Shown piece after piece: positions 1-64,000 of a DNA stretch of 64,000 bases. The notes under the pieces were generated by a model that was given only the letters and a program-made list of their open reading frames with translations, searched no databases and was not told where the DNA came from. The DNA comes from Sphaerolaimus hirsutus. Taxonomy: Eukaryota > Nematoda > Chromadorea > Monhysterida > Sphaerolaimidae. The translations under genes and the position numbers were made by a program. Position 1 is the stretch's first letter. Each line of letters opens with the position of its first letter. The DNA is taken from assembly GCA_964036195.1 (NCBI GenBank), contig OZ038459.1, positions 19,279,206-19,343,205 of the forward strand, written 5' to 3'.

Positions 1-200
1 TAGAGATTTTGGCCATTTTTCTGGCATTCACAGTTGTTCATAAAGGTCTCAAAACACTGTTGGATGCCAGAAAAGTGGCATAAAATTGACGCTGGGGGTT
101 TGCATCCACTTTTTTTGCATGCAAAAACGTCATTATTTCACTTTTTATAATTTCCACTAATTTTTCCGGGATCGGGATCGGGATCCCGTTTGAACCCTAG

Positions 201-319
201 TGCCGATCCCGATTCAAAGCTTGCTGACGCGCCGACGATCGACGTTCAAACGCAAACTTTGAATTGGGAACGGAAGCAGTTGACATTTGGTGTCGATGTC
301 AACTAGCGTGTGTGGGGCC
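201..319. mobile_element. Truncated MITE, CACACACGCTAGTTGACATC family
   Basis: The right part of the family, ending ATGTCAACTAGCGTGTGTGGG. The left end is replaced by the terminus of another repeat ending CCCGTTTGAACCCTA at about 199, which suggests one inserted into the other. Confidence 0.65.
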
Positions 320-609
320 AATGTGGTCACTCTTAAAAATAGTGTGCCATTCACGGATATTCACAATCCTCCGGTCATCTGGGCCAGCCCGCATATATTT
401 TTATCTCATGGCAACTATAACCCCCGTATGAAGAAACACATAAAGAAATCTAGTTACGCAAAAATAAATCAATAAAATTATAGAAGTTTGACATTTCAAC
501 GCCGCTGACAACGAATAAATAAATATGAAGAAAGTTCGAAATTTAGTCGCAACATTTTTTCGTCCGCCCAATGGCTGCACAAACGAAATGCCCACCAGAT
601 AAACACAAC

Positions 610-1110
610 GCGGGGATTAGTAGGGTATATTCGAGGTGGATCAGGGATAGATATAAAATCGCTCATCCGGAGGGATAGATAGCTGAAAAATTTTCTGGGG
701 GGTTCGCGACGTTCAATATATAGGCTTTTTCGGGGTGTAGAAGGAAGAAAAGGGGAAAAAATCGCTAAAAGTAGGTGAAAAATGGCTCAAAATAGTTATA
801 TAAGCACATATATAGCCAAAATAGCCGAAAACAGGCGATAATGAACATGTACTAACGATTTTGGAGGTGAAAATCCATAAAAAGCATGAAAAGTAGCAGT
901 TTTGAGCAACAATTTGGCTAAAATTTCTCAAAAATCGCTTCGGATAGGTAGATAGCTGGGCGATTGGGGGGGGGGGGGAGTTTAGGGGATAGTGGTAAAA
1001 TTTTTCCCTCCGGGATAGATAGATAGCCGAGCGGCCTCATGGATTGATAGATAGCTGGGCGGTTTGGGGAGCGGTAACCCCCCCCCCCTAGGTGAATCTA
1101 TTCAAAAATA
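610..1110. repeat. GATA/poly-G repeat element (AGATAGATAGCTGGGCG family)
   Basis: Blocks of GGGATAGATAGATAGCTG beside runs of 10-13 G and an A-rich middle (CACATATATAGCC). No ORF of note. Family shared with 5455, 8535, 11395, 12258 and 21190. Confidence 0.7.
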
Positions 1111-1421
1111 TAGGGTAAGTCTAGCTACACGCTTTGCAACTTTATCTACCATAGTCCATCTGAATAAACAGCGAGAAATTACCTGCTGTTGTCATTACAA
1201 GTGTACATCGCGTTGATCTGGTATGAACTAAATAAATAGCACGCAAAGTATGGTACTTTTCTATGCAAAGCGCGCAGTTCGCTCAGTGTACTGCAAAAGT
1301 CGGTTCACTAGCCCAACGGCAACATGAATGGTTTGCGTAGAATTTTGCAAAATTATGCTTTATGCAAGCTAGTAGGTATATGGAATGAAGTAGGTTCAAT
1401 GCATGGCCACACGAGTGCACC

Positions 1422-2219
1422 TAGGGCTCGAACTCGACTCGACTCGACTCGACTCGACTCGTGACTCGAGGGTAAAATAGGGTACCGACTCGACTCGGCC
1501 GACTCGACCGGAAAAATATCGCCCTGACTCGAGACTCGAGGTTTTTGCCCGACTCGACTCGAAATTTTGGCAAATTTCGAGTCAGGGTTCTCCATTCAAT
1601 CATGTCAAAAATATCAATTTTGACATGATTTTTTAAACATATTTTTTGAAAATTTTGCGCGCAAATGCACATTTCCACACCACATTCATGATTAATCGTC
1701 AATAATTGGCTTGGCATATGTATTCAATGATAAATACGTAGGATGTTGCTTCCCATTCCTTGCCTGAAATTGTAATTTGCTGGTTGGTTGAGGGATGGCA
1801 TATTCTCCTGGTTTTTATTTTAAAATGTTGTTTTATTATAAGAACCAAGTAATTAAAATATGTCATTTTTCTATCCCTAGGCTGTTTTTATTTATGGCAA
1901 TATCAAGAAAGTGAACTTGTGTGACAAAAAGTTATTATTTTTGCTTTATCTTTATCTAACTTGATATTAAAATGAAATGTTGGCTTTTTACTTCATCAAG
2001 TGTGTGGGAAAACATTGGTTAAGAAACCAGTATCTAAAATTTCCACAAGCATCCTACCAGGAGATAATACATCCGACTCGAGACTCGAGACTCGACATTT
2101 ATGTCTGACTCGACTCGATTTTTCACTGACTCGTCCGACTCGACTCGCCGACTCGACCGGAAAAATTTTGGGGCTCTGACTCGAACTCGAGTTTGAAAAT
2201 AATCGAGTTTCGAGCCCTA
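1422..2219. mobile_element. hAT-like non-autonomous element with GACTC repeats
   Basis: Ends TAGGGCTCGAACTCGA and TCGAGTTTCGAGCCCTA. Flanked by the identical 8-bp sequence AGTGCACC at 1414-1421 and 2220-2227. Both subterminal regions are packed with GACTCG repeats. No coding capacity seen. Confidence 0.9.
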
Positions 2220-2750
2220 AGTGCACCCCTAAAGTAGGGAAGGCCGGCGTTTTTTCAAACCTTTTTTAAAACCTATTTCAAAACGCAAGCATCGAAACCG
2301 TTTTTTAAACCTTTTTTCCATCCCTACCCTAGAGGCACGATTCTGTTTGTATAGTCATTTACCACACTGCACACGGCAGCGCGAATCATTCAAATTGAAT
2401 CATTAACCTATTTTAATATCAACGAATAACCCCAGATGAAAACTTTGGATAGTCGGTAAACACAAGAATTACGTAGTTTTTATGCAGTTGCCTAGAGCAA
2501 TGTGAAAACTACAGCAACGCTCACACCAGGAATTAAATAGTAGGGCATGCAAACTCATTTTTCAACTATTCCTTCAACAACTATTATACATAGCTCAAAA
2601 TCTAACCACTGTTCGCGTTGCCTACAGAGTAAACAGCGGTGGAAAAGTGCCGCGGCGTATGTTTCGATGGTATCGAATATCGAGCATCTGGGGGTGAAAA
2701 TTTTTGCAAAATATCGAACATTGACTCCGGAATGTGATGTGGTTCGAATT

Positions 2751-4773
2751 CTACAATTGAGGCGTTCAATATGAAAATTTCGAGTTAGGCCCGGAAACGT
2801 TATCTGGGGCTACTTCCGCAGATTTTTCACCATTTTCCATAAATTTTTGACCTCACATGCCCATATGGCATAGTGCCACATTTGACATTTTTGGGGAAAA
2901 ATGCAAAAAATTTGGGCAAGAAGTCGACCAGTCCACTTAGTTTTGGGCTAAAAGTCGACAAGTCCATCCCCCGCATTCTTTTTTATGGGAAAAAACGCAA
3001 GAAATGTGATAAGTCCACTATGGGTACCGATTTCTAAAAGTCTACAAGTGCATAAATTTCCCATAAGGGAGGCGCAACCATAGCTGAAATCGAGGGTAGC
3101 ATTTCGAGGGGGGGGGGTCGGCCTGCCGGCACGTGTTTATATCTCGGGAACCGCTCGGTGAAAATTGTTGATTTTTTAATATAATATGGTTTCGGGTCGG
3201 GGCTAGTCACAAGTCCGAGGAAATTTCGCTACGATGCCCCAGACCGGAGATAGAGTGGGTCTATAAAAAGATGGTCATTTGCGAAATTTTTGGGTGACGC
3301 CCAGAACATGCAACTTTTGAACATCAATATCTCGGCTCTTTGTGAACCGATTTTAGTCATTAAACTTTTGAAACAATCACAAATGTTTGGAGAGTTCATT
3401 TCTGTGGTCAAATCGGTGATATACAATTGTCCATATACCGATTTGGCCCAATATCCGCTTACAAAATTTTGGGCAAAATTATTTTTTTGGACATGCTATC
3501 ATATACACTTGATCGCGAGAAACACCATACCAAAAGAATGAGATCGATATCCCTCTCCGATCAAAAGTGATAGCTCTTTAAACTTCCGCCTACCATTCCT
3601 ATAAATGACCTCATGAAGAAAAATGCATGGAACTTTAAAACGCCATTTCTCGACCATTTGTCAGCCGATTTTGATAAACAAACACTTAAAATGATCAGAA
3701 TAACCTGGAGATTACATTTTCATTCTCGAATTATATATATATTACTTCAGATTACGCACACAACAAAATAATGCAAACTCTTGTATGAAATTGTCATGAT
3801 GCAAATTCATATAAAATAATCTGAGAATGAAAATGTAATCTCCTGGTTTTTCTGATCATTTTAAGTGTTTGTTGGTCAAAATCGGTTGAAAAATGGCCGA
3901 GAAATGGCGTTTTAAAATTCCATGCATTTTTCTTCCTGCAGTCATTTATAGGGATGGTAGGCGGAAGTTTAAAGTGCTATAACTTTTGATCGAAGGGAGA
4001 TATCGATCTCATTCTTTCGGTATGGTGTTTCTCGCGATCAAATGTATATGATAGCATGTCCAAAAAAATAATTTTTGCAAGTGGAAATTAGGCCAAATCG
4101 GTATATGCACAATTGTATATCACCGGTTTGACCACAGAAATGAACTCCCCAAACATTTGTGATTGTCTCAAAAGTTTAATGACTAAAATCGGTTCACAAA
4201 GAGCCGAGATATTGATGTTCAAAAGTTGCATGTTCTGGGCGTCATCCAAAAATTTCGCAAATGACCATCTTTTTATAGACCCACTCTATCTCCGGTCTGG
4301 GGCATCGTAGCGAAATTTCCTCGGACTTGTAACTAGCCCCGACCTGAAACCATAATATATTAAAAAATCAACAATTTTCACCGAGCGGTTCCCGAGATAA
4401 AAAACACGTGCCGGCAGGCCGACCCCCCCCCCCTCGAAATGCTACCCTCGATTTCAGCTATGGGCGCAACGCGGGCGGGAACAATAATGTTCTCGCGTGC
4501 AAGAAGTCGACAAGTCCATTTCCCTCCCAAAAACAGTTTTGCTCTGACCGAATGGAATTTTATGGACACCTTATTTTCACATATACGCTGAGATTAGGGG
4601 CTGAAAATTTGACACTTTATTTTCAACATATGGAACTTAATGGAAAGCATGTGAGAGCCATATTGGACACGCACCAAGGGCCTGGAATTGGGTTTAAAAC
4701 TTAAAATGCGATTTACTCAAAATCGCATTTTGTGGACTTGTCGACTTTTAGAATCAGACGCCTCAATTGTAAG
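2751..4773. repeat. 2-kb long inverted repeat (snapback element)
   Basis: The left arm from CTACAATTGAGGCG and the right arm to CGCCTCAATTGTA are complementary almost throughout, with the turn near 3750. Landmarks in both arms: GGTCGGCCTGCCGGCACGTG, GGGTCTATAAAAAGATGG, GAACATCAATATCTCGGCTC. There is no long ORF beyond those created by the palindrome. Confidence 0.85.
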
Positions 4774-5454
4774 TTTTAAATGAAGCGGGCTGTGAACAAA
4801 AAGGAAACGTAACAAAGAAAACACTGCCGCATGGCACTTTTCCACCACTCCACTCAACACATTTTGTATGGCCGTAAAAATCACCCATGCAAGCAAATGG
4901 GAAACAAGGTAAAAAGATAGGGAAACACAGGGAAACGTAAACTGGATACCAAAGCCAATCCAGTCAAGTCTGGTCAGACCCAGCAAAATATCTGGCCGTT
5001 TCAGGTATTTCATTCTCTAAACAATTCTTGGTCCCTGCAAATTGTGTCAAGCTTTATTTGCAAACAGAAAATGATGAGCGAATGTAAATTGATCGACAAG
5101 CAAAGGGTGAATTGAAATATTATTTACGAAAAATCTGCAACCTATTGAAAGAAGGCACAAAAATTATAACCCTGAGTAAATAAGAAATCTCACCTAATCT
5201 TTAAGCTGCATGTGGAATAGCTAATCGCGACAGTTAAAATAGAGGAAACTCGAGTTATCTTTCAAGTTTGATACATTGGGTGTCAACTGGTTTCCATGCC
5301 ATTCAAATTTAAGTTGACGGGTCGCAGGACAATTTAAAGTTCACATGCGGCAATGCCAAAAATAAAGAAATATTGGTACGTGCATTTGAAAATGGTTACG
5401 CGACGCGTCAACTCAAATCTGAGTCGAAATCAATCAGCCCAGTTGACACTCAAT

Positions 5455-5955
5455 ACATGGGTTTAGTAGGGGGGATTAGGGGGGGGGGGTTACCCCCCCA
5501 AATCCGCCAGCTATCTATCTATCCCGGAGGCCCGCTCAGCTATCTATCTATCCCGGAGGCAAAATTTTGGGCTACTATCCCCTAAACCCCCCCCCCCCCC
5601 AAATCGGCCAGCTATCTATCTATGTGGAGCGATTTTTCAGAAACTATACCCCAATTTTCGCTCAAAATCGCTATTTTCCATACCTTTATATAGATTTCCA
5701 CCTCCAAAATCACTAGTTCATGCGTCTAACTGCCTATTTTCAGCCATTTTTAGTACTATATGTCCTTATATACCAATTTTTAGCCATTTTTCACCTACTT
5801 TGAGCGATCTTTCTCCTTTTCCTCCCTTATATGCCTATATTTTGAACCCCCGCGAACCGCCCCCCCCAAACCCCCCCAGAAAATTTTTCAGCTATCTATC
5901 TCTCCGGAGGAGCGATTAGCTATCTATATGAACCCCCGCGGGGGTCCAAATCTAC
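5455..5955. repeat. GATA/poly-G repeat element
   Basis: Opposite orientation: CAGCTATCTATCTATCCCGG three times between C runs, then the T-rich middle and a closing GGTTCA/CCCCCGCG-type end. Confidence 0.7.
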
Positions 5956-6241
5956 AAAACCTCTCACTCAATATCACTGTCAACTAGTATGCATAGGGTC
6001 AATAAATTCCTCAAACGATGGCCCCATAAGTGGACCCGACTATACACAGCCGCCCATTTCGATCAGTGACATAACGACTCAATTCATCATCGAAAAGTGC
6101 TCGGTCACTAACCGAATCCAAGCGGTTGTTTTCACCATCCGGAGCGTGTAAATCAACGTAATCCATGTTGCCTGAATCTGCATGATGTTTGAGAATGTGC
6201 TTTTAGGAAGGATACTATACAGTGGCGTACCGTAGCAGACC

Positions 6242-6568
6242 GTGGGACAGTCCCAAGCTGTGTAAAGTGTAAAGTAAAGTGTCAAATGTAAATTCAAACG
6301 CAAAGTAAAGTGTCAATCAAAACAAAAAAGAAAAGATTTTATTACTGAACTTTGCATGACAATTGACAGTTTACTTTGCATTTGACTTTACATTTGACAC
6401 TCTACTTTACACTGTACAAGGCTTGGGACTGTCACCTGGGGGCAGTCCCAGAACCTTTCAAATGCCCTGTAAAGTAAACTCGGTTGCCATTTTGCATGGC
6501 ATTTTACATTACTTTTGACACTTTGCATGACATTTAACATTTTATACGGAACCTATAGGGTCTGGCAC
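6242..6568. mobile_element. Two adjoining GTGCCA-family MITEs
   Basis: The first runs from GGGACAGTCCCAAGC to GCTTGGGACTGTCAC (6242-6434). After CTG, a second begins GGGGCAGTCCCAGA (6438 to about 6568) with the GTTGCCATTTTGCATGGC centre. Intergenic. Confidence 0.7.
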
Positions 6569-7002
6569 CAGTTTACAAAATTACCGTGCCAAACAAGCAA
6601 ATTTCACAATTTATCGCAGTTTTCCTACCGACACAGCTAAACTCCTTCACCGGAACAATTTCCTTCAAATCTTTCTAGAGTCACTTCGAATTGGTTTTTA
6701 CTCGAAAACGCGTCGACGTACTACATCAGTTGCCGAAAAAACCTAGAAAAACGCCATCAGAGCTATTCGACATTTCCACCTCCAAAATCGATATTGTTGG
6801 TTATGTATGTACTTAAATGTCATTTTAGGATATTGTTGCCTATTTCTGGCTGTTAACCTAATATTAGCAATTTTGCTGGCTTTTCAGCTTTTTCCACACT
6901 TAAAAGCCTATACATTGAGAACTATTGAGTGGGGCATACGCAAGAGAGAACAATTCAATTGTGAAGAACGATTCAAGGGAGGGGCAACTAATAGAGATAA
7001 TG

Positions 7003-7202
7003 GCCCTGCGCACACTAGCTTTCACACGAAATTTCGAAAACTCATAAATGAGATTTGAACGTGTTTGAGTTTTCCACAATGAGTAATTTTTTATCTCCGT
7101 CAACTGTAGTTGACGGCCAACTCATTGTAGAAAACTCAAATGCGTTCCAAGCTGATTTGTTAGTTTTCGAAATTTCGTGTGAAAACTAGTGTGCGCAGGC
7201 AC
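7003..7202. mobile_element. Palindromic MITE, GCGCACACTAG family
   Basis: CCTGCGCACACTAGCTTTCA at the left mirrors TGAAAACTAGTGTGCGCAGG at the right, with CGAAATTTCG and a central CAACTGTAGTTG palindrome. Confidence 0.85.
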
Positions 7203-7205
7203 ATT

Positions 7206-7436
7206 GGGCCCACACACACTAGTTGACATCGCAAATTCGCGTCAACTCAGTGTCAATTGAATAAAACAAGAAGTTTGTAAAAAGCATCACACTTAACAGG
7301 AACGATGAAAATGAAGTGTCATGATGTAAAATTAACTATGCTCTATCAGATAGGTAAGTTGAAATCACAGTATCACTATAATTCAGTTGACATTTAGTTG
7401 ACACGAATTCAGTTGACATCCAGTGTGTGGGGGCCC
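7206..7436. mobile_element. MITE, CACACACGCTAGTTGACATC family
   Basis: Starts GGGCCCACACACACTAG and ends CAGTGTGTGGGGGCCC. Next to the exchanger stop codon. The interior differs from the other copies. Confidence 0.65.
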
Positions 7437-7488
7437 ATTAGGGCACGTTGTCTGACTTAGTGATGTCCGTGTCTTTTTAAACATCTGT

Positions 7489-10400
7489 TTAAAAACCAAG
7501 TTCATTAAAAAGGTCACCCCCCAGTCCACCTGGCTGCAGCCTGGCCTCGTGCGGCACGTCGACCATCTGCCTGGTGCTGGTGAAAAGTCTGGCGAATGGC
7601 TGACAGCAAGCTGGAGCGCTTTCCATTAGAGATGGCCGCGCGTGAGTTAGGAGGGGCTTCATGAATCTATGGTTTGGGAATGATGGGGGTTTGGGAGGGG
7701 TCATATGGGGGTTGGATGTTTTACATTGGAATTTACTGCTACAGTAAACCATCCGAATAAAGGGCCAATACTTCCTACTTTCTCGCATCACATTAGATGG
7801 ATGAGTGAATTTGAGACACTATTTATCAAAATATGGTAGCGTTTTCTTACGCCAAGTAAAGTAGCACTTCACTGCACCATGTTAAGGAATACTCCGAATA
7901 TACTCCGACTAGAATACACAAGGACGTACGCAGGGGGGGGCGGCCGCGGACCTAGTACCATTTATAGGTATAAATAGATACCTACATGGTAGACGTTGGC
8001 GCCAACGCCAACGACAATACTGCCATGGCGCTGGCGCCTACAAATGGCGCCAGCGCCATGGCTCTATTCCTTTACTATAGTGCAAAATTTTAGGGGGGGG
8101 GCGCCGCCCCCCCCCCGTTCGCCAGGCTCCGTATACAATCCGCCCCCCCCCCGCTCAAAAATCCTGCATACGTCCCTGAGAATACACGTCTGGGATCACG
8201 CTCCAATAGTGAATACGGTAGAGATTATCAAATTCGCGAAATAGCTGATAATGCACAAGCAGATAAAAAAATTCCCGTACGTCAATTCAACGAATGGAAA
8301 AGTAAACTAATAATTTAATCTAAAAAGAAACTCAAAAATTCAAAAGTGAGAAATGAAATGGCAAGTAAAAAGTTAAAAGAAATATGAATTGAGCAGTCAA
8401 GTGAAAAAAATAAAAACAGTTTTTAGCGTTTCTTATCACATTTACTTGCCATTTCGTCTCCCACTACTAAACTTATTTATATTTTAACTTTTCACTTCAC
8501 ATCCAAATCGTCATTTTTTCATCTCCACTTAGAATCAGGGGTCTCCTAGGGGGGGGGGGGGGCTGCCCCCCCCCCAAATCGGCCAGCAATCTATCTATCC
8601 CGGACGGCCGCTCAGCTATCTATCTATCCCGAGGCAAAATTTTTGGCTATTACCCCGAAAGACCCCCCCCCCCCCAAATCGCTCAGCTATCTATCTATCC
8701 GGAGTTGTTTTTGAGAAATTTTGCCCCAATTTTCGCACCTTTTTAGTTTTTCACCTTCAAAATCGTGATTTCCGGCTATATACATTGTGATATACCTATT
8801 TTTAGCCATTTTAAACCTACTTTTGCCTAGTTTTAACTGATTATTTGCGATTTTTTCCCCTTTCTGCCTTCTTAAACTTGAAAAAGCCTATATATTGTGC
8901 CCCCGCCCGCCCCCCCAAAAAAAATTTTCAGCTATCTATCCCTCCGGAGGAGCGATTTGCTATCTATCCAGCCCCCGCGAAGGCCAAAATCTTGGAGACC
9001 CCTGCTTAGAATCGACCCCAGCACTCACGTTGCATCGAAATTGTACCACTTCCTGGGCAAAAAGGCCTTATCCCAAGGATTATAAGTGGCCCGGCGGGGC
9101 GACTGCGGCTCTCGTTCACTGTCGCTCTGCTGCGCACTTTCGCCCTGTACGGGTTCGGCGAGATATGCTTCGTCTAGATAGATGTGCAGAAATAAAGTGA
9201 CCATTGATGAAGTGCGATACTCACCCCTTCGAGTTGATGCGTTTCCTGTTCACTGTGCGCGCCGCATCTGAAAAAAGTGTGAAAAATTAGACAGGCAAGT
9301 ATTGTTCGGCGTTTCAGAACCCAAGGAGTATTCTTGACATTTTTACACTTCAGAGGCGTGAATGGTAGTGGGCCACTGCTAGACCCCGTAAAATGCTCTG
9401 CAGAACGTCAAATTTTCTTTTATTTTTCAACTGAACCTTTGACATTTTACATGACTTTTGACACTTGCATGACATTTTACATTTTACAAGACTTTTGACA
9501 CTTTGCGTGACATCCATGACACAGAACACCGCTTCTCCAGCAGATAAACGATCAGAACTCAGATCAAATAATACAACCAATTTAAGCCCACCACCAAAGC
9601 CCAAAATCTCCAAACACCATCCAAAACCGAACCTTATACCCAATTTCTCGATGGCGAACTGAGTAAACCCCCCGTTAATTAGCACGGTGACGGCCACGAT
9701 CAGCGAGGTGGCCGTGTAGATGAACTTGCGCTGCACGGTGCTCGTGTTGCGCAGCGCCAGCGCGTACGCGATCGCCCCGCGCAGACCTGCGAGTTGGGCA
9801 ACTAGTTGACGGATAGACAAATGTCAACTCGATTGAGATTGAGTTTTTGGTGAGCCGAAAAAGTGGCGTTGAGATTATCACACGATAGATAGCTGGTGGA
9901 TTGGATTAGACTATGCATGACCGGTTTCGAAATTTCACAAAATTTGCCACTCATAAAATAGCTTTGAGTTTGCCAGTGTGCAAACGGTACAAACGGTCTC
10001 TGTTCGTAAACTGTTTTTAACGGAGATCAAAAATAACCCATTCCGATTGACTCATTCCAAATAACTCAATCCAAATTTTCCGAAATTTTGGTTAAAAAAC
10101 TAAGGTCAATAAAACGAACCGGCAAAAACAAGCATATGCTGGTGGCTGAACGGAATCTTCGGCTTGCGTTTCAAATTCAACAGAAACGAAAGTCCATAAA
10201 CATGCAGACACCGGGCCAACACGACACTCACCTGAAAAAAAACTTTTTTTAAAGAAAATTACACAAAAAAATTGAAAATTAAAAACTTCGTGAAAAACTC
10301 ACAAGCGCGACTAGTGCAAACCAGAAATTGAATTGCGAACTGTGCGACGTGAACAGCGACACGCCGATGTAGGTAAAGATGAAATTTTCCGACAAAAAAT

Positions 10401-13400
10401 TCAGCGCTTCGAAAAACTGCGAAAGATTTGGATGAAGGTAAATTCAGAAATTCATGTGATAAAAAAATGTTAAAACATTTAGATTTAAAACTTAAAAAAC
10501 AAACTTGTTTGGTCCTGTGTTGGGATTCCTCAGACAAATTATTATAGGTGTAGTGCGCCTGGCACATGCCGCAAAATAACACCGCAACGATACCTGAGGA
10601 AATACAAAATATACAAAATATCGCCAATTGATAGAAAAAAATCCAAATTTCAAATTTTTTACCAGTCAAACCAGCCACCTCAGCGACCAGAAATGACAAA
10701 TACGACATGAGAAGAAACAATGAAGTTTCCAACATGGGATATCGGTGCATGTCCGTGAATTTTGTGAACATCGCGCACAAGCAACCCACTAGGGCGCCTG
10801 CGAGGAAGTAAAGCGGTATTAAGAATAATTTGTTAAACTAGATGCCAGTCCCGCACCCTGTAAAATGCCATGTAAAAATAAAATGTCAGATAAAATGACA
10901 AATGTCATGTAAACGGCGATCCTTAGTGACAAATTTCCGGTGAAATAACTGTGAAAACTTCCAGTGAAAATGTCACTGGGTATTTTTGATAGATATTTTA
11001 CGGGGCGAGAGGCTAGCGACAGACTACAATACTGAACATTTTAAGACATAATTTTCACACAATGAAATAAAATCTACTCACCGATGGCAAAGGAACCTCC
11101 AAAGACAACGAAAAAGTTCAGAAAAGCTGACAGAATGTTTAAGAAAGAGACACCGGTAGCGCCGCTGTGGCCAGCCGATGCGCCGATGTACAATTCAATG
11201 GTGCTGCGAAATTGGCAACATTCCAATTACCGTCAATTTTATACTGATTATGATTCAATTTTCAAAATTTAAATATAAAAGTTTCTGCCTAAATACTTTT
11301 TAGCAACAAATCCATCCTTATCTCATACATAGAATTAAACTTTTTCATTTCACTGTTTTGTCACCGCACACTTCCAGGGGTATTCAGGATTTTGACCCTT
11401 GGGGGGGGGGGGTGGATAGCAAATCGCTCCTCGGGAGGCATAGGCAGCCGAAAAATATTTTTGGGGTGTTGCGGGGTGGGGGTTCTATATATAAGCTTTT
11501 CACGGTATGTAGAATGAAGAAAAGGTAGAAAAATCGCAAAAAGTATGTTAAAAATAGCCAAAAACGGGTAGCATCCAAACAAATTTGCCTCCGGGATAGG
11601 GATGGCCGGTGTTTTTTAACCGTTTTTAAAAACAACGTTTTTTTTAAAAAAACAGGCATCGAAACCGTTTTTTTAAAACATCAGCCAAAATTTTTTGTAC
11701 TATGTACTAGGTATTTTGCAATTTTTTGCGCGGAAGCGCGCAATTTCACATACACTTTACAATTGATGATTGTTTTCATTGGTTTTGCAGCATTTTTAGT
11801 GTGAAAGATTCCATTTGTTCATGCTATTGTGTCATAATAATCCGTGATATGTTAGTGTAGCATATAATATCCAGCCAATGTGCTCCCACATACTTCTACA
11901 GTGTGATCCATCACTGTCAATGGATTAGACTTATATGATAGCCTTATATAAGTGATTTTCCATGCAAAACTTACCTGAAGTCACGAACATACGACAAAAA
12001 GCGATATATGTAACAAGTCGACAAATAATGGATATTTTTGACAGAAATCACCACTTAAAAATGATATCCCATCGCTCCACAGCCATTCTGTGGCTATATA
12101 TAACATCACAAAGTACTGGCAATTGTTTGATATACCTGTATATGTTGACCCATAACCATATCTGGGAGCTTTTAAAAAACCGTTTTAAATTTTTTTTAAA
12201 AACGTGTTTTTTTTTAAACAGCGTCGTTAAAAAAACGTTTCTTTTTGGCCATCTCTACTCCGGGATGGATAGATAGATAGCCGAGCGACCTCCGGGATAG
12301 ATAGAAAGTTGGGCGGTTTGGGGGGGGGGACCAACCCCACCTTTCCCACCCCGCACACTTCTATCCACCACCCACACCCGCGGTGAGTGCCAGGCAAAGA
12401 ACCCCGAGTACTCACCTAGCGAGCACAATAGCCACAGCATCATTGAGCACACTTTCACCAAAAACAAGCGCGTACAAATCCTGTTCCACGCCCAAATCGC
12501 TGAAAATCGCCAGTATTGTGACCGGGGGGCAGTCCCAGACCCTGTAAAAAGCCGTGTAAAATGTCAAATTTCATGCAAAGTGTCAAAAGTCATGGAAAAT
12601 GTTCTGCAAAATGGCAAAATGGCAACACGACTTTTGACACTTTGCATGACATTTTACATTTTACAGGGCTTTTTACAGGGTCTGGGATTGGCACCGGGTC
12701 GGTTGCGGAGATGAGCGCGCCGAAGTACAGCATTTCTGACAGGCTGAATTGCACCATGGGCACCATCCAGCTGCACATGCCGTACATTACGAAGCTGCGG
12801 GGGAAGTAAAATGTTAACTAGGGGACAAGGACGTAGCCAGGGAGGGGCGCCCCCCCCTTCCCGGGTCCAAAATGACAGAAATGGCACTTTCATAAAGCGA
12901 TTTTGTCGGTAGTACGGAATTTTTTTTTTCGCACTTTCGCATTTCGGCGCTGGACAGTATATTTTGTTCATACAAATGGTTTAGCACCAGAAAAGCTATC
13001 AAAATGTGTCCCCGTCGCAGTATACGTATGTAAAATATACATGTACATAACTATTTTGCGGGGGGAGTGTCGGTGCACAAGTAAACCCGGTGCACAAGTA
13101 GTAGAAAGAGGCGCCGTGGTGAGGTTTACTTTGGCGGCCTCAAATGGCGCCATTCCATCATTAATCATGTGTATATTTGATGCAGGGTTTTTTTGGGGGG
13201 TTTGGGGGGGTCGCAGGGGTTCACTATATCGGAATTTTCAAGCTTTAGAAGGAAAAAAGGAAAACAATCGCTAGATACATATGTAGATAGCTGGAGCGTT
13301 TGGGGGTTAACCCAACCCCTCCCCAACCCCCACACTGAACCCCTGCAGTGCCCATGAAGACCCAGTGCTCAATTATGGGGGCCGTACCTAAGCACCAGGT

Positions 13401-16400
13401 TTCTATTGGCAACGGACATTGTTATTTGTGCACTGGTCCTGCGCCCTATTTGGCGTCAAACCCCACGCCAATGGCGCCATGGCGTGGCGCTGGCGCCAAC
13501 GCGCCAGTGCTTCACCACAGGCGTCAAATTTAAAGGGGGCGCCGCTCCCCCCGTTCGCCGGGCTCCGTATACAATCCGCCGCGCTCCCCGCTCAAAAATC
13601 CTGGCTACGACCCTGCTCGGGCAAGTATATATATTTAATGACACTTAAATAATAGCTGTGAACAGTTCCGCAGATTTGTTGACGCGTTGGATCATTTATT
13701 AACGACGGTTGAAGTAGTCGTCCAAAACTCATATGGCCCAATCTCCAAAATCTGTAACTTCTCTTAAAGGGATCGAATATCGATAGCGCTCAGAAAATTT
13801 GTTTCGTAAAAGAAAACCGCTGAAACTAGCAACCAAAATATTAGGTTTATCGTGCGACATGCGGTGTACTTTGTGTGCTAACCTCCTAACAAAGTGTCAT
13901 TCCTGGCATTTTTTGTCCGACACGAAAAGGGCCACCCCCCCCCCCCTCTTGGCTACCCCACTGAGTATCACTGATTACTCTCCACGTGAAGTTATCAGAT
14001 TACAGAAACCCATAAACCTTAATTTTGGCCCGAAAAATAATGCACACAGAAACAGAAAAAACGAACCCGACAAAGAAACAAGAAATGGTGGTGCCCAAAA
14101 ACGCCAAAGCCATGATGCTGCCGATGTTGCGGAAAAACTGCTTTTTCTTCATGCCGTAACCGGCGTTGAAAATTATCGGAGGAAGGAGTATGTTGAAAAA
14201 TACCTCTGGCGAAAATGACGCCTGAAAATTGGAGGTAAGGAGTCAAGGGACTGAAAATCAAGGATCAAAATCACACAAGGATCAGGATCAAAGCAAATGT
14301 GAGTGTGACGTGTGCCATTGAATTCGCCCGCTATTTGTAATGCTTAAAATATCCTACGGTTCAATCGGGATCCCGATCCCGAATCCCGAAAATTTTCGGG
14401 ATTTCGCGGTACCGATCCCGAAACCCCAATCCCGAAATCTGAAAAACCAAACCCCGATCCAGAAAACTTTCAAATCCCGATCCCGAAAAACCTCCCACAA
14501 TTCGGACCCCGATCCCGGAAAATAAATTTAATAAAAGAAAATTACTTCTACATCATCGTGCGAAAACAGTTCGCAGAACAATTTTTCCATCGTAAAAAAC
14601 AATACACCAAAAACCCAACCTCCTCCTCCAGCAAATTCATCGACTTCGCCTCAGTATTAAACCCATCCTGCAGTCGATAATTATAGCTGGCATTTTTAAT
14701 TCCCATTGTCAACTGGGTATAATCGGGCGGGACGCCGTGCAGAAGCGCCAACATGGACTCGTTAACTGCTTGCACTTGGAGCGAACTCGGGTTGACGGAG
14801 GATTCGTTGTAGCGCATTACTAGCAGGATTAGTAGGCCCACTATGGCACCTGGGGGGGGGTTGGGGGGGGGGGGGTGAGTTGAGTAGGGGGGAAACGCTT
14901 CTTTGCCCCCACACACACTAGTTGACATCGACACCAAATGTCAACTTGTTCCGATCCCAATTCAAATTTTGCTGACGAGGCAACGAACGCCGTTCAAATG
15001 CAAGCTTGGAATTGGGATCTGTACCAGTTGACATTTGGTGTGATGTCAACGGCTATTTCATGCCTATACTTTCCTTAGATATTACGATTGGGCATTTTGC
15101 CAAAAGCGACGTTTACGCAGTTTGTCCAAAGACAAAATGCGCAACTCATTGCGAAATCGTGTGACCAAAAAATTGGCCACACGACCGCGAATGGTCGCTT
15201 ATGGCAAATGGCGAGTGCCGGGGAAATTTCGCCCGCCACAAACTCGAGTGAGTGTGTGGGCTCGCCATGCCCATGGAAAACTAAGTCGCTTTGCAGCGTT
15301 ACCTAGTGAACAAAAATGCACGAAATGCGGCCTCATATATAAAATCGGTCTCCCAAAATCCGCAAGAGTGCGGTAGAATTGTTTTTTACCGCATTTTTTT
15401 GTAAGTAGACGGTTTTTTACCGCATTTTTTTGTAAGTAGACCGTTTTTGCCCAAATTTTCTGAATTTTCGATGTGTTTCTTTTGTAAAATCTTAATTTAT
15501 TGCGATAACAACCACTTAGACTGTTTGTTACGGCAAAAACTACTGTTTTTGTAAAGTTTACACAAAGATTTGTGGGTTATCGCAGTAAGTTTTTGATTTG
15601 CTCGCATTATACGCAAGTTTCTAGTATATCTTTTACCTGATTTGTTGCATTGGGTGTTGTAGTCGACTATAGACATAACTGAAGTCCAAACTTGGGTGTC
15701 TAGCGGGACCAGCGCCGATTCCCAGACCCTGTAAAATGCAAAATATCATGGAAACTGTGTAAACTATGGGAAATGGAAACGAAAAAGAGGGAAATGTGTG
15801 AAAACGAAGATTTGTAACGAATCGAAACGAACAGTGTAACAAAGAGATTTGTATACGCATGGTCAAGCACTATCATAAGCAGGGACTTCATGCGTGATTA
15901 ATTTCTGCTCTCATAAAATTAAATGGCGTACTTGTGTTTTTGCCGTGCGAAAGGGGAAACGGGGTTGTGGGGAATGTGACAAGTACACAGAACAAACTTT
16001 CTGTTTCAACATGAATCCAGTGCGAGAGGAACAAACGTCATGCGTCATACTGCAGTTATACAGCGAATCCACCACATTCAGATCTGATGAAATTGAAGGG
16101 CATGATGGCGCCAATCAAATTGCTGTCCGTTTGCGGTGCCATCAACTGCGCGAACATATGGCTGATTGTCGAATGTATCCGAGAGAGTGGATTTTACCAT
16201 TGCTGTCAAAGTGAGAAAAAACTATTTCTTTCTTTTTTGTTTGATTTTGCAACGCCAAAGGTGGTCGCTTTAGGAAAAGCATGAGGGTGCTTGTGGTACT
16301 AGTTACAGTTACAATTGCCGGCATATGTGTGCCAATAAATTCCTCACCTTTATAGAGATTTTCCGGTGGCTCAATGTGGCTTCACTGAATTACGCTTCTC

Positions 16401-19400
16401 GATGCAGGTGCGTAATAGCTGTGACTGTGGCCAAGGAGACAACATTGAATGTCCTAAAATGGATGAGGTATGGAAATTTGCTTAAAATGTTATTTGTGTT
16501 TTAGTGACTAAAAGACAGGAATGTGTACAGATCGATCAATTATGTCATGAGTTTTCAAGAATGTCGCTTCAGCCTAGTGAAGAGGTATTTTTTGTCATGT
16601 TAGAAAGTTCAAAATTTTCATGAATTTTACGTTTAATAGTCTTCACTGTTTTGAGCAAATCACTACAGGTTCAGTGCGAGATGCCAGAATTCAATCTACT
16701 ATGTCAGAAACATATTCAAGTGGCACCTCAACGTATTGAAAGTCTTCTACTTCAGGTACAAATTATTCAGAATGGTGGAGAAAGGGTTTTGATTGCACAA
16801 TTGACATGAATATTTTAGATTTCAGTGTTTTGATACAGTACAATTGGTTTGAGTATTCAATTGTTGATATTTAACATACAATTTTCATTATCAAATGTAA
16901 ACTTTGCTTCCGTTCGGGTACCGTTTTATTTATGTGAAAGTAAAATGTATGGTCGAATAAATTGGTATAAAATTGAGCAGGTAAAAATGTCATAAAAGCG
17001 AAACAGCCGAAACGTGTGAAAGAATACGATGCATTATCCACAGCAGTTCAAAAACGAGATAGGACAGAAAGCCCAGGAAACCTATCTAATTTCATTGTAA
17101 AAATTTATATAAATGTATATAAAAAATTTGTTTTAAATAAAGTTTTCACATTGATGAAAGAGCAAAAAAATGTCACGCAAACCTGTCGGAAAAAATTTTA
17201 AACATCAAAAATTGCGTAAAATAGCATTTTAAGTCAAAAAAAGTCAAAGTCAAAACATCAAACCCTAGGCAAAATGTAGCATTCAGAAGTTGTTAAACTT
17301 TTTGGGAATTTTTTTACATTGTGAACATCGACGTGATCAACATCCACGAAGCTGTCGTCGATGTCGACCAGCAAATTGTCGCCAGAATTAGACTGTGTAA
17401 AATTTTTTGTGAATTTGTTAAGGTTGAGCATGTTGAAAATTCATGAAAGTGAAACCTTTTTGTCGTTTGACTGGGAAGTACGGCATTTTTCTGAATTTCT
17501 GGTAGGTTCCAGATTTTCGGTATCGCTGGAGCCGTCGACATCGATGCTGATATCGAGTTGTGGTTCATCTAGGCAGTCCCAGTATGTATAAATTTCTGTC
17601 TAGAGTGTTAAAAGTGATGCAAACTGTCACTCGTGTAAAGAAACGGTTCTGCATGGCATTTTAGGTGAGAGTGTGCATCACGTCTCACACTTGACATAGA
17701 ACTTTACACATTATGGGTGTGCTACCTGCACTCCTGCAGACACGGTGCCGAGTTGTGAACGTGGGGGGTTCGCACTGATGAATATGTCAATGCCACACCG
17801 TGTGAAGTGTACAGTAAACTGTCAAATGTAAAAAGTGCTGGAACTTCATTCGCCTTCATTCACTATGTTTTGACACGTCATGTTTCACTTGACACGGTTA
17901 GGTATTGACACCTGGAAAACGTTTCGCGCAGCAAATGGTTTGGCTTGACCGCGTTCCCTGTCGATTTCGTAGTCCAGAGCGAATTCTCGAGTGAACCTGC
18001 AAAATAGCCAATTTTATCTTTAATTGTTGAGTGTCAATGAGAAAACTAAGTTCTCCATGTACCTCTTGGGTATCCATGCCTCTATCGGTTGATCGTTGAG
18101 GTTTGAATCCTGGTTTTCCAACCTGAGTTTGTGATTTCGAATTAAAGGACGTTTGAATGAGCAAAACGTTGAACCCGCAAAATTGTTGTTTCGAAGACAC
18201 AAACGAAAAAGATTTTTGGCTAAATTTCAGTGGTTAATAGTACTCTAACAACGTTTTCTTCACAACAAATAACAACAACAACAACAACACTCAATGCAAC
18301 CACAGAGCGCTCAGCTCTTTACTTTAGTGGTACAGTTGGGTAAAAATAAACTCACATTTTTTTAAAGTTTCCATTGTCGTCAATGAAAACTGTGTCGCCC
18401 TGTTGTAGAGCAAATTCTCTCGCGTCGTGTTCGATCCAGGTTTCTGGGGGCGTGACTTTCTCGCCAGATTTTTTCATCTTTTCGAGCAACGCAAAAACGG
18501 ATTGCAACAACGTCACCGGTTCCTAAATCGTTCAGTCAATGTTGAAATGTTATACCAGTAAAAAAGAAGAAAGCCACAGCTAACTTTGTTGCACATTACT
18601 TCAAGAACCGTGCACATTTTTCCAGAAACGTTCTCCTCCTTCAAAAAACAGAAAAACTCAAAAATGCGTCACCGAACAGAATATTCACAAGACGTGTCCT
18701 CTTTCACTTCAATTCGGTCTGGCCAAAAACACTTGCACAGCCTGTTGGTAAAAATGGATCTTGAATTACCGATAAATCGCAAAAACGGACAAACCAAAAA
18801 GCTCTATAAATAAGACAAACTTTGCCAATAAAATGCCATCTGTCATGAGCTGCCCAAACGATTTGGAATCGTCACACTCCAAATGTATGTCCATCTGGTG
18901 ACAGTGACACACAGTGTAAAGACCACAATAAAATGTCTAATGTCAGGCAAAGTGTGTAAAGTCATGTAAAATTGTTTGTAAAATGCGATCCTTACGCGCT
19001 TTACAGCTCACTGTACATGACTTTAGATACTTTATGTGACATTGAACCCTAAAAAGTGTTTTTACACAGTATGTGACTGTTGCCTGGTCGTTGTAGAAGG
19101 ACCAAACGGTTGCAAGCATGACGTTTTCGTGGCAGTCCAGCTATGGGGTGAAAAGTCATGTTACATAATGAAAAATTAGAAGTATTGATTAAAAAAGAAA
19201 CATTTGTCACCTGCACTTCACACCACGGTCGCCAATAGGTGCGCTGCAAAATGTGAATGAACGAATAAAAAGTGCACCGTGGATGCACCGAATAGCGCCA
19301 CTCTTCTTCGCACAAAAGGGCCCTCATTAAAGGATATTTAGAAGTATCCGGATTTTTCTCTGACTTCTCCTTCTTCATTCGTCCCATCTTTATTAATTTC

Positions 19401-22400
19401 AGTTTTAGGTGCCGCCATACACCTTCAATAGCATTAGAATTCAGGGGGCACTCGCAGACACTGCAAAATAGTGTGTTAAAAGTGAAATGGCATGGGAAGT
19501 GTGAAAAGTGCTAAAATCCCATGTAAATTTTCCCATTTTGCACGTAATTTTACACGACTTTTGACACTGCATGACATTTGACTTTTAACAGAGTTTTTTA
19601 CAGGGTGTGGAAGTGGCACCAGGCCGTCTTTCCGCTTGAATTCTTTGTTGTGGTTCACCATAAGGTGCTGGAAGCCATTCTCAGACAGGCATTTGTACGC
19701 TGCCCACGAGTCACTCACAATTTTTGCGCCTAGAATGATTAAAAATGCAATAAATTTAGAATTTCAGTTTGACAAAAGATCACTTTCATAAAAAGATCAC
19801 GTTTCATCAAAAAAAGAAATACCTTGCGCGACATTAGCCTTGATAATCGCCAAAAGTGTTTGCTTATCTCTTTTTTTGACATACTTGTACCGAACCTGAA
19901 ATTTGACGGAAAGTTGCAGTTGAAATTTATTGAAATATGGAATACATTGGGTGTCCTTTAAAGAGACAATGAATGATTTTGTATGTACTCACAATGACTT
20001 GTCATTGTGATACAAAAAGAAAACATAATTGATCTGTATTTTCTATGAAACTTATGTTCTTCCAATTCTGGGTCAAATAAACACGGTATTTTTGGTATAC
20101 AGCGTAACGTTTGGAACACTAACATTACGGGTTTCGCTTTTGCAAAATGAAAAAAATAGATAAAGCGGAAGAAAAACATAAACAAACATCAGTTACGTGT
20201 CCGTTCAGAGTCTCCACTAAGCCAAAAACCCATGGCCCAATAATCACCGCGCCATAATTCTTCCTTTTTGACGCAAACTTATCGCCCAGCCTGGGCCTTC
20301 CCTTTTTGTTGACTGATTGTTTTTTGCGACCCCTCATCAAAGTTTCATCAATCTAAAATGTCTGAATTATAATTACCTGAAATTAAAAGAAAGCCTAGAT
20401 TAATATACCTGCACAATTGAGCCAGCAGTGACTCCCATTGGCCTTTCTTCACATTGTTTTTGTCTATCGAAATAGATTACCTACATTAAAAGTAGGTATA
20501 GACATGGTAGCCAAATATCTGAATATACCACGCAAACATGCAAATGTAACCTCTCTGCACAAATGGGCCCAGTCTGTAATTGTAGAATTACTTGGCACTT
20601 TTTTCTTGGAACGCGTAGAAGGTACGTGGATAAAATTATCTCTTATCAACGTGCGCGACATGCCAATCGACCAGGTGTAGATCAGGTACAGAATCTACAA
20701 AACATAATTGACATGTGTCTGACATTTGCATATCGTGTTAAAATGCTGTAAAGTGTGAAAGGTGGAAAGATTTATGCAACCTGGCGCACGGTGAGCATGC
20801 GGTAAGCTCTACCATCCTTTGTTTGCCATGAAAAGACAGAATTGTGCGCTAACGAACGACCCTGGAGCACTCCCACATCCTGTAAAGAACCTGTAAAATG
20901 TGAAAGTTAATGCAAAGTGTGAAAAGTTACGTAAAATGCCCTGGAAACACGTAAAAAAACTGATTTCACAAAGCATTTTAGATGAATTTTGACACTTTAC
21001 ATCGAACTTCACATTTTACAGCGCTTCTTACACGCTTGTGAGTGCCACCAGGTGACACACGGTGCATCGAGTCATTAGTGCAGGGGCAGTCGCCGGATCC
21101 CAAGTGACAACACCGGTACAATTTGACCGGAAACAACTGCCGTAACTGAAAAATGGAAAAACAAAAATCGGGCGAAAACATCTAAAAAACGATTTGGGGT
21201 GCGGGGTCTTTCGAGGTAGTAGGTAGACAGATAGCTGACTGCCGTCCGGGATAGATAGATAGCTGGGAGAAACAGTGAAAAGTGATGGAAAACGGAAAGT
21301 GACATTGAAATGTGTCACACTTTTACTTACTTTTCAGGGTTACACTTGTAATCAATTTTTGCACTGTGCTCATTCTAAACCCGCAAAAAAGCTGTTTCGG
21401 TCACTCACAGAACCCCTTGAAAAACTGTATTGGATGCTCGTGTTCGTCTTTGATGTAGTTAATCGCCGCCCAGGAGGGTAGTGATAACAATTATATTTGA
21501 CGGTTAGGGTCATTAAATGACCCTAACTAAAAAGGCGTTTCTGTGAACTGAGTTATTGGCCCAAATTGGCCAATTGAAATATTGGCAAAACATAGATTGC
21601 GACTTACGCAGGGGGGGGGGCGCAAAAATTGGGGGAAAATATGTCAAAAATGATTTGTGCTGCGGGGTCTTTTGGGATAGATACATAGGGCTGATAGATA
21701 GCTGTCGGAAACAGTGAAAAGTCTTCGAAAACCAAAAGTGCAATTGAAATGTGTTACAGTTTTTCTAACTTTTCAGGGTTACACTTGTAATAAATTTTTG
21801 CGCTGTGCCCACTGTAAACCCGCAAAAACGCCGTTTCGGTCACTCACAGAACCCCTTGAAAAACTGTATTGAATCTGATGTTTTGCCAAGTTTCGCGGAC
21901 CGGCCCCCGCCGCCAGGGGGTCCCGCTAAGAATTATTTGACGGTTAGGGACATTAAATGACCCTAACTAAAAAAGCGTTTGAGTGAAATGAGTTATTGGT
22001 CCAACTTGGCCAATTGAAATATTGGGAAAACATAGATTGTGACTTACGGTGGGCGTGCCCAAAAATTGGGCGAAAATATGTCAAAAACGATTTGCGCTGC
22101 GGGCTCTTTTGGGGTATATAGATAGCTGTGGGAAACAGTGAAAAGTCATCGAAAACCAAAAGTGCCATTGAAATGTCTGACACTTTTTCTAACCTTTCAC
22201 GGTTACACTTGTAACCAGTTGGTTTTGGTAACAGATCCTGATCCTGCGCGAATCTGATCGCAGCAATTTCACTGTCGAGAAAATCGAGTTTCCAAAAAGC
22301 CGGATTTTCTTTGCCAACTCGCTCGTGCGGCACAAACGGCTCGTGGTCTTCTGGCTCGGACACCTGCGCGAAAAACGGCAAAACATGTTTGCCTGTGGAA

Positions 22401-25400
22401 AAAAGTCAAAAGGCACACTTTATGACAAATTGACTTATAAAGAGAAAAAATCACCTAAATGTACCCACAAGTAACCATCCATAATCACAGGTAAACGTGG
22501 TAAAACAGATGACTAACCTCATCTGCAAAATGACTAAAGGCGTCAAGATTCGTCCTACGCCGATATGGAATACGTTTTGCCTTTAATCTTTTCCTTCGGC
22601 TGGGTACGTTTTGTTTCCTTTTGGGTTTCCTTTTGGAATAACGCGACGGCACAAAATCACTGTAGGCCATTTGAGGCATGATTTCAACAAAGAAAACAAA
22701 ATTTAAAGTTGGTTGATAAAATACGCTGAAATTTGATGTAAATTTGTATAATGGAAAAACAAACGTGAATGACATGAAATATTGCAATTGAATGCAACAG
22801 TACCTTGCACTGAATACAATAGAAAATGCATTGTAAAGTAAGAGATGCAAACAGAATTTATTCAATCAGCGAAAACCAATTCAATCAGGTAACAATCATC
22901 AAATTTTTTTTCTCCAACTAGGGATGGCCAAAAAGTTTTCTTTTTCAACGGGCAACTGAGGGAGCAATTGCCCAATTCAACGACCAATTGAAAACAGTTT
23001 CGCCTGGCGCAATTCAAGAATGGAACTTTTTGCAACTGCATGGATCTTTTTGTGGTGTGTCACTGAATTGTCACTCAGCAAATGCTTATAATAGTGGGAT
23101 ATGGTAAACATGGGATATTTTATACCCGCTTTGTCGTCTAATGCAAGGCGGGGGAGTGGAACCAGCGAACCCGCTATATATAGGTTTCAATGTTTATAAA
23201 ATAAGTCCCTCCAAATAGATTCATTACCGTCCCTCCCTGCCTGGGGCGACTCAAAAAGCCAGCGTTGCGCAATTCAGAAGAGCTGCCTGCAAGCAAGGCG
23301 GCCTGGTATGAGCTGGCAACGCGTATTTTGGTAACAATTTGGTGGGCGCCAAATTGTGTGGTGCAATCGCTGCTATCTCATGGTATCCCAGTGGGGCAAT
23401 TGAAACATATAAATTGCGGGTGTGGAGCCATTTACATAGGTATGTGAATGGAGTGACATTTGCCCGTTAACATGTGACAGGTGTGAATAGCAGACATTGT
23501 AGCAGAAAAAAGCGCTTTGAATGGTCCTTTTTTTAAATAAATTTTTTTTTTTAAAAGGTTTGAAAAGACACCCTGGCCATCCCTATCAACAATGCAAAAC
23601 AGTTTTAAGAAACGGTCACAATAACAGAATCTCTATACGGCGTTAATTCGGCATTCACTAGTATCACAACTGGAGCCTTAGCTTTACCTTTATCACCACC
23701 ATTACCGTCTCCACTATCAAAGTCATTCCAGTCCATATTAGCCAACCAGGGATGAGGAGAAGAAACTGCGAACAACGCAACAAAAACTATACAATTTGTA
23801 CCACAAAAATTGCAAATGCGGGGGGGTGGGTGTAGGGTTCAAACGGGATTGACTTTTCGGGATCGGGATCGGGATCGGGATTCACTTTTTGAGATTTCGG
23901 GATCGGGATCGGGATCGGGATTGGGGTTTCGGGATCGGGATCGGGATCGGGATTGGTTTTTTGAGATTTCGGGATCGGGATCGGGATCGGGATTGGCCGG
24001 GATTGGGGTCACGGGATCGGGATCGGGATTGGGATAGGCATTTTTGGATAGGGATTGGGACTGAGCCAAAAATTGCAAAGGGGAGTGGGTAGTGGGCCGT
24101 TTGTGGGCCGAAAATTGCAAAGCTACAATACGGTGATGTTTACCTGGGCCATAAGTTTCCGTTTTCTGACGCTTTTCCTCGAACTGCTTATACTCAAGTT
24201 CCGACTGCTCGAGCGCATACTTCATCGCCTTTTCTTCATCATAATTTGCGCCGAGTGTGCTGTCCACTAAAAAAAGATGAAAGGTTTGAAAATTTAAAAA
24301 AATTGCAACTTATACAAGAAAAAATGTAATAAATAACCAAGTGATTTGTCGGTTTTTCGTCGTTTTCGCTGGCACTGCTTGTACTCAGCCTTGGATTGTT
24401 TGAGAGCGATGCGCAGCGCCTCCTCCTCATCGTAATCATCTTCCGCCAGAATGACACCTTAAAAAGCATGAAAGGTTGTTTGAAATACATAATCTCAAAA
24501 ACAATTTTTTAAACTTGTAAGTAAACCTGAAGTGTCCGATTTATGCCCGAATTGCCGACCATCCGTTTCATACTCATCGAATTCAGGGAACGTCAAACAC
24601 AAACCTGCAAAAATAAGGAAACCATTTCCAATGACATTCTTTCAAAAAGTGTTTTTTAAAGGGTAACAACAGCTGAACTTTGCAACCTGAACTGCGCCTT
24701 TTCTGGCGTAATCGTACAGCAGGCCCAACCGTAGTGCTAGACGCCTCCGTAGACCGCACAGTGCTCTCAGCAGGCTGTTCAAAATGTCCACTAGACGGCG
24801 ACACGACACCTAGTGGCACTCTCACACCGTATAAGTACTCTGTAAAGTGTCCTGTAAAATGTGAAATGTCATGCAAGCACGTTGGAAAGTCGTGAATCAT
24901 GTAAAATCTGCTGCAAAACGGGAACTCGGTTGCCAGTTTGCAGCACATTTTACATCATTTTTCACACTCTACAACACACTTCAAAGACTACTGTACATGG
25001 TGTGCGAGTTGCACCTGAGTGCGGAGACGTCGATTCGAGAAAATTCAAGTTGGGAATGTGCCTGTGCGCCTCCAATTCAGCAGAAGCTTTCTTCATTGCC
25101 TCATTTCTAGTTGTGCTGGTGACCTCGTCCTTGCTTTGCAGGTATTCCTAGAAAAATTTAAGCAAAGATATGGCTAAACCAAACATTACACAAACACAAT
25201 TTTATGAAAAGAAACAAACCACTGCCTGAACGACACTCATCGTCTCATCATTCTCAACCCCCGGTGAACTGATAAACCTGTGAAGTAAAGTTTTGTCAAA
25301 AATGGCCAATTTTGCTTATTTTGTCAACTTTTAGAATTAGATCACTTAAAGATTCACAAGATTACCTGTGGGCCCTTTCTTTCAACATTTTCAATGCAGC

Positions 25401-28400
25401 TGTGTACTTCGCGGAAACGGCCTTCGGAGTTTTTCTCACGTGTGCCGTGCGCGGTCGACCAGTGGGGGTACTATCGTACTCGTTAGAATTGTAAGGGCTC
25501 GTGGTAATGCCCCGCCCTTTGCGAGCGCTGCTAATTTTCTTTGGAGTACTACTCGCCGCTCGGTTGGCACCGCGCAACACAGTGGATGTCACGCAGCCGC
25601 GTGTGCCACGACTGCAGGCGCTCGCGCCAGCACGTGGACTACTACTGGCAGCGGTCGCCGCACTGCCCCTTGCCGATGTGACGCGGCCGCGTGTGCCACG
25701 ACTGGAGGCGCTCGCGCCAGCACGTGGACTACTACTGGCAGCGGTCGCCGCACTGCCCCTTGCCGATGTGACGCGGCCGCGTCTGCCGCGACTGCAGCCA
25801 CTGGCCCCAGCCCGTGGACTACTACTGGCACTGGCGCCAGCACGTGGACTAGTACTAGCGCTGGCGGCAGCACTGCGCCCTGCGGGCACTCCAACATCAT
25901 GTAAAGAGCCCTGTAAAATGTGAAATGTCATGCAAAGTGTGAAACTCATCTAAAATTGTTCATCTGCAAAAAGTGCAAAACCCGCAAAAGCAATGTTTCG
26001 ATTGAACAAACAGGCTATGAATAAATGGCTTTGAAACGGTTTTTACCCAGCCGTATCAAGGTAAGCACCTGGTGGCGCCTGGGTGTTCAGCGCTCTTCGC
26101 TGTTTTTTTGTAAATATTTGCGCCATTGTGACAAATGTGACTATGTTCAATGTTTATGTAAAGTGTAGTGGTTTTTACCCAGCTGTTACAAGGTAAATAC
26201 GTTGAAAAGGTGTTTACCTTGCAACAGTTGCGTAAAAACACCTTAGAGCTATGCTAACCCATTCATACAAGTATGAATGGGTACCAAACGTAGTTGTACT
26301 AAGTTATGGTGTTTGCCGCAATGTCGATTATTTGTCGCTATACTTAGTTTAGCGACAAACATAATGGACATTGCGGCAAACACCATAATTTTCTTTTTGA
26401 AAGTGTGCCCCAATTTGGATGTATACACCTTTATACAAGGTCAATAAAACCGATTCGACTATTGATAGCCTGTTTCTTCAATGCTCACATGAAACATACA
26501 TTTTGCGGGTTTGCACTTTTTGCCACTTTTCATGTGTGACACGTGAAATCTGTGATTGATGTTTCATCGTTTATGCGTAGAAACGACTTTAGACCTCCAG
26601 CATGTTTAAATGTCCTTAGACTTCATGCATGACATCACTTTTGACACTTTTCATCAGATTTGACACTTTACAGGGCTGTTTACACATTGCAACAGTGCCG
26701 CTCACACTCAAACAGCGACATTCCCAAATTCTTGCCACCCGTAGAAACCGCGCCCCGAATTGCTTCCGTAGACCCCGGAGAAACAGAACTCTCAGTAAAA
26801 TAGCTCGCCGGCAAAATGAAATCGTCATCGTCGTCCTATAAGATCAGAAAAAACTTTCTTGACTATTTACCTATTTAAAAAAGTATATAAAAAGAAAAGT
26901 ACCTGAATTTCATCATGAAATCTCGTAGGCACTGAAACCCTACCACTAAAAGTAGTCTTCCTGCCCCTGGGAGTTACGGTATCATTACGCCCTCCAATGG
27001 ACATTGCACCAATTCCAAGAGTCGGGTCCTTTGATGAAAGAATTATTTGAGACAATTTATCAGATGAACTACGTGCTTTTGAAACGGTTTTTTTAAATTA
27101 CTCATGACCATCACGATTTCAAAATAAAAATATGTTTAAAAAAAACCCATGAACACAAAGTAATAAAAGCACACACCTTATCGACACCCGTAACCGTAGA
27201 GGCGGGTTTCACGACTGTTTCCGTCACGCCTGTCATCGAGCCCTCGTCATCCTACGTTGCAAAAGAGACAAAGTGACAAAAGAATTGACAAAACACAGAC
27301 AACCCCATGCACAATAAACCACAAAAAGTACCCAAAACTAACCTCGTCAAAAAAGTTGTGCATCCATTTTTCAGACCACTGACTCTGTGTCGCCCTCAAA
27401 CATACACTCTGCACACCAGTGTCTCGCTCTCTGACCGTGGCACCGCTCTCACCGACACTTTGCGGCGCAGCGTCTCCCTGTCTCACGATGCCACCGCTCT
27501 GACCAACTTTTTCAATCTTTTCTGGCTCCATAAAAACGCGCACCAAAACCAACGGGCAATTCCAGAAGTGGACAAGTGACAAGTACAATGTAAAAAGAAG
27601 TAAAATGTCAATAGAAAAGTAAATGCCTAGCCAAGTAAATTGTAAAAACCTTCCTCAAAATAGAACATTTTCGTTTACTAAAAATAGAAGGTTTTGCGTT
27701 CTGTAAAAATACACGCTTCTAGCATATTTAGTTTACTTGGTTTTTGTCATTATAATCATCACTTGCCCACTTGCGGAACTGCCACCAAGTGTTCGCCGCC
27801 AGCATGTTTCATGGACGCCACGTTAAAAATTCTGGAAAAGTTTTTATTATAAATTAAATTTTTTTTGAAACTTCTAAAAGTATGAAATAAAACAAACTTC
27901 GATTCTCCCCCATACATAAGATAACCGTCATTGGGCACAACTTTACACTGCAAATCCGGATGCGGGCATTTGTGCATAACAACTTTAAATTGCACACTTT
28001 CTGGCAATTGATTTAATGGATAGAAAACGGTTTTATTCAGCGCATTTTCATCCTGCTCGAAGTGCGATATATACACGCACTCGACATTAAAACGGCTGCC
28101 ATTTTTAAAAAATTGGAGACTCGACCGGAAGGGCGGATGCACCTGTGTAAAAGAAAAATCTTTGAATAAGTTTATAACTAACGACGGCTCGTTCACGGCC
28201 TGTCGGCCGTGAACTCGTTGGGGGGGTTCCACCCCCCCAAACCCCCCCAGCCTATTCTATAGTACCCCCCCTGCGGGGCTATACACAGATTCTAGTGGAT
28301 GGTTAATAGACTTTATAGACATGTACACTTTGGTCGCCTTCCATTGATAACTAGCGACGGCTCGTTCACGGCCTGTCGGCCGTGAACTCGTTGGGGGGGT

Positions 28401-31400
28401 TCCACCCCCCCAAACCCCCCCAGCCTATTCTATAGTACCCCCCCTGCGGGGCTATACACAGATTCTAGTGGATGGTTAATAGACTTTATAGACATGTACA
28501 CTTTGGTCGCCTTCCATTGATAACTAGCGACGGCTCGTTCACGGCCTCTTGGCCGTGAACTCGTTGGGGGGGTTCCACCCCCCCAAACCCCCCCAGCCTA
28601 TTCTATAGTACCCCCCCTGCGGGGCTATACACACATTCTAGCGCATAGTAAACAAAGGAAATACAAATTGCTCAAAATATTTTTTGAACCAACCACAGAA
28701 TCACTGAATGACTCCATGAAATCTCCAAAACTCACAATAACCAAAATGTCCTGCAAATCTCCAAAAGTCACAATAACAATAAAAATGTCCTGCAAACGTA
28801 TAACACAATGAAAACAAAAAATTTCTGTTATGGCAAGTATTCACGGTACAAATTTACCCCTTCATGATGAAATATGAGACACAATAACTAGCACAGTTTG
28901 CGCACAAATTTCATTTTAAAAGTGCCAGCAACAACAACAAACCAATACTACAACAAAGCACAAATGACAAAAGAAAAAGAACACCGAGTCATCAAATTTT
29001 TTCAATCAATCAAAACAATTGAATAAAATGAACAAAACAGGCAGATGTGCGTATCACTGCACCTGCCTCAAAACAACTGAACATAAATCAGATTGCCACG
29101 TTTGCTACATGTGACCCTCAATTGGATGCTGTTGTCGACCAGCCGCAACTTCTTTGAACCATTTTTAATCAAGTACAAGACCGCGTAAAACGTCATCTGA
29201 ACCACCAAAATGAATGCAAAGTACTGTAGTTTCAAACTTTAAAAAAACCGATGTTTTTTTAAAAAACTTTTTTTTAAAAAGGTCTTTTTTCCTTTTACAA
29301 AAAAGGGATTAAACAGATTCATTACGTCCATTTTGAGAGATTATAGTGATCTGAATACGCATTCATCTAATTGGATACATTCAGTTTTATATGGTCTTGT
29401 AAATATACGTGATGCGGGTCGCGCGCTCTCTTTTCTCTTACAGCAGTCCTTACAGGATTGGCCATTGACTCGGCGCTGCATTCTCCGCCAACAATTTCCT
29501 CCACAAGTTGATCAAACCAAACATCCTGTGTATTGAAATAAAACTATTTATCAAGTATTTTCGAGCGGAAGCTGCGCATTGTATAGAGAGCCCACCAAAC
29601 GCGGTTAGCAGGACATGTTAGGCCGCCCCCTTATTTAGCATTTACACCCCCCTAAAAATCACCCTTGTCTCCCGATGTACATTTTGTTCCATGTCTAAAC
29701 TGTTTCGCGGATCTTCATTCTCATCGTCGACGGCGTCATTCCCATGGTTGATGTCGTCAACTAGTTCGAATTTCGCACGAAATCGCACATTGTTGACGCA
29801 AAAAATAGTGCGATACCTGACATAAGACAACACATTGCGAAAGAATGATAACAATGAAAGACATAACATTTAATAACTAACTGCGCCACCCCAGGTTCTA
29901 GAGTCAGCACCTGTACGCTCTGACAAACTACCACGGCACCATCATTCACCCTGAAACTGCGAGATATCTCTCCATAAGATTCGGGGCGGTCTGAAACACG
30001 GCGGAATTCGCGCCAGTCTGAAGTGGGCGTATCAATGCGCCACACGAAATCAACCAGATTGGTACTTATAACACCAGTAAAGTGGACATCGAAGTGACAA
30101 ATCTTGTTAGCTTAGTGATGAGATATTAGATTGACACTTCATGTCACACTTGAAAAGTATTGCAAGTACCACCAGGATTACTCGGTCATCATCTTTGAAA
30201 AGTTTGACAGAATCCCTATAGGTCGCCCTATGCAGCAATTGCGCTTCTGACTCTGCCGATTGCATCTGAGAAGAAAGAAATGAATGAGAAATCATACCCG
30301 CCTTACATCAACACATACCCACCTGACATGAAAACGTTTAAACCAAAATTAAGTGTACCTAACATGAAAATGTTCCGACTTGACAGTGAAATGTACCCGC
30401 TTGACATTGAAATGTACCTGGTTGACATTGAAATGTATCCGCTTGACATCAAAACCTACCTTACATCAAAATGTATCCACCAAACATGAAAAGACGGCCC
30501 GGTAAAATAAAAAATTACCGGCCTCACATGGAAAGTGTAGCCACCTTACATCAAAATGTACCAGTCTCCAGGAACGTCTGAAAATATACCCAGAAAAGAA
30601 AAATAAGATTGAAACCAACACCGATAAGCCAACAGTGGTGGTAAGCCGGACGATCACCAGGCTAGGCCAATGGCCATGCAAAGATGGAAAAACGGAAGTA
30701 GTCCAGCAGCCAGACAACCGAAGTCACGAGGAACGCCGAGACAGCAACGCCGTAAAGAAGGAAAAAAATGAAAAACTGACATTTGTAAATTCAACTAAAA
30801 TACTAAATGCTATGAAAAGCAGTAAAAATGAGCTTTAGAAACTAAAAGTGTATAATTTAATTTTCTGACACATTCTTTACATATCCTTTTCATTTATTAA
30901 AATCTGCAACGGCACATCGCTCACAAAAAAAACCGTTCAGCATGTAACTATGAAATTGGACACATTTAAATTGTGATACAACAAACAGAGGTTGAAAACA
31001 AAAGGCAAAATTTAAACATCATATCTTCACGTGAAAAATTCTAGCCACACAACATTTAGGCACATTTATACTTATAAAAGGCTTAAAGTAATCTCTCAGT
31101 AATAACCGTATATGACTAGGGTTCAAAGGAGATTTGAGTTTTCGGGATGGGAATCACAATCGGGTTTATGATCGGTATGGGGATTCGCCATGCACAGGGA
31201 TCGGGATTTGGATCGGCATCGCCATGCACATCTCAAGCGACCCGTTTATGCATTTTTTTCGCATAGCGGTTCCCCTTTGAACCCTATATATGAGTGCAGT
31301 AATGCACATGCATAGATATTGAGACCTCACAAAAAACAAAGCTCCATTATAGAGATTCAGCCAGCGACAACTCTGGCATTCAACAAAATGCAATTCAAAA

Positions 31401-34400
31401 ACCCTGAGCACAAGTAAGAAAAATGCTAGAACAAAAACACTAAAAAAAGTGTTTTAGAAAAAGTTTACAAACAAAAGAAATACACTAGCAAATCTACACC
31501 GGCAATATTCACGCAAACGCACCGGAAATGATCATACAAAGAACAAGCAACAGGGACATATCAAGGATTGTTGAGGGGACGGGCTCGCAAATCAACATAG
31601 AAAATGCAACGTATTTACCATGAGCGCCAAAAAGCGAAAACCATGTATTCACGATGTTTTGTTGCTACAGGAAGCGAGCCCCCCCGCCCGAAAACCAAAA
31701 AATTTAAACGATTCAAACACATGGATGGGCAGCCACATGGATGCACCGGACAAGTAAAACACACAACAAATAAATTGTGTAGCGATAGCCGTGTACCCGC
31801 CCCACACTTATGTAAACATACTGGCTATGTAAACGCCCAAGTCATTTGTAATATCATAAGTATGCACATTTTTACACTTTTTTGTCACTCTTCACTTCAC
31901 AAATTTCACTTGTGAAGCCAAGTGAACTTATCATGACAAATATCGTTATTAATAATTTTTTGATATTATTCCACCAATATAACTAGTTTATCGACTGAAA
32001 AGTCAGTAAAAAATTATGACATGTCTAGATCGGAATTTACAGGGAATTTACATGTAGCCAGCGAGCCTACACCAAAAAAAAACCTTTTTGACACAACCGA
32101 AGAATACAACAAGAAAAATCAATCAGCCAATGTAGCCATGATAGCACATGCATTATTGCCAACTTCCATCAGCCACAAGCACACCAGCAAAAATCCACTG
32201 CGTTCTCCCATATTCTCCACATCCAGGGTGACCGTAATGGGCTCGTTTTGCACGGTTGCAATCACAGCATCCCTAAAAAGTAAAACTATAAACATAATTA
32301 TCCATCAATTATCTATTGAGGCTGGGGGGGGGGGTTGGAACCACGGCACCAGCACGATAATAAAGATAGAACAACCCCCCTGAGAGTGATGCGTCAAAGT
32401 GACAATAAGAACCACCCCCCTGAAAGTGACGCATCAAAATGGGCATAAGAAGAACCCCCCACAAAAAGTGCGAACTCACGTGCTATCCTCAACGCGAACA
32501 ACCAATTCTTGGGATGGGCGCCTCACCAACAGGTCCATTGGAACGCTGCAATACACCACGCCAAGGCCAAGGCGCGGGCTCTGCTGCTCTTCCGCATAAG
32601 CAACGTTCACGTCCGTCCTGGGTGCACTACTAGAGGCTTTCAAATCACTTGTAAAATGTAAAATGTCACACAAAATGTGAAAAGTCATGTAAAATGCGAT
32701 GTAAAACGGAAAAGGTATATTTCCAATTTTCTAACCCATTTTACATGACTTCACGCACTTTCCATGGCATTTCACACTACACACAACATTTTATAAACTC
32801 TTGGAGTGGCACCTGTATTTGACGGTCATTTTGATGGTTGTGTTGGTCGTGTTGCGCTGCAGAAAAAATTGTGTAAAAGTACACACTAGATTTTTCAATA
32901 AAAAATTGGGAACAAAAAAACGGAAACTAACAAGGCTGAACACAGTGCTGTGGCTAGCCGGTTGACCAAATGGCAGATTGGCAACTGGAAGCAGTCACAC
33001 ACCGTGTAATGTGTAAACTAAACACTTAAATGTCATGTAACCTGTGATCTACAATGTCATGTTAAATGTCATCTAAATACGCCGCCAGAGTTGTAAATAA
33101 CAATATGAATAAAGTAAAACTAAAAGTTAACAGTTAATGACATTTCACAATTTCGTCTACACTTTACACGGTGTGCGATTGCAACCGGGGGGCGGCCTAT
33201 GCTGAACGCGCACAAACGCACTAACAGCCGGGCCAGCCGGTGCCGGCCCACCAAAAACTTCGTTCACTGCACCCGCACCAGCGTTCACATTGGCCGAGGC
33301 TTCCCTTAGAAGCCTAGCCCTTTGAATAGCGGCGCGCATCGCAAAGCCGCCGGCCCTCGGGATTTCCTCTGAATCTAGTGGCACTTGCAAACCGTATAAA
33401 AATCCATGTAAAATGTAAAAATGTCACGGAAATTGTTAAAAGTTATGTAAAAGGCGCCGTAAAACGCTGTGCAAAATTGCCAATGTCTTACTGATTCATG
33501 TGGCATTGAACATGACTTTTCACAATTTCCACACATTTAACGTTTTACACATGAGTTTACACGGTGTGCAAATGCTGCCTGGCGAACTGGAGCGATGGGT
33601 CTCCGGTGTGTCCGGTATTGGAGTCGCCGGCCGTATTGGAGACGGTTCCCTTGTCGGAGTGGTGTTGCCATCCGTGTCGACATCAGCATTCGCAGCCGCA
33701 CTATCGTCATCATCTAAAAAAATGTGTGAAAACTAATTTTTCAACATGTACTCAAAAGCCTTTTTTACCAGCATTCTTTCAGCAGTATCCCCTATTTTTC
33801 AGCAGTATGCCCTATTTTTTTCATGAAATAGCCCTATTTTTTTCAGGAATAAGCTCTATTTATTTTAGGAATAACCCCTATTTGTTCAGGAATAAGCCCT
33901 ATTTGTTCAGGACTAAGGTCTATTTTTTTAGGAATAACCCGTATTTTTTCAGGAGTAAGCCCTATTTGCGTACCTTCCGACGATCCGATCTTCGTAGCGC
34001 GACCTCGCTTCCTCGCTAACCGAGCCCTCATAACTTCCCTAGCGGTCCGCAGTCGCGGCGGGCTCTCACACGATGTGTCATTATCCCTGGGGGCAGTTGC
34101 AAACACTTTTAATAGTAAAGTAAAGAACCAAATGAATTGTGTATTTGAATGACTTTGTAAAAAGTGACAGTAAAATTTTTCTAATATAGTTGTACATTGT
34201 ACAAGATGTTTTGCACTTTACTTTTCATATGACAAAGCTTGCCACTGAACCTGGAGTTGCCATCGTCGGACTTGCCATCGTCGGACTTGCCATCGTCCGA
34301 GTTGCCATCGTCGGAGTCGGATTTGGTAACGTCCGGGCTGCAGCTCACGTGCGAATCGTTGTCATTCTGTGCATTGCAAAAGTTTTAAAGTAATAAATGT

Positions 34401-37132
34401 AAACATCCGCAAAATTTCAAGAAACGTAAAAGTTTCACAAACAAGGAATGTATACGACACTTCACTCACCGAGTCAGCTTCATCCCTAGGCTCAATTTTG
34501 GGCATCACGTCAATAGTTTTGACGATTTTCCCGCCACAGGCCTTCACAATTCTGGCTGCCTTAGCCGGCGGTTCATCGTCACTGTCCTGGCCCAAATCGT
34601 CGTCCGTGTCGCTCTTGTCCTGCTCCGTGGCCACCTGCGAGTTTACAAAAAAAATTATAATTACATACGGCCCCCACGCGGGAAAGAATCCGCACCCCGG
34701 CAAAAAATGAACACCCGCGGAAAAATAGCACGCCGGGGAAAAACCCCACGCCAGGGAAACAACATGGGAAAAAACAAGTACCCTGGGAAAGAACCCGCTC
34801 CCCGGGAAACAACCCGCTCCCCGCGACGAACCTTCCCCTCCAAATTCGCCACTTCCCCCCTAACATTGACTTTTCCCTCCTCAGCAAGTACCTTCATGGT
34901 ATCTTCTTGAGGCACTCCCAGACCCTGTAATAACCAATGTAAAATGTTAAATGTTACGGAAAATGTGTAAAAGTCATGTAAAATACCATGCAAAATTTCC
35001 AACCTGCTAGAAATTTTACATTGTATTTTAGATCACTTTACACACTTTACATCTGATTTAACATTTTACACAGTATTTGCAGGACCCCAGAATGCCACCT
35101 GGTATACGCGGAAGAGACACAATCAGAGGCGTACATTTGCTCGCCAGGCTCAAGTCCAATGGCACCTCTGGCACTTTGAATAGGTCGCCGGCGTCGTCGC
35201 CGGAGTTGCCGCCCACCTGCTGGCTGGAGTTGCAGCCCACCTCGCCGGAGTTGCCGCCCACCTGCTGGCTGGAGTTGCAGCCCACCTCGTCCTTGGAGTT
35301 GCCGCCCGCCTCGTCGCCGTCCGACTTGGCCGCCTCGGCCGCGGCCTCCGTAGCCCCGCCCGCTATGGCCGCCTTCCTCCTCTTCTCCATCCTCGCTTCA
35401 CGCCTCGCGGCCTGCGCCAAGGAAAGTATAATGTGCAAACATTACCGCGCAGAAGTACAAAACACTGGCCACACAGTACCGACACTCACTCTATTTGGTT
35501 CCTCGCGAATAAACTCCGCCCAAAGCTCGTCAAATGTCTCGCCGCCCTCGGTGCCGCCCGAGTTGCCGCCCGAGTTGCCGCCCGAGTTGCCGCCCGCGTT
35601 GCCGCGTGAGTTGCCACCCGAGTTGTCGCCCGAGTTGTCGCCCGAGTTGCCCGCCCCCTTCACGCTACTCGCTTGTTGCGACATCTACGCCAACGGAAGC
35701 ACCATCTGTCGACACATTAGCGTGGAAAAGTATGGAAGAGTAGCGACACACTAGCGACACTCACCTTAATTGCGTCCGACAGATTAAACGCAACAAAACT
35801 TGATAAGAATTATTTAATTGCCGAAAAACGAATGACGCAAGCGAAAAACCAACGACGCAAGCGATAAAAGACGCCAACTTTAATTTTAGAACGATTTCGC
35901 GCGATTAAAACATGCCCCACTTGTGCCAAATCCCAGGAAAGCGAACACAGAAAATTATTTCGCAACAGTCCGTGGCCTAGACAGAACACAGAAAACTATT
36001 TCGCAATATACCGTGGCCTGGACAAAAAAGACATTTGATAAAAGTGGGCGGAGTTTATACAATCTGCTGATTTTCACAAAAAAAGAACGATCAAAATAAA
36101 TAAAATAAAATTGCGAAAGAGCCCCCGTTACGCTTTTTATGAATCAATAAAACCACACATTTTCGACTTTGGCAAAATGCCCTATTAAGAGCCCAAAGTT
36201 GCGGATAGGCATGGTTAAGCCGATGTCAACTAGTGTGTGTCAACATTTAAGCTAAAAATTGCAAGCTTTCATCCCGAGTATCAGGGACGTATCCAGGATT
36301 TTTGAGTAGGGGGCTTTTTGTTTACGTGGACTCAGCCTGCCCCAAAAAAATTTTACCTGAATGGAGACGGAATTGCACTGGCGATAAAAACCGTAGATAT
36401 TTATGTAAATATACGTACATATACAGCGACAGGCACACCATCAAGTGTATTTCAGATGGAATTAATCGGAACTACAGAGGGCGATTTTTAAACCCCCCCA
36501 CCCCCGTGTGACGAGATAATGCGCGCCTACGCGCATAATTTTTGCATAACAGTTTGCATTTTTGCCTAATCTCGAATTTGATTTTCCTCGTTTTTCAGGT
36601 GTCGGTCGGGAACGGGGGGCTGCAGCCCCACAGCACCCCCTGGATCGCCCCACTTCGATATTTTTGACAGCTTTATCATATAATATATTATTATCATGTG
36701 TGAAGCATACGGCAACGCATAGAATTGGGTGCCAGCCAAGGAATGATCACATGACCAAGCAAAGCTTACGAAAGCATAAACACATCCAAATTCCACAAAT
36801 CCAGTGCCACAGAAACCACACTCAAACCAGAAGAAACAAACTTCCCAAAAAAATCCCCACCAACCAAGAGTGAGCGTAAACCCGGTTTCATGCACCGGCA
36901 GCCATTTCACATGCATGTGCTTCATGCCCCACGCCACGAACACAGTCAACATCATGAGAAGAACGTAGATCATCAATGTGAGCGTGTCCAACTTGTGCAT
37001 GGTCACCGATTTCTTCTCCAACTCCTTTTCCACCTTCTCGTCGGGGTAGTTAACGTCCGACATGGGGGAAGACTTGTCTTGGCACTGTGCCAGAGTGGAT
37101 AAGAGGCACAGTAGTAGGATTGTGGGCACCAT
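7489..37132 (-). CDS. Na+/H+ exchanger, NHE6/7/9 (SLC9A6/7/9) type, 14 exons
   Basis: Predicted electroneutral cation/proton exchanger of endosomes or trans-Golgi. Exons: 36865-37132, 14620-14849, 14067-14221, 12695-12794, 12416-12522, 11082-11203, 10663-10797, 10505-10593, 10303-10416, 10120-10231, 9640-9786, 9225-9267, 9029-9173, 7489-7666; about 647 residues, close to human NHE6. Seen in translation: a signal-peptide-like start ([17 protein letters not shown]), [55 protein letters not shown] and the tail [11 protein letters not shown]. These follow the order of the family. The start at 37132 places the signal peptide first; an in-frame ATG at 37183 is the alternative. Intron 1 (14850-36864) contains two whole genes. 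The fourth listed exon is split from the fifth by a MITE-derived intron ending CCG. The join 9225/9173 is out of phase by one base with canonical sites and fits only if the intron starts GG. All other joins are in frame. Confidence 0.93.
7919..8178. mobile_element. hAT-like element, CAGGGACGTATCC family
   Basis: Ends CAAGGACGTACGCAGG and CCTGCATACGTCCCTG, with exact 8-bp duplication AGAATACA (7911-7918, 8179-8186). The interior has G and C runs and GGCGCCAGCGCC palindromes. Confidence 0.9.
8535..9003. repeat. GATA/poly-G repeat element
   Basis: Starts GGGGTCTCCTAGGGGG and ends AAAATCTTGGAGACCCC, an inverted terminal match, with the CAGCTATCTATCTATCC blocks inside. It lies 26 bp beyond exon 13 of the exchanger (9029-9173). 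Confidence 0.75.
9378..9520. mobile_element. Decayed GTGCCA-family MITE in an exchanger intron
   Basis: GGGCCACTGCTAGACCCCG at the left, and arms with TTTGACATTTTACATGAC. The right end is not clear. Confidence 0.5.
10846..10925. mobile_element. Fragment of GTGCCA-family MITE in an exchanger intron
   Basis: Only the left arm (TGCCAGTCCCGCACCCTG followed by TGTAAAATG-type repeats) is visible. Confidence 0.45.
11385..12345. repeat. GATA/poly-G repeat split by a hAT-like insertion
   Basis: Left part 11385-11596, right part 12258-12345. The CTCCGGGA target of the inserted element belongs to this repeat. Confidence 0.65.
11597..12257. mobile_element. hAT-like element, TAGGGATGGCC family
   Basis: Ends TAGGGATGGCCGG and TTGGCCATCTCTA. 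Exact 8-bp duplication CTCCGGGA (11589-11596, 12258-12265). It was inserted into a GATA-rich repeat, whose halves lie on both sides. In an exchanger intron. Confidence 0.9.
12523..12694 (-). mobile_element. MITE intron in exchanger gene (GTGCCA family), 3' end CCG
   Basis: A palindromic element of about 169 bp interrupts the codons Asp-Pro | Val-Thr of the ATDPVT motif. On the coding strand the exon ends ...GACCCG, the element starts GTGCCAATCCCAGACC and ends GGTCTGGGACTGCCCC, then CCG (duplicated) and GTCACA follow. Removing element plus one CCG restores the reading. No AG lies near the 3' boundary. Confidence 0.85.
12827..13609. mobile_element. hAT-like element, CAGGGACGTATCC family, with a nested repeat
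   Basis: Ends CAAGGACGTAGCCAGG and CCTGGCTACGACCCTG. The flanks CTAGGGGA and CTCGGGCA match at 6 of 8 bases. A G-rich repeat of another family sits at about 13183-13345. In an exchanger intron. Confidence 0.65.
14355..14525. repeat. CCCGAT-rich repeat
   Basis: Degenerate CCCGATCCCGAA units, the complement of the GGGATC repeat, in an exchanger intron. Confidence 0.6.
14905..15052. mobile_element. MITE, CACACACGCTAGTTGACATC family
   Basis: Left end CCCCCACACACACTAGTTG. The right arm ends ACATTTGGTGTGATGTCAAC. It lies 56 bp upstream of exon 2 of the exchanger, inside intron 1. Confidence 0.75.
15053..16279. other. Exchanger intron 1, 3' part: nothing firm
   Basis: Contains a 36-bp tandem pair (TTTTTTACCGCATTTTTTTG at 15381 and 15412), one arm of a GTGCCA-family MITE near 15705-15755, and short plus-strand ORFs that may belong to the 16.4-kb candidate. 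Confidence 0.5.
16410..16809 (+). CDS. Candidate small Cys-containing gene (three exons), opposite strand inside exchanger intron
   Basis: Three consecutive exon-like pieces share phase 0 and have canonical splice sites: 16410-16469 ([20 protein letters not shown]), 16531-16584 ([18 protein letters not shown]) and 16670 to a stop near 16809 (begins [15 protein letters not shown]). The product would hold about eight cysteines in roughly 90 residues, as in a small secreted protein. I could not fix the first exon. A hydrophobic start, [17 protein letters not shown] at 16280, looks like a signal peptide but does not join in frame with canonical sites. A longer open stretch at 15900-16210 may be part of the same transcript. 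No family recognised. Confidence 0.35.
17258..22679 (-). CDS. Merlin/IS1595-like DDE transposase-domain gene, 23 exons, probably domesticated
   Basis: Exons: 22518-22679, 22194-22363, 21770-21811, 21331-21363, 21049-21145, 20781-20861, 20626-20694, 20551-20604, 20409-20480, 20197-20352, 19823-19895, 19620-19729, 19211-19441, 19084-19140, 18821-18894, 18673-18741, 18585-18638, 18356-18522, 18063-18122, 17912-17996, 17726-17774, 17456-17568, 17258-17392; about 737 residues. A basic N-terminus (KRKPKRKQN) is followed by LLPKPT, a Cys-pair region (TRCTVCHL), [66 protein letters not shown] and [11 protein letters not shown]. This is the order of Merlin transposases, with first D in IDE, second D in SDSW and E in AIEG. 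About 230 further residues are acidic or Cys-containing and foreign to the family. Six introns are MITE copies. The exon 16/17 join needs a TG...AG or similar intron. I saw no Merlin terminal repeats around it, so a host gene is likelier than a live element. Confidence 0.82.
17569..17725 (-). mobile_element. MITE intron, transposase-like gene, GT...TAG
   Basis: Coding strand: exon CAG | GTAGCACACCCATAATG ... CATACTGGGACTGCC TAG | exon. The terminal repeats are diverged. Splicing keeps the frame (GCA G|AT GAA). Confidence 0.75.
17775..17911 (-). mobile_element. MITE intron, transposase-like gene, GT...CAG
   Basis: Coding strand: exon CAG | GTGTCAATACC ... GGTGTGGCATTGACAT, then a few extra bases and CAG | TGCGAA. 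Older and shortened. In frame. Confidence 0.65.
18895..19083 (-). mobile_element. MITE intron, transposase-like gene, GC...CAG
   Basis: Coding strand: exon CAG | GCAACAGTCACATACTG ... CACACAGTGTGTCACTGTCAC CAG | ATGGAC is the layout, flanked by identical CAG triplets. The 5' splice site would be GC. The frame is open on both sides. Confidence 0.75.
19442..19619 (-). mobile_element. MITE intron before the catalytic Glu of the transposase domain, 3' end CTG
   Basis: Coding strand: GAC GGC CTG | GTGCCACTTCCACACCC ... GTGTCTGCGAGTGCCCC CTG | AAT TCT. CTG is present at both ends. Removing the element plus one CTG gives Asp-Gly-Leu-Asn-Ser-Asn-Ala-Ile-Glu. No AG at the 3' boundary in the right frame. 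Confidence 0.85.
20862..21048 (-). mobile_element. MITE intron, transposase-like gene, GT...CAG
   Basis: Coding strand: CAC CTG | GTGGCACTCACAAGCG ... GGATGTGGGAGTGCTC CAG | GGTCGT. The flanking triplets are CTG and CAG, as expected if the 3' copy mutated T to A and so gained an AG. In frame. Confidence 0.8.
21180..22225. repeat. Three tandem units of about 430 bp (intron plus exon end)
   Basis: Each unit has GATAGCTG...GAAACAGTGAAAAGT, then TTTCA(G/C)GGTTACACTTGTAA, and the first two also have CCGTTTCGGTCACTCACAG or its near match. Starts are near 21180, 21640 and 22060. The exon ends of the transposase-like gene at 21331, 21770 and 22194 fall at the same point of each unit. Confidence 0.75.
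22919..23586. mobile_element. hAT-like element, TAGGGATGGCC family
   Basis: Ends TAGGGATGGCCAAAAAG and CCTGGCCATCCCTA, between the two nested genes. The flanking 8 bases are only partly alike. Confidence 0.7.
23605..35684 (-). CDS. 31-exon gene nested in the exchanger intron; two ubiquitin-interacting motifs, otherwise unknown
   Basis: I do not recognise the family. Exons: 35490-35684, 35099-35411, 34832-34905, 34470-34634, 34251-34366, 33975-34086, 33579-33713, 33186-33374, 32932-32984, 32813-32856, 32480-32617, 32185-32272, 30173-30265, 29882-30054, 29663-29816, 29454-29525, 29083-29196, 27898-28142, 27786-27831, 27343-27549, 27177-27251, 26903-27028, 26706-26835, 25366-25879, 25220-25277, 25015-25147, 24687-24809, 24527-24604, 24338-24457, 24144-24266, 23605-23765 (edges good to about one base). 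All joins keep one open frame of about 1,455 residues, which supports the model. It starts MSQQASS with Gly-Asn-Ser repeats, then acidic SDDGK repeats, a Lys/Arg segment, a middle part without recognised domain, and a Ser/Ala/Arg repeat region. Two UIM-like helices near the C-terminus ([17 protein letters not shown] and [18 protein letters not shown]) suggest ubiquitin binding. Nine introns are MITE copies. A 30265 ATG could instead start a separate gene. Confidence 0.75.
23834..24058. repeat. GGGATC simple-repeat element (TAGGGTTCAAACGGG end)
   Basis: About 20 GGGATC units in blocks, starting beside AGGGTTCAAACGGG. It lies in the intron between the last two exons of the UIM gene. Related stretches are at 168-199, 14355-14525 and 31130-31220. 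Confidence 0.75.
24810..25014 (-). mobile_element. MITE intron, UIM gene, GT...TAG
   Basis: Coding strand: exon CAG | GTGCAACTCGCACACC ... GGTGTGAGAGTGCCAC TAG | GTGTCG. The inner arms are near-palindromic, with the GCAAACTGGCAACC-type centre. Frame kept (TCA G|GT GTC). Confidence 0.85.
25590..25860. repeat. 90-bp coding tandem repeat
   Basis: Three units of 90 bp (30 codons) inside one exon of the UIM gene, each encoding a Ser-Pro-Arg-Ala-Gly-Ala and Arg-Gly-Arg-Val-Thr-Ser-Ala pattern. In frame, so copy number can change without a frameshift. Confidence 0.8.
25880..26705 (-). mobile_element. MITE intron enlarged by nested hairpins, UIM gene
   Basis: The two halves of the MITE (25883-25990 and 26600-26700) are separated by about 600 bp of further inserted repeats. 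Coding strand: TTTGAGT | GTGAGCGGCACTG ... GGAGTGCCCG CAG | GGCGCA. A GTGAGC 5' site two to four bases before the element end seems to be used. In frame (GAG T|GG CGC). Confidence 0.7.
27550..27785 (-). mobile_element. MITE intron, UIM gene, 3' end TTG
   Basis: A relative with ends GTGGCAGTTCCGC. Coding strand: GAA CAC TTG | GTGGCAGTTCCGC ... TCTGGAATTGCCCG TTG | GTT TTG. TTG flanks both sides. Removal gives Glu-His-Leu-Val-Leu-Val in frame with 69 following codons. No AG near the 3' boundary. Confidence 0.8.
28182..28640. repeat. 173-bp tandem repeat, 2.7 units
   Basis: Unit starts at 28182, 28355 and 28528. Each has the palindrome GTTCACGGCC...GGCCGTGAAC and C runs (CCCCCCCAAACCCCCCC). Units one and two are nearly identical. 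It sits in a UIM-gene intron 40 bp upstream of an exon. Confidence 0.88.
30055..30172 (-). mobile_element. MITE intron, UIM gene, 3' end CTG
   Basis: Coding strand: GTA ATC CTG | GTGGTACTTGCAATAC ... GGTGTTATAAGTACCAAT CTG | GTT GAT. The join reads Arg-Val-Ile-Leu-Val-Asp-Phe-Val-Trp. The element is only 118 bp. Confidence 0.7.
30290..30570. repeat. About 20-bp minisatellite (TTGACATTGAAATGTACC)
   Basis: Degenerate head-to-tail units of CTTGACATNGAAATGTACC. Intron of the UIM gene. Confidence 0.65.
31117..31286. mobile_element. hAT-like element, TAGGGTTCAAA family
   Basis: Ends TAGGGTTCAAAGGAGA and TCCCCTTTGAACCCTA. Flanks TATATGAC and TATATGAG (7 of 8). The interior carries GGGATCGG-type repeats. 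Confidence 0.8.
32618..32812 (-). mobile_element. MITE intron, UIM gene, GT...CAG
   Basis: Coding strand: AAATA CAG | GTGCCACTCCAAGAG ... CCTCTAGTAGTGCACC CAG | GACGG. Exact CAG duplication and canonical ends. In frame (TAC AG|G ACG). Confidence 0.85.
32985..33185 (-). mobile_element. MITE intron, UIM gene, GT...CAG
   Basis: Coding strand: CCCCCG | GTTGCAATCGCACACC ... GGTGTGTGACTGCTTC CAG | TTGCC. Flanks CCG and CAG. Frame kept (CCC G|TT GCC). Confidence 0.75.
33375..33578 (-). mobile_element. MITE intron, UIM gene, GC...TAG
   Basis: Coding strand: TCGC CAG | GCAGCATTTGCACACC ... GGTTTGCAAGTGCCAC TAG | ATTCAG. GC 5' site. Flanks CAG and TAG. In frame (CCA G|AT TCA). Confidence 0.8.
33775..33967. 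repeat. About 24-bp minisatellite (TTCAGGAATAAGCCCTATT)
   Basis: Eight or so degenerate units. On the plus strand each resembles a 3' splice site (T run then TTCAG). The gene here runs on the minus strand. Confidence 0.7.
34087..34250 (-). mobile_element. MITE intron, UIM gene, GT...CAG
   Basis: Coding strand: AACTC CAG | GTTCAGTGGCAAGC ... GTTTGCAACTGCCCC CAG | GGATAA. CAG duplicated exactly. In frame (TCC AG|G GAT). Confidence 0.8.
34680..34830. repeat. GGGAAA/CCCCG degenerate tandem repeat
   Basis: Repeated CCGGGAAAxAACCCGC-like units filling most of a short UIM-gene intron. Confidence 0.55.
34906..35098 (-). mobile_element. MITE intron, UIM gene, GT...AAG
   Basis: Coding strand: ATAC CAG | GTGGCATTCTGGGGTCC ... 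CAGGGTCTGGGAGTGCCT CAAG | AAGATA. The 3' triplet is altered, so the exact boundary is uncertain by a base or two. An AAG end keeps the frame (CCA G|AA GAT). Confidence 0.7.
35685..36864. other. Between the UIM gene and exchanger exon 1: no gene seen
   Basis: Presumably the promoter of the UIM gene (a TTTATACAATC/GGGCGGAG cluster near 36048) plus repeat fragments, including GATGTCAACTAGTGTGTG at 36222. No ORF I can support. Confidence 0.4.
36286..36330. mobile_element. One end of a CAGGGACGTATCC-family element
   Basis: CAGGGACGTATCCAGG followed by ATTTTTGAGTAGGGGG matches the end of the 56.7-kb copy. The other end was not found. Confidence 0.5.
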
Positions 37133-38635
37133 TTTCGCCGGCGTAGCGTGGGTGTGAAGTTTGCGTAGATAATTGTGAGCCATGGTCTGGAACGGAGTAT
37201 ATTATGTATTGAAATAGCGTGGAAAAGTAAAAACGCGCGACCGCTGAACACACACGAGCTGTTGACGCGGTAACAGATTTTGGGATCGCGGCACGATGTT
37301 AAGTTGGCCTACGTCCAAGTTTATATTTGGATACAATTACGTGTTGTACGAAAGTGAGTAAAAGACACAGGATCGCCGTCCAAATCACCTATAATGGTCG
37401 CGGAATGCGAGTACGCGACTGGAAATAGTCATTAATGGCAACCCTTACACCAGTATGCCGCACCGGTTCGCTATTATCAACGGCGGTACACGGGGTGTAT
37501 CCAAAACCTGTTTTGGCCAGCTGCTCACTTCGCGTGAGGGGTAGCCTCCTATTTTTGTTTATTCTTTCATGTATTTGGCATTATGCCAAAAGTTAGTAAT
37601 CATTTTAAACCCCGCCTATTGTACAATACTTTACTTCGCTTACTCGGACAACTTTCACTTCTTTTTGTAAAACATGAAAAAAGCACTCACGTAGCTCAGG
37701 GATATCGTATTTGGGCGAACAAATGAAATGCGTTTTCTTCATGCGAAAGGAAAACTACAGGAATACTACCGACGTCTGCAGTTGTTAGGTATTTTACGCT
37801 TTAAGCATAAAATACGCGGAAGTGCTGCGTATTATACACAACGGGTACTTTGAGCAACAGAAATCTGTTTCAGAAAAATGCACAGCGCCTACAAAACGAA
37901 GTGGGCTTATCGACTCGTCAGCGCTCCACGCTGCAACCAAAATAAGAAACACTGTTTACAAACAGCATACAAAAGCACAGACTACATATTTGTGTGGTCA
38001 CACAAAATCTCGATGTGGAAAAATTGTGGGCAAAATTGATGTTTGATATTTAAATGTGCCTTTCAATAAAATACCTAAAACCATCAAAAATTGTAGCCCT
38101 GCTACAATTTGTGGCATTTTGGATTGTTGCCAGAAATGGCACAGGAAAAGTGCGCCCGCGCCAATAGCGCCATCGTGCGGTGTCGTTTCACACCAATAAA
38201 TGATGTTACTGAATTATACTGTATTGATAAGTATTGATAATTTTTGTTGGATGTCACTCACTTAGTGATGGAATGTTTCAATGTCTCCACTCGACAAACT
38301 TAATTTATCACCACCCCCCCCCCCCCACACACACACACACACTGTTATGCGTTCACCCCCCTCCCCATACTCCGATAATTCTAGTCAATTCCCAATCGAA
38401 TGAATTGCAATCAGTTTCTGTCAACCTTTGAAATTTTTATGTTTACATTGTCATTTTTCACGCATTGGCGCCGAGCCAAGAACGCATATCGAATAACAGG
38501 GAATTCTCGATTCTTAGCTGCATGTTGTTTTTAGTTCACAGTGGATTCCTCATGTAGAATGTACAGGTACGGACGGACTTTGAGCGACGGAAAATTGACA
38601 CCAATTGACATTGATTACGCAATGTCTTTGTATTA

Positions 38636-39652
38636 GGTTGTAAACTAAATAACCTTATTTTTTGCGATTTCACATTCATGCACCCCATTCTGTTGTACAT
38701 TGGCGGATATTAATGCCATTTGAGTATGTTGGGGTTTGGGGTTGGGGCTATGACAAAATCCTTTTGTTTCCTCGAATAAACCCCCAGTCCCGAGATAAGG
38801 GGGTCTATAAAAAGGTGGTCATTTTGAATGGCCGATGGGGACGTTGGGCGATCTTTGAAGCTCCATACATCAGCCATTTCTGGGCCGATCTGGGGTGATC
38901 GATGCTTAAACTGATCACAATAACCTGGAGATTCCATTGTAATCTTCAGATCATCTGTACATTTAATTAGATTTCCCATATAAGAAAATATTGCGAACTC
39001 TTGTATGAAATTATCATTTTGAAAATGCATAGAGATAACCTGAGCATCACAATGGGATCTCCAGGTTATTGTGATCATTTAAAAGTGTTCATCAGTGAAA
39101 ATCGGCTGAGAAACGCTAGAGAGTTGGAGTTTTGATGGTGCACACATCATTCTTCATGCGGTTATTTATGTGGATGGGAGGCAAAAGTGCTATAACTTTT
39201 GATTGCAAATAGATATTGAACTCGATCTTTTGGTATACAACTTCTTGTGGTCTAAAGTATACGATAGCATGTTCAGATAAATTTATTTTATGTGACTAAA
39301 AACAGGGTCAAATCGGCATAAGGAAATTTGACATCACTAATATGACCTCAAAAATAGAATCTGACGGTTGTCCTGATCATTTTAAGTATTGAAAGGTCCA
39401 AATCAACCTAGAAATCAATGAGTTATTAAGCTTCTAACTCAATCAGCAAGATCGGCAATGCAAAATTACCATGTTTTTATAGACCCCCCTTATCTCCGGA
39501 CTGGGGGATTATTCAAGGAAACAAAAAAGTTTCGTCATAGCCCCAACCCCACCCCAACATACTCAAACAGCATTTATATCCGTCAATGTACAACAGAATG
39601 GGATGCATGACTGTGAAATGGCAAAAAATTAAGGTTATTTAGTTTACAACCT
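38636..39652. repeat. 1-kb long inverted repeat, same family as 2751-4773
   Basis: Ends AGGTTGTAAACTAAATAACC and its complement. Arms share GGGGGTCTATAAAAAGGTGG, GCTATAACTTTTGAT and AACCTGGAGATTCCATT with the 2.7-kb element. Upstream of the exchanger. Confidence 0.85.
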
Positions 39653-39905
39653 AATATTTACTGAGTGCACAGTTTTATTTATATTTATGTTAGGAATAGC
39701 ATAACTTACCAACGGTGCAAGTCAACTCAATTCAATGTCTTTCTATCGTTTTTTTTATTGAATTCAGTTTGTAAGAAAATGTTGATGTCAAAAATAATTA
39801 GGTAGTCCATTGTGAGAACCAGCGCCATGGATATTTTCCATTGACACTGTTTGGGGTTGAATAAATACTTTCACAAGTGATCTAGACTTTCCAAGTGCTT
39901 TTTTG

Positions 39906-40433
39906 CAGAGTTGTTAAAAGTACTGAACTTTTTTCAAAGTAAACGTAAACGTAAAGTATTTTATTTTTACTCAACCCTGAGTACAGAAAACGTTAAGTAT
40001 TTTTACAATACTTTTACACTGCGTAAAACGTGAGTAAAACTTTTTTCAGAGAAAACATAAAACTGAGTATTTTTCTCACAAAAAACGTTAAACTGAGTAT
40101 TTTTCTCATAAAATGTTAAAGTGAGTATTTTTCTCACAGAAAACGTAAAAATCAGATATTTTGTCAATTTTTATTCTAGAATGCATCAAATATGTGTTTT
40201 TTTGCTCTCGATAACTATTTCTTAGGAAAATGTCCTATTTTTGTCACATTCTGTCTGTCAAAATGTCACCTTCTATGTCCCGCTTAAAAACGTTTTCAGT
40301 ACTCGCGTACTTTCAAAAAGTACGCGAGTAAGTGCGTACCGGTATTTTTTTCGGGAGGAAACGTAAACGTAATAACGCAGTACTCGAGTATCCGTATTTA
40401 TCGAGTAAACGTAAATACGTTTTAACAACTATG
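39906..40433. mobile_element. hAT-like element with internal tandem repeats, GTTGTTAAAA family
   Basis: Ends CAGAGTTGTTAAAA and TTTTAACAACTATG. Flanks CTTTTTTG and CTTATTTG (7 of 8). Inside are about five units of roughly 32 bp built on GAGTATTTTTCTCA and AAAACGTAAA. Confidence 0.78.
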
Positions 40434-40984
40434 CTTATTTGTTTGTTTTTTAAATAAAACTTGTCATGTCACAAAGTTTCGGGCAGTGTTGCACCGTGAA
40501 CGATTTTATTAAAAATGACACAATGACCGACAGGTTCAGTGTTTTTTTAGTTCCGAAGTTCGCACGATTTCGAGCACCGTTTCTTGTTGAAAGGCTTCAG
40601 TAGCCACACCTGCCGAAAATATGACAAAAAATAGTCACACAGGTGTAACGGCGCCATGGCGCTGGCGTTTTAAATGGCGTGAATTATCATGGTCCCGCAG
40701 ACACTACCTAGTTTTCAACCAAAATTTAGAAAATTCGTAAATCAGCTACGAACTCGGAATAAGCTTTTTAGAATGAGTTATTTCTTATCTACGTCAACTG
40801 TAGTCAACGGAAGACCCTTTACAAGTAGAGCATCAATGCTAAAACACAAAGCGACAAAAATATGTATTTTTAAATACCTAGTTGCAAATTGCGGCTTACG
40901 CCACGCGGCTACATGCCGTTCAAATGCACACAGATTTGTTTCAAATTCGCAGTTGCAATTTGGTTCGAATGGTAAAGCGGCCAG

Positions 40985-41215
40985 GACCCAATCCCAGACG
41001 TTAAATCAAATGTCAAATGTAATGCAAACTGAAAAGTCAAGTAAAATGCCATGTAAAATGTAAAATGTCATGCAAAGTGTCAAAAGTCATGTAAAGTGTC
41101 CTGAAAAATGACATGGAAAAACGTACGTTTGCCATTTTCCAGGACATTTTCCATGAATTTTGACACTTGACATTTTACATTTTACAGGGCATTTCATCAC
41201 GTCTGAGAATGCCGC
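40985..41215. mobile_element. GTGCCA-family MITE upstream of the hydrolase gene
   Basis: Palindromic arms with one arm part-duplicated (two CATGCAAAGTGTCAAAAG-like stretches), flanked by CAG at 40982-40984 and 41216-41218. Confidence 0.82.
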
Positions 41216-41585
41216 CAGAATTACACGGTGTGCATTGAAATGAGAGCTTTTTTACTACCGCTTTTGCATCAAATGAAGTGCTCTGCGACGCTCCGCTGCA
41301 CACGTACAAGCTGTAAAAAAGGGAATAAAGAAGCCAGTACTTTTTACATAGCCATTGTTGTATAAATTTATACGCCCGATTATACTAGCGGCGGAATTCA
41401 ATTCCCATTGTCCGATTTGAGGGATTTTCGAGTGCGGCCGAAATACTTTCAATTCGAATTCGATCGCAAAAGCTAAGCTGAAAAATTCATCGCGAGAATG
41501 GTTTTTCGTAGGCCGATCATATCATTTGACAGGACAATAGCCATTGGATTACACGTCGGCCCGCATTGTTTCCATCTACGGGTCA

Positions 41586-41592
41586 TATATAA
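41586..41592 (+). promoter_or_regulatory. Candidate TATA box of the hydrolase gene
   Basis: TATATAA with a likely initiator GTGTGCAGTTTATTG about 25-30 bp downstream, 160 bp before the start codon. Confidence 0.45.
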
Positions 41593-41753
41593 CCGGCCGG
41601 TCTGAGTGTGCAGTTTATTGCAAGCCGGACTTCGGCATTACAAGCTATACCAAGTTTTCACTGCTTTGCAAAATTTTCACACAATTCCATTCGCTACCCA
41701 CCCATTTCAGCGACTCATTCCAAAAACTCAATTTCACAACATATTCCAACACG

Positions 41754-44700
41754 ATGCACATCGTCGCCACATCGGTGCTGTTAATCGTCTGCGCATCTTG
41801 CACAACGCTAGCCCAAGATGAGCCTACGGATGTCCAACCGGCGCCGACGGCACTTTTAGCCCAGAAAGGAAAAGAGATCCTAGTTTTGATGCAGAGAACT
41901 ATCGCCAGATTGTTCGACAAAGCTTATCAGGCTGCTATGGGGCCTGAAGAAGTTGAGAATATGGTGCAGGTGAACAATGAAACTGTGACTTACGATGTGG
42001 ATGGGGTCACTTTCACAGGCTATTTGGCATATCCCAGTGTGGCTGGGGAGGAACAGAGTTAGTTTGATTAGCCCCCCCCCCACACACACACATACACTAG
42101 TTTTCAGCTGAGATTTTGGCAACTGATAAGCCAGCTTTCGATGAATTTGAGTTTACTGGAATGAGGTTTCTGTCAATTACTGTTGACGGAAATCGAAAAT
42201 TGTTCATTCTGCCAAATTCTGATGTTTAAAACAGAGTTATCAGATGAGAAAATTTCAGCCATAGACTGATGTGTGCTGGCACATTGCATTGGTGTTCAAA
42301 GCTTATATACTCATTAGACCAAATGTTTCAAGAAATTTTGGTTTATCTATTGTTTAGATCAGATGCATTTGAATTTTGTCCATTGGAAGTTACAACATTG
42401 CAGTATTTAGTTGACTGTTCAGTCAAACCCGACACATTTCAAACATTGTAATTTGCAAGCAATCATGGCTGGAAATTATCATAAAAATTAGTTCCCCTTG
42501 AAATGCTTCATCCTGTTATGTTGAATTCAGCTTCAGCTTCATTTAAAAAAACTACCATCACACCAAATACGTTACTGTAAATGGCAAAATTTCAAGATTT
42601 TCATCACAACTGGTGTTTCAAAAAATGGTGTATTTCAGAAAATATAATTGAATATAATCTCAGAAAATTACTCAGAAAATAAAATAAAATCTCTCTCCGA
42701 AAAAACGTAGAGAAAATATAAAAATATATATATGAGTGATTTTTCTATATTTTCTTCTCATAAAAGAAATATTTCCAACATAAAGGACCTTTCTAGAAAA
42801 AGCTTGAGAAAATATTAATAAATCTAATATTTCTTTATATTCTTATATTCAAAAAATACCCCACTCCCCCCCCCCGAGGTTTTTAAATCGCCAATAAAAC
42901 ACCCCCCCCCCCCCACAGGCACCCTCCTTCCCGGCATCCTAGTTCTGCCCGACGCGACCGGCCTGGACGCCTTCGAACAGGGCAAAGCCGAATCCCTGGC
43001 CAGTCTGGGCTACTACGCGCTGGCCGTCGATCTGTTCGGCAACGACACCATGGACGCGTCCACGTTGGCTGGCATGTTCCTGGCTAACAGGACTGTGTTG
43101 ATGGATAGGTTGGTGGCCGCGGCTGAGCAGTTGAGACAGAGGCCCGAGGTTGATCCGGAGAGGGTGAGTAATGAGTGGGTGTTTGGGTGGGGTAGTGGGT
43201 AAGTGGTGGGTGAAGAAATGATAGTGGTGCCCTGCAAAATTTCAGATTTTCATTTACCTATTATCATTTTCATTTATTATCAATTTTCATTTTTCCAGTA
43301 ACAAAAGTTGACCTTTTGCATGGCATATTACCGTATTTCCTCGAAATACCCCCCCCCCCTCGAAATACCCCCCCCCCCTCGAAATACCCCCCCTCAAAAT
43401 GGACACTATGAACTTATAAACCCCCCTCTCGAAATACCCCCCCCCAAATTTAGTGTATAGAGAACGTAAATGACAAAGGCTGCGGTTTGTCATCCCGGCA
43501 ATGCAGAACACACGTTAAAAACGATGACTCTGTTATGTGAGAACAGTGTTTGTACGTCTACACACTTATAAATGTCTTTAGAGTCTTATAAATGGCTATT
43601 TTTGTTGCATTTTTCGACGTCTGCGTACGTTTCAGACGACATTTTAGTACTGGGATTTCAAAAAATTTCTGGCGAAATAATAAACCCCCCCCCTCGAAAT
43701 ACCCCCCCCCCCTCGTTTAACCCCCCCTCAAAATTCTCACTCTGAAACAATAAACCCCCCGGGGGTATTTCGAGGAAATACGGTACATGACTTTTTGACA
43801 TTTGCATGCCATTTTGACATTTTACATCTAATTTGACAGGGTCTTACTCTGGGACTAGCCCCTGATCGCAGTATACCACAGTACAGTACTCATAACAAGG
43901 GCGTACAGTAGTTGGTTTCATAATAAATATGTTAATCATTATTGTGTATTAGGTAATTAAATAGGCCATAGTGTCGCGAGCCTTTTTACCGTTCACAAAA
44001 TGAACCGAGATCATAAATTCATCAGCAATTTAGCACTCACATCAATGTTAATCATTTAGTGCATCAATAATTTAGCGCCTGGATTACTTCTCACTGCAAT
44101 GCAACGGCGACCAAAAATATTTCTCACACGCAAAAAAAACCCTTTTCACCCCCCTCACAACCCCAAACTCAACCCCCCCCCCCCCCGCAGCTGGCAGCAG
44201 TAGGATTCGGTCTGGGTGGTCTTGCCGCCTTGGACATGGCCAGGGCCAACGTGCCCGGTCTGAAATCAGCGATCAGCCTCCACGGGCCCCTGCACGCGCC
44301 CGCAGTGGATGATGTCCAGTACACTGGATTGATTAAGCCCAAAGTTATGGTCGCTACTGGGTATATGGATCAGAATGTTGGACCTGAACAGGTGGGTGGG
44401 GGGGGGATTTTGATGGAATTTGAAGGTTGAGAAGGTTTCGCGTGATTTTTGTGTGATTGAACTCGTGAGATATGGTAACGTTCTCGACAAAGTGGAGTCC
44501 GTTTGTATGCATCTAAGTATCCAAATCTTATTCTAGTGTTACAAATAGTATCCAAATCTTACATTTACAATTTGGATAGAAAAACATACGATTTGGATAC
44601 TATAGAATAAGAGTTGGATACTTTACAGAGTCTTTTACATGACATATGGCATTTTACAGGGTCTTTAACACGACAGACACAAGACATTTTCAGGCTCTTT

Positions 44701-45017
44701 TACATGACAGACGCATGACATTTTACAGGGTCTTTTACAAGGTCTGGGACTGCCCCTAGGTCAGCCCTCACCAGTTTAAACAGCAAAACGTCCTTTTATC
44801 GTCGAAAATCCCCCCTTCAATTAACCCCCCCCCCCACCAGGTTCTGGGCTTCCAAGCGGAGTTCGAGTCTCGCGGCGGCGACTGGCAATTGGTGACGCAC
44901 GGCAACGGCACCCAGCACGCGTTCAGCGTGCCCTTGGGCGGCACCTACCACCCGCAGGCGGACCGGCGCTCGTGGCTGGCTATGCGCTCCATGTTGGACG
45001 AGACCTTGGGCCAGTGA
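41754..45017 (+). CDS. Secreted dienelactone-hydrolase-like protein, four exons
   Basis: Exons 41754-42057, 42919-43163, 44191-44391 and 44841-45017, all canonical GT-AG and in phase, give 308 residues. An N-terminal signal peptide (MHIVATSVLLIVCASCTTLA) predicts export. The alpha/beta-hydrolase core shows PDATGLDAFEQGKAESLA, GYYALAVDLFGN, AAVGFGLGGLAALDMA, VMVATGYMDQNVGPEQ and VTHGNGTQHAFSVP. The Asp (in GYMD) and His (in QHAF) of the family triad are present. The nucleophile elbow, GFCxGG in dienelactone hydrolases, reads GFGLGG, so the Cys is Gly. Hydrolysis by the normal mechanism is therefore unlikely and a non-catalytic role is possible. Introns end in long C runs before AG. A second copy lacking exon 1 lies at 59265-60934. 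Confidence 0.88.
43331..43783. mobile_element. TIR element CCGTATTTCCTCGAAATACC, TA target
   Basis: Ends CCGTATTTCCTCGAAATACC and GGTATTTCGAGGAAATACGG, flanked by TA. Arrays of CCCCCCCTCGAAATA units near both ends. In hydrolase intron 2 of copy 1 and absent at the matching place in copy 2 (around 59670). Confidence 0.88.
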
Positions 45018-46499
45018 AGATTTGGATACGCGTTTTTGGGTGGTGTTGATGTTTGAGGTTGCGCACCTTGTTGATTGATTTTATTGGGTGACTATTTGAG
45101 TGTCTGGAATGGTGTTCTGACGATGGCAAATTCGATGGGAAAGTGTCTCAATTTTAAGTGTTTCTTCTAAACGGCCTTTTTAATTTAAAAATTTTACCAA
45201 AAAATGTGTTCGAAATCTCAAATTTTCGAACTTTTCTGGTCAATTTTGAAAAAATCTGAATGCCTTGCGGGCATTTCAATCCAAACTGTTGCCTTAGTTA
45301 GATATACTTGTACATTTTTAGTTTTCCAGCTTTTAATAGATCGATCAAAAATTGATGATTAAAACAACCATTAAACATTTAAAATACATTTTTGATTTTC
45401 AAATTTTCAAGTTTTTCCAGAAAAAGAGGATTTTTTGTGTTTTTTTATTGTGTAAAAAATTCGAGAATTCGAACACGTTCCCGAATGTCCGAATTTGTGT
45501 TTGCCATCGTATGTCAGATGTTTTTAAAGTGCAATTCAACAAAAAAAACTTTGACAAGGTGCGGAATTGAAAGCTTGTATGAAATTCAGATTATCCTATT
45601 CAACAAATCTCTGAATCGCTGAATGACGTGACAATTTCTGAATAGGACAATCTGAATATCAAACCACAGTTATTATACCTATGTTGAGTTTCGAATTTTT
45701 CATTGTATTTATTTGCATATTTATTCATGAACTCATTTATCCATAATGCTTCACTCGATGTTTTACACAATCTTTGACAAAAATACTATCGGAAGTGAAT
45801 AAAAACAGCCCGGAATAACATCATGGAGAACATTAATTGCTACCAGCAAAATGAAATCATTCCTACCGATCACCAAAACGAAACACGAAACAAACCATAA
45901 ACGAAGCCGCTACATGTTCAACAATAAATCCATACCATAACCGCAAACTAAACACGGCAGAATCAAATTGAAGGCTCTGTCATCAGCAAAGGTCACTTTC
46001 TACCCATCCACCCACCCAAGTTCGGCACATTTCCCGCCGCCGCACCCGGCTACACTTTATGACACCGGGCGCGGCGCGGCGGCGCTGCCACGGGGGAAAT
46101 CAGTCCTCACGCCTGCTGTCGTCATACCGGGCGGCGCGGCGAAAGTCATGGATAGTGATGGAATTGTGTTAGTGCAAAGGGTTGGCGCCGTCGCAGCATA
46201 AAATTAGTGTGTGGATTGCCTGGTGAAGCGTCGTGAAGTGGCTTCACGCAGTTCCTGACGTTTCACTGAGCGTGCCAGCGCATCCACAATCTAATCACTA
46301 AACATTGCGAGAAGACTCTTCACGCTTTTTGATAGGGTGCCGCCAAGTAAATACTGTTGATGTGTGTAGAAACTCCAGGAAAACATAAAGCACCATAAGT
46401 GATTGTGAAGCCAGGTGAAGCGTGTGAAAAACATATTGTGATGCTGGTGAACGGCGGAGGCGTGTGGAAACGCGCCGCTTCTACACGCTTCCCCCACTG

Positions 46500-46690
46500 G
46501 TGACGGTCCTGTCCGTACTCTTTAAAGTGTAAAGTAGAATAAAATATTATGCAAAATGTCGTACAAATTTGTTAAATGTCATGCAAAATGTCAAAAGTTC
46601 AGTAATAAAATATTTTTGTTATTTTAAAAATCTTAAAAATTCATCTTGCACAACACTTTACTTTTATCCTTTACAGGACAACCCCCTAGT
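46500..46690. mobile_element. Diverged palindromic MITE, hydrolase 3' flank (copy 1)
   Basis: TCTTTAAAGTGTAAAGTAG and CACTTTACTTTTATCCTTT arms around TGCAAAATGTCAAAAG. The same element is at 62420-62590 in the duplicated block. Confidence 0.5.
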
Positions 46691-48429
46691 TTTCAATGTC
46701 GCAGGTACCCTCAATTCCTAGTTTCTCAATTACGCCATTGGCCATTGGCTGTTGCCAAAACCGACCCGGACACTTTTCCAGTCACTATTCCCGACTCTAA
46801 ACCCGATCGGCATGGCGCTATCCATCTAAAACAATGCGGTATAAATACCTTTAGTGCTGGACTGCGGTGCGATGCAAACTAATTTGTAGTTTTACTGCCC
46901 GCCCCTGGTAGGTCTAGTTGTTGCTCGTTGACTCGCGTGCGAATAACTAAAAGTATAGCGGTGGAAAAATGGCGCCAACGGTTTTGGCGCCAGTGTGAAT
47001 GTTAAAATATTGAGCATGGCGGAAATGGAAATTACTCGACCCGAAACATATTTTTGAGCAGATCGATTGATTCATTTTATAAAATTGATAAAATTGAAGA
47101 AAAAAATTCATCATAATACATTGGTTTCACACTCATATAACTCAGCACGACATTTATCCCTGAATTTTATTCATCAAATAATGGTAACATTTTGTGTGAT
47201 ACTTGTGTAATGATATTTACATAAACTTTCTAAAACTCGTGTATCCAAAAATGTGCTTATCACATAAATAAAAACAAGACATTAAATTTTAAAATGAGGA
47301 GTTCTTTAACTCTAACACTTAAATTTGTAATCTTGAAAGCGACTGCAGCAAAAAAATGTGCAAAAGACACCATATGGTGAATTTACCACCACTCCCCAGC
47401 GAGATGAATAGTTTCAGTGTTGTAGTGAATCAGTTAATGATGATTGGTAAGCTGCCGATGCTAACACTAAAACTAAAACCAAGCTAAAACAGCACTGGTT
47501 CACTTTCCAATGTCTAACCCCAGAACACTAATTTTTAACACGCACAAAATGTATTTTGACCATTTTATTCCGTCAAATTACGCTTTACCCCCCCCCCCCC
47601 CCAAACCATAGCGCATTTTCCCTCGAAACGGGTTTCAGTGTTTGGCACAAATACGGTGCAAGCTTGATAGGTACATTCGCGCAATAAATATAGCACATGC
47701 CACGCGGGACAGAGAGGGCCAGCTTCCCTGTGCACTGCACTTCCATTAAGCTGATGAGTTTCGGGAAGGATTCGAGCCAAAGCCGTGCTCTGTTGCTGCG
47801 CGGGGCAGTGCTTTTGGTTGGAGAGAGTGTGTGCACTTTGACACTTTTGCATTTGACGTGAGCTGCACTTGAACCTGGCTTGTGTGTATTTACCTATTCA
47901 CATGAGTATTTACATGGCTATGTACTTACTATACTTAGTTACTCATCATAACTTGACACCTGCCATAATTATTTTGATTTGATGTTTTTTTTCGTTATGG
48001 AAGGAAGGGCTAAACGTTTCTGACGGTTGAAAAAACTCAAACGCTATGAGTTACTTTGTGTACATTTGCAGCTTACATTCCACACGCACCATTTGAGATA
48101 ACCCAGGCATACAATACACAATCATATTTATTTACTCCGCCGTGTACGTTTTTTTTACCGCATAACAACCACACTAAATATTTTTCGATTGTGCCACAAA
48201 CTGACCTGTTATTCGTGTTCCATAAATCCCTTAAATTCGAATTGTCTCTGTGCATGCACTCAGCAGTGGAGCATGCCACCTACAGTATACTGCCAGCTAA
48301 AGCTGCCCGCTGCACTGATTTACATGTAGATGCAAATCAAAATTAGGCCCCGCCCACTATTTAGACGTTTGCAGTTGGCATGAATGCATGCATCTATGCC
48401 GTTTGCGAGCACATTCCGTGTGTTTCCAG

Positions 48430-48724
48430 CAGGGTTGTGAAAATTATGGAACTTTTTCTGAGTATATGTATACGTAAAATACTTTTTACTCACCCCTGAG
48501 TACAGAAAATGTAAAAATACCCGTACTCATGAGTACATGTGAGTAAAATACTTTTTCCATGAAAATGTAAAATAGAGTACTCTTTCCGCAGAAAGTGTAA
48601 AAGCGAGTACTCTTTTTCATGGAATATGTAAACGTGGATACCTTTTTCATGGAAGATAAGCTTTTACTTTTTACATGTGAGATGTATGTTTCGAGAAAAT
48701 TGTAAACACATTTTAACAACTGCG
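48430..48724. mobile_element. hAT-like element, GTTGTTAAAA family, shorter copy
   Basis: Starts CAGGGTTGTGAAAA and ends TTTTAACAACTGCG. Exact 8-bp duplication GTTTCCAG (48422-48429, 48725-48732). The same internal tandem units as the 39.9-kb copy, fewer in number. Confidence 0.85.
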
Positions 48725-48890
48725 GTTTCCAGACACCGAAACCGGTAAATATCCTGGGCAAATTGCAATATTGCTGACTCACAAATGAAGCGGTGAACAG
48801 TTTGCGTGACGCTTGACGCCGTATGTCGCGTCTTGGCGCATTTCTGATGCGTTTCATGCACTGGAAACACGACTGCGATAGCCCCGAAAT

Positions 48891-49052
48891 GGCCCCACAC
48901 ACGCTAGTTGACATCGACACCAAATGTCAACTCGTTCCGTTCCTAATTCAAAGATTGCTTCTGAACGTCGTTCGTCCACTCGTCAGCAAGCTTTGAATCG
49001 GGATCGGCACCAGTTGACATTTGGTGTCGATGTCAACTAGCGTGTGTGGGCC
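48891..49052. mobile_element. Intact MITE, CACACACGCTAGTTGACATC family
   Basis: About 160 bp with 40-bp inverted ends (GGCCCCACACACGCTAG and CTAGCGTGTGTGGGCC) and palindromic inner TTCAAAG/CTTTGAA. Best copy of the family in the window. Confidence 0.88.
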
Positions 49053-49509
49053 CAATGATGGCCCACCCACAATATGGGTGCCATAAGCGCCGCGTGAATT
49101 GTGCAGTCCGGTGGCAGATTTTTACAACCCCGTAAAGCTGCGACTACCGGCTGGGAAGACGCTGCGCGTGCGACAATTTTACAACCCCCAAAATCAGCTA
49201 TAAACATACGCGTGGAAACGCCCGGAGATCATGTCAGCTGCAGAAAATGGCCCCGCGTCGCTGTTTGCGACATCAATTTTATTATCTCTTGCCGCCTGGA
49301 TGCGTTCGCGCGGCCGCGACGCGTTTTAGTGGTCGTTGCGTCGCCAATTAGCTCGCATTAGGAACAGCTTTACGACGTTCAACGTAGACGTTAAGCTTGT
49401 TTCTCCGCGCGGCGCCACGCCCCAGACCTACCGCAGGTTATTTACAGGCTGGTTACAGGGTGACTCAAATGAAAAAGTGTGAGTTATTATGAAATCTCAA
49501 TTCATTTTA

Positions 49510-49835
49510 CGTATTTACCACTGCAAAAAAAAGGTTCGTGAAGTGTGTGGAAGCGGCCTCTGTGAAGACACGTCCACACACTTCCACATGCTTCGAAGGA
49601 TTTTTAGTGAAGTGTCTTCTACAAACTTCACCTGCCTTCAAAATGGACCAAATTCATGAAGCGCACTTCACGAACCATTGCAGCATATACTTTGCATTGT
49701 TCGCAAAGCGTCGTGAAGCGTATGGCCACACAGTGAAGCGTCTTCATGCCGACACCGCGTGTGTACGTGAAGCCAATTCAGCACGCTTCACCACGCATCA
49801 CACACAATTTTTTTGCTGTGTACGTTCTCCAACAT
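49510..49835. mobile_element. GTGAAGCGT-rich palindromic element
   Basis: Starts ACTGCAAAAAAAAGGTTCG and ends TTTTTTTGCTGTGTACG. Filled with GTGAAGCG and CGCTTCAC motifs in both orientations. Similar motifs at 46215-46495 and 62120-62400. Confidence 0.6.
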
Positions 49836-50731
49836 GTACAAAAAGATGTTACATCGAACAAAAAGAACCCACTGACAATGAAGAACGTTAAAAAACCCTA
49901 TTAACACCACACCGCCACAAAAAAGTCAACAAAACATAACAACCCCACCACAAAAACACCCCAATCCGAGAACCACCCCTCACCATCGTTAACCCCAAAA
50001 CATCGCCATATTGCGCGCAGCGTATATCCAACACACATCGCGGTTGGTCGCAACCCAATTTAGGCCACGCCCCCTGCGCAACCATGCGCGCGCGCGCGCA
50101 ACCCCCGAAGACATCTGCTCACGGTCGGCTGGTCGCCAGCCAATTGACAGTGACACCAGTTTTGAGAGATTGGTCAGAGATGTAGGATAGTGCACAGTGC
50201 AGTGCGTAGAATGGAGTGCCCTGCAGTTGGGTTGCTTGGGTGGGTTTGAGCGATTGAGTGGTTGACGGGTTTTGAGTGGTTTTAGATGAGTTTTTGTGTC
50301 GGTTTTTTAGTTTAGAATCGGGTATTTTTTTATAGCACCCCATCCGCTGTTGTGATAAAAACGATGTGCAGCGTGAATCCCAAATATAGCACCCCATAAT
50401 CCATCACGCTGGACCCCAATTTGCCCATTTGCATTGATTCCGCTGAAAGCCGGGAATTTGTTCATTTTCCGCGCCAAAACCGTTCCATTTAATAGACAAG
50501 ATGCATCTTATTATAATGACATGTTTTGGGTGGGATTTGACGCGCGAACACAAGGGATCATGTCGCGCATGCGCATGTGCGTGTGCATGTCATTCGATAC
50601 TAGTGTGATGCGTGTGTAGCCGCGTTGTCGAGTGCTGTAAGCTTGACACCTTGTATGGCTGGATGACCTTGTGCGCCGCCGTGTGCTGCAGCTACAGGGT
50701 GGTCCAATTTAAATGCTGCGCGGTGAGGGAG

Positions 50732-50920
50732 CACGCACTCCCAGACCCTGTAAAAAGTCCTGTAAAATGTCAAATGTCATGCAAAGTGTCAAAAGTCATG
50801 GAAAATGCCCTGCAAAATGGCAACTCGGTTGCCATTTTGCAGGGCATTTTCCATGACTTTTGACACTTTGCATGACATTTGACATTTGACAGTACTTTTT
50901 ACAGGGTCTGAGAGTGGCAC
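50732..50920. mobile_element. Near-perfect palindromic GTGCCA-family MITE, intergenic
   Basis: The best-preserved copy. The left arm (CCCAGACCCTGTAAAAAG, TCATGCAAAGTGTCAAAAG) is mirrored in the right arm through a GCAACTCGGTTGC centre. CAG follows its right end. It serves as the reference for the family. Confidence 0.9.
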
Positions 50921-51904
50921 CAGGTAGATATATATCGTTTTTACACAGATTTAAAGGCAGCCTACTTGAGATCGAGAACAATGTCTTATATGTATTTATG
51001 TTAGACTTCAAGTATGATTGCAATATTTTTCGCCATTTTACCGCGAGTACAGCTGTTACAGTAATCAAGACTTCAAAACGGTACCCAGTATCAAAACCTC
51101 TCTACTACAGGGTGGCTCACTCATTTGCTGTTTACCTGAAACAAAAGGTGCTAAGTGCTAGCACAAATAAACACCCAAGGCTGTCCATGTATTTATGTGT
51201 GCGGCTTAACGGAACATGCCATCTGATGCGCGCAGGTGAAAAGCTGTTAATTGCTATTGCGGCGGCACAAATTGAGCAGGTGTGCAACATGGGTGGAAGT
51301 GTCCCATATTTATGTAGATGGATCAAATTTGGATGGTTGGATATCATACTGATACATATGTAAAAATCTATGTATGGTTGTGTCAGATTCATTTTACTCG
51401 CACAATTTAGTATTTTGATGAGTATTTCGATGCGTCAAAGTATTTCTTTTAATTGCATCTAATCGAATGTGACTTATTTATTTCACACAACTGCTGCGGG
51501 TGTTGTAGGTAATTGAAAATTAATCGCTGACAAACACTGTACAGGTTATTTCACCTGTTTTAAAATTGCGAGCATTCCGATTTATCCATTTTTTTGCAGA
51601 TGTGATGCCATCTCTGAGCTCAGTAAGGAGAGATTAATTGGCACGGAATGTCAATCCTCCAGCATGTGTTAATTATGTGACAAGTCGTTGGCAAACAACC
51701 AAGATCTTGAATTTTCATGACACTTTAAAAGCATTTAGATCACCTTAGAGAATGTACTGCGTTTGGCACTTCCCTCACACTCGACGCAGCTTAAGCCAGG
51801 ATATTTAAGTCATGTACCTATTTCGAATTTCCAAAAATTAACGATGTCAGTTAAATCCACTGAATAAAACTGGACTCACACGCCCCAAAGACCAGTCAGC
51901 CCAG

Positions 51905-52073
51905 GGGGCAGTCCCAGACCCCGTAAAAAGCCCTGTAAAATGTCAAATGTCATGCAAAGTGTCAAAAGTCATGGAAAATGTCCTGCAAAATGGCAACTCG
52001 GTTCCATAACTTTTGACACTTTGCATGACATTTGACATTTTACAGGGCTTTTTACAGGGCCCGGGACTGGCAC
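51905..52073. mobile_element. GTGCCA-family MITE just upstream of the Lim3 TATA box
   Basis: Flanked by identical CAG triplets (51902-51904 and 52074-52076). The arms match the 50.7-kb copy, with a deleted centre. Its right end lies about 45 bp upstream of TATAAAAG at 52119. Confidence 0.88.
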
Positions 52074-52118
52074 CAGCTAAAACGCAGCGGCGCGGCGACA
52101 GCGCAGTGTCGTGCGGCA

Positions 52119-52126
52119 TATAAAAG
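52119..52126 (+). promoter_or_regulatory. Candidate Lim3 TATA box
   Basis: TATAAAAG followed about 30 bp later by GCACTGCACAGTTGCATCC, a plausible start site, and then ACGCAG|GTAGTAAG, a possible 5' UTR splice site. It is 605 bp upstream of the Lim3 ATG. Confidence 0.45.
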
Positions 52127-52730
52127 TCGCGGGCGCACTGCACAGTTGCATCCAAGCGACACGCAGGTAGTAAGCACGTAATGTACGCACGTATGCGCGC
52201 TGGGCTGCCGCTTTCGGATTAATAATTTATTAGCGCTCATATCGAGTGGGTGCTAATGCACGCCGCTGGTTTGATACGCGCATTGGTGGCACTTTGGCAC
52301 GGTTCCATATGCGTGGTTTTGGAGCAAGTTGGAGCAAGTGGAACTGCTCGTGACAGATGAAATGTCTCGTGAGGTGTTTGAGGCCTTGGGAGATTCTTTT
52401 AAGTTAGGTGGTGATTAGCAATAATTAAGCAATTAACATCTTCAGGAATTTCACCGAGGCGCTTCAGAAGTTTTTTTGGTGAATAAATATCGGGATTCTA
52501 CAGCATGGCGTTCACCGACAACATAGACATTTAGCAGCATCTTTAAGAAAAGTGGATAAGTTCAGAAGCATATTTTTTTCCGCCGTCAACTTTTATCTAC
52601 CATACAGCCATTGATTAGCATTTTTACCCGCACAACAACATAACCTCTCTCAACCCCCCAAACCCAGACCCAAATCTCCACAGTAGTCTCCACAATCAAA
52701 ACCCCCTACCCCCTAACCCACCACCCCAAA

Positions 52731-55700
52731 ATGGACATCAAATGCGAGTACGACATGGGCGGGGGCGGCGCCGCCGGCCTGGTGCCCGGCGTGCAGCCGT
52801 CCACCGGCGTCGCCGCGGCAGCAGAAATGCTGCATCAACTTGACGCGGCGGCAGTTGATTATGCCGCCGCTGCCGCCGCGGCGGCTATTGCGGGTGGGGA
52901 GCACGCTACTGCGCATCAACATACGCAGCATGAGTTTGCCCAGGTGAGGGGGGGTGGTTTGGGGGTGGTGCGATGGATTTGTCTGATTTAGGTATGTTTA
53001 GTTTACTCCCGTCTAGAGACTGTGCGACAGCTGAATAGGTATAATATACAGTTTTTAGCGATGCCATTAATAATAATAAAGACACCGCCTCTATAATGTG
53101 ATTCTGCAAGCATGCTCCTAGTGTAGATCAAGGTGCCAGTTCCGCAAATTGAGAAGTGAGAAGATAAGAAAAATGGCGAAAGCGATATAAAAATGCAAAA
53201 GTGAAATGAAATGACACATAAATTGGCAAAAGCGAAGTAAAAAAATAAAAGTAATTTATCGTCGCTTTTGCAATTTTACGTCTCAATTCACTTCGCTATT
53301 GCCATTTCACTTCGCATTTGCCATTTTACTTCTCAATTTGCGGAACTGGCACCGGTTTGCCAGAATCTGTCCAAAATTTATATTATGGTCCCAAGTAACA
53401 ATTGTTCCATAGACGGGCTGAAATAAATGTTCAAATCTAAAATTTGATTATGATTTAATTAATTAATAATGATTTAATTTACATGAGAGGGAATGAAATT
53501 CCGATAAAACCTGGACGTTTTCGGAGACGCCGATGTGCGGCTAAAACCCGGACAGCCTAAAAACGGTTTCATTAAAACAAAATCACTCTAACTCCCCCCC
53601 CAAAAAAACCCCCCGCGCCGGGCCATTTAAACCTCACTCCTAATAATAAAATTAATCAAAGTCCCCCCCAATCACAGTTCAACGGTCCTGCAGCGGCGTG
53701 CGCGGCCTGCGGCGCCACCATAGCCGACCAGTACATATTCAAACTGCTCGATTCCTACTACCACGGCGACTGTTTGAGGTGCTGCGAGTGCGCCCGCCCG
53801 CTCAGCACCAAGTGCTACTCGAAGAATGACAAGATTTATTGCCCCAATGACTTTTTTAAGTGGGTTTTGTGAGGGGGTGGGGGGGGGGTGATTTTGAGGT
53901 TTTTATTTTCGGATCTTGACAGCTCATTTTAAAATGACTCCACGAATCTTTCATTGTATGGAATCTTTGTCCCAAACACTTTGCTCTACTCCAAATTCAA
54001 CATACGGCTTTTCCTCGAATTACCACCCCCTTGAATTGACCCCCCTCGAAACACCCCCGTCTGGAACAATGTACATGATGTATTTATTTAAACGAATTTG
54101 CGTCACAGCTACACATAGACTAGTAGTGCAGCAATCTACGTCAAAATGTCTTGGACACTACTGTTTGGACACATTTATTCCTAGATTTGGGCATGTAAAA
54201 GCCACACCCCCCTCGAATTGAGCCCCCTCAAAATTTTCTACGGATATTTCGAGAAAATATTGTATCGATTAGCTAGTATGTTCCAAACCTTCCATTCCAC
54301 ACATCAAACCAAAAACCCCTGCGCCAACACCAAACACACCCCAAAAACCACACTTGGCACCCATCCAACCCCCCCCCCCCCAACACAGAATCTACGGCAC
54401 CAAGTGCGCCGGGTGCCAACAGGGGGTCGCCCCAGCGAGCGTGGTCCGCCGGGCCGAAACCCATGTATACCATTTGGACTGCTTCACGTGCTGCCTGTGC
54501 AGACGTAGATTGGATACCGGCGATGAGTTCTTTTTGATACCCACTGATGGGAGGATTGTTTGCAAGCCGGATTATGATGCCGCTAAACAGAAGGGTGGGT
54601 TTTTGGGTGGTGAGTGGAAAGGGATCTGGGTGTAATGGTGACCCAATGGGGGCGGTTCCGCACCTCGTAATTACAAAAACTTTGGTGTCATAGTGTAGAT
54701 GCTTAAAATGCAAAGGTAAGTGTCAAACGTCATGTAAAATGTCATGCAAATTTGCCAAATGTCATCCAAAATGTCAATAGTTCAGTGACTTCAAAATATT
54801 TCCTTTTTTACTTGACAATTTACATGACATTTGACACTTACACTCAACAGGGTGGGCTTTACAGGCTACACGTTACGCCAGCACCAGGAAAATTTTCACC
54901 CTTGGCCACTCAAACAGCCTCCACACAAAACACAACACTCTAACCTCACTGAACTTTCCCAGAACAAGAAAATGCGAACAAGCGGCCGCGAACCACAATC
55001 ACCGCCAAGCAATTGGAAACACTGAAACAGGCCTACTACAAAAGTCCGAAACCCGCGAGACATGTGCGCGAGCAGCTCGCAGCTGATACCGGACTTGATA
55101 TGAGGGTGGTGCAGGTGGGTGTCTTGTGCGACATTGTTGGCCAAAACAGGGGTCATTTCCAGATCCTGTGGACATGTAAATTGCCCTGAAAAATGTCATA
55201 CAAGGGTCAAAAGTAATGTAAAATAATAAATTTGTCATTTTCCATGATTTTTGACCCTCGCATGATATTTTACATTTTACAGTGTCTGGGAATGCAATAC
55301 GTACATTTACCCTATCTCCTTGAATCGCCCAGTGGGTCAATTTTTTAAACAGCTCACTCAGACCTGTGGATACCTATTTCGACTGGAGTGTTACCGTATT
55401 ACCTGCAAGTGTAGGTATACCTACTTCAAAGTTATTTCATCACTTTTTCTGCACCCACAATTAGACGGTACCTTTTTTCTTTTCTATGTTTTCATTTAGC
55501 TCATTTCGAAGGTGGCTCATTTTTCCCCAGCTCATTGAGAAATGGGGGATATTTCGAGGGGAAATAAGAAAACCTAAAACAATCAACAAAGTATTGACAT
55601 TACAAAAAACTACCGTAACCCATTCTACACAGGTGTGGTTTCAAAACCGCCGAGCGAAAGAAAAACGTCTGAAAAAGGACGCGGGCCGCGGTCGCTGGGC

Positions 55701-55795
55701 GCCCTACTACCAGAACAAGAGCAGCACGTCGAGGCCGTCGAGCGGCGACGAGTTGGGCTCCACGTCGGCCATCGTGTCGGGCATCAAGTCGCCCG
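52731..55795 (+). CDS. Lim3: LIM-homeodomain transcription factor, Lhx3/Lhx4 (Lim3) class, 3' end missing
   Basis: Exons 52731-52943, 53678-53859, 54389-54594, 54963-55114 and 55633-55795, all in phase with GT-AG introns. Exon 1 encodes [13 protein letters not shown] and a poly-Ala stretch. LIM domain 1 ([15 protein letters not shown] to CPNDFF) and LIM domain 2 ([18 protein letters not shown] to [12 protein letters not shown]) each carry the zinc-binding Cys/His set. The homeodomain follows ([57 protein letters not shown]), and RGRWAPYY after it is typical of Lhx3/4. Role known for the class: neuronal subtype and, in vertebrates, pituitary specification. The last exon can stop at 55813-55815 or splice at 55796 (GTGGGT). 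Related proteins are longer, so the remaining exon(s) probably fall in or beyond the gap. Confidence 0.93.
53134..53351. mobile_element. MITE of the GTGCCAGTTCCGC subfamily in Lim3 intron 1
   Basis: Ends GTGCCAGTTCCGCAAATTG and CAATTTGCGGAACTGGCAC, with long self-complementary arms. Same subfamily as the intron-forming copy at 27550. Here it lies inside an intron whose splice sites are ordinary. Confidence 0.8.
53990..54265. mobile_element. Decayed copy of the CCGTATTTCCTCGAAATACC element
   Basis: CATACGGCTTTTCCTCGAAT at the left, CCCCCCTCGAATTG inside, and ACGGATATTTCGAGAAAATA at the right. Lim3 intron. Confidence 0.6.
55151..55292. mobile_element. GTGCCA-family MITE in the Lim3 homeobox intron
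   Basis: Arms TTTCCAGATCCTGT and ACAGTGTCTGGGAATG flank a shortened palindrome. It lies between two normal GT-AG splice sites and does not define them. Confidence 0.6.
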
Positions 55796-56160
55796 GTGGG
55801 TTGCCCTGCTGTTGATTATGAGTGTATGGTTGCTAGTTGGAAGGGCGCTGCCCTGTACTCGATGAGAGATTGGACGAGAGTTGTGAGAGTTGCAAAAGAA
55901 CCTTTTCAGTTTTTCGATTCTTTTGAATTGATTTTGATTGAAGTTTTTGAAGTTTAATTCCACCGCTAGAGAAAAACACTTTTTAGAAAAATTCAAAATG
56001 CGATAATTTAGTGAAAAAACAACAATATTCGGAAAGTATTCAAAAAATCGAAAACTACCCAAAGTAAAAAAAACTATTTCTGGGAAAAAAAATCGAAATT
56101 TAAAAAAGTCATTTCAGAAGAAAAAAAACAGTTTAAAAATATTTCAGAGTGTTCGCCATC

Positions 56161-56360
56161 NNNNNNNNNNNNNNNNNNNNNNNNNNNNNNNNNNNNNNNN
56201 NNNNNNNNNNNNNNNNNNNNNNNNNNNNNNNNNNNNNNNNNNNNNNNNNNNNNNNNNNNNNNNNNNNNNNNNNNNNNNNNNNNNNNNNNNNNNNNNNNNN
56301 NNNNNNNNNNNNNNNNNNNNNNNNNNNNNNNNNNNNNNNNNNNNNNNNNNNNNNNNNNNN
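56161..56360. other. Assembly gap (200 N)
   Basis: A run of exactly 200 N, usual for a scaffold gap of unknown size. The sequences on its two sides need not be true neighbours. Confidence 0.99.
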
Positions 56361-56722
56361 ATGCAAAAGTTTGGTGAAATTGTATCCTTGTGATACAATT
56401 TGCTGTGTTGATAGCCTATACCATTAATAAAGGTATAAATTAACCTTGATATACTTCTTTTGATAGCTCAATCTTAAAATGGCAAGATATTTATGATATA
56501 TTACTTTTCTGCATTCAAAAGCATACATGTTTTGACATGGCGTCCACTTTTTGTTGGCTTTAGCCATTTTTTATGGGATATACTTCTTTTTGGTGGCCAC
56601 GGGCCCACTAGGATATCCATTATTAATATCAACAATGATGTCATGATTTAGAGAACCACAAATGTGTGGTGTGTGGTCCATAATACCACAACTTTGACTA
56701 TGAATATGGAAAATGTTGAGTA

Positions 56723-57158
56723 CAGGGCTGTATCCAGGGGGGGCGGGGGGGGCTGCAGCCCCCCCCTCCCGGGGCGAGACCAGAAAGTGACCGGAAAATT
56801 CCGACTTTTTCAACGTCAGCGTAAAAAATTTTGCGCGCAAGCGCGCATTCTTCACCAGACATAAGGTATATTATCATTCGATTTGCTTCATGTGACCGCA
56901 AATCGTTGTAAATACATTCAATGTTGTGTTTTTGCTGTTTTGTATGTATATCTACATACATATACAGCGTTCCATGGCGCTGACACCAACGCCAATGGCG
57001 CCATGGCGTGGCGCCTACTAAAGGCGCCAGCGCCATGGCGCCATTTCGCCACTATGTAGGTATAATTTTAGGGGGGGGGGGGCTGAGCCCCCCCCCCCTC
57101 GCCGGCCTCCGTAAACAAGCAGCCCCCCCCCCGCTCAAAAATCCTGGATACGTCCCTG
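56723..57158. mobile_element. hAT-like element, CAGGGACGTATCC family
   Basis: Ends CAGGGCTGTATCCAGG and CCTGGATACGTCCCTG, with exact 8-bp duplication GTTGAGTA (56715-56722, 57159-57166). Confidence 0.92.
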
Positions 57159-57169
57159 GTTGAGTAAAT

Positions 57170-58480
57170 ACATGATGTGAAAGCTATTGTAGTTATCGGA
57201 GAATGTAAGTGGAAGATGAATACCATTTCCAAATTTTTTATTATACACTAGTGACTAGAGTATAAAGTAAAATTTAAACAAAAATGATAAAAAATAATTT
57301 AAGTAAAATAAAATCAATGTGTAAAAATTTTTTGATTAGAAAAAAATTATAAAAATTCAATTTAAACTTAAATCAAAATAATAAAAAATAACCAAAAAAA
57401 AATATTACAAAAATTCAATTTAAATATAAAAATAATTCATTTATTTGGATTTTTATGTAAATTGAATTTTAAAAAAGTAGATAAGAAAAAAATTAAAAAG
57501 ATATTTTAAAATGATAAAAGCTAAAATATAATTTTAAAAACTTAGTTATTTATTCTAATTTTCAAACAAAAAAAAATCAACAAATTGTTTTAAATTTTTT
57601 TAATACAATACAATTAAAATTTAACTAAAATCAAAACCAAAATAATAAAAAATTATAAAAGTTAAATGTAAATATAAAAATAATTCATTTTTTATTTTAA
57701 TATAAATTGAATTGAAAAAATTAAGTAGATAAGAATAAAATTAAAAAGCAAATAATTCAAAATGATAATAACTTGAATATAATTTAAAAAAATTATTTAA
57801 GTGTATTAATTTCAACCAAAAAAATCAGCAAATTTTTTTCAATTTTCTTTAATATAATTCAATTTAAACTAAAATAAAAATAGTAGAAACTAACCAAAAT
57901 AAAAAAAATATTACAAAAATTTAATTGAAATATAAAAATAATTAATTTATTTTGATTTTAATATAAATTAAATTATAAGAATAAAGTAGATAGGAATAAC
58001 ATTAAAAAGCAAATGATAAAAAGCTCAAATATAATTTAAAAAATTATTTATTCATTTTAATTTTCAAACAAAAAATCAACACATTTTTTTATTAAAAAAA
58101 TTAAACACATTTTCAAAAAAAAAATTTTATTAAAAATATATAAATATTTTTTTTGTGTTTATTTTTTAATAAAAATATGTTAAAACAAAGAAACAAATAT
58201 AAAAGCATGAGTATAACAAAAAATAATAATTTTAAAAAAATATATAAAAAGTAATAATAATGATTATCAAATTTGAAAATTTAAAACAAAATTTAAGATA
58301 AACAAGTTTAAAAAAATTTTGCGTTCATTAAATTTAAAAAAAACAAAATAAATTATTTTCAAATTTAAAAATTCAATAACTTTAAAAAAAATAAACATCT
58401 AAAATTAAAAAGTTTGAAAAATAAAATAATTTAAAAAAACTTTTTTATTTATTAGCATCTCCTTGTCACGCGAAATCCGT
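57170..58480. repeat. AT-rich block with a degenerate 250-bp period
   Basis: About 1.3 kb of almost only A and T. The string AATATAAAAATAATTCATTT and the following TAGATAAGAA recur near 57424, 57671 and 57927, a spacing of about 250 bp. No genes. Confidence 0.75.
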
Positions 58481-58484
58481 TTTT

Positions 58485-59240
58485 AACTAAACTGGACCCA
58501 GTATAAAATCAAGCAGCACTTTCAGCACACATGCACATTTTACACAAAACACGCAAACTCAAATAACTTTTCTAAATCTCAATCAAAATTAGCCAAAAAG
58601 AGCTCATTTGAAAGCTCTTGTCCCAGCGCACATCAACAAATTTTTTTTATTGCATACTTTGTATTCAAATTTTAAATTTATTCATGTTTTAAGATTTCAA
58701 ACCGCTACTGTCCTAAAGTGGGCGGAGCCTGTAACAAATGTTTTGTAAAATAATAAATTGCATCATAAGCTCTTTCATATGAGCCATTATTCAATAAAAT
58801 CGGTTGTGTTACAGGGAAGTTATTGCAGTTTGAAGTTTTTCATCCCAACAACAACAACAACAACAACAAGAACAAGAACAGCACCTCAGAACGAAATTCT
58901 TGAAAAACTTTTTTCCAGTTCAACCAATCGGTTTGAGAATTGGAGTCAATATACTTTCCGACACGGGCTTTCCAACGGCGTAGACGGTTTCCTTGTATCT
59001 AATGGCGTTCTAAAGTTATTTGAGTTTTAATTTTCGATTTTCCGCATTTTGCTGTCTCTGACCATATTATGGGTGGGTCGCTTGCGCCCTCCCTCGGCAG
59101 CGAGGGATGGCGCTGGCGCGCCCACCCGATTTACAAATTAATTACCCTTTTTGTACAATTCACCTTCATTTAAAAATGACAATCGAACCAAACGCATTGC
59201 CGCAAAATTTCAATATTTCATCAAAAGACTATCATCTAAC
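58485..59240. other. Between the AT block and hydrolase copy 2: no gene seen
   Basis: Short CAA repeat at 58849-58870. No exon matching the signal-peptide exon of copy 1. Confidence 0.5.
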
Positions 59241-59264
59241 ACCCCAACCCCCCTAACCCCGCAG

Positions 59265-60934
59265 GCGCCCTCCTACCCGGCATCCTAGTTCTGCCCGACG
59301 CGACCGGCCTGGACGCCTTTGAACAGGGCAAGGCCGAATCCCTGGCCAGTCTGGGCTACTACGCGCTGGCCGTCGATCTGTTCGGCAACGACACCATGGA
59401 CGCGTCCACGTTGGCTGGCATGTTCCTGGCTAACAGGACTGTATTGATGGATAGGTTGGTGGCCGCGGCTGAGCAGTTGAGACAGAGGCCCGAGGTTGAT
59501 CCGGAGAGGGTGAGTAGTGTTGGATGGCGGTTTGGGGTGGGATACTGGGTAGGTGGTGGGTAATGACACGATAGTGGTGCCCTGCAAAATTTCAAATGTT
59601 CATTTACCTATTATTATTTTCATTTATTATCAATTTTCATTTTCATTTATCCAGTAACAAAAATTGGGTATAAATATTAGGTATATGACTTTTGACATTT
59701 TGCATGACATTTTTACATTTTACATGGCATTTGACAGGGTCTGGCGTTAGGAGTAGCCCCTGATCACGGTATACCACAGTACAGTACTGATAACAAGGTC
59801 GAGTAGTAGTTGGTTTCATCATAAATATGTTAACTTTTATTGTTTATTAAGTAATTCAATAGGCCACAGTGTCGCGACTCGCGAGCTTTTTTACCGTTCA
59901 CAAAATGAACCGACATCGTAAATTTATCAGCAATTTAGCACAAACATCAATGTTACTTATCTAGTGCATCAGTAATTTAGCGCCTGGATACTTCTCACTG
60001 CAATGCAACGGCGACCCAAAATATTTCTCACATGCAAATAAATACCCTTTTCACACCCCTCACAACCCCCAAACTCTAAAACAACCCCCCACCCCCCCCC
60101 CCAGCTGGCAGCAGTAGGATTCGGTCTGGGTGGTCTTGCCGCCTTGGACATGGCCAGGGCCAACGTGCCCGGTCTGAAATCAGCCATCAGCCTCCACGGG
60201 CCCCTGCACGCGCCCGCAGTGGATGATGTGCAGTACACTGGATTGATCAAGCCCAAGGTTATGGTCGCTACTGGATATATGGATCAGAATGTTGGACCTG
60301 AACAGGTGGGTGGGGGGATTTTTTGGTGGAATTTGAGGGTTGAGAAGGTTTCGCGTGATTTTTGTGTGATTGAACTCGTGAGATATGGTAACGTTCTCGA
60401 CAAAGAGTGGAGTCCGTTTGGGTGCATTTAAGTATCCAAATCTTATTCTAGTGTTACAAATAGTATGTTCTTGTATCCAAATCTTACATTTACATTTACG
60501 ATAGAAAAACATACGATTTGGGTACTATAGAATAAGAGTTGGATAATTTACAGAGTCTTATACATGACATATGGCAGTTTACAGGGTCTTTAACACGACA
60601 GACACAAGACATTTTACAGGCTCTTTTACATGACAGGCGCATGGCAGTTTACAGGGTCTTTTACAGGTCTGGGACTATCACCAGATCAACCCTCACCAGT
60701 TTAATCAGCAAAACTATCGTCGAAAATCCCCCCTTCAATTAAGCCCCCCCCCATCAGGTCTTGGGCTTCCAAGCGGAGTTCGAGTCTCGCGGCGGCGACT
60801 GGCAATTGGTGACGCACGGCAACGGCACCCAGCACGCGTTCAGCGTGCCCTTGGGCGGCACCTACCACCCGCAGGCGGACCGGCGCTCGTGGCTCGCCAT
60901 GCGCTCCATGTTGGACGAGACCTTGGGCCAGTGA
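59265..60934 (+). CDS. Second, partial copy of the dienelactone-hydrolase-like gene (exons 2-4)
   Basis: Exons 59265-59509, 60105-60305 and 60758-60934 have exactly the lengths of exons 2-4 of the gene at 41754-45017 and differ from them by a few substitutions, nearly all synonymous (one visible change, Thr to Ala in the second codon of exon 2). The GFGLGG elbow is the same, so the missing Cys is not a sequencing slip in one copy. I find no signal-peptide exon between the gap and 59265; it may lie in the gap, or the copy may start inside intron 1. The 3' flank is also duplicated to the window end. This is either a recent tandem duplicate or the other haplotype placed in the scaffold. Confidence 0.8.
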
Positions 60935-62419
60935 AGATTTGGATACGCGTTTTTGAGTGGGGTTGATGTTTGAGGTTGCGCACCTTGTTGATTGATTTTA
61001 TTGGGTGACTATTTGAGTGTCTGGAATGGTGTTCTGACGATGGCAAACTCGATGGGAAAGTGTCTCAATTTTAAGTGTTTCTTCTAAACGGTCTTTTTAA
61101 TTTAAAATTTTTACCAAAAAATGTTTTCGAAATCTCAAATTTTCGAACTTTTCTGGTCAATTTTGAAAAAATCTGAATGCCTTGCGGGCATTTCAATCCA
61201 AACTGTTGCCTTAGTTAGATACTTGTACATTTTTAGTTTTCCAGCTATTAATAGATCTATCAAAATTTGATCATTAAAACAACCATTAAACATTTAAAAT
61301 ACATTTTTGATTTTCAAATTTTTCCAGAAAAAGACGATTTTTTGTGTTTTTTATTGTGTAAAAATTCGAGAATTCGAACACGTTCACGAATGTCCGAATT
61401 TGTGTTTGCCATCGTATGTCAGATGTTTTTAAAGTGCAATTCAACAAAAAAAACTTTGACAAGGTGCGGAATTGAAAGCTTGTATGAAATTCAGATCATC
61501 CTATTCAACAAATCTCTGAATCGCTGAATGACGTGACAATTTCTGAATAGGACAATCTGAATATCAAACCACAGTTACCTATGTTGAGTTTCGAATTTTT
61601 CATTTTATTTATTTGCATATTTATTCATGAACTCATTTATCCACCATAATGCTTCACTCGATGTTCTACTCAATCTTTGACAAAAAAATACTATCGGAAG
61701 TGAATAAAAACAGCCCGGAATAACATCCTGGAAAAAATTAATTGCTACCAGCAAAATGAAATCATTCCTACCGATCACCAAAACGAAACACGAAACAAAC
61801 CATAAACGAAGCCGCTACATGTTCAACAATAAATCCATACCATAACCGCAAACTAAACACGGCAGAATCAAAGCGAAGGCTCTGTCATCAGCAAAGGTCA
61901 CTTTCTACCCATCCACCCACCCAAGTTCGGCACATTTCCCGCCGCCGCACCCAGCTACACTTTATGACACCGGGTGCGGCGCGGCGGCGCTGCCACGGGG
62001 GAAATCAGTCCTCACGCCTGCTGTCGTCATACTGCGCGGCGCGGCGAAAGTCATGGATAGTGATGGAATTGTGTTAGTGCAAAGGGTTGGCGCCGTCGCA
62101 GCATAAAATTAGTGTGTGGATTGCCTGGTGAAGCGTCGTGAAGTGCCTTCACGCGCGCAGTTCCTGACGTTTCACTGAGCGTGCCAGCGTTACCACACAT
62201 ATCACTAAAGGTTGCGTGAAGACTCTTCACGCTTTTTGATCGGGTGCCGCCAAGTAAATACTGTTGATGTGTGTAGAAACTCCAGTTAAACATGAAGCAC
62301 CAGAAGTGATTGTGAATCCAGGTGAAGCGTGTGAAAAACATCTTGTGATGCTGGTGAAGGGTGGAGGCGTGTGGAAACGCGCCGCTTCTACACGCTTCCC
62401 CCACTGGTGACGGTCGTAT

Positions 62420-62590
62420 CTGTACTCTCTAAAGTGTAAAGTAGAATAAAATATTATGCATAATGTCGTACAAATTCGTTAGATGTCATGCAAAATGTCA
62501 AAAGTTCAGAAATAAAATATTTTTGTTATTTCAAAAAAAATTGACATCTTGCACAACACTTTAATTTTACCCTTTACGGGACAACTCCCT
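62420..62590. mobile_element. Diverged palindromic MITE, hydrolase 3' flank (copy 2)
   Basis: Counterpart of 46500-46690 at the same place in the second block, so it predates the split of the two copies. Confidence 0.5.
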
Positions 62591-64000
62591 AGTTTTCAAT
62601 GTCGCAGGTACCCTCAAATCCTAGTTTCTCAATTACGCCATTATCCATTGGCGCTTGGAAAAACCGACCCCGACACTTTTCCCATCACTAATTCCGACTC
62701 TAAACCCGATCGGCATGGCGCTATCCATCTAAAACAATGCGGTATAAATACCTTTAGTGCTGGACTGCGGTGCGATGCAAACTAATTTGTAGTTTTACTG
62801 CCCGCCCCTGGTAGGTCTAGTCGTTGCTCGTTGACTCGCGAGCGAATAACTAAAAGTATAGCGGTGGAAAAATGGCGCCAACGGTTTTGGCACCAGTGTG
62901 AATGTTAAAATAGCGCAGTGGGAATGGAAATGGTCCGGAATTTTTTTAGCAGACGGATTGACTCATTTTACGTTACATTTGAATATAATTGATAATATTT
63001 TAAAAAGTCATCATGCATTCGTTTCACACTCATACAACATAGGTATTTTTAAATTTATCCCTAAATTTTATCCATCAAATAATGCATATATAAATATCCA
63101 TAAATAGCTCGTGTATCCAAGAATATGTGCTTATTACATAAATAAAAACAAGACATTAAATTTTAAAATGAGGAGTTCTTTAACTCTAACACTTCAATTT
63201 GTAATCTTGCCAGAAAGGCATGTAAAGCGACTGCAGCAGAAAAATGTGCAAAAGACACCATGGTGAATTTACCACCACTCCCCAGCGAGATGAATGGTTT
63301 CAGTGTTGTAGTGAATCAGTTAATGATGATTGGTAAGCTGCCGATGTTGTTTCCAGGCTAAAACAGCACCGGTTCAGTGTCCAATGTCTAACTCCAGAAC
63401 ACTAATTTTTAACTCGCACAAAATGTATTTTGACCATGTTATTCCGTCAAATTACGCTTTACCCCCCCCCCCCCCCAAACCATAGTGCATTTTCCCTCGA
63501 AACGGGTTTCAGTGTTTGGCACAAATACGGTGCAAGCTTGATAGGTACATTCGCGCAATAAATATAGCACATGCCACGCGGGACAGAGAGGGCCAGCTTC
63601 CCTGTGCCCTGCACTTCCATTAAGCTGATGAGTTTCGGGAAGGATTCGAGCCAAAGCCGTGCTCTGTTGCTGCGCGGGTCAGTGCTTTTGGTTGGAGAGA
63701 GTGTGTGCACTTTGACACTTTTGCATTTGACGTGAGCTGCACTTGAACCTGGCTTGTGTGTATTTACCTATTCACATGAGTATTTACATGCCTTTGTACT
63801 TACTATACTTAGTTACTTATCATAACTTGACACCTGCCATAATTATTTTGATTTGATGTTTCTTTTTGTTATGGAAGGAAGGGCTAAACGTTTGTGACGG
63901 TTGAAAAAACTGAAACGCTACGAGTTACTTTGTGTACATTCCACACGCACCATTTGAGATAACCCAGGCATACAATACACAATCATATTTATTTACTCCG

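Follow-up and report, generated by a model that had tools for sequence, protein, structure and literature searches.

The window analyzed here is a 64,000-nt stretch of the Sphaerolaimus hirsutus genome (C15:19279206-19343205), which innexin, CNOT9, and GPCR-like genes identify as that of an animal. The genes of interest in it lie inside a single 21,171-bp mobile element that is bounded by the terminal inverted repeats (TIRs) GGCTATTTCATGCCTAT and GGCTTAACCATGCCTAT (Table 1). A second copy was detected on C16, where 12 of 12 inner 301-base probes matched at 99.0 to 100%; this copy is known by its probes rather than by a full read-through. The match between the two copies ends sharply at positions 15051 and 36221, and 9-bp target duplications are present in the window (GATGTCAAC) and on C16 (GATAGTGAC). 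A hand-joined exon reading contained an ISXO2-like (DDE_Tnp_IS1595) domain (67.8 bits; E 1.4e-18). By this domain, its TIRs, and the 9-bp duplication, the element at 15051-36221 is of the Merlin type. Merlin elements are typically far shorter than 21 kb, and the element differs from them in its length and in the further genes and introns aboard, whereas the ISXO2-like transposase and the 9-bp duplication are common to both. A target duplication of 8 to 9 bp is cited for Merlin transposons in PMC4482050.

The first-pass annotation had described two nested genes at this place, with 14 introns (15 with a Na+/H+ exchanger) that each equal one copy of a palindromic element or a relative. The genes do carry such element-introns, but their setting differs from that description, as both lie inside one Merlin-type transposon. 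Their introns therefore travel with the transposon; an identical copy of the one at 19445-19625 was found on C16. The interval 15051-36215 was scanned on its minus strand for NNG^G[T/C]...NNG (carets mark boundaries) with matching 26-nt arms, triplets at most 1 base apart, and a length of 120 to 259. This strict scan returned 10 places, 2 of which were dropped as overlapping low-complexity G-runs and 8 of which were kept; five block-shuffled controls gave 0, 0, 0, 0, and 2 places. With two looser cases recognized by eye, 10 of the 14 proposed introns and that of the exchanger were recovered, while the remaining 4 were neither found nor refuted individually. Donors beginning GTG, GTT, and GCA occur as had been described, but GTA was not met among the confirmed introns. 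Elsewhere in the window, positions 42828-44430 and 60042-60431 hold duplicated exons of one hydrolase-like gene with an identical translation stretch.

Table 1. Features of the window (positions within the window; triplets are given as before/after the element)
Feature	Position	Strand	Triplets and ends	Basis or remark
Na+/H+ exchanger element-intron	12523..12694	-	CCG/CCG, GT...CCG	join SATDP^VTILAIF
Merlin-type transposon, 21,171 bp	15051..36221	.		contains the two nested genes
Probable element-intron, 343 nt	17569..17911	-	CAG/TAG	by eye, weak partial profile match
Element-intron	18895..19083	-	CAG/CAG, GC...CAG	strict scan, span 19083-18898
Transposase element-intron	19442..19619	-	CTG/CTG, GT...CTG	strict scan, span 19619-19445
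Probable element-intron	20862..21048	-	CTG before, CAG acceptor	by eye, profile match
Element-intron	24810..25014	-	CAG/TAG	strict scan, span 25014-24813
Element-intron	27550..27785	-	TTG/TTG	strict scan, span 27785-27553
Element-intron	32618..32812	-	CAG/CAG	strict scan, span 32812-32621
Element-intron	32985..33185	-	CCG before, CAG acceptor	strict scan, span 33185-32988
Element-intron	33375..33578	-	CAG/TAG, GC...TAG	strict scan, span 33578-33378
Element-intron	34906..35098	-	CAG/AAG	strict scan, span 35098-34909
Element copy used as query	50735..50923	-	CTG/CTC	right end altered
Element copy	51904..52076	-	CTG/CTG	profile match

The palindromic element is a nonautonomous DNA transposon (MITE). 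It is about 190 bp long and occurs as CWG^GTGCCASTCCCAGACC...GGTCTGGGASTGCCCC^CWG at thousands of genome sites (sense consensus CWG^GTGCCASTCCCAGACCCTGTAAAAAG...CTTTTTACAGGGTCTGGGASTGCCCC^CWG; 165 to 192 bp among the 58 counted copies). Its two termini mismatch at 2 of the first four positions (GTGC versus GGGG), and the element thus has a direction. Exact pattern searches of the 348-Mb genome (762 contigs) found the left end preceded by CTG 1106 times and by CAG 1291 times, and the right end followed by CTG 884 times and by CAG 1277 times; the reversed end patterns, used as controls, gave 0 matches in each search. Copies were sampled by likeness to two query copies, by nearness to chaperonin genes, or by an exact CTG right end, and the triplet shares in the sample are therefore not those of the genome. 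From 120 profile matches, 81 were near full length and 58 were counted, after 17 below 140 bits and 6 duplicates were left out; a copy in L026 (CAG/CTG), one in L051, and the second one in L053 (both CTG/CAG) are among the omitted rows. Twenty further regions, 18 with both exact ends and 1 of them a duplicate, added 17 copies, for a total of 75. A scan of the window against Rfam returned no match. About 16 kb away lies a near-duplicate of the 50.7- to 52.1-kb part of the window, both element copies included (L002; C15:19345776).

The triplets that flank the element were identical in 40 of the 58 copies (≥140 bits), against 19.9 expected under independent pairing, and at most 1 base apart in 52. 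The identical pairs comprised 19 CAG/CAG, 17 CTG/CTG, and 4 others. As the base before the triplet was C in 38/58 copies and the base after it G in 37/58, the target is mostly CCWGG, of which CWG is duplicated. The 3-bp duplication that the first reading had postulated is real, but genome-wide it is mainly CWG within CCWGG and not any NNG. In the passages of PMC4482050 that treat the group, duplication of 5'-CWG-3' is described as the mark of the NuwaI group of PHIS transposons, which are mainly animal. With the CWG duplication as the one shared character behind the assignment, the mover of the element is most likely a NuwaI-type PHIS/Harbinger transposase. Introns go unmentioned in those passages on NuwaI, whereas the present element appears to make them and is known without its transposase.

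Joins across the element were judged by homology, because open-frame length was uninformative (42 versus 31 for sense and antisense, which were not told apart; p = 0.15). From the 75 copies, the scan covered 32 joins in sense and 24 in antisense orientation; Pfam matches were obtained for at least 8/32 of the former, a lower bound since the frame was wrong for the exchanger of the window and for some others, and for 0/24 of the latter, as would follow from a need for the GT end to lead. Seven of the eight matches span the junction and the cullin match lies on one flank; four are below the curated cut-off. The exact innexin join (CTG before, CAG after) gave a gapless match of 63 residues to 63 positions, and that of a galactosyltransferase (CAG/CAG) gave 64 to 64. 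In a guanylate cyclase, one join (CTG/CAG) aligned 65 residues with 63 positions, and another gave a weak match (28 to 28) under the cut-off. The exact joins of a GH1-like gene and of the G-protein-coupled receptor (GPCR) L023 had no Pfam match, and that of GPCR L079 scored 14.6 bits, below the cut-off; for both receptors the exact join rests on a TM2 spacing that we assume to hold. In HSP60, with a human HSP60 sequence as the yardstick, a spliced alignment that takes no account of splice sites placed one intron exactly on the element (GCGCAG^GTGCCAGT...GACTGCCCCCAG^GTAGC).

As is characteristic of introners, similar copies each appear to equal one intron in unrelated genes (HSP60, innexin, galactosyltransferase, cyclase, CNOT9, and the exchanger). 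The gapless joins would likewise leave message length unchanged, the cyclase join being the 65-to-63 case. We consider it likely, on these joins, that the element is an introner whose left end gives the GT donor and whose second target copy gives the acceptor. A further element, which adjoins the CTG/CTG copy in OSCP1, has exact CAG ends on both sides (C1:3592806-3593000).

The acceptors CTG, CCG, and TTG are the most unusual part of the system. In CNOT9 the element is flanked by CTG/CTG and the nearest AG inside it is at -19, yet the exact join aligns without gaps to solved CNOT9 over 141 residues, of which 17 ahead of the junction and 9 beyond it are identical; the Rcd1 matches of the genome, 3 of 3, fall within this one gene. 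Exact joins with a CTG acceptor were also gapless in BCKDHA (46 residues) and in OSCP1 (Pfam, 42 to 42; 3 of 3 OSCP1 matches at one locus), while an Srx-type GPCR join matched with 109 residues to 107 positions. CNOT9, OSCP1, and BCKDHA are located on C1, at 10594025-10596463, 3591410-3592807, and 8334720-8335910, respectively. The exchanger join in the window, at CCG, was gapless over 54 residues against solved exchangers. The CTG/CTG join of the Merlin transposase covered 59 residues to 59 positions of DDE_Tnp_IS1595; with an AG alternative that adds three residues (CPL), the score fell by 5.9 bits (11.9 versus 17.8 bits). For the TTG/TTG intron at 27785-27550, no AG lies nearer to the acceptor than -77 and +24, and the best among 8 enumerated AG alternatives lose at least 7 residues. 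Exact removal with TG and CG acceptors at scale appears well supported by homology. The proposals that one palindromic transposon family acts as intron maker, and that the element end is the donor and the triplet after it the acceptor, accord with the exact joins in conserved proteins elsewhere in the genome. The first-pass annotation had listed the CTG, CCG, and TTG acceptors but passed over their break with the AG rule.

The two ends of the element differ in their triplets. CTG made up 46.1% of CWG triplets at the left end and 40.9% at the right (Fisher p = 4e-4), and the unequal triplets among the 58 copies included 8 CTG/CAG and 0 CAG/CTG pairs; one CAG/CTG copy (L026:1988-1793; 54 bits) fell below the score cut-off. 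Both the CTG deficit and the asymmetry would follow from a role of the right triplet as an acceptor that functions better when it ends in AG. The idea that CTG acceptors are slowly repaired, T to A, as the copies age was considered and is weakened by the median arm divergence, which was 0.059 for CTG/CAG (n=8), 0.081 for CTG/CTG (n=34), and 0.079 for CAG/CAG (n=19). As CTG/CAG copies are no older than CTG/CTG copies, one may speculate that the mismatch arises at insertion and is then sieved by selection. Three young-looking copies (L075, L020, and L022; arm divergence, 0.013 to 0.040) are already CTG/CAG, a hint at such an origin of the mismatch.

We propose that a transposase of the NuwaI kind inserts the element at CCWGG and duplicates CWG. 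The left terminal repeat, which starts with GT, would act as the 5' splice site, and the second copy of the triplet, as the final three bases of the intron, would serve as the 3' splice site. Removal of the element plus one triplet would then restore the coding sequence. An ordinary GT-AG intron would result from CCAGG on the gene strand; CCTGG (or CCCGG) there would yield a GT-TG (or GT-CG) intron that is apparently still removed exactly. The CNOT9 copy has a predicted fold of -125.1 kcal/mol (z -15.5) with a single long stem, in which both splice sites are placed at the stem base and the ACAG is buried inside the stem. Such an RNA hairpin would bring donor and acceptor together and hide the ACAG, and it may in this way help in the choice of the weak outer acceptor. 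The 21-kb Merlin-type transposon would itself have been colonized by the element and its relatives.

The spliceosome is probably what removes the element from RNA. One competing account keeps the introner but has exact splicing in the CAG copies only, with CTG and CCG copies using AGs inside the element at the cost of small protein insertions. Codon-adding introners are reported from Aureococcus in PMC9860276. Suitable sites exist here: a GC^...ACAG intron would add 7 codons and a GT...GAG intron 3, and open in-frame AG alternatives were found at +3 (Merlin transposase and GPCR L023), +5 (BCKDHA), and +7 (CNOT9, OSCP1, and exchanger), in an enumeration that leaves out L079 and the NHA gene (L066). 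Some in-frame alternatives remove residues rather than add 3, 5, or 7. These internal AGs would, however, place 3 to 7 residues in stretches that align without gaps and are highly conserved, for example GVIGAL^VKTDEQEV in CNOT9 and SATDP^VT in the exchanger. CNOT9, BCKDHA, and the exchanger would have tolerated such insertions although a single T-to-A change yields an AG, and arm divergences of 0.147 in CNOT9 and 0.118 in BCKDHA show that these two copies are not young. The TTG/TTG intron also stands against this account, with no internal AG of the kind. As a general rule, internal AG acceptors are thus weakened by the conserved proteins; we regard them as unlikely and retain them as the main rival.

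Removal by a route other than the spliceosome, either a hairpin-guided RNA cut at the stem base with religation or precise somatic DNA excision, would suit the long predicted hairpin, at whose base both joints lie. It would also suit the exact removal of introns that end in TG or CG against the AG rule. Nonconventional introns in Euglena have base-paired ends. Nonconventional introns of that genus are described in PMC11170887. A palindrome-guided or DNA-based route needs no direction, whereas all Pfam-matched joins in S. hirsutus are GT-first, and the right-end shift to CAG suggests a machine that reads AG; we therefore hold this route to be very improbable. Hardly any weight is left for the possibility that these are ordinary MITEs that came by chance to lie inside older introns or dead gene copies. 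It would account for the 24 of 32 sense joins without a Pfam match, as many copies may be outside coding exons, but in conserved proteins the boundaries of element and exon agree to the base. The blind alignment contradicts this reading for HSP60, and the occurrence of the CNOT9 and OSCP1 exons at one place each also stands against it; it was rejected or weakened on the exact joins of HSP60 and CNOT9.

On the preferred reading, spliceosomal removal of an introner, the system is of a known kind and possibly holds a genome-scale class of GT-TG introns. Introners are reportedly short DNA transposons that make many introns, as proposed by Huff et al. in 2016. According to PMC9860276, a short DNA transposon with TIRs makes many introns, its target duplication gives one splice site, and insertion and splicing leave message length unchanged; the element resembles them in these respects, in the last by the joins proposed here. 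It differs in its CWG duplication, its animal host, its form as one long palindrome, and in that TG acceptors in place of AG would be expected at about half of its insertion sites. The same source reports introners from only two animal groups. In the animal Fritillaria borealis, as described in PMC13326754, a triplet (YAY) ahead of the donor is matched by one that closes the intron, a logic like that found here, and many acceptors are likewise non-AG. The introns there are AG/AC and AG/AT and U2AF is duplicated, whereas GT donors and CWG triplets are used here. A duplicated U2AF and mostly noncanonical introns of the Fritillaria type were not encountered in a U2AF_lg search and in the HSP60 and CCT4 introns: one U2AF2-like locus holds four U2AF_lg matches and the others reach at most 44 bits, and with an aligner without a splice model, 5/6 HSP60 and 3/8 CCT4 introns were GT-AG and the rest were not resolved. 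TG 3' splice sites of human U2 introns (36 genes; PMC2374985) are alternative sites, whereas here TG would be the main acceptor and supplied by a transposon. Among the introner and Fritillaria papers covered, a set with most subscription papers outside it, no title or abstract opening describes this element family.

It may be, with the chances about even, that introns with TG (and some CG) acceptors number at least on the order of a thousand, have ends exposed by hairpins, and are removed exactly by a largely ordinary spliceosome. As CCWGG equals the preferred exon junction CAG^G on one strand, about half of the insertions would then be born canonical and about half GT-TG, and they would build the genes of the 21-kb transposon too. 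How new introns originate has long been asked, and introners have seemed scarce in animals. A single family whose exact ends number in the thousands makes the logic of insertion site, donor, and acceptor directly visible, and matched AG and non-AG introns from the same element render the AG rule testable as a natural experiment in conserved genes. Furthermore, a 21-kb transposon with introner-made introns would mean that introns spread inside another mobile element.

A PF13359 search, in which 150 of 306 candidates were scored and two loci were fetched, revealed no autonomous partner with the ends of the element, which for a NuwaI transposon would carry a DDE transposase and a Myb/SANT protein; the TIRs of the element are absent from the ends of both fetched loci. 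The PF13359 Harbinger-type transposase family itself (e.g., L050) has well over 100 near-equal matches. Most of them contain 4 TGA within a roughly 190-nt excess beyond the domain length, perhaps an element-sized intron, although by profile the element is absent from the one copy read. At another locus, an element copy (L051:421-616; CTG before, CAG after) lies about 1.6 kb upstream of a PF13359 domain, and transposase genes of two superfamilies may thus bear these introns.
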